Shown: piece by piece, positions 1 to 60,000 of the stretch | How the letters are laid out: every line of letters begins with the position of its first letter | Numbering within the stretch: position 1 is the stretch's first letter | NCBI RefSeq assembly: GCF_026151205.1 | Contig: NC_087076.1 | Coordinates: 9,526,902-9,586,901 of the forward strand | DNA: 60,000 nt | From: Bolinopsis microptera | Lineage: Eukaryota; Ctenophora; Tentaculata; Lobata; Bolinopsidae | Direction: 5' to 3' | Made by a program: the position numbers and the translations under genes | Notes under the pieces: generated by a model | What the model was told of the DNA's origin: nothing | What the model saw: the letters and a program-made list of their open reading frames with translations, nothing else | The model's database searches: none

Positions 1-235
1 AAACACATTTAACACAATGTAATTACCACAAAACCGATCAAAATGGCGCTCGCAAATCTTTGCACGTGCACGTGCGTGTAACAATCCTCGTTACCATGAC
101 ATTGGTTACTATGGCCCTTACTATGCAATCTTTTGCATTTTACGTAATTTGCACGTGGGTGGTCGTAATGATGATATATTCTCTTGTCCACACTTTTCAG
201 CTAGTTTTATGCACAAAATGATCGTTTAGGTAGGT
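1..235 (+). promoter_or_regulatory. Upstream region of left VWA gene with E-box cluster
   Basis: This is the non-coding stretch just before the first ATG of the VIT/VWA gene. It holds two abutting CACGTG palindromes (63-68 and 69-74) and a third at 152-157. The same sites occur before the second gene copy near 54,855 and 54,773. CACGTG is the canonical E-box bound by bHLH factors. Calling it regulatory is inference from position and from its presence in both arms. No convincing TATA box was seen, and the start of transcription is unknown. Confidence 0.35.
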
Positions 236-3200
236 ATGCCGTTCAAGAATACCTACACTACATTTGACGATGTTGAATGTGGGTTAGTCTCCATTCATGA
301 TGGCTTTTGTCTTCCTCTTTATCTCGAGAAATGCCAAGTTTTCGTCGAGGTATGTTCATATCATAATAGCCTTTTCGTTGGTAAAGTTTCCTTATTTACA
401 TTTTCTACTCAATCTTAGATTCTGTACTTATTGTAAAAACCTAACAGTTTTAAATATTGTGCTGAAATCTGCTCTTCGCAGGATTCAGCTAAATAATTTC
501 ATCATTTTCTACAACCTCTAAAACTTTGCTAACTCTACATTTTACCTCAGGTTATAAACCATATTGGACACTACACTATAAAACAGAGCTATGTGAACTT
601 GATGGATGATACACTGGAAGCTACTTACATTTTCCCTATACAAGAAGGCGGTGCTGTACATTATTTCACTGCTGAGAGTAACGGTATGTGAATACATTTG
701 CACTGTGTATTGTACATCGTCTTATACATTTGCACTATGTATTGTACATCGTCTAATACATTTAGACGGTGTATTGTACATCGTCTAATACATTTAGACG
801 GTGTATTGTACATCGTTTAATACATTTGCACTGTGTATTGTACATCGTTTAATACATTTGCACTGTGTATTGTACATCGTTTAATACATTTGCACTGTGT
901 ATTGTACATCGTTTAATACATTTGCACTGTGTATTGTATATCGTCTTCTACATTTAGACTGTGTATTGTAAATCGTCTAATACATTGGCACTGTGTATTG
1001 TACATCGTCTTCTACATTTAGACTGTGTATTGTAAATCGTGTAATACATTTGCACTGTGTATTGTACATCGTCTACTACATTTAGACTGTGTATTGTAGG
1101 GGGGTTGTACGACTAATCTAGCTCATCGGTGTTTTATTAAAAAATATATTAGGATCACTCTCTTTAGAAGATTTGCGTGGCAATCTATAACTGGATAATA
1201 TCTATCATTGATTAGTCACAAAACCTTTCCTTTAAGTGGCTAATATTTATCTCAGGGGTTTTGATTGAGGGAAAAGTGAAAAAGAAGGGTGATAATGCGA
1301 CAGCTTCAGATATTGATGAAGATGATCTGGCTATGGGGGACAACAGAACTGCTTTTCTTTTGACAGAGTTTAAACCTGATCTTTACCAATTAGCTGTGAG
1401 TATTTTCAGTCATCCAACTTACTTTTATCTATTTATATTCGATCAAAAGGTTTCTGGTACACATGATATATATATATGGAACAAGTGAACTCAACTAGCT
1501 GCGACAAGACCTGTCATATGAGTCTTATTATAGAATGTATAATAAATAGTGTTGTAACTTTGATACAATTAAGAATTATATAATTATAGTGCATTTTAAC
1601 GGGTCCGCGATTCAATTTTCTTTAGTCTAGTTAAATCATGCTGACATGCAAGTGCTTATTGATCGTCTTTATTTCATTTTAGAAATTTACTGAATGAAAC
1701 CTCAGTTGGGGGAACTTGCGCCGAACAGTATCACGGTTATTGAGTTGAAATACGTTTGCGAGCTACCAATAGAGAATAACGCGGTGAAGCTCAGCATACC
1801 AAATACAGTTGCTCCACAGTATTCTAGTCCGCCCAATGATTGTGCTGAGAAGACAGCTGCTGATCAGGTATGTTGGTTTTCATGATGTTAACATGCAAAA
1901 CTGTTAAATGTTCAGGAGTGAAGAGCCATTCAACAGCGATTAACAATTTGCTTCCGCTTTTGAGAGGTGAGATATTTCGGCATATTTGTAACGCGCAAGA
2001 ATTATATTTTAATTGTAGAGTGTGCGGCGCGCCAATAATACGGCCAGCATGCATGCTAGTAGGTTCGATTCCAATATGAGTTACTTTCGCTTTTGGTATA
2101 GCCGCACTTTAATTGTGACGATAACTTCCAATTTAGTTGGTAGACCTGGATAAAGCGTTAGATGTGGAGATAACAATGAAAGTTCGCCAAACTGTAGCAT
2201 TTAATACAGAAGCTGACCCGCATGAAATAGAATTTGTCGCCGGAGACGCTGTGGACGAGGATGGTTTTTATTTCAGGTATGTTTCTGAGTCTCTGAGTCT
2301 GTTAATTGCGAATTCTCACTGTCTTGTCCGTCTTTACATTTGCTTCTATCAATTGAAGAGAGTACTCTTAAATAACCTTTATTCAATGAGTAATAAGACC
2401 CTTTCAATTAACTGTATTCAGCACGGGCTCTTTGACTCTGGAGCGCACAGCCTTTGAAGAGGAACAGATAGTATTTGTAAGCACTGTGACAGGGAAATCT
2501 TTCGGTGCCCGGGTAAGAGTTTTAACAGGATAAATTTAAAGATAGATCTGACTGATAAGTCGTATCTGCGAGTGTTCCATTACCGTATAGGTTATCATAT
2601 ATCAGTGTTTGCTGTCGAGAAATGTATTATCATATCATGTGCGCTATTCGTCCCAGATATTGATTGAGGAGACGAGTAAGGGTGAGGTTGCAGCTATGGT
2701 GACACTGGTTCCTGAGTTCCCTGCTGTCGACTATCAGTCTGAGATGATCTTCCTTGTTGACCGGTTTGTTTTACGAAACTGAACTTCTTTTTTTTACTGT
2801 GAGCAAATATATGTGTCTTGAATACTACTATAGATCTACAAATTTCCGTGGTAGATCACGGTCTAAAATACATCGCAGTGTATTGATCTCATGTATATCA
2901 GATCAGGTTCTATGATGGGGCGGAGTATCGAGAAAGCGAAGGAAGCCCTCCACATCTTCCTAGCCTCCCTTCCTTCAGATTGCATGTTTAACATCTGCAG
3001 CTTCAACGCTAGTTTCGATTTCTTGTTTGAGTCAGTTCAGCCGTACAACGACAAAACTCTGGCGGACGCTCGAGCTTACACTGATAACATGAGAGCAGGT
3101 AAATATTGTGGGTAGTTGAACGTTACCCGGGCGGTTACCTGTTATGATGTATCTTTCTCCTCTTGACCGTCAGAAACTATCTCGCCTTAAAAATAACGAC

Positions 3201-6200
3201 AAATTTGGATTTGGGGATGGGGATGAGAGAAAATGTGGTTTAAACCCCCAGTAAATAGTAAATAGTGATCTATTGCAATGTGCATATTGTATATCAATCC
3301 TTATCCAGAGTTGTTGAGGTTGCCTAGGTACTTAATTAATACTTATTGTTTATCGCGTTTGACCGTATTTGAGGATGACGAAATTAACGGTTATAAAATG
3401 ACACCAGAATAATTAGTTTTGGATATACTCATTACTCTACGACCCTATTTTAGGTGGAGGCACAAGGGTTTATGAGCCGTTGGAAACGATCTTCAAACAG
3501 AAAGTTGGGGACGGATGTGAGCGACAGATATTCGTTCTAACTGATGGTCATGTGTCAAGACCATCGGTAAGATCAACTTTTTCAGCTTAATTAATAAACT
3601 GATTACAAAATAGTTATGCGACGAAATGTAGAAATATATGAAGTAGTTTCAACTTTATTTATGACAGGAGTCGGTGGAGATGGTTGGAAAGTACAAAAAG
3701 GAAGGGCGAGTGTTCACTTTGGGTATCGGAGAGGGGGCCTCTAGAGAACTGGTTAACGGTTTGGCTCGAGCTGGTAAAGGTGTTGCACTATTTGTAAGTT
3801 TCTTTAAATTACTTGTCTTCGCACTTGATTATCTTGATAAGGATTGATATGACATTTTGATTAGTTTTGGGTCCACACTGGTTATATCACGGCTAAACAA
3901 ATCAACTTGAAATTCGTCAAGTAGTGATTGTCATTAGGTATTCAGAATAATTCGTTACCCAAGCCTCTTTTTCTCTTTGATTTTAAATTTCCCAAAACAT
4001 TTCTTAAAAGCACGGCGGATTGATTATTGCTTGTGCCAGGTCACCTTAGCTGAAGATTTGAAAGACAAAGTTCTAGATTTACTGAGTCGGTCTCTCCTTC
4101 CTGGTCTGTCCAACATTACCTTCGATTGGTTATCTGACATGAAACCTCAGAAGAGCATTCTTTCTATCTTCAAGTGAGAACTATTTAATTCAGGGTAGCT
4201 TAGAGTTAACGCTTTAACGGTTGGGGACCGATTGGAAATCCGGTCCGGTTCGGTGTTGGGAATATTTGCGGGGGAAATCCGGTTCGGATACCCAATTATT
4301 GTTTTTTAGTTTTTCGTCCAGTCTAGTAATGAAGAAGGCGATCAGGTAAGTTCTTACAACAAATGCTTATGATTCAATAAAGTGATGTGAGTATATTTAC
4401 TCGCTAGTTCGTTAATTATGGGCTTCTCCTAACGGGAAGGTTAATGTTATCTTACGATTCTTCAGCGTCTGTATCGATTGGTTTACGTATGTAGTAGTAT
4501 TTATTGCCTAGTGGCGATTTTTTACCGAAAACAACACGTAAGTGTGCCGCCAATGCGTCTTACACCAGCTATAACTATGGACATGTGTACACTTCATTTA
4601 ACTCTATCTTTATTCTTTGTAAAGGCTTATTCAGAGGTAAACCTTACGTTCTCCACAGGACAGGAAATCCAGACGTAGGAACTGTGATGAGTCTAGGAGA
4701 GAAATCCGCCCCCAATCCCATTCCTCACGGCTTTTCATCTCAGCTGTCTATCGTATATCAGAGTTTGGAGTTTGGAAACCTGCCTGTGGGCCTCCGCATA
4801 TCTGGAACTGGTCAGAGTTATTATTATAATTTTGATTTTTCCACTTTGGTATTTGACGTTTTGGTTTCGTTGTCAGCTTGGTATTCTTTGGCCGCTGAGA
4901 CTTATGTATACTATAGATATTGTTCGTTGAAGTCCACAAATATTATTATCACTTCGAGATGGCCAGGCCTACTCTCATGCTGTCTATATGTGATGATTAA
5001 CTCTGAAAAACTAGGGACAACTGGGGAATGATCCCAGAACCTCGAGATTTCGCGTCTCTTGCTCTACCAATTGAGCTACTGACCCTGATTCTCAGAGCGA
5101 AATCACCACTCATATACAGCACAATTTCATGCTTTGTGTGGAATATAATTTTATCAGTTATTTAGAATATATATTCGCATTTATCCACACTATATTTACA
5201 TTACAAATATTGTACAATATTGATACCGCAGGTCCAAATGGGGATGTTATGCTTGTGGTCAACCTCGACACTACTAAAGTTATGAAGAGCGAATTACTCC
5301 ATAAACTCATGGCCAGAAGGATGGTCAAAATGGTACGGTTAAACCCTGAATTTCTTTTGTTATTCTGGGTTGATTTACAGACAGGAACCAGTTTAACTGG
5401 AAATTAATTGTGAAAGTCCGGAATTCTTCTTGGCTGTTCCAAATTTGGACGGGATTAGTATTCGCTTTATTGTGTATAGTAGTTTAAGATGATTTAGATC
5501 ACACTACCAAAATATAATCCGTGCGGACTGCGGCGTGCAATGCCGCTGTATTTTTCATTTCGTTATTATTTGTACATGCCCACAGTTAGAGGAGGACGAT
5601 TCAATGTCAAACGACGCGCACGTGCAGACTAGAATGACGAACCTGGGAACCAACTATAACATCACCAATAAGTGGTGCTCCAGTGTCTCCACTGGTTAGT
5701 ATAAGAGTGTGCTGTGTGTTTGGGTAATGGGTACCTCTATGTATCTCTATTTGGTAGTTCTAAGTATGGCACCCACGACATATATAATATGTTTCTTTTT
5801 TATTCTGGGACCATAAAACCTGGCCCTATTCGAAGTTCGGCCTGTCTACTCATCTCATTGGTATTTTTAATGTTTTTCTAACATATCATCAGGTCAGTTT
5901 GGAACCGCTGTTAAACGAGCACCAGTGGCAGATGAAGCGAGTGGTGCATCTTTAGGGGAAGCCAGCTTCATGGCCGCACCTCCGGGAATGGGTTGGTGTA
6001 TTTGTCATTTTAACAGCAGAGACATTTTCTTTAGTTTTGATTCATAGCATTTGGTAATATTATTATTAGCGAGGAACTTACTTTGGTCAGATAGCATGTT
6101 TGCTTGTATCAGCCTGTATATATGCAAATCTGCAATTTGAAATACATTATAAATATTCAATTTGTCTCTTTTTTCAGTGAAGTCGTCCCCTAACTTGGGC

Positions 6201-9200
6201 TACAAGAAAAAGGGGGGATTGTTTGGCGGTGCAGTAAAAGGAAACAAACAATTTAAACGAAGTGTTGGGTCTGCACCTTCGTTTGATGCCCCGCAGAACA
6301 GGTCCCAAGTTTCCAACACACGGTGGGCCAAGAGCAAGATGATGAGCTCCCCATCATCTGCACCCCAAATAAGTCAGAAGACTAAAATGGTAAATCGATT
6401 TATGACTCAGAGTGCTGCACCGCAGGCTGCTAATCAGAGTGCTCCACGCGGTGCACCGCTGGCTGATTGTGCGCGGATCTCTGGTGGTTCAAGCCTCTCT
6501 TCTGAAGACGACGACGCAGACGCGAGTCTGATATACGTTCCACCAGCTAACATAGGTGTGTAAGACGGTCAGGTGACATGTTTAGTTGTTTCTAACTCGT
6601 CTGTTGGTGATAAAAATAAAATGAACGTTGCAACGAATATCGAACCTATTGATTATAATAACGATATTGTAAATGTACGTGTGTAATCTGTATAAGCGAA
6701 AGCAGGTGTCCTCTTTCTAGGTTGGCGACGAGTCTTTATATTTACTCATTTTATTCCCAGGCAAAGTGAGAGATGAGATGCTGATGGGATTCACTGTCCT
6801 ACAAAAAACAGACGGTTCCTTCTCCTTCGGGCCTGCTTTTGTTAAAGACCTCAACATGAAAGATGCAGATGTGGATACAGGCTCTACACAACTGGGTACA
6901 ATGTTATTGAGAAGGTGGCCGTTTGAGCCATCTCGGACTTAGCCTCGTTCATTACAATAATTGATCGGCATTCGTAGCAGCGTTTATTGTCATTATTTAG
7001 TTACAAATTTAGTCACAAAAGCTGATAAGGGTGGTGCCACCATAATTGTTGACCCTGATGTTTTGAGAAAGAGATCAGTTGACAAACTAAGCAACCCTTC
7101 CCTGTACAAAAAACTTGACTACGACCCTACCAAAGCCTTGCACAAAGAACTGGTCAACCTATGGATTGACGGAAAGACAAGAGGGTTGATTCCTGCAAAG
7201 ACAGCTAAGAGTATCATGGGTATATCGAATGAACTCGAAGCTGACCAATCAGGACCAACAAACGCTCAAAGCACTTTACCGCATTTCAAACCAGGAAAGC
7301 CTTACTTCTACCCTTGCTTGAAAATTCACAAGCTTAAGAAAGATGATTTGAAACCTGGTGTTGAGCCACCCGCAAGGCTTATTACAGCACTCCAAGAGGG
7401 AGTTACAAGACGTTCAGATGTTTACCTTGCTGACACATTTTTACGCTCATTGGAACGCGAATTTTGTGGGGATCTACTTATCGACTCTGGAGATGCACTT
7501 AACTGGTTAGACGGCATCAACAGTTCATTTGATCACAATACTAAACGCCGGCTCAGAAGCTTTGCTTTTGACTACAAGGCATTATATGATTCTCTTAAAC
7601 CCGATTTGGCAATGGAAGCCCTAACTGTTGCTATGACTGAATGTCGAACGGAATGGAGTGAGGAGTTCAAACAATGGATCCTTGCCCTCGTAGACCTCAG
7701 CTTCAGAGCTTCTATTGGCCAATTTGAAGGTGATTGGTACCAACAACTAGTCGGAATACCAACGGGAGGAAGCCTCTGTGTACAAATTGCGAATATAGCA
7801 GTTTACTACTACATGAGAAAAGTAGTATATTCTGATGAACACTTGATGAAAAACGTGTCAACAGTAAAGAGATACATAGACGATGGAGCGGGTTTTTTTG
7901 ATGGAACAAAAAGACAGTTTTCAGAATTTATCTCTAATGTCAACTCGAGACTCAGTAGTGTAGGTCTTAATATAGATGAGTTCAGCATCGAAGACCCTGG
8001 AGGATTTACTTGTTTCCTCGACATACAATTTACATTTGACGTCGATGGAAACCTCCAGACTGACCTGTATGTAAAGGAAACTGATTCTAGGTCTTATCTA
8101 TACTTTGGATCCACCCACCCTAACCATGTCTACAGCAGCATCATCTATTCCCAATGTCTCCGTCTCCGCCGTATCATCAATGACAATGATAGGTTAGCCC
8201 TAAGAATCGACGAGCTGAAAGAGTGCTTTTCGAACTCAAACTATCCGAAAAAGATGATCAACAACATCTCTTCGAAGGTGAAAACATTCGAACGCAGGCT
8301 CCCCACCTGCAGGGACACCTCGAACAGTTCTATATTGCTCCCTGTGTCCCCTGATAACACAATACGTGTTATCTCCACCTTCGGAGGTGACGCGGCACTG
8401 ATAGACGTAATTGAAAAGTTTGAGTCCACCATAGAGACTTCTCCGAGTTTGTCGTCTACCTCTAACACCGACACGACAAGTACAACGGAGACCTCCAACC
8501 AGGATAGAAACACCGGCAAAAGACTATTCAGTTATGTTAAAAGATCAGGCGCATCTTTGCGGAGAAGACTCCTCAACCCACAATTGCACGCAGAGGATAA
8601 CACTGTAACAAAAACAGAACCTTGCCATCAAAGAAATTGTAAGTGTTGTGCAATGATAGGAAGTGAAAAGTGTTATTGTATTAATGGAGTCAAGATAAGA
8701 CAAGCTCCAGGGACCTGTTCTAGCTACAACATAGTCTATATATTCATTTGTAAATTATGTCCATCTCCTTTCTGCTATGTTGGACGTACCATTAGGACTT
8801 TGCATGAAAGAGTAACCGAACATAGAGCTAACTATTATAAATTATTGAAAGACCCTTCCTTAAAACATAGTGATGATTTTTTATCTGATGATAGTGACAC
8901 TTACAGTTTAGCAGCTCACCTAATAGACTCACATAACCTTTCCAATAGACCTGATTTTGATGCTTCTTATAATGTTTTTATCCTAAAGAATTCTAGTCCT
9001 AGTAATTTAGAAGTTAACGAACATCTACTTATACAAAAACTCAGAACTTTGAAACCATATGGTATTAATTCATGTGATCCTTTTGGTATGCCACTTTTAT
9101 TTGAAAATAAAACTTTTGATAATGGTCCTTAAATTATTTCACCCTTAATGCAGGGACTAGTATATTTTTTCCGACTAGTTGGGGCCTCACAACCCCCCAT

Positions 9201-9976
9201 ACCCGAGTGCTTCCCATTCCATTTTTGAGAGTTTGGCTTCTTTTTACAGCTAACATCCTTTAGTTCAAATTAAAATTTTCTGATATAATTGGAGTATTAA
9301 CCCTTATCTTTATTAGGTACTGAAGATGTCCGAAAATGTTTTACCAATGATGTTATAAAGATTTTGTTGGAATTTTTAAACTCATTCGTTGTCTGACTGT
9401 GGGAACTATTGATTCTTGAAATATTTAATTAACCACTAAATAAATGCCAGGTATAAGTAAAGAGCTTCTATTGACCCTGATCGTAGTGATTTATCTTCGG
9501 TCTGCCATGGCTAGTAGGAAGAGCTCTTGGAGTCGGATCGGGGAGAAAGCAGACGGGTTTATCGCAGCTAACATTGGGGAAACTGGTCAGTTTTAACTAG
9601 AATCAAATGATTGGCGGGTTTATTAAATATTTAACTACTACTACTACTAATACTACTACTACTACGATTAGTATAAACTAATTGTTAATTAATTAATTGA
9701 TAATTTCTCACCTGTTGGTTAATCAATTAACAAAATGTTCGTGTTTTTAAGGGATCTGCTTAACCTAGTGATTTAAATTACGCCTCATACGCAACATCAA
9801 CATGTGGCGTAACGTTAATCGCGATTATATGTAACATTTCAAAATGTTCTTTAACATACAATTACAACATTTCAGACCTTTCTAAATTGGAGTTCGAAGT
9901 TCAGAGATTTATGGATAGATTTGTTAAGCAGGGACGTAGCAGCGTTCTCTTCAAAGGGTACAAGCAGAGAAAGTAA
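236..9976 (+). CDS. VIT and VWA domain protein, VWA5A-like (left copy, 21 exons)
   Basis: Exons read by eye with GT-AG borders and matching phases: 236-349, 551-683, 1256-1395, 1706-1867, 2137-2276, 2422-2512, 2657-2763, 2902-3098, 3454-3566, 3668-3793, 4040-4173, 4327-4345, 4498-4537, 4625-4810, 5232-5332, 5586-5694, 5893-5991, 6178-6555, 6761-6895, 9451-9585, 9876-9976. They sum to 2,760 nt, or 919 residues ending in TAA. Residues about 10-140 match the VIT domain of VWA5A/inter-alpha-trypsin inhibitor heavy chains (a CGLVS start, then an ELAPNS..VIELKYV block). Residues about 288-460 are a VWA domain with a complete MIDAS metal site: D295-x-S297-x-S299, T365 and D392 in LTDG. A conserved HKLMARRMV segment and a WA-family C-terminal tail follow. 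Residues about 671-796, from a single 378-nt exon, are Ser/Ala/Gln-rich. No signal peptide or membrane segment is evident, so a cytosolic protein like VWA5A is likely; metal-dependent protein binding is inferred from the family. Exons 12 and 13 are the weakest calls. The last-but-one intron carries a Penelope-like insertion. Confidence 0.88.
690..1097. repeat. 32-bp minisatellite in intron 2
   Basis: About 12.7 tandem copies of a 32-bp unit with core TGTATTGTACATCGT and a TACATTTGCACTG or TACATTTAGACTG variant. It lies in the second intron of the left VWA gene. The array has the same length and the same order of variants in the right arm (53,833-54,240). Confidence 0.9.
4945..5211 (-). mobile_element. 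tRNA-derived SINE-like insertion, left arm only
   Basis: A 267-bp insertion (counting one target copy) in the intron after exon 14, absent from the matching intron of the right arm. It is bracketed by the 9-bp direct repeat ACAAATATT (4936-4944 and 5203-5211), present once at the empty site. The - strand holds a tRNA-like block (5013-5086) with an A-box-like TAGCTCAATTGG and a degenerate B-box, as in Pol III SINEs. On the - strand the body ends with an ATAATAAT-like tail. The family is not recognised. Confidence 0.75.
5013..5086 (-). tRNA. tRNA-like head of a SINE, not a functional tRNA
   Basis: About 74 nt fold roughly as a cloverleaf: acceptor AGGGTCA with TGTCCCT (one mismatch), D-stem AGCTC/GAGC, an imperfect anticodon stem and T-stem CTGGG/CCCAG. 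Position 33 is G instead of the near-universal U, and the T-loop lacks TTC. With the target-site duplication around the larger insert, it is best read as the promoter part of a SINE. Confidence 0.55.
7009..9132 (+). CDS. Penelope-type reverse transcriptase with GIY-YIG endonuclease (5'-truncated)
   Basis: A single open frame, open from 6961; the first 16 codons are host intron, so the element contributes about 707 residues. Positions counted from 6961: an ADKGGAT block at the N-edge; LKIHK and PPARLI; RT motif A in FDYKALYD (~203); GIPTGG (~265); the catalytic YIDD at 305-308; FLDIQF; and the HPNHVYSSIIYSQCLRLRR block typical of Penelope RTs. A Cys-rich linker (CHQRNCKCC, ~555) leads into a GIY-YIG nuclease: VYIFIC (~590), CYVGRT (~605), Arg in HERVTEHR, Glu in NEHLLIQ and a terminal GINSCD. 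This order (RT, zinc-like linker, GIY-YIG) is diagnostic of endonuclease-bearing Penelope-like elements. All catalytic residues look intact, but no start codon of its own and no 5' region remain, so it probably cannot move by itself. TAA at 9130-9132. Confidence 0.93.
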   Translation, partial: LVTKADKGGATIIVDPDVLRKRSVDKLSNPSLYKKLDYDPTKALHKELVNLWIDGKTRGLIPAKTAKSIMGISNELEADQSGPTNAQSTLPHFKPGKPYFYPCLKIHKLKKDDLKPGVEPPARLITALQEGVTRRSDVYLADTFLRSLEREFCGDLLIDSGDALNWLDGINSSFDHNTKRRLRSFAFDYKALYDSLKPDLAMEALTVAMTECRTEWSEEFKQWILALVDLSFRASIGQFEGDWYQQLVGIPTGGSLCVQIANIAVYYYMRKVVYSDEHLMKNVSTVKRYIDDGAGFFDGTKRQFSEFISNVNSRLSSVGLNIDEFSIEDPGGFTCFLDIQFTFDVDGNLQTDLYVKETDSRSYLYFGSTHPNHVYSSIIYSQCLRLRRIINDNDRLALRIDELKECFSNSNYPKKMINNISSKVKTFERRLPTCRDTSNSSILLPVSPDNTIRVISTFGGDAALIDVIEKFESTIETSPSLSSTSNTDTTSTTETSNQDRNTGKRLFSYVKRSGASLRRRLLNPQLHAEDNTVTKTEPCHQRNCKCCAMIGSEKCYCINGVKIRQAPGTCSSYNIVYIFICKLCPSPFCYVGRTIRTLHERVTEHRANYYKLLKDPSLKHSDDFLSDDSDTYSLAAHLIDSHNLSNRPDFDASYNVFILKNSSPSNLEVNEHLLIQKLRTLKPYGINSCDPFGMPLLFENKTFDNGP
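7009..9418 (+). mobile_element. Penelope-like retroelement, 5'-truncated, in intron 19
   Basis: A 2,410-bp insertion present only in the left arm. The right arm (around 48,205-48,245) keeps the empty site. Comparison puts the edges at 7009 and 9418, with the 4-bp overlap AAAT on both sides (7005-7008 and 9419-9422), i.e. a short target duplication or microhomology. The coding frame enters already inside the RT region, so the copy is 5'-truncated. The 3' part (9133-9418) is non-coding, with a CTAG/CCGACTAGTTGG motif. An intact frame together with an empty paralogous site indicates a recent insertion. Confidence 0.88.
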
Positions 9977-10669
9977 AGAAAGAAATAGCTTCTAAAGTTT
10001 ATTCACTGAAGATATGTGTACAACAGGGTGTTCATAGCGTTGTCAAACACAATCGATGAAACCTTTGCTATGATCGGATCACATTTTTTAATAGGTTCAT
10101 TTATAAATTGAATTTATGTAGTTTTAAGACGGACTATCATTGTAGCTTGAACAGTTGAACTTTTCATCGCCATATTCCCACACTTATTAGTTTGTGATGT
10201 TTATATTACGATTTTCTTTTGTTTCAATGTTGAAGTAATAGTTTTGAATATTGTTTACGTTACTTTTGCTTGTTTTTAATTGTAAATTTCTTACAATAAG
10301 TTGTTTGTTTAGACTTTTAAGATTAGACTTATATATATTAATTAATTGACAGAAACATATTGTAATTTAGTTAGAGGTTAACGTTATAAAACTAAAAGTA
10401 TAAAGATTATGCTGTCGTTAAATGGCTAGGCTGTGTTGTACTTGATTGACGATGTCAACCCTTCCAGATTGTTGCTCTGCATCGCAGAGCAACGATCTCG
10501 TCGATGCGAAGCAAGAATGATAGTTTGCGCGGCGCGTCGAAGTGGCGTCCTCCAAGTGTTATTATTAATTGTACTTGTTTGTTACGATTATTGTTGATTT
10601 CGTTTGAGAATGTTCTTTGAATTAGAAATTTATTTCCGAATAGTAGATTTGTTTCACTCAATTTATCCG
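9977..10669. other. 3' flank of left VWA gene, no gene seen
   Basis: AT-rich downstream sequence, presumably 3' UTR and intergenic DNA, collinear with 47,014-47,661 of the right arm. The left arm has a small extra block near 10,475-10,500 containing TTGCTCTGCATCGCAGAGCAA, a short perfect hairpin that is reduced in the right arm. No frame holds in both arms. Confidence 0.6.
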
Positions 10670-10672
10670 TTA

Positions 10673-10844
10673 GGGTTCGTTCACATATTATTTCGTTAAA
10701 TCACTTTTTGAAAAAGGTTTACCCCCGCCCCCCCCCCCCCCTAATATAATCACATTTAAATTAAACATAGCTATTGTGTCAAAATTACATTAGCAGAAAC
10801 CCCCTACTCCTCGGCTGATAACGTAATATGTGAACGATCACCCC
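10673..10844. mobile_element. Short TIR MITE with TTA target duplication (left copy)
   Basis: A 172-bp element starting GGGTTCGTTCACATATTA and ending with the inverted TAATATGTGAACGATCACCCC, flanked by TTA (10670-10672 and 10845-10847). A 3-bp TTA/TAA target duplication and G-rich termini fit a PIF/Harbinger-type MITE. The interior carries a C tract at about 10,723-10,741. It is shared with the right arm (46856-47010), so it predates the arm duplication. Confidence 0.7.
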
Positions 10845-11375
10845 TTATTGCTTATACTGAATTAAAAGCTATTCAAAAGAGAAGTTCAAGACTAAAAATA
10901 TCAGATTAAACTGTAAAAGTTGGATACAATAAGCTCAATTCCTAATATAATATAAATACGTACGCTCTGAAACGGTTTGAAATTATCAAATTGTTGGTTC
11001 CACGTTTGACGTGCCAAAATGCAAAATGGTGAGTTAAGATTCTAATTGATTTCGAAACTGTGTTCGATCTTTAACACTGACGAAATTCCTATCATGTTTC
11101 TGAAGAGTTGCCAATTTCTTTCTGCATCGGAGTTTATATAATCAATATGTTATATGTTTTTGGAGATGTGATCAACAAGATACGAGTGAGACCGGCTATA
11201 TATCATTTATCACTGAAAAGGTCAGTAATTCTGACTGTTCTTCACTTCTCTTCATCTCTCTTCGATCACTTCTACAGACTACAAGCAACTATATGACTAT
11301 AATTCTCGTGACACAAATCATGCTAACACGACACACCTCCAATTATTTATGTGTATACCCAGTGGGGTCAACTTC

Positions 11376-11404
11376 TGACGTCATCATCAGATATCGTGAC
11401 GTCA
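11376..11404. promoter_or_regulatory. Pair of CRE-like palindromes (left arm)
   Basis: Two exact TGACGTCA octamers, the consensus CREB/ATF site, lie 13 bp apart. The right arm has three in the matching stretch (46309-46355). No gene start is obvious nearby, so a regulatory role is speculative. Confidence 0.3.
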
Positions 11405-11695
11405 CAAATCTTACTGGGCGGCGCTCAGCCTGTCATTCCGCCGAATCTCTATTTATGAACATAATAGCCTGAGGTCCCCAGGTAACACGAATCACAAAAA
11501 AGCGGGAACAAAGTTTCCACCCCTGCTACTCGTGAGCATGTGCCCCGTTCCAGTTGTGCCAGATAGTTGAGGCGGTAACCAGCCAGACGCCCAGGGTCAT
11601 GAACGAAACCTGCAGGAATGTGCCGCGAGTTATTTCAGCAACTTTATATAAGTAACCTCTATACTTATAGCTTTATAGTAAAACCTCTATAGTAA

Positions 11696-12120
11696 CAAGA
11701 ATTTCGCCGCGGTTTAACCACGCACGATCAATTTTCCCTACGATGTACTTGTATCTTATACCATTAATTCTTTCGAGTGAAAAGTGTGACTGGAAAAAAT
11801 AATAATTGAGTGGGATCGCGCATGGTAAAAATTGACGATTTATTTGACCAATGTAGCGCCGCGCGCATCAACAATAAATGAATCCAGAAAATTGCGGAAA
11901 ATAACTTTGCGAAGGAGGAACTTCACTGTAATTAATTAACACATGGCTAGCGTCGCGCGCAGCATAACAGACGCTTCCAATACACTTAATTATGGGGGAG
12001 TGGTCCGTATTGCGAAGGAGCAGACTTTTGTCGACACCGTAGGACCGTCGGGCCACCTCATATATCCAAACCCGATTACTTATTCCCTACGATCTTCTTG
12101 CCTTCGGCAAGAGTAGGGGA
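11696..12120. other. Left-arm-specific 425-bp block
   Basis: Between CTCTATAGTAA and AAAATC the left arm has about 425 bp that the right arm lacks at 45,948-45,956. The block is richer in CpG (GCGCCGCGCGC, GTCGCGCGC) than its surroundings. It carries TTCCCTACGAT near both ends and a CTTGCC/GGCAAG hairpin at its right end. No TIR, clear target duplication or coding frame was found. It could be an insertion of an unknown non-autonomous element or a deletion in the right arm. Confidence 0.5.
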
Positions 12121-12510
12121 AAAATCAGGATTTTGTTTGTTTATATAATTATATACGTATAATGCGTATTAAACCCTATTAGTATTATTAGTAGTTGGGG
12201 AAAGGAATGAGGAAATGACCGCGGTAAATCTTGAATCTTGATGCAATTATGATTTAATGAATTACACGTTGTATTATATTTATATACTCCTTTTTACACG
12301 CTGCGGCCGAATGCCGAAGGATAAAAAAAGCCTTTTTTGTGGTATACAACGTGTATCAAGGTGACTCTATTTATAGATAGATACTGTCTATAGATAGATA
12401 TCTATCAATAAATAGATACTGTCATCACTCATCGATAACACAACAGCTGATAAAAGACAATATGACTGACTGGCTCAAACTAAAATGATATTAGTATTAC
12501 CTTCATGGCT

Positions 12511-13617
12511 TATTTAATGATCTTAACAAAATTCAGAAACTTTTCCTACCTTTAGAAACGAGTCGTTTTTGCTTTTCATTTCCTGGAACAACATCTCAGC
12601 AAATGTTATGTAAAGGAAGAAGCCTGTACTAATCCCTTGAATCGTTCCTGAAAATAAAAGTCAAGTAGTCACGTACCACTACCAGCACAGGGCCACAAAC
12701 TATTTCTACAGCTTCAGTGGGAGTGGGACGTTTTCGTTAATTTATAAATCAAGAGGCTTGCATATAATGAACATACTGACACGGGTGCAGAGTTGAGTAT
12801 GTACGGAACCTAGTAGTTTCAGATCCTTGTTTAACTTGCCGTACAGCAATTCAAGGTCATCCACTACTATTTATATCAAAATTCAACTTGTGTTTTGATC
12901 TTCTATCAAATCAAAACAGGCTTCACTATGAACTTAAAGTTGTTGCAACCAAAAAGAGATGACATTTTTAAACCAAATGTCTCCTTTTAGTTTTCCTTAA
13001 CGGGTGATACTCGTAAAATATCTGTTCCATATATTGGACCGTCGACGAGTCCAACTCGGCGCGCGTCCTGGTAGGTTGTAAACTTACAAAGTTTTCCCAA
13101 ACAATTAAGGAACTAATATTGATATAAGTAATACTAATACTATACTGTTACCGTACCCGAACGCAAAATCATATTAAAAATAAAGTCGCTCGCTCGCTTT
13201 TCTCACCATGGCGACAGTCCATTCTATTTCTACAAAATTTTTGGTTTTCTTAAAAAATATACATGCAATATAATATATTTGACCAAAACCCATAATCATG
13301 GGTAGAGTGGACCGCTGCCAGTGTCTCTCTCTCCCAAACAAAAGGAAATGATATTAATTTGATTGACCGTTCTCAAATGCAAAATGATACCGAGAATGAA
13401 ATCGGTCGCTCGCTTTTCCCATTCATTCACGGCTTACAATTAATCACATGCTGTAAAAATTCCTTTGGGTTGCGTTCGGGTCGATATACCTAGTATTTCG
13501 GGATAAGGGTGGTACTGGTAGTTAGTGAATTAGCTGAAGTTTATTGAATCTTTATTGCTGAGTACAGCTGCCTTCGGGTAGTTCTTCTTAATTTATTACA
13601 ATTGTAAATTAATGGGA
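12511..13617. other. Left-only spacer between arm and array, no gene seen
   Basis: About 1.1 kb with no counterpart on the right side, where the array abuts the arm directly. It contains a degenerate direct repeat of about 40 bp ending in CGCTCGCTTTT (about 13,160-13,202 and 13,378-13,418). No ORF, RNA gene or element terminus is recognised. Confidence 0.5.
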
Positions 13618-14500
13618 CTGGCGTAAAATACATCATCTTCATGATAAATACAATTTACAAATGGATATATACTATCTCTCTACTGGGCACTAATGACCAA
13701 AATGCGATTCCATCCAGCAAAATGTAAAGTGCTTATTATCAGGAAAAACCTCTTTATCTCCTCCATTCGCATACAATCTGATGGCACTCCTCTTGTGTAT
13801 GTAGAAGTTAGAAAAAGATTTGGAGTCGATTTACTCATACCTAAGTGGAATATCAGTGCGACAGAATTTTATACTAATGCCTGCCACCTACCTTGGATGT
13901 CAGAAGAGTATTGGCCATATGTCATTGATCAAAACGTCGCCGGGCGCTTTACCTCTCCCTGGTCGTTATCCAATTCGAAAATTGTTCCATAATCTGGCGC
14001 CCTTTGTAATAAATTCACTTAGTTGATAAATTTAGAAATCCTCCAAAAGAGACTATTAAATGGACTCTGTCTGAAGAGGGCCGCAGTTTATCCACCTAGC
14101 AATATGTCAAAAAGTGCAAGCTTGTCGACAATCATCTCCCTTTGTCTCAAAAGTTTGACTTGAATGATCTTATTTTTTTCCACAAAGTTCCCTTAACAAT
14201 TAATTCCTGGATCACTGCCTCACTAATCTCTCTTTATATCAGGCACTTCTCGACGAAGACTTGCCACCTCGACAGTCTGGTCTATTGAGTCCCATAATTT
14301 TACCTAAGAAGTCAAATTCACACACCACATGTACCTCAAATAGCCCACTGGCAAAATCCATTTTTCTACAAACCCATATACTGTGGAATGGGTGGGGTGG
14401 GGGACTCCCTTACAGTAAGTACAATTGTGTCTACTATCTTTTCAAGCTATCACTAAGCAGTTATGGAAATTCTATTGATAGTGAAAACAACATCTAGCCT
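13618..14500 (+). mobile_element. LINE RT C-terminal part, copy 0 (cut by array edge)
   Basis: The array starts here inside the LINE, just after the position of the YADD motif in other copies. The frame at 13,693 reads MRFHPAKCKVL, the post-YADD region of APE-type LINE RTs, and continues with thumb and C-terminal sequence in shifting frames (LPRRSLSNS-type blocks, then PIILPKKSNSHTTCTSN). It ends where the short 3' region begins. Frameshifts look like read errors. Confidence 0.7.
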
Positions 14501-15019
14501 AGCTCTTTGCTCCCCATAATATTATTTTTTGTTTTATTAATTTTTTTTTATCTACTTCCTATACCTTTCAACATCAAACACACATCACCCGCACACCTTC
14601 TCACACATAATGACCATTTCAGACCTGTATCTAATGTATCTGGAAGTTGACGTATTGAAAATACAAATTTGGACTCTATATCCACAGTTATTCACCATAT
14701 TATGTTGTTATGAATATTTCTTCATAAATTTTTGGATTTAGCATTAATTCGATGTAATTCCAATTACTGCGGACATAGTTTCACTATGTGTTTTACTCGT
14801 GGTTTGGGTCCCATCAATTTTACAGATGGTGGCGATATTTTGAACGATTCCTATTTTTATATTCTCTATTCTGAACTCTGTAAAATTTGAAAAGTTTTTT
14901 TAATAAAAAGAAATAAAATAAACTTAACTTAACAAAATCAAAACAAAATCAAACGAAACGAAACTAATTTGAAACAAAAATGAATACAAGAACAAAAACT
15001 AAATTAAAATAATTCCTAA

Positions 15020-15420
15020 ACGATTTCTTACAGCATAAACTTTGTTGGTGTCCTACAGTACTTATGAAGTTCCCTCTCTCCATTTAATAGATTGCCATCA
15101 TTATTTAAAATAATATAAAGTTTTTCAGTAAGCAGAGATGACAATCTTTCGTACCCCCTTGTACGATAGCAGTTTATTTTTTCCAGATATTTATATGTGT
15201 TTGTTTATCTTTCAACTCCATATTTTTCTAAATACTCCGCTGATATCGTAGCTTCATCGAGTTTGAAGACTTGTGTGAACTGAAAACGGTCTTAAAGTGA
15301 TTTCATCAGCCACAATAATTCTCTTTCTTTCATTTTCCACTGCATATTTGCTTCAAATATCACTGATGCTTCCAGCAGTGGTCCGTTCAGGGCACAATTC
15401 CGCTTCTGCAATTGCACTTT
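15020..15420 (-). mobile_element. GIY-YIG coding end, copy 0
   Basis: On the - strand, the 3' end of a Penelope-type frame: an LCLTEKLYII-like block, LLNRRxEL and a terminal CRHxNKF motif, read across several frameshifts. It faces the LINE of the same half-unit tail-to-tail across an A/T-rich, AACGA-repeat spacer (about 14,890-15,010). Confidence 0.55.
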
Positions 15421-15870
15421 TCGATTAATTGTAGGTTCTTTCTGAGCTTGGTGTCTGGTGCCGCTAAGATGGATTCCTTACGTGGTAGGCACTGTTAAGA
15501 TAGCTTAATTGTTTTCTGTTGAACATTTGTGAAATTGGTTCCTCTGGAATCTTTGTCCTAGTAATCGGAGGAACGTGCTAAGTTGTTTGTTTACATTTGC
15601 AGAAGCCGAAATGTGCCCACTGAACCGACAATGCCTGGAACAGCAGTGATATATGAAGCAACTATTGCAGTGGTAAACTGAAAGAAAAGCACTTCCCAGA
15701 GACACCAATTTCACAAAAATTTTCAACAAAAACACAATTAAGCTACCATACAGTTGCCCTACCCAACGAAGGAATCCGTCTTAGAGAGCACCAGCCCAAG
15801 CTCAGAAAGAACCACTATTAAACGAAAACGTGAAATTGCAGAAAGCCGAAATTAGCCCACTGAACGGCAA
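15360..15870. repeat. Alpha symmetry centre 1
   Basis: The arms of the palindrome meet at 15,622 around an unpaired loop of about 140 nt (about 15,555-15,695). The loop carries a third, + strand copy of a 90-bp GIY-YIG module whose frame reads CPLNGQCLEQ; the two arm copies flank it. GTTGAAC at 15,518 pairs with 15,727. Confidence 0.75.
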
Positions 15871-16260
15871 TGCCCTGGAACAGCTGTGATATATGAAGGC
15901 AACGAATTGCAGTGGAAAATTTGAAAAGAAAGAGCACAAATATATTGGCTTACTGAAAAAACACTTTAGACCCTTACAGTTTCACACACAACTCTTTTCC
16001 AACTCGAGAACCTACGAATTCAGACGAGCTTTCAAGAAAATATGGAGTTGAAAGATAAACATTCACCAAATAACTTATCTTGAAATAATCAAACCCATGC
16101 CATTCCGTACCAAGTGGGTACAAAGATTGTCATCTCTGCCTTACTGAAAAACTTTATATTATTTTAAATAAAAGATGGCAATCTATTAAATAGGAGGAGG
16201 GAACTCATAAGTAAATGTAGGCACACAACAATTTATGCTGAAGAAAAGCTTTTAGGCATT
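15600..16260 (+). mobile_element. GIY-YIG coding end, copy 1
   Basis: Two successive GIY-YIG entry modules (one in the loop, one at about 15,840) are followed by KYIGL (15,937), ELSxKIW-like, KDCHLCLTEKLYII (16,110-16,160) and the NRRRELISKC end near 16,220. The family is the GIY-YIG nuclease of Penelope-like elements; the Glu of the TEK block is the expected catalytic acid. No single frame stays open. Confidence 0.6.
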
Positions 16261-16769
16261 TTAATTTAATTTTAGTTTTTGTTCTTGTATTTCATTTTTT
16301 CGTTTCAAATTGCGTTTCCGTTTCGTTTGATTTTTATTATGATTAGATAAGTTAAGGTTTAATTTATTTTTATTATTAAATACTTTCCAAATTTATACAG
16401 AGAAACAGCAATAGATGAAAAATAAAAATAGAAACTACAAAATATCGCCCCACATCTGTAAAATAGTAGATGGCACCCAAACACGTAACACATAGGAACT
16501 ATGTCCCGCAGTAACTTGGACCCATTAATCGAATTAACTCTAAATCCAAAAATTTATGAAAACTATATAAACACCAAACAATCATGTGAATAACTGTGGA
16601 TATAGATTATCAAAAATTTGTATTTCAATACGTCAAAATTTCCAGATACATTCTAGATACAGGTCTGAAATGGTCATAAATGTCGAGAATGTGTGGCGGT
16701 GAAGTGTGATATGAGTTGAAATATAGGAAGGTAGATTAAAAAATTAATAAAACAAAAAATAATAATAAT

Positions 16770-19640
16770 ATGGTAGCAAAGAGACTAGCCTAGACTGTTT
16801 TACACTATCCTATAAACAATTCCATAGATCTTAGTGACCTCAGCTTTGAAAAGACTAGGTAAAACCACAATCTGTCTTACCTGTAAAGGAGTCCCTTCCA
16901 CATTATAGGGTTCTGTAAAAAATGATTTTGCCAGTGGGCTATAGAGTACATGTGGTGTGTGAATTCAGACTTAACTTAGGAAATAGATGACACAATAGAC
17001 AGACTGACGGAGTGGCAACGTCTTAGTCGAGAAGTGCCCTGATAAAAGAAGAGAATAGTGAGGCAAGTGATACAGGAATTAAATTGTTAAGAACTTTGTG
17101 GAAAAAAATACGAACATTCAAGACAAACTTTTTGAGACAAAGGAGAATGTCACAAGCATGACTTTTAGAAATAATGCTCAGTGATAACTGCGCCCTCTTC
17201 CGACAGAAATCCATTTAATACTCTCTTTTGGAGACTTCCTAATTTATCAACTAAGTGATTTATTACAAGGGCCCAGATATGGAAACAATTTTCGAATTGG
17301 CTACAACCAGGGAGAGGATAAAGCGCCCGGCGACGTTTCTGAACAATGACAATATGCCATCTCTTTCTGCCCATACAAGTTGTTGGCAGGCCTTAGTATA
17401 AAATACTGGTCGCAACTGACTGATTCCAACTTAGCTTCAGGAGTAACATCGACTCCAAGGATCTTTTTCTAACTCTACATACACAAGAGGAAGAGCCAAC
17501 AAGATGTATGCAATGGAGGAGATAAAGATGGTTTTCCTGAAACATATAAGCACTTTACATTTGCTGGATGGAAACGCATTTGTTTCTTAGGTGCCCATCA
17601 GAGATATAGTCTATATCCATTGTACATTAGTATTATCAGAAGATAATGTATTTTACGCCAGATTTTTGTATCAACGGCAACAAAACAAATCAGTATAATC
17701 GAAAGGCCAAAGAAGAATATCATTGATAAACAATACAAAAAGTAAGGGACCAAAATAGAGCCCTGGGGGACACCAGGAATTTAACAGAGAGGGTAGATGA
17801 CATCTCCTTACAAAAACCACACTTTGGTAACGGCCTTGAGGTACTTGGCAAGAAATTTGAGAATGTACCATCAATGTAATATAAGGTCTTTAGCTAATGA
17901 AGAAGATATCATGATTAACAGAATCAAATGGCTTAGCAAATCAAAATACACAACATGATTGATAATTTTTGTTAAGAGACAATGCCAGCTATCACAAAAG
18001 TCAAACCGTATATTGGATGTGCATGACTTGTGCTCTAGAAAACCATGCTGCCTGGATCAAGAAGGTAATTGTCAAAGAAAGCAGATTACGATTAACAATG
18101 CGCACAAAAACTTACACAATGACAAAACAAGTAAGGATATTGGGCTTAGTTTTTTTCAACCTCACTTTTCTTACCTTTCTTAAATATTGGGACAACATTT
18201 GCAAGTTTTCCATTTTTGTGGAATGTACCTGTTGTACAGATCCACGAAAAATGCATGTTAGAGGGTAAGCTAAACCTCCCGGAACAATTTTTGAGAATAT
18301 ACCTGTATGCCATCCTGGGTCCTGGGCTTTATATGAATTAATATTTGAAAGGAAGCTTAACGAACTCCGATTATCGAAGTCAATATCAAAATCACCATCA
18401 TTTACAAAGGAGATATCAGTGTCATAAAGTGATGGATCCGAAAACTGGTTTAAAAGAAAGAATGGAAAAGTTCAAGCTTGAGCTTTTGGTTTGAACCGAA
18501 GCTGATCCAGAATAACTAACACAATTAGGAACCGGCAGGAGTTAGATTTATACTTAACATGTGACCAAAACTTCTTAGTTTTTAGCGCTGGATCATCAAT
18601 ATTGAAAAGATGTCCTCTTATTTTGGCTGTGAAAGCCTCTAAAAATCTTACCTAGTAACAAAACTTTTAACACATCAGAAATAAACAGAAATTTTAAAAT
18701 TTAGATCTGAGTCTATCCATTTACGGCATGAAGAAAAAAGTTCACTAGCGGACCACGGGGTGGAAACTCGAATTAATATTACTTTAAGAATAATGTATAA
18801 CACCTAAATCATAATGCAGTCCTTAACAAACTTCCAAGACGAAATCAGATCTAGCATTCTAGGACTTGCCAATTTCGAGCATAATTCCCGATAATCATGT
18901 CCCAGTTTGTGCTTTCTTATAATTATAGATTTTATACTTTAGATTTTTCTTGCTGAAAAAGGAGCTTTTTAATTGAAAAAGAGACCAGGAAAAATGATCA
19001 ATTTCACACGGAATGAGGATCACAGAAATTCAAGTTATCGATGTGTTATCATAATTACTGAGAAGAATGTCTAATGTATTACCACTTCGTTTATGGTGGA
19101 GTGTGAATCAACTGGGAGAGAGAAAGATCACAGAAGAGAAACTATAAGGATTGCTCAATAGGTACGGTAACTGGAAGAGATAGCCAGTTCTGAATGGGGG
19201 GAATTAAAAATCACCAATAACATAGATATTAAGGGGGATTCATTTTGGAAACTAGCTTGCGAATATAACAAACTATGACATCATGATTAGGTAACCCAAG
19301 AGTGTTCCTACTCTATAACAAAGTACAGATTACAATACTCACTTTGTTAGAAAAGCCAATTTTAACGGCAGCTATTCTGCACTACTAACTGGTTAGTCGG
19401 TTGTAGTGGCAACGAGATCAACCGAACGCCAAAAGAAACACCACATCCATTTTCCCTAAACTTTTTTAGGGTTATTAGGAATCTTGAGATGAGTCTTTCC
19501 TCGTGCGGTCATTGCCGGAAGATTTCATATTGAGAAGAAGGAAAGAAGTTCGTTGCAAGAATAATATATATGAGCCAAGTCTCATTTAGGGCGAAATTAG
19601 GTCAGGATGCTGCTCTATGTAGCATAGGATTGAAAGTTCG
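16770..19640 (-). mobile_element. APE-RT LINE coding region, copy 1
   Basis: Reading leftward: APE endonuclease pieces (an NETWLK-like start near 19,580; GGVLLAVR at about 19,430; an IGDFNLP-equivalent near 19,225), then the RT palm and SPGxYFGPLLFVLFIND at 17,700-17,775, and the C-terminal SLQKRVLNGFLSEEG block (17,165-17,374). The element is of the jockey/CR1 kind. No frame longer than about 80 codons survives, consistent with one indel every few tens of bases. Confidence 0.75.
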
Positions 19641-20939
19641 GACAATCTTATGTACCATCAAGAAGGGGATGGAGAGCTTAGTTACTGAAAGGAAATAAGA
19701 CCTTGGACATTTGGTAAGTATAGATAGGAGTTTGGACCTGGAGTTAAGCCATAGAAGTATTAACAAGAGTTTACAAAAGAAAGTTAAGAGAGAACACCCA
19801 AAGAATGAAAAAAGAGACGAGACGCCAGAGGCGGGCTGGAATACTAGACGAGCAATCATCTTACGCGTGGTGGAGATGAACAATTCATATAAACCTGAGA
19901 AGATAATTAACAAAGAAAAGTTTGATGTGGAGCAAGGCACAAATGGTATAAGATAACCGTGGGCTGTCAAGGAGTAAGAGAATGAATATTAGAATCTAGT
20001 GTAATACGGTTGTTCATGACTAGTCGTGAGGAAGAATTGGCGAAGGTAAGTCATGATGGAGAGAATAGAAGAGAAACAAAGGATTATGATAATTGTAGGT
20101 GATTTTGGGGTGCATGGAGAATTAAATTGTAAATTTAGTTAGGTATAAACTGTTGAATGTATATGTGCATTTCGACTGTGTACGAGGCCTATTGCATGCA
20201 AAAAAGACCTATTCTAAGTCCTAAACGATTCATGTCTAACATATGGAAAAATGGGCATGACCGAATGAACCTGACATAGGAGGCCTAACAATGAGACACG
20301 AATAATCCGCAGATTTGATATGAGTTTTAATTTTAGGCGCAACGTCTAAATCAAAATAATAAATGAAATAAAAAGATCAAAGATTAAATTCCCAGAAGAA
20401 TATTAACAACCCTTACAAACTGAGTTCGTTTACAACCAAACTTAAGCCAAGTGAACAGTAAACCAACTCCTCTCATGTTGATATGAAGCCAATCAAGTAT
20501 AGAAGTTCATAACATGAACTAAAGTCTCGAGATAAAAAGTTGAGAAACATTCAAACCACGCAATTATTCTTTAGCAAAAGTCTTTCAGTAGATTGTTAAA
20601 ATCATCTAGAACATTCCTTTCTATGTAGGAATATAAACACTAATAGGAAGACGAACAAGGGACAATATAATTGCAGCGGAAATAACTGCTTCGTGGTGTC
20701 AATTAAATCAGTCAGAAACTCCTAAAGTAACAGAATCCCATACTTAGAATTTTTAATGTCAATTAGTACCCCAACACTCAATCTAAATGTTATCAATATC
20801 GACCAAGCTTCTGCAGGCAGAATGAGTTTTATGAAAAATGATGAAAGGAGCTTGTCAGGAAAAACAGGAATTTATTAAATTAAATACGTTATTCTGACAC
20901 TGATGATTCATTTGCATGAAACTCTGAAATGTAGAATCG

Positions 20940-22075
20940 TTGTTTTCATTATATATATATATATATATATCTATATAGATATAATAGTATATATATATAT
21001 ATATATATAAATCTATATTAAATTTTAAACTTGACGAAATTTCTCCGGCAACGGGGATCTAGAAAGAAAACAACACCGAAAATCGACCTCAAAATGACCT
21101 CTGTGATGCAAACCCACTCGCAAATGATTGAAACCTCGACCATTTTTAGCAGGTTGAAGAAAATGGATAGGAAAAAAGGCTATAGCATTCTTAGAATTTT
21201 GATTTAGGCTTAGATTTTTATAATTAACGTCCGGAAAGTAGGTTAAATAAACGTTCAAATAATGGCGTTTTTAAGCAAAGGTTTACTGCGCTGTTGCGTA
21301 GCAACTAAAAATGCACGTGCGCGAGCAACCACAGATTAACAAACGCGCGTTGATAAGCAGTATGCTACTTCATAAATCAAAATAGCTCCACATTTACGCT
21401 CACGCTATGAACTCTATATAACTTTGTTTGTGATGGTATTTTTATGCGTAAAAAGTACCCGTTTTGGGAATCCGAATACTAACAACGCTGTCGACATAAA
21501 TGGAATTTATCTAACAATGGCGACAGCGATTGTATATACGAATTCCCAAAACGATACTTTTTACCGCATCAAAATACCAATCACAAACAAAGTTTTATAA
21601 GAAGGTCCATAGCGTGAGCGTAAAAGTGACTAGTTTAGAAATAAATGACGTACATACAGCATAACAACGCGCGATGTTAATCTGTGGTTGCACGCGCACG
21701 TGCATTATTAACGTTGCTACGCAACAGCGCAGTAAAACCCTAGCTAAGATAACGCCATAATCTAACGATTATTTAACCTCACTTCCGACGTTAATTATAA
21801 AAAATCGAAAGCCTAAATCAAAATTCCTAAGAATGCCTATAGCCTATCCTATCCTTTTCTACAACCCTGCTAAAAATGGCGAGGTTTCAACTCCATTTGC
21901 GAGCTGGGTTTGGCATCACCAAGGGGTCAATTTGAGGTCGATTTTCGTGTTTTTTCTGTCTATGTCCCCCGTTGCCGGGGAAATTTTCTCAAGTTTAAAA
22001 TAAAATATATATATATATATATAAATATATATAACATATATATATATATATATATACATATATAATATTATTAAT
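20940..22075. repeat. Beta symmetry centre 1: palindromic core between AT microsatellites
   Basis: (AT)n tracts at 20,949-21,010 and 22,002-22,070 bracket a core of about 980 bp whose halves are inverted copies centred on 21,507. CGCTGTCG (21,486) pairs with CGACAGCG (21,521-21,528) around an asymmetric 27-nt loop containing GGAATTTATCTAACAATGG. Arm landmarks are CCCCGGCAACGGGG, GTTGCGTAGCAAC and GCACGTGCGCGAGC. No coding capacity is seen. Confidence 0.85.
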
Positions 22076-23379
22076 GACACAACGATTCTACAAACTCCAG
22101 AGTTTCATGCAAATGCAATCAACAGTGTCAGAATAACTTATTAAATTAATTAAATCCCATGTTTTCCTTACAAGCTCCTTCCATCATTTTCAATAAAACC
22201 ATGCAGCTGCAGAGCTGACGATGTTGGGAAAAAAATTAATATTGGAGTGTTGGTACTAATGACATAAACATTCTAAAGTATGGGGTTCAGATCCTATAGG
22301 AGTACTTTCTGAATTAATTGACACTACTACAGTTATTTCCGCTGCAAATATAAATGTCAAAGTTGATCTTCCTATTATAGTGTTTTATATTCCTACAAAA
22401 GCAAAGAATGTTCTAATTTTAACAATCTACTTAAGAACTTATGCCCTAAAGAATATTGCGTGTTTTCCAAGACTGTTTCTCAAACTTTTTAACTCGAGAC
22501 TTAGAACATGTAATAAACTTCTATACCATGATTGGATTCATCTCAACATGAGAGGAGTATGTTTACTGTCCACTTGCTTTAGTTTGTTGTAAACGAACAC
22601 AGTTTTTGAAGGTTGTAAATAATCTTCTGGGAATTAAATCTTGACTTTTCTTTCAATTAATATTTTGATTAAGACGTTGCGCTAAAAATAAAACTCAAAC
22701 AAATCTCGATTTCATCTTTTTCTCAAATTTATGCCTCCTATTTCAGAACATTCCGTCACTTGCCCATTTTTCCATATTTAGACAAAGAAATCGTTAGACT
22801 TAGAATAGGTCTTTTTGCATGCAAAAGGCCTCGTACACAGTCAAGAAATGCACATATACCAATATCAAGCACTTTATACCCTAACAAAAATTACACATTT
22901 AAATCTCCATGCAACCCCACACATCAACTACAACTTATCATAATCATATGTTCTCTTCTATTCTCACATCATGACTTACCTTCTCCAATTCTTTCTCCTC
23001 CACACTAGGCCATGAACACCGTAATTCCCCCCTAGATTCTAATATTCATTCCTCTCTACTCCTTGACAGCCCCCACTTATCTAATACCATTTCTTGCTTG
23101 CTCCCACATCAAACTGTTCTTGTAATTATCCTCCTCATGGTTTATAAGAAATTTCTCTCCAGGAAAGATGAATAGAGTCAAGTATTCCAGCCGCCTCAGG
23201 CGTCTAGTATCTTTATTCATCTTTGGGTTTTTCTCTCTTAACTTTTTTTGAGAATAACTCTTGTAATCTTTATGCATACTTCCAGTCCCAACTCCCTATC
23301 TATACATCTACCAAAATTCCAAGGTCTTATTCCTTTCAGTAACCTAAGCACCTCCCATCCCCTTCTTGATAGGTAATAA

Positions 23380-26210
23380 GTTTCCGAACTTCAATCCTTT
23401 GCTAACATAGACAGCCTGACATAATTGCCCTAAATAGACTTGGCTCAAAAAATCTATATCTAGGCAACGAATCATTCCCTCTTCTCAATAGACATCTTCC
23501 GCAATGACCGCACCGAGAAAGACTCTCCCAGAAGGTTAAAGGAGATCCTAAAAACCCTAAAAAAGTATAGGGAAAATGGAGTGGTGTTCTTTGGCTATTT
23601 CGGTCTGATCTACGATGCCACTACACCCGACTACCATTTAGCCAAGGTCAGAAATGCTTGCCGTTAAAATTGCTTTTCCAAACAAAGAGATAATTGTAAT
23701 CTGTACTTGTTTATAGAGTAGGAACTCTTGGGTTACCTAATCATGATGTCATAGTAGTTATATACGCAAGCTAGTTTTCCAAAAGAATCCCCCCTAAAAT
23801 CTATGTTATTGGAGATTTTTAAACTCCCCCATACAGACTGCTATCTTCATCCAGTACCGTACCTATGAGCAAACCTTCATAGATTCTTCAGTGATCTTTC
23901 TCTCCTCCAGTTGATCACATCAACCCACCCCATAAAAGTGGTAAACAGTATCATTCTTCTCAGTAATTATGATAACACAATCGATAACTTAATGTCTGTG
24001 ACCCTCATTCCGTGTGCAAATCTGATCATTTTCCGTCACTTTTTCAATTAAAAGCTCCTATCCCGCAAGAAAACTCCTAAACGTAAAACTATAATTATAA
24101 GAAAGCAAACTGACATGGAATTAATCGTGGAATATGCTCGATTAATTGGCAAGTCCTAGAATGCCTAGATCTGAATTCGTCTTGGAAGTTAGTTTTAAAG
24201 ACTGCATTATGAATATATTGATATACATTATTCCTAAAGAACTATTAAATCAGAGATTCAACCCCGTGGTTCGATAGTGAACATTTTCTTCATGCCGTAA
24301 AAAAGGATAGACTCAGATCTAATTTAAAAATTCTGGTTTCTATTTCTGATGAGTTAAGTTTGTTACTAGCCTGTAAAGATTTTTAAGAGGCTTTCATCTC
24401 CAAATAAGAGACAATCTTTTCAATAGTGATGATCCAGCGCTAATAACGAAGAAGTTTTTGGTCACAGTTTAATAATCAATCTAACTCCTGCCAATTCCTA
24501 ATTGTGTTAGTTATTCTGGACAGCTTCGTTTCAACCCAAAGGCTCAAGCGAACTTTTCAATTCTTTCTTTTAGAACCAGTTTATCGGATCCTTTCACTTA
24601 TGACACTGATATCTCCTATGACAAAGATGTTGATTTTATATAGACTACGATTCATCGGATGTTCGTATGCTCTTTCCAAATATTAATTCAATAAAGCCCA
24701 AGGGACCAGAAATGGCATACACGGTAAAATTCTCAAAAATTGTTCCGTAGGTTAGCATACCCTCTAACCTCATTTTTCCGTGATCTACAACAGCGGCAAC
24801 AATCACAAGAAATGAAACTTGCAAATGTTGTCCCAATATTAAGAAAGGTAAGAAAAATGAGGTTGAAAACTATAGACCAATATCCCTTACTTGTTTATCA
24901 TGAAAGTTTTGACGCATTGTTAAACGTAAACTGCTTTCTTTGAACAAGTACCCTTCTGATCCCAGGCAGCGATGGTTTATCTAGAGCAACAAGTCATGCA
25001 CAACCAATATGGTTGACTTTTGTGATAGCCTGCATTGTCTCTTAACAAAACATATCAATCATTTTGTGTATTTTGATTTTCTAAGGCATTTGATTCTGTA
25101 AATCATGAATCCTTCTTCATAAGCTAAAGACCTTATATAACATTGACGGAACAAACTTCACAAATTTCTAACCAATAACCTTCCAAGGCCGTTACCAAAG
25201 AGTGGTTTTGGTATGATATCCAACTACCCTCTCAGTTAATTCTGGTTCCCCTATGGCTCTCAATCTTGGTCCCTACTTTTTGTATTGTTTATCATGATAT
25301 TCCTCTTGCCTTTCGGATAATCTGATATTGGTTTGTATCCGATGATAACAAAAAATCTGGTCGTAAAACATTCATCTTCTAGATAATACGTAATTACCAA
25401 TGATATAGACTATCCTCTGACTGGGCACAAAGAAACAAAATGCGATTCCATCCAGCAAAATTAAATTGCTTATTGTTTCAGGAAAACCATCTTTATCTCC
25501 TCCAATCGCATACAACTTGATGGCTCTCCTCTTGTGTATGTAAAGTAGAAAAAGATCTTGAGTCGATGTTTACTCCTAAGCTAAGTTAAATATCCAGTGC
25601 GACAGAATTTTATACTAAGCCTGCCACCAACTGTATGGTCAAGGATGGCCATTTTGTCATTGATCAGAAACGTCGCCGGCGCTTTACCTCTCCCAGGTTC
25701 GTACCAATTCGAAAATTTGTTCCATAATTCTGTCGCCCATGTAATAAATCACTTATGATAAATTAGAAAGTCTCCAAAAAGCTATTAAATGATTCTGTCT
25801 GGAGAGGGCCGCAGTTATCCACCTGAGCAATATGTCAAAAAAGGCAAGCTTGTCGACAATTCTCCCATGTCTCAAAAGTTTGACATAATGATCTTATTTT
25901 TTCCACAAAGTTCATAACTAATTTAATTCCTGTATCACTGCCTCACTATCTCTCTTTATAAACAGGGCACTTCTCTACTAAGACGTAGCCACCTTGACAG
26001 TCCTGTCTATTGTGTCAACATTTTACCTAAGTTTACAGAATTCACACACCACATTACCGTCAAATACCCACTGCAAAATCATTTTTTCTACAAACCATAT
26101 ACTGTGGGTATGGACTCCTTTACAGTAAGACAGATTGTGTCTAACTATCATTTTCAAAGCTGAGGTCACCAAGCATCTATGGAATGTTTATTGGATGTGA
26201 AACAACAGTC
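23380..26210 (+). mobile_element. APE-RT LINE coding region, copy 2
   Basis: The best forward copy. The APE endonuclease spans about 23,390-24,060 (GGVLF near 23,578, IGDF at 23,806, SLSQLITSPTHKSGN around 23,900-23,945, then the SDHFPV end). Next come YNYKKAN-like linker blocks and the RT: VYFDF..KAFDSVNH at 25,063-25,110, a GPLLFVLFIND-like block around 25,265, the YADD position near 25,345, and thumb/C-terminal SLQKRAIKWILS. DNA nicking and target-primed reverse transcription are inferred from the family. Frames shift repeatedly. Confidence 0.78.
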
Positions 26211-26740
26211 CTAGCCTAGTCTCATTGCTCCCCATATTATTAATTTATTTTTGTTTATTAATTTTTTTACTACTTCCTATACTTTCACCATCAAATCCAC
26301 TTCACCCGCACACTTCACACACATTAATGACCATTTCAACCTGAATCTCATGTATCCTGGAATTTGACGTATTGAAATACAATATTGACTCTATATCCCA
26401 GTTATTCACCATGGATTTGTTTGTTATTAAATAGTTTTTCATAAATTTTTGGATTTAGATTAATTCGATGTAATGGGTCCAAGTTACTGCTGCCATAGTG
26501 TCACGATGTTTTACGTGTTTGGTTGCCCATCATATTTTTTACAGATGGGGCGATATTTTTGAACGATTCTATTTTATATTCATCTATTCTGTTACTTCTG
26601 TAAAATTTGTAAAAGTATTATAATAAAAAAAATAAAATTAACTTAACTTAACTAAATCAAAAACAAATATCAAACGAAACGAAACGAAATTGAAACGAAA
26701 ATGAAAATACAAAACAAAAACTAAACTTAAATAAAATTCC
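26210..26740. other. LINE 3' end and tail-to-tail spacer, copy 2
   Basis: The non-coding 3' region of the LINE ends in AATAAAATTAACTTAACTTAAC, a short-repeat tail as in CR1/RTE-like LINEs, then an AAACGAAACG simple repeat, then the end of the opposing GIY-YIG gene. The same arrangement occurs near 14,900, 16,300, 28,050, 38,370 and 39,800. Confidence 0.6.
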
Positions 26741-27165
26741 TAAAGCATTTCTTCAGCAGAAACTTGTTGGTGTGCCTACATATACTTATGAGTTCCTCCT
26801 CCTATTTTAATAGATTGCCATCTTTTATTTAAAATAATATAAAGTTTTTCAGTAAGGCAGAGAGACAATCTTTCGTACCCCCCTTGTACGGATGACATGT
26901 TTGATTATTTCCAAGATTTTTATAGGGATTGTTTTATCTTCAACTCCCATATTTTCTTATATAGCTCCGCTCTGATTTCGTAGCTTCTCGAGTTGAAATA
27001 GCTTGTTGTGAACTGAAACGGTCTTAAAATGTTTTCAGTAAGCCCAATATATTTGTGCCTTCTTCATTTTCCACTGCAATAGTTCTCCTATATAACACTG
27101 CTTGCTTCAGGCATTGTCCGTTCAGTGTCACATTTCCGCTTTCTGCAATGCACGTTTTCGATTTA
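26740..27165 (-). mobile_element. GIY-YIG coding end, copy 2
   Basis: On the - strand: the VIYEATI-type entry near 27,090, a KYIGLT block near 27,045, an ELKDKQ region near 26,940, the CHLCLTEKLYI block around 26,850, and the reading end near 26,750. It opposes LINE copy 2. Confidence 0.55.
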
Positions 27166-27600
27166 ATTGTATTCTGTTCTGAGCTTGGTGTCTGGTGCTC
27201 GCTAAATGGATCCTACGTTGGGTAGCAACTGATGAATAGCTTAATTGTGATTCTGTTGAACATTTTGTAAATTGGTGTCTCTGGGAAGTGCATGTCTAGT
27301 AACGGAGGAAGCTCTTGCCTATGTTTGTTGTTACATTTGCAGAAAGCCGGAAATGTCCCACTGAACGGACAATGCTGGAACAGCATGATATATGAAGCAA
27401 CTATGCAGTGAAAAGAAAATAAAGAGCACTTCCCCAGAGGATACCAATTTCACAAAATGGTTCACAGAAACCACAATTAAGCAATCATACGTTGCCTACC
27501 AACGTAGGATCCATCTAGCGAGCACCAGAACAAAGCTCAAGAAAGAACCACAATTAAATCGAAAACGTGCATGCAGAAAGCCGAAATGTCCCACTGAACG
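27115..27600. repeat. Alpha symmetry centre 2
   Basis: Inverted arms meet at 27,361. The loop again carries the + strand CPLNGQC module (27,356 onward) in the same orientation as in the other two alpha centres. Confidence 0.75.
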
Positions 27601-27990
27601 GACCAATGCCTGAAGCAGCCAGTGAAATATAAAGCAACTATTGCATGGTAAATGAAAAGAAAGAGCACCAATAAATGGGCTTACTGAAAACACTTTAAGA
27701 CCCGTTTTTCATTTCACACAAAACTCTTTCAAACTCGAGAAGCTACGAAATCAGACGGAGCTATCAAAAAAAAGGAGTTGAAAGATAACAAACACCATAT
27801 TAAATATCTTGGAAAATAATCAAACATGCTCCTCCGAAACAAGGGGGTACGCAAGATTGTCCATCACGTGCCTAACGATAAACTTTATATTATTTTAAAT
27901 AAAGATGCAATCCTATTAAATAGAGGAGGGAACTCATAAGTTAAATTAGGCACACCAACAAGTTTACTGAAGAATGCTTTTAGGAATTTT
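27330..27990 (+). mobile_element. GIY-YIG coding end, copy 3
   Basis: Loop module plus arm module, then a TENTFKTRF-like stretch (27,680-27,710), a GVERxxTP-like segment and the CHLC/TEKLYII block (around 27,860-27,900). The 73-residue frame at 27,392 (STSPEDTNFTKW...) is part of the duplicated entry module. Confidence 0.55.
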
Positions 27991-28489
27991 ATTTATAATT
28001 TAGTTTTGTTCTTGTATTTCATTTTCTTCATTTCGTTCGTTTCGTTTGATTTTGTTTTTGATTTAGTTAAGTTAATTTAATTTTATTTATTTTTATTAAA
28101 TACTTTCAAATTTTACAAGTACAGCAAAGAATGAATATAAAATAGAATCGTTCAAAAATATCGCCCCCATCTGTAAAATATGATGGGCACCAACACGGTA
28201 AAACACATAGTGAACTAAGTCCCGCAGTAACTTGGACCCATTACTCGAATTAATCTAAATCCAAAAATTTAATGAAAAACTATATAAAACAAACAATCCA
28301 TGGTGAATAACTGTGGATATAAGTCAAAATTGTATTTCAATACGTCAAATTCCAGATACATTAGATACAAGGTCTGAAATGGTCAATAATGTGTGAGACC
28401 GGTGAGCGGGTGAAGTGTGATAGATTGTTGAAAGTATAGAAAGGTAGATAAAAAAAATTAAGTAAAACAAAAAAAAATAATATGTGGAG

Positions 28490-31390
28490 GCAAAGAGACA
28501 AGGCTAGACTGTTGTTTCACTATCCAATAAACATTTCCAAAGATCTAGTGACCACAGCTTTGAAAAGACTAGTAGACAACAATCTGTCTTACCCCTGTAA
28601 AGGGAGTCCATGTCCACAGTATATGGGTTCTGTAGAAAAATATTTAGCCAGTTGGGCTATTTGAGGTACATGTGGTGTGTGAATTCTGAACTTAACTTAG
28701 TAAAAATTGATGACACAATAGACAACTGTCGAGGTGGCACGTCATAGTCCGAAGTGCCCTAATAAAAGAGAGATAGTGAGGCAGTGATAGCAGGAATTAA
28801 ATTGTTAAGAACTTTTGTGAAAAAAATAAGATCATTCCCAAGACACACTTTTGATACAAAGGAAAATTGTCGACAAGCATTGCAGCATTTTGACATATAG
28901 CTCAGGTGGATAACGCGGCCCTCATCAGACAGAATCCATTTTATAGCCTCTTTTGAGACTTTCTAATTTATCAACTAAGTGATTTAATACAAGGGCGCCA
29001 GATTAAGGAACAATTTTCGAATTGAGGCTACGAACCAGTAGAGTAAAGCGCCCGCGACGTTCTGACAATACAATATGGCCATCTCTTCTGACCATACCAA
29101 AGTTGTTTGCATGCCTTAAGTATTACATCTGTCGCACTGACTATTCCAACTTAGCTTAGTAGTAACATCGACTCAAGATCTTTTTTCTAACTCTACAAAC
29201 ACAAGAGGAGAGCCATCAAGATTGTATCGAATGGAGGAGATAAAGATGGTTTTCCAGAAACATAAGCACTTTACATTTTGCTGGATGGAATCGCATTTTT
29301 GTTTCGTAGTGCCCAGTCAGAGAGATAGTCTATATCCATTTGTAAATTAGAAAAAAAAAAAAAATAAAAAAAAATAACAAAAAATTTTAAATCAAAGATG
29401 GAATGTATTATACGCCAGATTTTGTATCATCGGCATACAAACAATATCAGTATAATTCCGAAAGGCAAGAGAATATAATTGATAACATACAAAAAGTAAG
29501 GGACCAAGAATAGAGCCCCTGGGGGGACACCAAATTAACTGAGAGGGTGAGAAGAAACAACTCATACCAAAAACCACTCTTTGGTAACGTCCGTTGAAGG
29601 TAAATTGGTACGAAATTTGAGAATTGTACCATCAAATGTTATATACGGCTTTAGCCTATGAAGAAGGATAACATGATTTACGAATCAAATGCTTAGCAAA
29701 AATCAAAATACACAACATGATTGATCATGTTTTCGTGAATAGACAATGCCAGCTATCACAAAAGTCAACCATATTGTGTGCATGACTTGTGCTCTAGAAA
29801 ACATGCGCCTGGGATCAAGAAAGGGTAACTTGTCCCAAGAAAGCAGTTTACGTTTAACAATGCGCTCAAAAACTTCATGACGAAACAAGTAAGGGATATG
29901 GTCTATAGTTTTTCAACCTCATTTTCTTACCTTTCTTAATATTGGACAACATTGCAAGTTTCCATTCTTGTGGAATGTAAGCCCGCTGTTGTAAGTTCCA
30001 CGAAAAATGCAATGTTAGAGGTAAGCGAAACCTACGGAACAATTTTTGAAATTTACCTGTAGGACATCCTGGTCCCTGGCTTTATTTGAAATGATTATTT
30101 GAAAGAAGCTTACGAACATCCCGAAATGATCGAAGTCATATCAAATCACACATCATTGACATAGGAGATTATAGTGTCCATAAAGTGAAGATCCGAACTG
30201 GTTTATAAAAGAAAGAATTGAAAAGTCAGCTATGAGCTTTGGCTTTTGAATCCGAAGCTGTCCAGAATGAAATAAACACAATTAAGGAATACGGCAGAGT
30301 TTAGATTTATACTTAACCATGTGAACAAAACTTCTAGTTAATTAAGCGCTGATCAATCACTATGAAAAGATTGTCTCTTATTTTGGCTTGATGAAAGCCT
30401 CTTAAAAAAAAATCTTTACGGCTATACTAACTTAACGCATCAGAAATTAGAAACCAGAAATTTTAAATTAGGGATCTGAGTCGTAACCTTTTTACGGCAT
30501 GAAGAAATAAGTTCACTATCGAACCACGGGGGTTTGAAACTCTGATTATATTACTTTAGGAATATTATAAATCAACGAAATTCATAATGCAGTCTTTATC
30601 TAACTTCCAAACAATCAGGATGCTAGGCAATCTAGGACTGCCAATTAATCGAGCATAATTACGATTAATCATGTCCCATTTTGCTTTCTTATAAGTATAG
30701 TTTTACGTTTAGGAGTTTTCTTCGGGAAAAGGTAGCTTTATTTGAAAAAGTGACAGAAATGACAGAATTGCACACCAGAATGAGGATCACAACATTCAAG
30801 ATATCGATTGTGTTTATCATAATTACTGAAAGAAATGTCTAATGTATTACACTTTATGGTGGTGATGTGATCAACTGGGAGAGAGAAAGATCACTAAATA
30901 ATCTATGAAGATTGCACAATAGTACGTACTGATTAAGATAGCCGTCTGTATGGGGTATATTAAAAATCACCCAATACATAGATTTAGGTTATTCTTTTGG
31001 AAAACTACTTTGCGAATATAACAAACTATGAAATCATGATTAGGCAACCCAAGAGTTCCTACTCTATATAACAAGTACAGATTACAATCTCTCTTTGTAG
31101 GAAACGCAATTTTGAACGGCAAGCACTCTGCACCAAGCAAACTGGTAGATCGGGTTGTAGTGGCATCGAGATCAGACCGAACAGCCAATAAAGAACACCA
31201 CTCCATATTCCTAAACTTTTTAGGGTTTATTAGATCTTGAGGATGATCTTTCTCGTAGCGGTCCATTGCGTGAAGATTTCATAATGAGAAGAAGGAAAGA
31301 TTTCGTTGCTAGAAATAGATTTTTGAGCCAAGTCCTCATTAGGAAAATTATGTCAGGCGCTCTATGTTAGCAAGGATTTGAATCGGAATC
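28490..31390 (-). mobile_element. APE-RT LINE coding region, copy 3
   Basis: The 99-residue frame at 31,266-30,967 reads LDATTTRST.LGAECLPFKIAFP and VGTLGLPNHD, the middle of an APE endonuclease. The frame at 29,577 reads GSILGPLLFV, the RT palm, and the YADD codons are intact at 29,426-29,437. This is the copy in which the catalytic YADD is easiest to see. Confidence 0.78.
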
Positions 31391-32689
31391 TTATTACTCC
31401 ATCAAGAAGGATGGGAGGAGCTTTAGGTTACTGAAGAATAAGACCTTTGGACATTTTGGGTAGAGTATAGATAGGGAGTTGGGACCTTGATTTAAGCATA
31501 GAAGATTAACATGAGTTAGCAAAAGGAAAGTTAAGAGAGAAAACCCCAAGGAATGAATAAAGATACTAGACGCCTGAGGCGGCTGGAAATACTTTGACTC
31601 CTATTCAACTTACCAGAGAAGAACATTTCTAGTAAACCATGAGGAGATAATTAAAAGAAAAGTTTGATGTGGAGCAAGCAAAGAAATGGTATAAATAACG
31701 TGGGCCTGTCCAAGAGTAGAGAGGAATGGAATATTAGAATCTAGGGGAATACGTGTTCTGGACCTAGTCGTGGAGAGAAGGAATTGGGAGAAGGTAAGTC
31801 ATGATGAGAGAATAGAAAGAGAAACATATATATGATAATGTATGATGTGCTGGGGTGCATGGAGAATTAAATGTTAACTTTTGTTAGGAGTATAAACGTG
31901 TTGATATGTATAATGGCATTTCTTGACTGGTGTACGAGCCTTTTGCATGCAAAAGACTATTCTATTCCTAAAAAACATTCATTTGTCCTAACATATGGAA
32001 AAATGGCAAGTGACCGAAATGTACCTGAAAAAGGAGCATAAAATGAGAAAAAGATTAAATCAGAGATTTGTTTGAGTTTCAATTTAAGGCGAACGTCCTA
32101 AATTATCAAAATATTAAATGAAAGAAAAGAATCAAGATTATAAATTCCCAGAAGATTATTTACCAACCCTGTCAAACTGTGTTCGTTTACAACAAACTTA
32201 AGCCAAGTGGACAAGTAAACCTACTCCTCCTCATGTTGAGGATGAAGCCAATCAGTTATAGAATTCAATACAATGATCTAAAGAGTCTCGAGTTAAAAAT
32301 TTTGAAAACATCTAGAAACGCAATTATTCATTAGGCATAATCTTTAAAGTAATTGTTAAAAAACTAAACATTCTTTCTATGTTAGGAATATAAACCCTAC
32401 TAGAAGACAACATTGGACAATTATACTTGCAGCGTGGAAAAACGCTTATGTGTCAATTTAATTCAGTAAGAACTTCCTAAGAAACTGAACCCCATACTAA
32501 GAATGTTTAATGTCCATAATACGCAACACTCATAATATTTTTTCAATATCGTCAGCTTCTGCAGCTGCATGTTTTTATGAAATGATGAAGGAAGCTGTAA
32601 GGAAAACATGATTTATTAATTAAATAAGTTATTCTGACACAGATGATTGCATTTCATGAAACTCTGAGTATTGTAGAATCGTAGTTTCA

Positions 32690-33840
32690 TTAAATAATAT
32701 AATAATAAATATATATAAATAATATAATTATAAATATAATATATTATATATATATCTATATTTATTTTAAACTTGAACGAAATTTCCCCGGCAACGGGGA
32801 CATAGAAGAAAAAACACCCGAAAATATCGACCTCTAATACCCTCCTGGTGATGCCAAACCCCGCTCGCAAATGGAGTTGAAAACCCTCGCCATTTTTAGC
32901 AGGGTTGTAGAAAAGGATAGGAATAGCTAACATTCTAGAATTTTTGATTTAGGCCTTTAGATTTTTATAATTAACGTCCGAAGTGAGGTTAATAATCGAT
33001 AGAATAATGGGCGTTATTTAAGCCAATGTTTACGCGCCTGTTGCGTAGCAAACGTTAAAATGCACGTGCGCGACAACCACAGATTAACAACGCTCGTTGT
33101 TAATTGCTGTAAATGTATGCACTCAATAATTCAAACTAGCTCACATTAACGCTCACGCTATGACTTTATAACTTGTTTGTGATTGGTATTTTGATGCGGT
33201 AAAAAGTAAATCGTTTTTGGGGAATCCGACTACGCTATCGAACAACGCTGTCGACATAATGGAAATTAACTAATCAACTGGCGACTGCGTTGTTATATTC
33301 GGATTCAAAACGATACCTTTTTACCGCATCAAAATACCAATCACCCACTAAAGTTATAATAAGTCATAGCGTGAGCGTAACTGTGAGCTAGTTTTGAAAT
33401 TATGACGTAGCATCAGCATAACAACGCGCGTTTAAACTTGGTTGCTCGCGCCACGAGCATTTTAACGTTGCTACGCAACAGCGCATAAACTTTGCTTAAA
33501 TAACGCCATTATCTAACGATTATTTAACTCACTTCCGACGTTAATTATAAAAAATCTAAAGCCTAAATTATAAGTCTAAGAATGCTAAGCCGATCCGAAC
33601 CTTTTTCTACAACCCTGCTAAAAAAAGAAAATTTTGGCCGGGGGAGGGGTTTCAACTCCATTTGCGAGCAGGGTTTGGCATCACCAGAGGGTTCATTTTG
33701 AGGTCGATTCGGTGTTTTTTTCTTCTAAGTCCCCTTGCGGGGAAATTTCGTCAGTTTAAATATAAAATAGATATATATAATATATATATATATACATATA
33801 TATAGATATATATATAATATATATATATATATATAATGAA
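32690..33840. repeat. Beta symmetry centre 2
   Basis: AT-rich microsatellites at about 32,690-32,760 and 33,766-33,836 flank the core centred on 33,267 (CGCTGTCG 33,246-33,253 against CGACTGCG 33,282-33,289). A purine/GGCCGGGGGAGGGG interruption at about 33,625-33,648 is unique to this copy. Confidence 0.83.
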
Positions 33841-35139
33841 AACAACGATTCTACAAACGCAGATTTCATGCAAATGCAAGATCATCATTGTCAGAATAAC
33901 TTATAAATTAATAAATCCATGTTTACCTTACAAGCTCCTCATCATTTTCATAAAAACTCATGCACTCCAGATGCTACGAATTGAAAAAATATATTGAGTG
34001 TATTGGTACTAATGACATTAAACATTCTAATAGGGTTCATTCCTTAGAAGTATCTTACTGAATTAATTGACACCACTAAGACAGTTATTTCCCGCATGCA
34101 ATATAAATTGTCCAATGTTGTCTTCCTATTAAGTTTTATATTCCTACTTAGCAAAGATTCTAGATTTTTAACAATGCTACTTAAAACTTATTCCAAAGAA
34201 TAATTGCGTGTTTCCAAGACGTTGCCACAACTTTTTAACTCGAGACTTGTTAATCATGTATTTGAACTTCTATACAATGATTGGCTTCATCTCAACATTG
34301 AGAGGATAGTTTACTGTCCACTGGCTTAAGTTTGTTGTAAACGAACACAGTTTTGACAGGTTGTAATAATCTTCTGGGACGTTATATCTGTGATCTTTTC
34401 TTTCATTTAATATTTGATAAGACTGCCCTAAAATTAAAACTCAACAAATCTCTGATTTTAATCTTTTTTCCTCAATTTTATGCCTCCTATTTCAGGTACA
34501 TTCGGTCACTGCCCCATTTTTCCATATGTTAGACAATGAATCGTTTAGACTTAGAATAGTCTTTTTGATCAAAAGGCCTGCGTACACAGTCAAGAAATGC
34601 ACATATACTATAAACACGTTTATACCTAACAAAATTTACACATTTAATTCTCCATGCACTCCTCACACAACTACAATTATCATAATCATATTTTCTCTTC
34701 TATTCTCCTCATCATGACTTACCTTCGTCCCAATTCTTCTCTCCACGACTATTCCATGAACACCGTATTCCCCCTAGATTCTAAATATTCATTCCCTCTC
34801 TACTCCTTGACAGCCCACGTTTATCTTATACCATTTCTTGCTTGCTCCCACAACAAACTTAATCTTTGTAATTATCTCCTCATGGTTTATAAGATATGTC
34901 TTCTCCTGGTAAGAAAGAATAGAGTCAAGTATTCCACCCGCCTCAGGCGGTCCTAGTATCTTTATTCATTCTTTGGTTTTCTCTCTTAACTTTCTTTGAT
35001 CACACTTGTTAATCCTTCTATGCTTTCTCAGGTCCCAACTCCCCTATCTATACTCTACCAAAATGTTCCAAGCTTATCCTTTCAGTAAACTAAGCTCCCC
35101 CATCCCCTTCTAGAGTAATAAGATGTACCGAACTTCCAT

Positions 35140-37945
35140 TCCTTTGCTAAACATATGAGCACCTGACATAATTGCCCTCAATGCGACTGGCTCAAAAAAT
35201 CTATTTCTAGCACGAAATCTTTCCTTCTTCTCAATATGAAACTTCCCGCAATGACGCACGAGAAAGACTTCACCTCACGATCCTAATAACCCTAAAAAGT
35301 TAAGGGAAAATTGGGGTGGTGTTACTTTTGGCTGTTCGGTCTGATCTCGCTGCACTACAACCCGACACCAATAGCCTAGGTGCAAAATGCTTGCCGTTAA
35401 AATTGCTTTTCCTAAACAAAGAGAGTATTGTAATCTTACTTGTTTATAGATTAGGAACTCTTGGTTACCTTAATCATGAAGTCATATTAGTTATATTCGC
35501 AGCTAGTTTTCCAAAAGAAATCCCCTAAAATCTATGTATGGTGATTTTAATCTCCCCCATACCGATGCTATCTTCATCCAGTACCGGTACCTATTGAGCA
35601 ATCCTTCATAATTCTTGCATGATCTTTCTCTCTCCCATTGATCACAATCACCCACACATAAATGGTATACATTAGACATTCTTCTTCATAATTATGATAA
35701 CACAATCGAGTTAACGTGAAAGTCTGTATCCACCTATCCGTGTGCAAATCTGTCATTTCCTGTCACTTTTTCAATTACAAGCTCCTTTTACCCCCAAGAA
35801 AAACGCCTAAACGTAAAATCTATCTAATTAGAGAAAGCAAACTGGACATGATAATCGTGAATTATGCTCGATAATTGGCAAGTCCGTAGAATCCTATAAT
35901 CCTGATCTCTGAAGTTAGTTAAAGACTGATTGAAGAATTTAGTTGATATACATAATTACAAAAGGTAACTATTAAATCAAGTATTCAACCCCCGGGTTCG
36001 AATAGTGAACTTTTTTCTGTCATGCCGTAAAAGATAACTCAATCTAATTTAAAATTTCTGGTTCTATTTCTGATAGTTAAAGTTGTGTTTACTAGCCGTA
36101 AGATTTTAAGAGGCTTTTCATCATCCAAAATTAAGACAATCATTTCAATAGTGATGAGCCAGCTCTAAGTAACTAAGAAAGTTTTGGTCACATTTTAAGA
36201 TAAATCTAACTCCTGCCTATTCTAATTGTGTTAGCATTCTGGAGCAGCTCGTTCAAACCCAAAGCTCAAGCTGAACTTTTCAATTCTTTCTTTTATAACC
36301 AGTGATTTCGATCCTTCACTATGACACTGATATCTCCTATGTCAATGATGTTGATTTTGATATGACTTCGATCATCGGGATGTCGTAAGCTTCTTCAAAT
36401 ATTAATTCAAATAAAGCCCAGGACCAGATGGCCTACACGGTGAAAATTCTCAAAAATTGTTACCGTAGTTTAGCTTACCCCTAACATGCATTTTTCGTGA
36501 TCTTACAACAGCGCTACATCCACAAGAGATGGAAACTTGCAAATGTTTGTCCAATATTTAAGAAAGGTAAGAAAGTGAGGTTGAAACTATAGACCAATAT
36601 CCCTTTTACTTGTTTTTATCATGAAAGTTTGGAGCGCAGTTTAACGTAAACGCTTCTTTGACAAGTACCCTCTTGATCCCAGGCAGCAGTTTTTCTAGAG
36701 CACAAGCCATCTCAACCAATATGTTGACTTTGTGATAGCCTGCATTGTCTCTTAACGAAAAACATTTATCAATCATGTTGTGTATTTTGATTTTGCTAAG
36801 GCATTTGATTCTGTAAATCCATGATATCCTTCTCATAAGCTAAAGACCTATATAAACCAATTGATGGTAACACATCTCCAAAGTCTTACCAATTACCTTC
36901 AAGCCGTTTACAAAGAGTGTTATTGGTAATGAGATGTCATCTACCCTCTCAGTTTAATCTGGTCCCCCAGGCGCTATTCTTTGGTCCCTATACTTTTTGT
37001 ATTTTTATCAATGAATTTTCCTTCTTGCCTTTCGATAATACTTGATATTGTTTGTATCCGAAGATACAAAAAATCTGCGTAAAATACATCATCTTCTGAT
37101 ACTCCTAATTTACAAATGGAATAGACTATCTCTCTGACGTGGCACTAAGAAACAAAAAGCGAATCCATCCAGCAAAATGAAAAGTGCCTTATTGTTTCGA
37201 AAACCATCTTTATCTTCTCCATTCGCAACAATCTTGAAGGCTCTCCTTTGTGTATGTAAAAAAAAAAGAGTTAGAAAAATCTTGGAGTCGCTGTACTCCT
37301 AACTAATTGATAGTCAGTTGCGACAGAATTTATACAAGGCCAGCCAACAACTTGGTAGTTCAGAAGAGATGGCCATATTGTCATTTGATCAAAACGTCCC
37401 TGGCGCGTTTACCTCTCCCGGATCGTAGCCAATTCGAAAATGTTCCATAAATCCTTCGCCCTTGTAATAAATCACTTAGTGAAAAAGAGCAAGTCTTACC
37501 AAAAGAGAGCTAATTAAATGGATTCTGTCTGAAGAGGGCCGCATTTTATCCACCCGAGCAATATGTCAAAAAGTGCAAGCTTGTCGACATTCTCCCGTTG
37601 TCTCATAAGTTTGACTTGAATGAACTTATTTTTCCAAAAGTTCTTAACAATTTTAATCCTGTACACTTGCCTCACTTATCTCTCATTATATCAGGGCAAT
37701 TCTCTGACTAACGTTGCCACCTCGACAGTCTGTCTATTGTGTCATCAATTTTACCTAAGTTAAGCAGAATTCACACACTACATGTACCTCAAAGAGCCCA
37801 CTGCAAAATTTTTTTCTACAGAACCATATACTGTGGAAGACTCCCTTTACCAAGGTAAAGACAGATTGTGTCTACTAGTCCTTTTCAAAGCGAGTCATAA
37901 GCATCTATGAAATGTTATTGGATAGTAAACAACAGTCAAGCCTAG
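35140..37945 (+). mobile_element. APE-RT LINE coding region, copy 4
   Basis: The APE stretch includes GVVLLLAVRSDLAAL-like sequence at 35,316 and GAKCLPLKLLF; IGDFNLP-equivalent codons lie near 35,540. The RT contains VYFDFAKAFDSVN at 36,778-36,820, the clearest motif A in the array. The thumb and C-terminal part run to the TVEDSLYQGKD-like end near 37,860. An AAAAAAAAAGAG run near 37,258 is not in other copies. Confidence 0.77.
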
Positions 37946-38449
37946 TCTATTTGCTCCCCATATAATTATTATTTTGTTTTATTAATTTTTTATCTACCTT
38001 ACCCTATACTTTCAACATCATAGCACCCTTCTCCCGCAACACCTTCTCACACATTAATACCATTTCAGACCTGTATCTAATGTATCTGGAATTGACGTAT
38101 TGAAATACAAATTTTGACTCTATATCCACAGTTATTCACCATATTTGTTTTGTTTATTAAATAGTTTTCAATAAATTTTTGGATTTAGATTAATTCGATG
38201 TAATGGGTCCAATACTGCGGACATAGTTCACTATTGTACCGTGTTGGTCCCATCATATTTTACAGATGGGGCGATAATTTGAAACGATCTATTTTATATT
38301 CTCATTTGCTGAACTCTGTAAAATTTGAAAAGTATTTAATTAAAAAAATAAATTAACTTAACTTTAAACAAATCAAAAACAAAATCAAACAACGAAACGA
38401 AAATTGGAACGAAATGAATACAAAACAAAACTAAAATTAAAATAAAATT

Positions 38450-38870
38450 TCCTAAAAGCATTTTCTTCAGCTTAAACTTGTTGGTGTGCCTACATTTACA
38501 TTATGATTCCCTCCGCCAATGACTAGATTGCCATCTTTATTTAAAATAATTAAATTTTTTCATAAGGCAGAGATGACAATCTTTCGTACCCCCCTTTAAA
38601 GGATGAGCATTTTGATTTATTTTCCAAATATTTTACATGGTTTTTTTACTTCAACACCCATATTTTTCTTAGGAAGCTCCGTCGATTTCGTACTCTTGAG
38701 TTTGAAAAAGCTTGTGTATGAACGTGAACGGTCTTAACAGTGTTTTTCAGTAAGCCCAATAATTGTCTCTTCTTTTCATTTTCCACTCAAGAGTTTCTTC
38801 ATATATCACTGCTGCTTCAGCATTGTCCGTTCATGGCACATTCCGGCTTTCTGCAATTGCACGTTTTCGA
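38450..38870 (-). mobile_element. GIY-YIG coding end, copy 4
   Basis: The - strand counterpart facing LINE copy 4. The 116-residue frame starting at 39,181 runs through the duplicated entry modules (QLNRKRAIAESRNVP), with the LCLTEK block around 38,560. Frames are broken elsewhere. Confidence 0.55.
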
Positions 38871-39320
38871 TTTAATTGTATTCTTTCTGAGCTTGTGTCT
38901 GGTTGCGCGCATAGAATGGATCCTACTTGGTAGCAACTGTATATACTGAATTGTGTTTCTGTTGAACATTTTGTGAAATTGTTGGCCTCAGGGGAAGGCT
39001 TGTCTATAATCGAGGAACTCTTGCCTATGTGTTTGTTTACAATGCAAAAGCGGAAATGTCCCACTGAACGGACAATGCTGAAGCAGCAGTGGATATATAA
39101 CAACCGATTGCAGTGGAAAAGAGAAAGAACGAGCACTCCACCAGAACAACCAATTTCACAAAAAGTTTCAACAGAACACAATTAAGCTATCATAAACATT
39201 CCTACCCAACGAGGATCCAACTTAGGCGAGCACCAGACACCAATCTCAGCACGCACCTACCGATACACTCGCAAGACCTGGCAATCATTCAGAAAGCCGA
39301 AATGTGCCCCCTGAACGACA
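38820..39320. repeat. Alpha symmetry centre 3
   Basis: Arms meet at 39,066 (GTTGAAC 38,961 against 39,166-39,172). The loop module is in the same orientation as at alpha 1 and alpha 2. Confidence 0.75.
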
Positions 39321-39735
39321 AATGCCTGGAACAGCCGTGAATAAGAAGCAACTATTGCATGGAACATAAACGAAAGAAGCACAAATATATGAGGGCTTAA
39401 CTGAAAACACATTAAGACACATGAATTTTTTATTTTTTACCGATCAGTTCCACACACAATCTCTTTCAACCTCGAGAAGCTACAATCCGGACGGAGCTAC
39501 TAAGAAAATTTGGAGTTGAAAGATAAACAAACACCAAATAAATATCATTGAAATAATCAAACATTGCTCATCCGTACAAGGGGGGTACAACGAGTTTCCT
39601 CTCTGCCTACTGAAAAAACTTATATATTTTAATAAAGAATGGCAATCTATTAAATATAGTATTCGGAACTCAAAGAAAATGTAGGCACCCCAACAAGTTT
39701 ATGCAGAAAGAAATCTTTTTAGGAATTTTATTTTA
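39040..39735 (+). mobile_element. GIY-YIG coding end, copy 5
   Basis: Two entry modules (39,060 and 39,300), then a region equal to TENTFKTRF with an extra TTTTTTATTTTTTACC run at 39,426, then a GVERxxTPNKYH-like segment and the NRRREL end near 39,680. It opposes LINE copy 5. Confidence 0.52.
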
Positions 39736-40219
39736 ATTTTAGTTTTTGTTCTTGTATTTAATTTATCGATTTCAAAATACGTTTCGTATCCGTTTGATTT
39801 TGTTTTTGATTTAGTAAGTTAAGTTAATTTTAATTATTTATTATAAATAACTTCAAATAGTTTACAGAGTACAGCATAAGAATATAAAATAAATCGTTTC
39901 AAAATATCGCCCCCATCAGTAAAATATATGGGCACCCAAACACTGTAACACAAAGTGAACTATGCGCAGTAAGCTTGGACCCATTAACATCGACTAATCT
40001 AATCCAAAAATGTATGAAAAACTATTTAATAACAACAAATCCATGGTGAATAACTGTGGATATTAGATCCAAAATTTGTATTTCACCAATAAGTCAAATT
40101 CCAGATACATTAGATACAGGTTCTAAATGGTCATTAATGTGTGAAAGTGTGCGGGTAATGTGATATGATTTAATTATAGGAAGGTAGATGAAAAAAATTA
40201 ATAAAACAAAATAATAATA

Positions 40220-43110
40220 ATATGTAGCAAAGAGACTAGGCTAGACAGTTTTTCACTATCCAATAAACATTTCCATCGATGCTTATGACCTCAGCTTTGA
40301 AAAGACTAGTAACCACAATCTGTCTTACCTGTACCGGAGTCATTCCACAGTATATGGGTTTTTCTGTATAAAAATGATTTTGCCAGGGGCTATTTGAGGT
40401 ACATGTTGGTGTGAATTCTGACTTAACTTAGTAAAATTGATTAACACAATAGACAGACTGACGAGGTGGCAACGTCTAGTCAGAAGTCCCTGAATATAAA
40501 GAGAATATGAGCAGTGATACAGGAATTAAATTGTAAGAACTTTGGAAAAAAATAAATCATTCAAGTCAAACTTTTGAGACAAAGGGAGAATGTCGACCAA
40601 GCTTGCCCTTTTTGAACATATTGCTCAGGTGGATAACTGCGGGCCCTCTTCAACAGAATCCATTTAATAGCTCTCTTTTGAGACTTACTAATATTATCAC
40701 CTAAGAATTTATTACAAGGGCGCCAGAATATGGAACAATTCGATTGCAACGAACCAGGAGAGGTAAAGCGCCCGCGACGTTTCTGAACAATGAACATATG
40801 GCCATCTCTTCAGACCATACCAATTGATGGCAGGAGGCCTTATAATAAATTCTGTCGCACGACATTCCAACGTTAGCTAGCTTAACATCGACCTCCAAGA
40901 TCTTTTTTCTACCTCTGACATAAACAAAGGAGAGCGCAGCAGATTGTAATGTGCGAATGAGGAGATAAAGAAGGTTTTCCGAAACAATAAGCACCTTTAC
41001 AATTTTGCAGGAGAATCGCATTTTGTATTCTTAGTGCCCAGTCAAGAGATATCCTATATCCATATTGTAAATTAGTATTATCAGAAGATGAATGTATTTT
41101 AACTGGCCAGATTTTTTGTATCTTCGGCAAAACAAAAACAATATCATATTATCCGAAAGGCCAGAGGAATATCAATGAAAAACAATACAAAAAAGTAAGG
41201 GACCACGAAATAAACCCTGGGACCAGAATTAACTGATAGGTAGATACACTCATTACCAATTAACCACTCTTTGGTAACGGCCTTGAAGGTAATTGTAAGA
41301 AATTTGAGAAGTGTACCATCAATGTTATATAAGGTCTTTAGCTTATGAAGACAGGATATCATGATTTACAGAATCAAATGCCTTACAAAAAAATCCAAAT
41401 ACACAACATGATTGATATTGTTTTCGTTAAGGACAATCCAGCTATCACAAAAGTCAACCATATTGGTTGTGCATGACTTGTGCTCTAGAAAACCATGCTG
41501 GCCTGATCAAGAATGGTACTTGTCAAAGAAACAGTTTACGATTAACAATGGCCTCAACAACTTTCATGACTAAACAAGTAAGGAAATTGGGCTATAGTTT
41601 TCACCTCACTTTTCTTACTTTCTTAAAGTATTGGGACAAGACATTTGCAAGTTTCCATTCTTGTGGACTGTAGCCGCTGTTGTAAGATCCCAACGAAAAA
41701 TGCATGTTAGAGGTCAGCTAAACCTACGGAACAATTTTTTGATAATTTTACCGTGAAGCCATCTGGTCCCTGTCTTTATTTGAATTAATATTTTGAAAGA
41801 AGCTTACGAACATCCCGATGAACAAGTCAATATCAAAGATCAACATCATTGACATAGGAGATACATTGTCATAAAGTGAAGGATCCGAAAACCTGGTTAT
41901 AAAAGCAAGAATGAAAAGTTCAGCTTTTTTATTGAGCTTTGATTGGAACCGAAGCTGTCCCGAAAAACTAACACAATTATGCATACGGCAGGATTTAGAT
42001 TTATACTTAACATGTGACCAAAACTTCCTTAGTATTAGCGCTGGAACATCACTATTGAAAAGATTGTCTCATATTTTGTGGCTGATGAAACCTCTTAAAA
42101 TCTTGACGCTAGTTACAAACCTTTAACTCCATCATAAATAGACCCAAGAAATTTTAAATTTAGATCTGATCCTACCTTTTTTTACGGCATGAAGAAAAAG
42201 AGTTCACTAACGTAACCACGGGGGTTGAAACTCTGATTTAAATAGTTTACTTTAGGAATATTTATCAACTAAATTCATAATGCAGTCTTTAACTAACATC
42301 CAAACAACAGGATCCTAGGCATTTTAGGACTTCTGCCAATTAATCGAGCATAATCACGATTAATCATGTCCCAGTTTGCTTTTTCCTTTAATTATTTATT
42401 TTACGTTTAGAGTTTTCCTTGCGGGAAAGGAGCTTTTAATTGAAAAAAGTGACAGAAAATGATCAGATTTGCACACGAATGAGGAATCACAGACATTCAA
42501 ATTATCGATTGTGTTGTATCATAATTACAGATAAGAATTCTAATGTATTACCACTTTTATGGTGGGTGATGTGATCACTGGAGAGAGAAATGTCACTGAA
42601 AGAATCTATAAGGATTGCACAATAGTACGGTAACTGATGAAATAGCCAGTTGTATGGGGGATATAAAATCACCAATAACATAGAATTTAGGGATTCTTTT
42701 TGGAAACTAGCTTGCGAAAATAAACTAACTATGACATTCAATGATTAGGTAACCCAAGAGTTTCCTCTCTATAACAAAGTACAGAGATTACAATACTCTC
42801 TTTGTTAGGACAAGCAATTTTTAAACGGCAAGCATTTCTTCTACCTAGGCAACCTGGAAGTCGGGCTGTAGTGGCCATCGAGATCAGACCGAACAGCCAA
42901 AATAACACCACCCTCCATATTTCCAAAAAAACTTTTTTAGGGTTATTAGACTTGAGGATGATCTTTCTCTGCCGGTCATTGCGTGAAGATTTCATAATTG
43001 AGAAGAAGAAAGATTTCGTTGCTAGAAATAGATTTTTATGAGCCAAGACTCATTTAGGGCAATTATGACAGTCTGCTTCTAATGTTAGCAAAGGATTGAA
43101 GTTTCAATCT
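40220..43110 (-). mobile_element. APE-RT LINE coding region, copy 5
   Basis: APE pieces: LARRNACRLKIACPNKESIVIS and REETLGLPNH (43,046-42,738); SFSDISLSSDHITHHKSGNTLEFLSVI (42,741-42,502). RT pieces: HKLKTLYNIDG (41,362) and the VPYFFVLFFIDIPLAFRII palm block (41,160-41,210). Post-YADD FSCKIVKVLIVSENLLYLL (41,021) and RRGRFTSPGS..SQKRAIKWIL (40,797) follow. Together they cover almost the whole protein in five overlapping frames. Confidence 0.78.
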
Positions 43111-44399
43111 TATACCCATCAAGAAGGGGAATGGGAGGAGCTTAGGTTTACTGAAAGAAATAAGACCTTGGACCATTTTGGTAGAAGTATAGATAGTGAG
43201 TTGGACTGGATTAAGCATGAAGGATTTACAAGAGTTATCATAAAAAGTTAAAGAGAAAACCCAAAGAATGAATAAAGATACTAACCCTAGGCGGCTGGAA
43301 TACTTCGACTCTATTCATCTTACCAGGGGAGAAGAACAATTCTATAAACCATGAGGAGATTAATTACAAAGAAAATTTTGATGGTTGGGAGCAAGCAAGA
43401 AATGGTATAAGATAACCGTGGGCTGTCAAGGGAGTAGAGAGAATGAATATTAGAATCTAGGGAATACGTGTTCTATGACCAGTCGTGGAGAGAAAGAAAT
43501 TGGAGAAAGGTAAGTCATGATGAGAGAATAGAATAGAAACATAAGATTATTAATAATTGTAGTTGAGTGTGGGGGTGCATGGAAGAATTAAAGTGTACAA
43601 ATTTTGTTATAGGTATAAACGTGTTTATATTAGAATGTGCATTCCTATGAACAGTGAACAGGCTTATGCATGCAAAAGACCTATTCAAAGCGAAAAAACG
43701 TTCATGTCTAATCATATGGACAAAATGGGCAGTGACCGAATTACCTGAAATAGGAGGCATAAAATTGAGAAAAAGATTAAATCAGAGATTTGTTTGAGTA
43801 TTTAATTTCTTAGGCGCAACGTCTTAATCTAAATATTAAAATAAAGAAAAGATCAAAGATTTAAATTCCCAGAAGATTATTTACAAGCCTGTCAAAACTG
43901 ACTGTGTTTCGTTTACAACAAACTTCAGTCCCAAGTACAGTAAAACCTACACCTCGTCATGTTGAATGAAGCCAATCATGTATAGAAGTTCATTACAGGA
44001 TCTAAAGTCTCGAAGTTAAAAAAGTTTGAAGAAACATCAAGGAACACACGCAATTATTCTTTATGTCATAAGTCTTTAAAGTAGATAGTTAAAAACAATA
44101 ACATTCTTTGCTATGAGAATATAAACACTTAATAGCAAGACACATTGGACCATTTAATTGCAGCGGGAAATAACTGCTTACGTGTGTCAATTAATTCAGT
44201 AAGATACTTCCTAAGAACTGAACCCCATACTAGAATGTTTAATGCATAGTACCAAACACTCAATATAATTTTTTTCATTATCGTCACTTCTGCAGCGAGA
44301 GTTTTATGAAAGTGATGAAGAGCTGTAAGGAAAACAATGGATTTATTAATTTAATAAGTTATTCTGACACTGATGATTGCATTGCATGAAACTCTGAGT

Positions 44400-45529
44400 T
44401 TGTAAATCTTAGTTTTCATATACAATATAAATAAATAATATATATATATATATATATATATAATGTATATATAAAGATTATATATATATATCTATATTAT
44501 ATTTAAACTTACGAAATTTCCCCGCAACGGGGAACATAAGAAAGAAAAAACACCGAAAATCACCTCGTAAAATGACCCTCTGGTGATGCCAAACCCACTC
44601 TCGCAAATGGAGTTGAAACCTCGCCATTTTGCCGGGTTGTAGAAAAAGATAGGAATAGGCTATAGCATTCTTAAAGTTTTGATTTAGGCTTTAGATTTTT
44701 TATAATATTAACGTCGGAAGTGAGGTTAAATAATCGGGTTAGAAAAATTGCGTTATTTAAGCAAAGGTTTACCGCGCTGTTTGCGTAGCAACGTTAAAAA
44801 GCACGTGCGCGAGCAACCACAGATTAACAACGCGCGTTGGTAATGCTGTAAAGTACGTCATAATTTCAAAACTAGCACACATTTAGCTCACGCTATGACA
44901 TCTTATACTTTGTTTGTGATTGTATTTTTGATGCGGTAAAAAGATCTGTTTGGGAATCCGAATACTACCACGCTGTCGACATAATGTAATTTATCTAACA
45001 ATGGGCGACAGCGTTGTTAGTATTCGGTTTCCCCAAAACGATACTTTATAAACGCAGCAATCAAAAATACCAATCACAAACAAAGTATAAGAAGTCATAG
45101 CGTGAGCGTACATTGTTAGCTAGTTTTGAAATTATGACGTAGCATACAGCAAACAACGCGCGTTTTAATCTGTGTTGCTCCGCGCACGTGCATTTTAACG
45201 TTTGCTACGCAACAGCGCAGTAACCTTAGCTTAAATAACGCCATTATTCTAACGACTTATTTAACCTCACTTCCGACGTTAATTATAAAAAATCTAAAGC
45301 CTAAATCAAAATTCTAAGAATTGCTATAGCCTATTCCTATCCTTATTTCTACAACCCTGCTAAAAATGGCGATGTTTCAACTCCATTTGCGAAGCTGGGT
45401 TTGCATCACCCAGAGTCATTTTTGAGGTACGATTTTCGGTGTTTTTTCTTCTATGTCCCCGATGCCGGGAAAATTTCGTCCAGTTTAAAAATATAATAAA
45501 GATAATATAATAAATATAATATATAGTAC

Positions 45530-45561
<32 letters not shown>

Positions 45562-45604
45562 AATATATAGTGAAAACAACGATTCTACAAACACGAGTTT
45601 CATA
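44400..45604. repeat. Beta symmetry centre 3 and right edge of array
   Basis: AT tracts at 44,410-44,500 and 45,483-45,570 flank the core centred on 44,992 (CGCTGTCG 44,971-44,978 against CGACAGCG 45,006-45,013). Array similarity stops at GAGTTTCAT (45,604), where other copies continue with GCAAATGCAA. From here the sequence is right-arm DNA. Confidence 0.82.
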
Positions 45605-45977
45605 TTAATATCATTTAAGTTTGAGCCAGTCACTCATATTGTCTCTTATCAGCTGTTGGGTTATCGATGAGTGATGACAGTATCTATTTATTGATAGATA
45701 TATATCTATAGACAGTATCTATCTATAAATAGATTCACCTTGATACACGCTGTATACCACAAAAAGGCTTTTTTTATCCTTCGGCCGCAGCGTGCAAAAA
45801 GGAGTATATAAATATAATACAACGTGTAATTCATTAAATCATAATTACATCAAGATTCAAGATTTTCCTTTCCCCAACTACTAATAATAGGGTTTAACAC
45901 GCATTATACGTATATAATTATGTAAACAAACAAAATCCCGATTTTTACTATAGAGGTTTTACTATAAAGCTATAAGT

Positions 45978-46133
45978 TTTAATACTTTCAACACTACTAT
46001 ATAACAAAAAATTTGAGCATGAATAAGAAGTTGTTACTTTGAAACGTCGTTTATCCTAACAGTGCAATATTATTTGTCGTAAATCAGAATAATCAGAAAC
46101 TATTTGGAAAACCCAAAAACTGTCTATATAAGT
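45978..46133. mobile_element. Right-arm-specific 156-bp block with 7-bp direct repeat
   Basis: Absent from the left arm, where TATAAGT occurs once (rev. comp. near 11,664). Here TATAAGT sits on both sides (45,971-45,977 and 46,127-46,133), as a target duplication would. No inverted termini or Pol III boxes were seen, so this may be a small retroposed or DNA-element fragment, or a microhomology deletion in the other arm. Confidence 0.45.
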
Positions 46134-46308
46134 ACAGAGGTTACTTATATAAAGTTGCTGAAATAACTCGCGGCACATTCCTGCAGGTTTCGTTCATGAC
46201 CCTGGGCGTCTGGCTGGTTACCGCCTCAACTATCTGGCACAACTGGAACGGGGCACATGCTCACGAGTAGCAGGGGTGGAAACTTTGTTCCCGCTTTTTT
46301 GTGATTTG

Positions 46309-46355
46309 TGACGTCACGATATCTGATGATGACGTCATAATCATATGTGACGTCA
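46309..46355. promoter_or_regulatory. Three CRE-like palindromes (right arm)
   Basis: TGACGTCA at 46,309-46,316, 46,330-46,337 and 46,348-46,355: three exact CREB/ATF consensus octamers in 47 bp, against two in the left arm. No start of a gene is recognised next to them. Confidence 0.3.
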
Positions 46356-46855
46356 GAAGTTGACCCCACTGGGTATACATACACATAAATAATTGGAGGT
46401 GTGTCGTGTTAGCATGATTTGTGTCACGAGAATAGTTGCTTGTAGTCTGTAGACGTGATCGAAGAGAGATGAAGAGAAGTGAAGAACAGTCAGAATTACT
46501 GACCTTTTCAGTGATAAATGAAAGCCGGTCTCACTCGCATCTTGTTGATCACATCTCCAAAAACATAGAGCATATAAACTCCGATGAAAGAAATTGGCAA
46601 CTCTTCAGAAACATGATAGGAATTTCGTCAGTGTTAAAGATCGAACACAGTTTCGAAATCAATCAGAATCTTAACTCACCATTTTGTATTTTGGCACGTC
46701 AAACGTGGAACCAATAATTCGATAATTTCAAACCGTTTCAGAGCGTACGTATTATATTAGGAATTGAGCTTATTGTATCCAACTTTTACAGTTTAATCTG
46801 ATTTTTAGTCTTGAATTTCTCTTTTGAATAGCTTTTAATTCAGTATAAGCAATAA

Positions 46856-47010
46856 GGGGTCGTTCACATATTACGTTATCAGCCGAGGAGAAGGGGGTTT
46901 CTGCTAATGTAATTTTGACACAATAGCTGTGTAAATGTGATTATATTAGGGGGGCCGGGGGTAAACCTTTTTCAAAAAGTGATTTAACGAAATAATATGT
47001 GAACGAACCC
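46856..47010. mobile_element. Short TIR MITE with TAA target duplication (right copy)
   Basis: 155 bp, starting GGGGTCGTTCACATATTACG and ending TAATATGTGAACGAACCC, flanked by TAA (46,853-46,855 and 47,011-47,013). It is the same insertion as the left-arm MITE. The internal G/C tract is shorter and interrupted here (GGGGGGCCGGGGG), which accounts for most of the length difference. Confidence 0.7.
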
Positions 47011-47661
47011 TAACGGATAAATTGAGTGAAACAAATCTACTATTCGGAAATAAATTTCTAATTCAAAGAACATTCTCAAACGAAATCAACAATAATCGTA
47101 ACAAACAAGTACAATTAATAATAACACTTGGATGACGCCACTTCGACGCGCCGCGCAAACTATCATTCTTGCTTCGCAACGATCTGGAAGGGTTGACATC
47201 GTCAATCAAGTACAACACAGCCATTTAACTACAGCATAATCTGTATACTTTTATAACGTTAACCTCTAGAACTAAATTACAATATGTTTCTGTCAATTAA
47301 TTAATATATATAACATATAAGTCTAATCTTATAAGTCTAAACAAACAACTTATTGTAAGAAATTTACAATTAAAAACAAGCAAAAGTAACGTAAACAATA
47401 TTCAAAACTATTACTTCAACATTGAAACAAAAGAAAATCGTAATATAAACATCCCAAACTAATTGTGGGAATATGGCGATGAAAAGTTCAAGCTACAATG
47501 ATAGTCCGTCTTAAAACTACATAAATTCAATTTATAAATGAACCTATTAAAAAATGTGATCCGATCATAGCAAAGGTTTCATCGATTGTGTTTGACAACG
47601 CTATGAACACCATGTTATACACATATCTTCAGTGAATAAACTTTAGAAGCTATTTCTTTCT

Positions 47662-50600
47662 TTACTTTCTCTGCTTGTACCCTTTGAAGAGAACGCTGCT
47701 ACGACCTTGCTTAACAAATCTATCCATAAATCTCTGAACTTCAAACTCCAATTTAGAAAGGTCTGAAATGTTGTAATTGTATGTTAAAGAACATTTTGAA
47801 ATGTTACATATAATCGCGATTAACGTTACGCCACATGTTGCGTATGAGGCGTAATTTAAATCACTAGGTTAAGCAGATCCCTTAAAAACACGAACATTTT
47901 GTTAATTGATTAACCAACAGGTGAGAAATTATCAATTAATTAATTAACAATTAGTCCATACTAATCGTAGTAGTAGTAGTATTAGTAGTAGTAGTAGTAG
48001 TCAAATAATTAATAAACCCGCCAATCATTTGATTCTAGTTAAAACTGACCAGTTTCCCCAATGTTAGCTGCGATAAACCCGTCTGCTTTCTCCCCGATCC
48101 GACTCCAAGAGCTCTTCCTACTGGCCATGGCAGACCGAAGATAAATCACTACGATCAGAGTCAATAGAAGCTCTTTACTTATACCTGGCATTTATTTAGT
48201 GGTTAATTAAATATTTGTAACTAAATAATGACAATAAACGCTGCTACGAATGCCGATCAATTATTAATGAACGAGGCTAAGTCAGAGATGGCTCAAACGG
48301 CCACCTTCTCAATAACATTGTACCCAGTTGTGTAGAGCCTGTATCCACATCTGCATCTTTCATGTTGAGGTCTTTAACAAAAGCAGGCCCAAAGGAGAAG
48401 GAACCGTCTGTTTTTTGTAGGACAGTGAATCCCATCAGCATCTCATCTCTCACTTTGCCTGGGAATAAAATGAGTAAATATAAAGACTCGTCGCCAACCT
48501 AGAAAGCGGACACCTGCTTCCGCTTATACACATTACACACGTACATTTACAATATCGTTATTATAATCAATAGGTTCGATATTCGTTGCAACGTTCATTT
48601 TATTTTTATCGCCGATGGACGAGTTAGAAACAACTAAACATGTCACCTGACCGTCTTACACACCTATGTTAGCTGGTGGAACGTAAATCAGACTCGCGTC
48701 TGCGTCGTCTTCTTCAGAAGAGGGGCTTGAACCACCAGAGATCCGCGCACAATTAGCCAGCGGTGCACCGCTTGCAGCACTCTGATTAGCAGCATGTGGT
48801 GCAGCACTCTGAGTCATAAATCGAGTTAACATTTTAGTCTTCTGACTTCTTTGGGGTGCAGATGATGGGGAGCTCATCATCTTGCTCTTGGCCCATCGGG
48901 TGTTGGAAACTTGGGACCTGTTCTGTGGGGCATCAAACGAAGGTGCAGACCCAACACTTCGTTTAAATTGTTTGTTTCCTTTTACACCGCCAAACGATCC
49001 CCCCTTTTTCTTGTAGCCCAAGTTAGGGGACGACTTCACTGAAAAAAGAGACAAATTGAATATTTATAATTTATTTCAAATTGCAGATTTGCATATATAT
49101 AGGCTGGTTGATTACAAGCAAACATGCTATCTGACCAAAGTAAGTTCTTCGCTAATATTACCAAATGCTATCAATCAAAACTAAAGAAAATGTCTCTGCC
49201 GTTAAAATGACAAATACACCAACCCATTCCCGGAGGTGCGGCCATGAAGCTGGCTTCCCCTAAAGATGAACCACTCGCTTCATCTGCCACTGGTGCTCGT
49301 TTAGCAGCGGTTCCAAACTGACCTGATGATATGTTAGAAAAACATTAAAAATACCAATGAGATGCGTAGACAGGCCGAACTTCGAATAGGGCCAGGTTTG
49401 ATGGCCCCAGAATAAAGAAGAAACAAATATGTCGTGGGTGCCATACTTAAAACTACTAAATAGAGATACATCGAGGTACCCATTACCCAAACACACAGCA
49501 CACTCTTATACTAACCAGTGGAGACACTGGAGCACCACTTATTGGTGATGTTATAGTTGGTTCCCAGGTTCGTCATTCTAGTCTGCACGTGCGCGTCGTT
49601 TGACATTGAATCGTCCTCCTCTAACTGTGGGCATGTGCAAATAATAACGAAATGAAAAATACAGTGGCATTGCACGCCGCAGTCCGCACGGATTATATTT
49701 TGGGAGTGTGATCCAAATCATCTTAAACTACTATACACAATACAGCGAATAATAATCCCGTCCAAATTTGGAACAGTCAAGAAGAATTCCGGACTTTAAC
49801 AATTAATTTCCAGTTAAACTGGTTCCTGTCTGTAAATCAACCCAGAATAACAAACAAAATTCAGGGTTTAACCGTACCATTTTGACCATCCTTCTGGCCA
49901 TGAGTTTGTGGAGTAATTCGCTCTTCATAACTTTAGTAGTGTCGAGGTTGACCACAAGCATAACATCCCCATTTGGACCTGTGGTATCAATATTGTTCAA
50001 TATTTGTGGACTTCAATGAAAAATATCTATAGTCTCACTGCTGTACTGTCTGTACATAAGTCGCAGCGGCCAAAGAATACCAAGCTGACAACGAAACCAA
50101 AAAGTCAAATACCAAGTGGAAAAATCAAAATAATAACAATAACTCTGACCAGTTCCAGATATGCGGAGGCCCACAGGCAGGTTTCCAAACTCCAAACTCT
50201 GATATACGATAGACAGCTGAGATGAAAAGCCGTGAGGAATGGGATTGGGGGCGGATTTCTCCCCTAGTCTCATCACTGTTCCTACGTCTGGATTTCCTGT
50301 CCTGTGGAGAACGTAAGGTTTACCTTTGAATAAGCCTTTACAAAGAATAAAGATAGAGTTAAATGAAGTGTACACCTGTCCATAGTTATAGCTGGTGTAA
50401 GACGCATTGGCGGCACACTTACTTGTTGTTTTCGGTAAAAAATCGCCACTAGGCAATAAATACTACTACATACGTAAACCAATCGATACAGACGCTGAAG
50501 AATCGTAAGATAACATTAACCTTCCCGTTAGGAGAAGCCCATAATTAACGAACTAGCAAGTAAATATACTCACATCACTTTATTGAATCATAAGCATTTG

Positions 50601-53600
50601 TTACATAAGAACTTACCGGATTGCCTTTTTCATTACTATACTGGACGAAAAACTAAAAAACAATAATTGGGTATCCGAACCGGATTTCCCCGCAAAAATG
50701 CCCAACACCGAACCGGACCGGATTTCCAATCGGTCCCCAACCGTCAACTCTAAGCTACCCTGAATTAAATAGTTCTCACTTGAAGATAGAAAGAATGCTC
50801 TTCTGAGGTTTCATGTCAGATAACCAATCGAAGGTAATGTTGGACAGACCAGGAAGGAGAGACCGACTCAGTAAATCTAGAACTTTGTCTTTCAAATCTT
50901 CAGCTAAGGTGACCTGGCACAAGCATTAATCAATCTGCCGTGCTTTTAAGAAATGTTTTGGGAAATTTAAAATCAAAGAGAAAAAGAGGCTTGGGTAACG
51001 AATTATTTTGAATACCTAATGACAATCACTACTTGACGAATTTCAAGTTGATTTGTTTAGCCGTGATATAACCAGTGTGGACCCAAAACTAATCAAAATG
51101 CCATATCAATCCTTATCAAGATAATCAAGTGCGAAGACAAGTAATTTGAAGAAACTTACAAATAGTGCAACACCTTTACCAGCTCGAGCCAAACCGTTAA
51201 CCAGTTCTCTAGAGGCCCCCTCTCCGATACCCAAAGTGAACACTCTCCCTTCCTTTTTGTACTTTCCAACCATCTCCACCGACTCCTGTCATAAATAAAG
51301 TTGAAACTACTTCATACATATACGTATATTTCTACATTTCGTCGCAAAACTATTTTGTAATCAGTTTATTAATTAAGCTGAAAAAGTTGATCTTACCGAT
51401 GGTCTTGACACATGACCATCAGTTAGAACGAATATCTGTCGCTCACATCCGTCCCCAACTTTCTGTTTGAAGATCGTTTCCAACGGCTCATAAACCCTTG
51501 TGCCTCCACCTAAAATAGGGTCGTAGAGTAATGAGTATATCCAAAACTAATTATTCTGGTGTCATTTTATAACCGTTAATTTCGTCATCCTCAAATACGG
51601 TCAAACGCGATAAACAATAAGTATTAAGTACCTAGGCAACCTCAACAACTCTGGATAAGGTTTGATATACAATATATACATTGCAATAGATCACTATTTA
51701 CTATTTACTGGGGGTTTAAACCACATTTTCTCTCATCCCCATCCCCAAATCCAAATTTGTCGTTATTTTTGAGGCGAGATAGTATCTGACGGTCATGAGG
51801 AGAAAGATACATGATAACAGGTAACCACCCACAATATTTTACCTGCTCTCATGTTATCAGTGTAAGCTCGAGCGTCCGCCAGAGTTTTGTCGTTGTACGG
51901 CTGAACTGACTCAAACAAGAAATCGAAACTAGCGTTGAAGCTGCAGATGTTAAACATGCAGTCTGAAGGAAGGGAGGCTAGGAAGATGTGGAGGGCTTCC
52001 TTCGCTTTCTCGATACTCCGCCCCATCATCGAACCTGATCTGATATACATGAGATCAATACACTGCGATGTATTTTAGACCGTGATCTACCACGAAAATT
52101 CGTAGATCTATAGTAGTATTCAAGACACATATATTTGCTAACAGTAAAAAAAGAAGTTCAGTTTCGTAAAACAAACCGGTCAACAAGGAAGATCATCTCA
52201 GACTGATAGTCGACAGCAGGGAACTCAGGAACCAGTGTCACCATAGCTGCAACCTCACCCTTACTCGTCTCCTCAATCAATATCTGGGATGAATAGCGCA
52301 CATGATATGATAATACATTTCTCGACAGCAAACACTGATATATGATAACCTATACGGTAATGGAACACTCGCAGATACGACTTATCAGTCAGATCTATCT
52401 TTAAATTTATCCTGTTAAAACTCTTACCCGGGCACCGAAAGATTTCCCTGTCACAGTGCTTACAAATACTATCTGTTCCTCTTCAAAGGCTGTGCGCTCC
52501 AGAGTCAAAGAGCCCGTGCTGAATACAGTTAATTGAAAGGGTCTTATTACTCATTGAATAAAGGTTATTTAAGGGTACTCTCTTCAATTGATAGAAGCAA
52601 ATGTAAAGACGGACAAGACAGTGAGAATTCGCAATTAACAGACTCAGAGACTCAGAAACATACCTGAAATAAAAACCATCCTCGTCCACAGCGTCTCCGG
52701 CGACAAATTCTATTTCATGCGGGTCAGCTTCTGTATTAAATGCTACAGTTTGGCGAACTTTCATTGTTATCTCCACATCTAACGCTTTATCCAGGTCTAC
52801 CAACTAAATTGGAAGTTATCGTCACAATTAAAGTGCGGCTATACCAAAAGCGAAAGTAACTCATATTGGAATCGAACCTACTAGCATGCATGCATGCCGG
52901 CCGTATTATTGGCGCGCCGCACACTCTACAATTAAAATATAATTCTTGCGCGTTACAAATATGCCGAAATATCTCACCTCTCAAAAGCGGAAGCAAATTG
53001 TTAATCGCTGTTGAATGGCTCTTCACTCCTAAACATTTAACAGTTTTGCATGTTAACATCATGAAAACCAACATACCTGATCAGCAGCTGTCTTCTCAGC
53101 ACAATCATTGGGCGGACTAGAATACTGTGGAGCAACTGTATTTGGTATGCTGAGCTTCACCGCGCTATTCTCTATTGGTAGCTCGCAAACGTATTTCAAC
53201 TCAATAACCGTGATACTGTTCGGCGCAAGTTCCCCCAACTGAGGTTTCATTCAGTAAATTTCTAAAATGAAATAAAGACGATCAATAAGCACTTGCATGT
53301 CAGCATGATTTAACTAGACTAAAGAAAATTGAATCGCGGACCCGTTAAAATGCACTATAATTATATAATTCTTAATTGTATCAAAGTTACAACACTATTT
53401 ATTATACATTCTATAATAAGACTCATATGACAGGTCTTGTCGCAGCTAGTTGAGTTCACTTGTTCCATATATATATCATGTGTACCAGAAACCTTTTGAT
53501 CGAATATAAATAGATAAAAGTAAGTTGGATGACTGAAAATACTCACAGCTAATTGGTAAAGATCAGGTTTAAACTCTGTCAAAAGAAAAGCAGTTCTGTT

Positions 53601-54695
53601 GTCCCCCATAGCCAGATCATCTTCATCAATATCTGAAGCTGTCGCATTATCACCCTTCTTTTTCACTTTTCCCTCAATCAAAACCCCTGAGATAAATATT
53701 AGCCACTTAAAGGAAAGGTTTTGTGACTAATCAATGATAGATATTATCCAGTTATAGATTGCCACGCAAATCTTCTAAAGAGAGTGATCCTAATATATTT
53801 GTTAATAAAACACCGATGAGCTAGATTAAACGTACAATACACAGTCTAAATGTAGTAGACGATGTACAATACACAGTGCAAATGTATTAGACGATTTACA
53901 ATACACAGTCTAAATGTAGAAGACGATGTACAATACACAGTGCCAATGTATTAGACGATTTACAATACACAGTCTAAATGTAGAAGACGATATACAATAC
54001 ACAGTGCAAATGTATTAAACGATGTACAATACACAGTGCAAATGTATTAAACGATGTACAATACACAGTGCAAATGTATTAAACGATGTACAATACACAG
54101 TGCAAATGTATTAAACGATGTACAATACACCGTCTAAATGTATTAGACGATGTACAATACACCGTCTAAATGTATTAGACGATGTACAATACATAGTGCA
54201 AATGTATAAGACGATGTACAATACACAGTGCAAATGTATTCACATACCGTTACTCTCAGCAGTGAAATAATGTACAGCACCGCCTTCTTGTATAGGGAAA
54301 ATGTAAGTAGCTTCCAGTGTATCATCCATCAAGTTCACATAGCTCTGTTTTATAGTGTAGTGTCCAATATGGTTTATAACCTGAGGTAAAATGTAGAGTT
54401 AGCAAAGTTTTAGAGGTTGTAGAAAATGATGAAATTATTTAGCTGAATCCTGCGAAGAGCAGATTTCAGCACAATATTTAAAACTGTTAGGTTTTTACAA
54501 TAAGTACAGAATCTAAGATTGAGTAGAAAATGTAAATAAGGAAACTTTACCAACGAAAAGGCTATTATGATATGAACATACCTCGACGAAAACTTGGCAT
54601 TTCTCGAGATAAAGAGGAAGACAAAAGCCATCATGAATGGAGACTAACCCACATTCAACATCGTCAAATGTAGTGTAGGTATTCTTGAACGGCAT
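47662..54695 (-). CDS. VIT and VWA domain protein, VWA5A-like (right copy)
   Basis: The second copy of the gene, inverted. ATG at 54,695 and the TAA complement at 47,662-47,664. The same 21-exon plan can be followed: exon 1 is 54,582-54,695 and the last codons lie at 47,665 onward. The MIDAS residues, VIT blocks and C-terminus are all retained. The span is 2.7 kb shorter because the Penelope-like and SINE insertions are missing. Coding differences from the left copy are few: one Ala codon missing and L to S in the Ser/Ala-rich exon (48,656-49,054), R to K in the LFRGKPY block, and three changed codons in the tiny exon 12. The frame is open, so both copies look functional. Whether they are paralogues or alleles cannot be told from one window. 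Confidence 0.86.
53833..54240. repeat. 32-bp minisatellite in intron 2 (right copy)
   Basis: The reverse complement of the left-arm array, about 408 bp, with the same series of TGCACTG and TAGACTG variants. Confidence 0.9.
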
Positions 54696-55107
54696 ACCTA
54701 CCTAAACGATCATTTTGTGCATAAAACTAGCTGAAAAGTGTGGACAAGAGAATATATCATCATTACGACCACCCACGTGCAAATTACGTAAAATGCAAAA
54801 GATTGCATAGTAAGGGCCATAGTAACCAATGTCATGGTAACGAGGATTGTTACACGCACGTGCACGTGCAAAGATTTGCGAGCGCCATTTTGATCGGTTT
54901 TGTGGTAATTACATTGTGTTTAATGTGTTTTACATTTAATTCGGCTGTATCTTCGGTTGTGACGGATATTTTTTGATGCGATAAAAACTGACTACCAAAG
55001 ATAGATAAAAATAATATTACCTTCTTCCCTGTGACCACGGGCTTTCCACGTGCAAATCAGACGAGAAATAGGAAGTTAGGTAAAAACCAAAAGGTTACAT
55101 AGCAACG
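54696..55107. other. Upstream region of right VWA gene and end of arm
   Basis: It matches the left arm up to position 54,930 (the mate of base 1); beyond that no comparison is possible. E-boxes (CACGTG) lie near 54,773, 54,855-54,866 and 55,047. No gene is seen; a 78-codon frame here is not supported. Confidence 0.45.
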
Positions 55108-56849
55108 GTGTGTAACATAGCAGCGGCTGGAATACTTGACTCTATTCATCTTACCAGGGAGAAGAACATTTCTTATAAACCATGAGGAGATAATTACAAA
55201 GAAAAGTTTAATGTGGGAGCAAGCAAGAAATGGTATAAGATAACGTGGGCTGTCAAGGAGTAGAGAGGAATGAATATTAGAATCTAGGGGGAATACGGTG
55301 TTCATGGACCTAGTCGTGGAGAGAAGAATTGGGAGAAAGTAAGTCATGATGAGAGAATAGAAGAGAAACATATGATTATGATAATTGTAGTTGATGTGTG
55401 GGGTGCATGGAGAGTGGAGGCTTAAGGGGGCATACACCAAAACAGTGGTTTGTGCCGTCCAGACCAAATGACCTCATAGGCAGTTCAGTGACCTTCTAGC
55501 GCACCGTTTCCACACCAAAAAAAATTATTTTGAGAATACCCATTTTTGTAATCGAGCATTTCCTGGTTGAGAGTGCAATTTTCGGAAAAAATTATTTTGC
55601 GGTTGAGACGCTATAAGTTAATCATTTCTTGCGGTATCGGGTTGAAATTTTGCTCGCCGTTTATTCACATCTATTTCAAGGTATGTGTAAAATCTTGATA
55701 TCGTATCTAAAAAGGCTGGTGTGTTATGAATTTTTAAAGTCAAAAAGCTAAAATTGTCCTTTTCAGGCCTATTTTAACAAAAAGACAGTCAGGGAAGATC
55801 GGATTGATTTGATGCTTGACATCAAATTGTTCTCTGAATTCTGGCGCAGTTTTTGATGCCCTCAAAAATGTTTTTACTCATTCAGCTTCAGATCTATTGG
55901 ACCTCAAAGCCAAACAACAAATTTAGGCACATTTTTTGTTTTTAATATTTACTGATTTTTCTAAAATTTTGATAGGAATGTGCTAGTGACTTTTTGAAGG
56001 GTGCAAAATAACCGCAACTAGCACATTTATGTATGAGTTATGAACAACAAAACACCCTAAAATGCTTCCCTTTGAAGTTATGGGAGAAAATGGGATTTTT
56101 TGGCTTTGCAGATAAAAAATCACATTTTCTCCAATAACTTCAAAGGGAAGCATTTAAGGGTGTTTTGTTGTTCATAACTCATATATAAATGTGCTAGTTG
56201 CGGTTATTTTGCACCCTTCAAAAAGTCACTAGCACATTCCTATCAAAATTTTAGAAAAATCAGTAAATATTAAAAACGAAAAATGTGCCTAAATTTGTTG
56301 TTTGGCTTTGAGGTCCAATAGATCTGAAGCTGAATGAGTAAAAACATTTTTGAGGGCATCAAAAACTGCGCCAGAATTCAGAGAACAATTTGATGTCAAG
56401 CATCAAATCAATCTGATCTTCCCTGACTGTCTTTTTGTTAAAATAAGCCTGAAAAGGACAATTTTAGCTTTTTGACTTTAAAAATTCATAACACACCAGC
56501 CTTTTTAGATACGATATCAAGATTTTACACACACCTTGAAATAGATGTGAATAAACGGCGAGCAAAATTTCAACCCGATACCGCAAGAAATGATTAACTT
56601 ATAGCGTCTCAACCGCAAAATAATTTTTTCCGAAAATTGCACTCTCAACCAGGAAATGCTCGATTACAAAAATGGGTATTCTCAAAATAATTTTTTTTGG
56701 TGTGGAAACGGTGCGCTAGAAGGTCATTGAACTGCCTATGAGGTCATTTGGTCTGGACAGATTTGGTGTATGCCCCCTTAAATGTGTAAATTTTGTTAGG
56801 TATAAACGTGTTGATATGTATATGTGCATTTCTTGACTGTGTACGAGAC
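55108..56849 (-). mobile_element. Clean LINE 5'-leader fragment split by a foldback element
   Basis: 55,108-55,421 and 56,782-56,849 together match the array LINE leader (for example 31,590-31,940). The first block starts CGGCTGGAATACTTGAC and the second ends GACTGTGTACGAG. Unlike the array copies it is free of random indels and is close to their consensus. Both ends are truncated, and no target duplication is clear. Confidence 0.75.
55426..56777. mobile_element. 1.35-kb foldback element with TTAA flanks
   Basis: A nearly perfect inverted repeat of two arms of about 670 bp meeting near 56,101, with ends GGGGGCATACACCAAA and TTTGGTGTATGCCCCC. TTAA lies on both sides (55,422-55,425 and 56,778-56,781), and the uninserted array copies have one TTAA at this place. 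TTAA is the target of piggyBac- and Sola3-type transposases; these termini do not settle which. No transposase frame is present, so it is non-autonomous. The arms differ by a small extra block near the left end (ACAGTGGTTTGTGC) and a few bases. Confidence 0.88.
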
Positions 56850-56989
56850 AACCCATTCGGACAACCCTCCAGTCGCCGGATACAGCAGCAGTTGGTCAAA
56901 CTCACTGGTTGACTACTCGCCATCCAGATGGTCAGATATCTGATAACCCTTCCGGCTCCACAGATGAACTCAACGAAGTAACGAAGTAA
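56837..56989 (+). other. Short open frame of unknown origin
   Basis: A 50-codon frame just right of the LINE fragment with a less AT-biased composition (RQPIRTTLQSPD, then ISDNPSGSTDELNE). A good donor, GAA|GTAAGT, overlaps its end at 56,985. It could be an exon cut off by the insertion, or a remnant of another element. Family not recognised. Confidence 0.25.
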
Positions 56990-57563
56990 GTAATTATCAT
57001 GATCACGAATGTACTGTCAGAAACGTCAAAATAAAACATGATGACAATTAAATTTCTACACACTTGCAATGAGCACACAAATAATGATTATACACAAATT
57101 TTGTTGTAAATATTTACACTGCTGTTTTGATAGTAACTATGATATATATATATGATATATACATATGATATATATATATGATATATACAAACAAACAATC
57201 GTTTACTAAATTATTATGAGATAACCTGCATTCTATTATTGTCTGAAAAACTCTGATCGCACTGATTAATTAAAACTATGCATGCAATTAGAGCGGAAAT
57301 TACAGGAAATACGCATTTTTCCATAAAATACGCCTCTGATTATGCAAATTACAAATTGGTTTATTAAAATCTGGAAGATAATATAAAAAATCTGTTTAAA
57401 GCTTGTATATTGTTTATTATATTACATATTTACATGATTCTGAAATCATATTATATATGATTATATAAGTTTGTACAAATATTATATACAAACTTTTTAA
57501 AAGCCAAATAATTTAATTAAAGTTAGATGCCCATACGAGTACACGGTTGTGTAATTCAAATTC
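56990..57563. other. AT-rich intergenic DNA with ATATGAT repeat
   Basis: No gene is seen. A microsatellite of TATATGATATATA type occupies about 57,140-57,187. Confidence 0.6.
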
Positions 57564-59003
57564 TCATTCTGTGTTGTTGTTATCAAACTTCTTGAGACGG
57601 GCTCTGAAAGAAAGAAGCAAGTATTACTTCTGCTAATTTTTTCAATATCCGTCACATATTTATGTAAGATCGAATACGCCGTAACGAAGTTTTACAAAAA
57701 TAGAAAATTACGCAGACACAACCTTTAGTACCAATCATAACGGTGAACGGAAGTTATGATAAAAATTCAGACACACAGTTACAAAAATTTGCAAACAAAT
57801 TATCTCAAAACTCAAAACTCAATACTAGAATTTAGGAAAGTGCGGTTTTCACCGGCGTGACAATATATATATAAGAAACATGAGGTCATGATAAGAAGTG
57901 AGGTCATGATAAGAAGAAGTGACTTCATGCTTGGTAGTGGTGATGTAATACGTGTTGGAATATTGATATAATTTATAAATTACTTACTGTCGTAACTCCT
58001 CCATTGTTTTGGGCTTACTTTGGTTAAAACCTTGCTGAAATAATGACAAAGGTTACCAGTAGCAACCCAATGATTTAAGAAACACCGGTTTAAAATAAAA
58101 CACATACAAATCTTGACATTTGACTGTCAAATGACTTATAATTTGACTGTCAAATGACTTATAAATATATATTATGGACTTCTTGGAGACATTTTCTAAC
58201 ATGACGGTCCGTGACAAAGCAGCATTATTAAACAAGATGACCAGCTACTCTCTATCAATATTAACAACCTACCAGAACCCTGGGAGTTGAGTTTCTGTTG
58301 TACCTCCTCTGATCTGATAGTATCTGTAAAGTTAGGGTGAGGTTAAAGCTTTTGATACTTGATAAGGTGAATGAGAAAAAAAAACGTTCACGATTAAAGT
58401 ATGGAACGTGATGTATTGATTGCTCAAAGTGAACACAACATACTATCGCTGTTAAACTTTTGTGCCGGTTGAACAATGATTATAGCGGCATATAAATTAT
58501 AAATTAACGAGAGAGACACCATTCACTCCAGTTGTATTCAAGAGCTACTCATAATTTCAAACTTTAAACGATAAACACAGCAATAGATAGCAAATTAATA
58601 GAACTTTCAGCAGAGCAGACATACACAATCAATTAAAGCACGGCTTCTAAAATGGTTGCTCCGAATGCCCTGAAGTGTTCTTAAATAAGGGAGTAACACA
58701 ACATGTTGTGTAAGAATGTCATGTTTACATCCATATGATATACCATGTGATATAGCTATACTTGATCACAGAACGATTAGCAAATCAACTAACCTGCGTA
58801 CGGGCATGCCTCAAGCTGGTATTTCCAGTATTTCCAGTATTCCCAGTATTCCGAGCTCGATTATTAGGGGGGATTCTTGGGAGTTTAGAGGTACTTCTAG
58901 CTGGTGTGATAGTAGGTCCAGCATTAGGGGAACATCTAGGGAGTTTAGAGGTAGCTCTTGCTGCGGGGGCTTTAGTAGCAAACAATCTTCCTCTGCCAGA
59001 CAT
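57564..59003 (-). CDS. Small basic protein of unknown function, four exons
   Basis: Read leftward: exon 1 59,003-58,794 (210 nt, phase 0), exon 2 58,323-58,273 (51 nt), exon 3 58,034-57,988 (47 nt), exon 4 57,603-57,564 (40 nt, ending TGA). All borders are GT-AG with polypyrimidine acceptors, and the phases agree, giving 348 nt or 115 residues. It starts MSGRGRLFATKAPAARAT. It contains a duplicated motif (ATSKLPRCSPNAG, then STSKLPRIPPNNR), a GNT x4 run, and a C-terminus MEELRQARLKKFDNNNTE that may form a short amphipathic helix. It is rich in Arg, Ser and Pro with no membrane segment, so probably largely disordered. I do not recognise the family. The gene model rests on splice signals alone. 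Confidence 0.6.
58104..58165. repeat. Short direct repeat of a palindrome, in intron 2 of the small gene
   Basis: Two adjacent copies of ATTTGACTGTCAAATGACTT, each containing the palindrome TTTGACTGTCAAA. The purpose is unknown. Confidence 0.6.
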
Positions 59004-60000
59004 AGCTGCTGAATGATGATGAAAAGCTTATAATTTGGAGATATAAAATGATAATAACATTAAATAAAAATAGATCAAAATGTTGCATAGGCTCTACTAT
59101 ACATTCAAATGATCTCAAGTTCTATGCGGAGTGATGAAGACATTCATGTACACTTTTCAATACCATATCAGAGTTTAACACAAACATATAGTAGTGGCTG
59201 TAGTGAAGGTGAATAAGGGAGCAAAAGCAAAAGCAAAAGCAGTCTATAATAGTGGTATCTCCCTTCCCACAGGATCTGGATAACGAGGGTTAAAAGTATC
59301 TGGGAATACTAGAAGCCAATGATAGTATCATATAAAGAGATGATAGTATTAGTTGCAAAGGAGTATATTATCGTTATATTCAAGAGGTCGGATATCTGAG
59401 CAATGAGAAAATAGAAGCATTGGAACATTGAAACAGTTCATTTTTGCAGATAAATACATCTTCATTATATAATATTTCTCTCATGTTCAAGTTCTATATT
59501 ATTTTCGCTAAATAATATACAGATCTGACTAGCAAATTACTTCTCAAGGTCAACAAGCAGAACAGTAGTGGTCTACAGGTTTCTAACTTCAATAAAACAC
59601 AAGTTTTTTGATTAAATATAATCATTAATCCGTAATAATTCTATACCAATTTCTACAAAAATAGCTTGAATCTTAAATATGCTCTTAAACATGCTTGCAC
59701 AATGCACACCAGCCATAATGTTGATAGACTGATTGTTAAGAGGAACTTGCTATTCATTGCACTATACCTGTTTTAGACATAGTGAGTGTTCTATAATCAC
59801 GTAACATGCTCTGAACAGAGTTATAGGAAATAATATGTGATATAATAGTTTATTAATAGATTGGCACTTGAATAATTCGTCTGATTGTTCAACCTTGAAG
59901 AATGGAAGATAGCTGGGAGGGGGCTTGTAATTAATAATCATGGTGATTAGCCCTGATTAGCCCTAATATTCAACACTTGGACTCAAATTGATCATTAATT
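59004..60000. other. Right flank, no gene seen
   Basis: AT-rich DNA upstream of the small gene. It contains a short GCAAAA repeat at about 59,220-59,240. No element ends or long frames were recognised. Confidence 0.55.

Follow-up and report, generated by a model that had tools for sequence, protein, structure and literature searches.

Palindromic long reads are a described route by which inverted duplications enter assemblies (PMC6218980, in the portion available). According to the same text, missed SMRTbell adapters are a known source of such reads, and amplified PacBio data contain reads with up to 15 palindromes. A second related system is gap filling with long reads: the accessible part of the TGS-GapCloser paper describes fill candidates that are error-corrected and alignments that take in ~2 kb next to the gap. 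The third is the dogbone or inverted dimeric circle of the ODIRA model (yeast SUL1), which the available sections of PMC4689423 and PMC10766183 present as a closed self-complementary molecule that has two different natural loops and whose junction falls on a short interrupted inverted repeat; constant loop orientation follows from the model. In the open-licence literature no description was found of self-priming or palindromic reads of the kind reported below, nor of ctenophore palindromes or arrays of this kind.

The array analysed here lies within a window of 60,000 nt (the whole stretch of Bolinopsis microptera DNA that was examined) and shares features with each of these systems. Like fills of the TGS-GapCloser class, it consists of raw-error sequence between clean contigs, with the same letters repeated at several sites and repeats in the flanks; unlike them, the read would be an extreme multi-pass palindrome, able to bridge contigs in opposite orientation. 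It resembles the palindromic reads of PMC6218980 in its inverted duplications, but has no clear adapter, has natural loops in one orientation and keeps the same two turning points over 13 versions of one loop (alpha, below). It differs from ODIRA, as far as the available text of that work goes, in that the alpha turn is a two-step junction and the DNA is that of ctenophore transposons; a chromosomal inverted triplication was not seen. We conclude that the array is very probably an assembly artefact at this position: apparently an uncorrected long read, probably of a small hairpin-ended or circular transposon molecule, used to fill gaps at several places. This reading is favoured because of the noise in the array, its identity to other sites, the phase of LINE fragments in the flanks, the published pipeline and the loop structure.

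Self-BLAST of the window placed the array limits at 13618..45603 and the symmetry centres near 15621, 21490, 27358, 33259, 39066 and 44994, with spacings of 5869, 5868, 5901, 5807 and 5928. An alpha loop (~130-160 nt) is common to centres 1, 3 and 5 and a beta loop (~26-28 nt) to centres 2, 4 and 6, each type in a single orientation (3/3 alpha, 3/3 beta). The self-match thus confirms the geometry given in the initial annotation, namely six centres about 5.86 kb apart with two alternating loop types of constant orientation. The pattern is well above chance (kilobase matches, E = 0). The main arm-versus-arm matches show 78-84% identity, and the largest alignment, of 26 kb, has 1,778 gap openings, in contrast to the longest match between the two flanks (97% identity, 13 gap openings in 5 kb). 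The features of the array are as follows.

13618..45603, no strand: whole array, a putative pasted raw-read segment; left edge within a LINE copy, right edge within the arm adjoining a beta loop
13618..14909, minus: LINE copy of arm a0, truncated by the array edge
15548..15695, plus: alpha loop 1, approximate limits
15696..16364, plus: arm end of R1, a repeat with clean copies elsewhere; five further R1 ends likewise lie beside alpha loops
16365..20845, plus: LINE copy of arm a1; the LINE's own reading frames are on the opposite strand
20846..21478, plus: final ~108 bp of R1, AT repeat and R2 arm end; five further such ends likewise lie beside beta loops, the last truncated at 45603
21479..21506, plus: beta loop 1, approximate limits; fold-back at the short interrupted inverted repeat CTGTCG...CGACAG
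22182..26631, minus: LINE copy of arm a2, by alignment to the clean LINE
27292..27425, plus: alpha loop 2, running from forward R1 through a jump to an inverted internal R1 piece (~100 nt) and through another jump to inverted R1
28090..32589, plus: LINE copy of arm a3, by alignment to the clean LINE
33245..33275, plus: beta loop 2, approximate limits
33939..38350, minus: LINE copy of arm a4, by alignment to the clean LINE
38982..39140, plus: alpha loop 3, approximate limits
39831..44319, plus: LINE copy of arm a5, by alignment to the clean LINE
44978..45008, plus: beta loop 3, approximate limits

The 5.86-kb unit is made of nested transposons, a LINE within the repeat R1, which adjoins R2. The letters of both loop types match genomic sequence. 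At the beta turn the interrupted inverted repeat has a 26-nt spacer and reads CTGTAG in the sole clean copy fetched; the alpha turn comprises two small jumps, each with roughly 3-5 nt of microhomology as judged by eye. Alignment to clean copies gave no support for R1 and R2 being natural fold-back elements with unequal arms. The LINE insertion point was crossed by 36 of the 61 matches listed to the joined flanks of the LINE. A 723-aa frame at 6961-9132, within the left flank, matched no Pfam family, even at E 10.

Multiple alignment of the arms proved smeared by indel noise (columns with a fixed strand difference, against the maximum for other splits, numbered 4 vs 4 in R1, 1 vs 7 in R2 and 49 vs 48 in the LINE), and arms were then aligned to clean element copies, used as rulers. 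Against the clean LINE, all six arms carry substitutions (1.9-4.0%), insertions (2.8-4.3%) and deletions (3.5-4.7%); the 26 other clean LINE copies fetched are all 98.2-99.7% identical to the ruler copy over their matched parts. Arm errors are nearly independent of each other: LINE sites altered in 0, 1, 2, 3, 4 and 5 of five arms numbered 3209, 1048, 200, 23, 2 and 3, with 3142.7, 1158.6, 170.7, 12.6, 0.5 and 0 expected under independence. The surplus of co-altered sites is strand-linked, because sites altered in just two arms numbered 122 over the four same-strand pairs and 78 over the six opposite-strand pairs. Moreover, the direction of error follows the direction of reading (T>A 264 vs A>T 44; deletion rates of 10.0% for G vs 1.6% for C). 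Strand-fixed sites comprise 18 in the LINE (17 being deletions and the other a T>A, in the reading direction), two in R1 (both G deletions in the reading direction) and at most one per ruler in R2, in three of its six rulers. The arms are exactly complementary, with no secure differences beneath the noise, at a resolution limited to the noise level.

These counts also bear on the possibility that the 11.7-kb unit forms a genuine tandem array in a chromosome of this animal, more than 100 kb long and perhaps at C5:15.25-15.36 Mb, whose very long reads would have been misused elsewhere, a reading that we consider unlikely. In its favour, one identical substitution at ruler site 4064 is found in the neighbouring arms a3, a4 and a5, which a real array could explain; it is not clearly present in a1 and a2. 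Apart from this site, sharing of substitutions is at chance level (19 identical substitutions common to arm pairs, 18.5 expected, over ten pairs), and neighbouring arms of opposite strand are barely more alike than distant ones (13-15 two-arm altered sites for neighbours, 10-12 for distant pairs). Alignments in a1 and a2 are disturbed around site 4064 and could mask the same substitution. The C5 stretch at 15247518-15360462, the largest of the sites, also speaks for a real array, as it holds 10 alpha centres at a spacing of 11.65-11.9 kb, and so do the 13 distinct alpha versions (by score), three of which are absent from that stretch. Against it, none of the 40 candidates scored per junction gave a clean match spanning the R1-LINE or the LINE-R2 junction, despite an assembly built from >70x long reads (PMC10232365, available text); the same search thus found no clean assembled junction of the kind sought for a chromosomal satellite array. 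The recurrence of the letters and the phase of a LINE piece beside the C5:15.25 Mb site, both described below, count against it as well. In addition, a linear insert of more than 113 kb is unusual in a CLR library.

Letter identity with other sites was compared over window 14200-22980 and four searched pieces. The same noisy letters as in window 14200-22980 occur at C5:15.25 Mb and C13:16.11 Mb, and pieces 13618-14900, 15700-21480, 20850-22140 and 26640-28080 each have a 100% match at other sites. Identical letters are therefore present at at least three of the seven sites and probably at five, the copies on C9 and C1 being taken as the same from equal scores rather than from letters. No other site matches the three alpha versions present on C7 and C11, and more than one read may therefore be involved.

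A closer inspection of the flanks showed that the segments 1-12.5 kb and 45.6-54.9 kb match each other in inverted orientation (self-BLAST), and that window 57800-60000 matches C5:9523240-9525415 at 96%. The flanks are probably two haplotypes of one region joined together. The features concerned are these.

1..12497, plus: left flank, an inverted copy of the right flank; extends upstream of the window and is probably the other haplotype
45603..60000, minus: right flank; matches, in inverted orientation, both the left flank and sequence that lies upstream of the window
55123..55413, plus: LINE fragment within the right flank; its phase agrees with that of the array, likely right anchor
-560..-192 relative to the window (C5 near 9526342-9526710): inverted allele of that LINE fragment, upstream of the window; likely left anchor

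Both LINE fragments are in phase with the array, with offsets of 51-70 nt on the left and 84-102 nt on the right, of 11,730, across the 14 kb (left) and 9.5 kb (right) of other DNA that separate them from the array edges. They are likely to be the anchors of a misplaced read. Single-molecule-type noise confined to the inserted stretch, the same letters at unrelated sites, phased flank anchors and a gap-filling tool in the pipeline are thus all found together, as in a raw-read gap fill. The initial annotation had implied a head-to-tail array residing in the chromosome at this position; given the raw-read errors, the recurrence at unrelated sites and the phase with the flanking transposon fragments, this is not supported.

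The published pipeline of the B. microptera assembly, in the text available, comprises wtdbg, HiRise, TGS-GapCloser 1.1.1, Purge Haplotigs and pilon (PMC10232365). Two inverted contigs, probably haplotypes of one region, would have been scaffolded next to each other and the gap between them filled with a piece of an uncorrected read, presumably a single one and of the PacBio CLR type. This read would have aligned to both contigs through the alleles of the short LINE fragment, and the portion between the two extrapolated contig ends would have been inserted. TGS-GapCloser is the probable maker of the join, by extrapolation from distant anchors. In contrast to the accessible description of that tool, with its error correction and its alignments beside the gap, the letters of the array are uncorrected and the candidate anchors lie 9.5-14 kb away, beyond the distances described; error correction, by the tool and by pilon, would have been skipped or have failed for this fill.

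What the read was copied from can be approached through the loops. We scanned the centres for adapters. At five of the six centres the scores ranged from 13 to 19, while the median of all 299 chunks was 17; the sixth, alpha 3, gave 28 of 90, the highest of the 299. If SMRTbell adapters had been missed on a normal linear insert, repeated passes in both directions would yield identical geometry, and the top score at alpha 3 counts in favour of this, but the five background scores include those of the two other alpha loops, and the loop letters are genomic. With respect to the adapter sequences tested, this explanation is effectively refuted, and we regard it as highly improbable. An equally remote candidate is rolling-hairpin replication by a parvovirus-like virus or a self-copying hairpin, or palindromes formed during whole-genome amplification, which would also produce alternating inverted copies. 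In rolling-hairpin replication each copy-back would flip the loop, and here the loops are constant, in 6/6 cases in the window and in 9/9 near-complete alpha-loop matches at C5:15.25-15.36 Mb; the content is that of a LINE and other repeats rather than viral genes. A parvovirus-like concatemer fits on neither count, and the loop orientation contradicts it. Amplification is not mentioned in the available part of the assembly methods (PMC10232365).

Taken together, the lack of a clear adapter, the constant loop orientation and the existence of 13 different alpha versions are suggestive of a polymerase that went round a closed dumbbell or inverted-dimer circle. The source would then be a closed molecule, in which natural fold-back loops connect the two strands of a 5.86-kb chromosomal segment (R1, LINE, R2) at either end. 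A polymerase travelling round this dumbbell, or round an inverted-dimer circle replicated from it, would read arm, alpha, inverted arm, beta and arm again, with loop orientation constant. Copying round such a molecule had been put forward in the initial annotation; it fits the constant loops, the arm identity (to the limit of the noise) and the natural fold-back ends.

It is conceivable, though rather doubtful, that the source existed naturally outside the chromosomes, as a dumbbell or inverted-dimer circle that arose in the animal when replication forks switched template (ODIRA or similar). This refines the source within the misplaced-read explanation and does not compete with it. The beta turn at a short interrupted inverted repeat and the formation of alpha through two jumps at microhomology are consistent with such an origin, and the ODIRA intermediate, in the available text of PMC10766183 and PMC4689423, is a dogbone with loops derived from such repeats. 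Weighing against it, the evidence may amount to one molecule, and strand switching in the laboratory, while DNA was handled or libraries were made, would give the same picture. The full sequence of events, in which a closed dumbbell (or inverted-dimer circle) formed naturally in the animal by ODIRA-like template switching at short inverted repeats and was read for up to 13 rounds by one polymerase as an adapter-free template, is marginally less probable still.

The finding flags a false 32-kb chromosomal structure in a reference genome on which studies of animal phylogeny and synteny draw, with probable similar structures on C1, C5, C7, C9, C11 and C13. Moreover, the case illustrates the way in which a multi-pass palindromic read can end up in several gaps and link oppositely oriented contigs. 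If the source molecule was natural, raw CLR data sets may contain direct evidence that DNA intermediates with hairpin caps occur in animals, and such reads could directly catch dogbone intermediates, whose in vivo detection the authors of the ODIRA model thought unlikely ever to be achieved (PMC4689423, available text).

Lastly, beside the C5:15.25 Mb site lies a LINE piece whose phase agrees with that of the array to 85-87 nt, as for a misplaced fill. Two observations weigh against the misplaced-read explanation at this site: it is partly N, and of the split LINE the half closer to it lies out of phase, though a 5.3-kb interruption would have this effect.

Self-comparison of the window placed six symmetry centres, spaced at about 5.86 kb, in an array of inverted arms at 13618-45603, bearing out the regular series of two alternating types claimed in the initial annotation. 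The arms are joined at these centres by two kinds of loop, alpha and beta.

Loops of the array (approximate window positions)
15.6, 27.4 and 39.1 kb, alpha loops, alternating with beta
21.5, 33.3 and 45.0 kb, beta loops, alternating with alpha

All three alpha loops share one orientation, as do all three beta loops, so the single orientation per loop type also claimed there held for all six in the window. Arm-to-arm identity in the main matches was just 78-84%, and the largest arm alignment (26 kb) contained 1,778 gap openings. The chromosomal array that had been proposed for this locus was not upheld, given read-type errors, identical letters elsewhere and phased LINE fragments in the flanks; as a chromosomal feature here, the array is very probably not real.

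Most of each arm is a 4.49 kb non-LTR retrotransposon (LINE), the remainder being made up of repeat R1, a stretch of AT repeat and a further repeat, R2. In one clean LINE copy, endonuclease and reverse transcriptase domains lie in a 1100-aa frame and a GDSL-type domain lies in a 460-aa frame; all 26 other clean copies compared were 98.2-99.7% identical to it over the matched parts. In the array, the LINE is inserted within R1. Of the 61 matches listed for the joined R1 flanks, 36 run uninterrupted across the insertion point, and many such matches among those listed stop about 108 bp past it. R1 is found elsewhere in the genome in inverted pairs (e.g. C1:19292201-19294403 and C12:458329-460471), as expected if it forms the terminal inverted repeats (TIRs) of some DNA transposon, which it may do.

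Errors were counted by aligning the arms to the clean LINE copy, which served as ruler and had 4,485 sites covered by five arms. Against this ruler, all six arms carried 1.9-4.0% substitutions, 2.8-4.3% insertions and 3.5-4.7% deletions. Sites altered in 0, 1, 2, 3, 4 and 5 arms numbered 3209, 1048, 200, 23, 2 and 3, against 3142.7, 1158.6, 170.7, 12.6, 0.5 and 0 expected under independence; at four sites, a substitution common to four or five arms marks a real divergence from the ruler. Two-arm sites numbered 33, 33, 31 and 25 in the four same-strand pairs and 10-15 in each of the six opposite-strand pairs (13-15 in the four neighbouring pairs, 10 and 12 in the two distant ones), a strand-linked excess of the kind expected from error hot spots specific to a reading direction. 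Identical substitutions common to arm pairs numbered 19, with 18.5 expected over the 10 pairs. Moreover, a reading-direction bias ran through both arm orientations, with T>A at 264 versus A>T at 44, G>T at 100 versus C>A at 31, deletion of G at 10.0% versus C at 1.6% and, more weakly, A>C at 83 versus T>G at 56. Fixed differences between + and - arms were seen at 18 LINE sites (17 deletions plus a single T>A, in reading direction), two R1 sites (both G deletions in reading direction) and at most one R2 site per ruler, present with 3 of 6 rulers. A counter-result is the substitution at ruler site 4064 common to arms a3, a4 and a5; it is unclear in a1 and a2, whose disturbed letters around the site may mask the same substitution. 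The differences between arms are read errors; beneath this noise no difference is secure, and the read followed a single strand through every arm.

The same letters recur at other loci of the assembly searched (264.65 Mb, 232 contigs), for which the match lists are lower bounds. Window 14200-22980 is present letter for letter at C5:15.25 Mb, on the chromosome that holds the window at C5:9526902-9586901, and, reversed, at C13:16.11 Mb; further array pieces used as queries matched both at 100%. Counted by score among the matches listed, alpha centres occupy at least 21 places at 7 sites in 13 versions, six found at two or three places and seven at one. The C9 and C1 alpha copies have scores exactly equal to versions at C5:15.25-15.36 Mb, a likeness by score alone, and two C7 versions and one C11 version had no match by score at another site among those listed. 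For the array end (query 43600-47000), the matches listed were 100% at the window only and 81-83% on C11; the corresponding stretch at C5:15.28 Mb reads N in the part compared. Any gene or repeat annotation within the following stretches should be distrusted.

Noisy array stretches on other loci and chromosomes
C5:15247518-15360462
C13:16100802-16119769
C9:7655597-7668729
C7:13893701-13911609
C11:17866428-17874424
C1:26058614-26060095

C5:15283501-15285500 reads N, and the array spacing goes on at both sides of it.

The flanks were scanned for array elements (E<=0.001) over 15.1 kb on the left, of which 1.5 kb precedes the window, and over 14.4 kb on the right. Matches consisted of two alleles of one LINE fragment plus one minor R2 match per flank (45 nt, 78%), and nothing else.

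LINE fragment in the flanks (window coordinates)
-560 to -192, left allele, 14 kb from the array edge
55123-55413 and 56778-56847, right allele, 9.5 kb from the array edge

Both alleles are in phase with the array period of 11,730: the left offsets are 51 and 70 nt, the right ones 102, 84 and 101 nt. The more distant piece on the right is shifted by 1,451-1,466 nt, as expected from the 1.36-kb insertion that separates the right pieces. A clean LINE piece at C5:15.25 Mb keeps phase with the array to 85-87 nt, and the other LINE half, past a 5.3-kb interruption, is out of phase. Each match had a probability of about 1.7% of agreeing to within 100 nt by chance. We see no biological reason for this phase, which extrapolation from repeat anchors to contig ends would yield.

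The B. microptera pipeline is given as wtdbg 2.4, HiRise, TGS-GapCloser 1.1.1, Purge Haplotigs and pilon, and three species were sequenced on Sequel II from PacBio CLR and HiFi libraries, each to over 70x (PMC10232365). The assembler and the error rate suggest that CLR data were used for B. microptera, and the assembly searched may be another version, the published table listing 346 scaffolds (PMC11797021) against 232 here. We suggest that a read segment was placed by extrapolating from distant repeat anchors to contig ends, and that its pasted letters would have escaped correction. Both steps are put forward conditionally since passages of the TGS-GapCloser paper describe otherwise: the read segment between two neighbouring scaftigs is picked on how long and how identical its alignments are, about 2 kb next to the gap being aligned, and errors are corrected (PMC7476103).

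The array is nonetheless a clue to an unusual molecule. Compared with one clean genomic copy of each repeat, both loops are turning points. At beta, clean R2 sequence runs on through the loop at one side only, and the strand turns at CTGTCG...CGACAG, whose halves are 26 nt apart; the clean copy reads CTGTAG. The alpha path leaves R1 for about 100 nt of inverted R1, then jumps into inverted R1, each jump showing roughly 3-5 nt of microhomology by eye. All nine near-complete alpha matches at C5:15.25-15.36 Mb are in one orientation. Copying round a closed molecule, as the initial annotation proposed, survives in part: constant loop orientation (6/6 in the window, 9/9 for C5 alpha) fits a closed circle or its tandem product, but the chromosomal placement is not supported. 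The same constancy contradicts the copying of a hairpin back along its own strand. No adapter sequence stood out at the centres in a scan of the window; a closed molecule without adapters would yield one unsplit long read. Synthesis on such a molecule may, at a guess, have started at a nick. If one read gave all 13 alpha versions, its minimum length would be about 139 kb (113 kb at C5:15247518-15360462, including N, 17.9 kb on C7 and 8.0 kb on C11). The source molecule has the anatomy of an ODIRA dogbone, which is closed and self-complementary, takes its loops from short interrupted inverted repeats and gives an inverted dimeric circle on replication (PMC10766183, PMC4689423); it is plausible that the two work alike, and the source molecule is at most a candidate member of that class. 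Amplification and missed-adapter palindromes, as described in PMC6218980, differ from the array.

The two flanks, at 1-12.5 kb and 45.6-54.9 kb of the window, repeat each other in inverted orientation with 88-99% identity in separate pieces, the longest match having few gaps (13 in 5 kb). The likeness extends left to at least C5:9523240 and right to the window end (60000).

Insertions distinguishing the flanks (window coordinates)
4945-5202, left only, 258 bp, with a tRNA-Ser(CGA)-like part at 5012-5086
7009-9418, left only, 2.4-kb repeat overlapping a 723-aa open frame
55414-56777, right, 1.36-kb palindromic (fold-back) element, 96% self-complementary

The 258-bp insertion, bordered by the 9-bp repeat ACAAATATT and with its empty site in the right flank, looks like a young tRNA-derived repeat. 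The 2.4-kb insertion, whose open frame had no Pfam match, has at least 51 other genomic matches, many near-identical, sharing one end and variably truncated at the other. The palindrome is inserted in the right LINE fragment, and the other allele lacks it. Such insertion differences are typical of two haplotypes of one region, and the flanks are therefore likely a haplotype misjoin in which scaffolding set the two side by side in inverted orientation; an inverted duplication of old date is also conceivable. A tandem repeat of about 64-bp period lies at 691-1098 on the left, with its inverted counterpart at 53825-54240. Elsewhere, in at least four places, copies of the tRNA-like sequence are arrayed head to tail at a period of about 345 bp, with orientation switching inside the array.

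Arrays of the tRNA-like sequence
C10:17345370-17351031
C6:4579998-4583596
C7:8772209-8775865
C3:5726838-5731448
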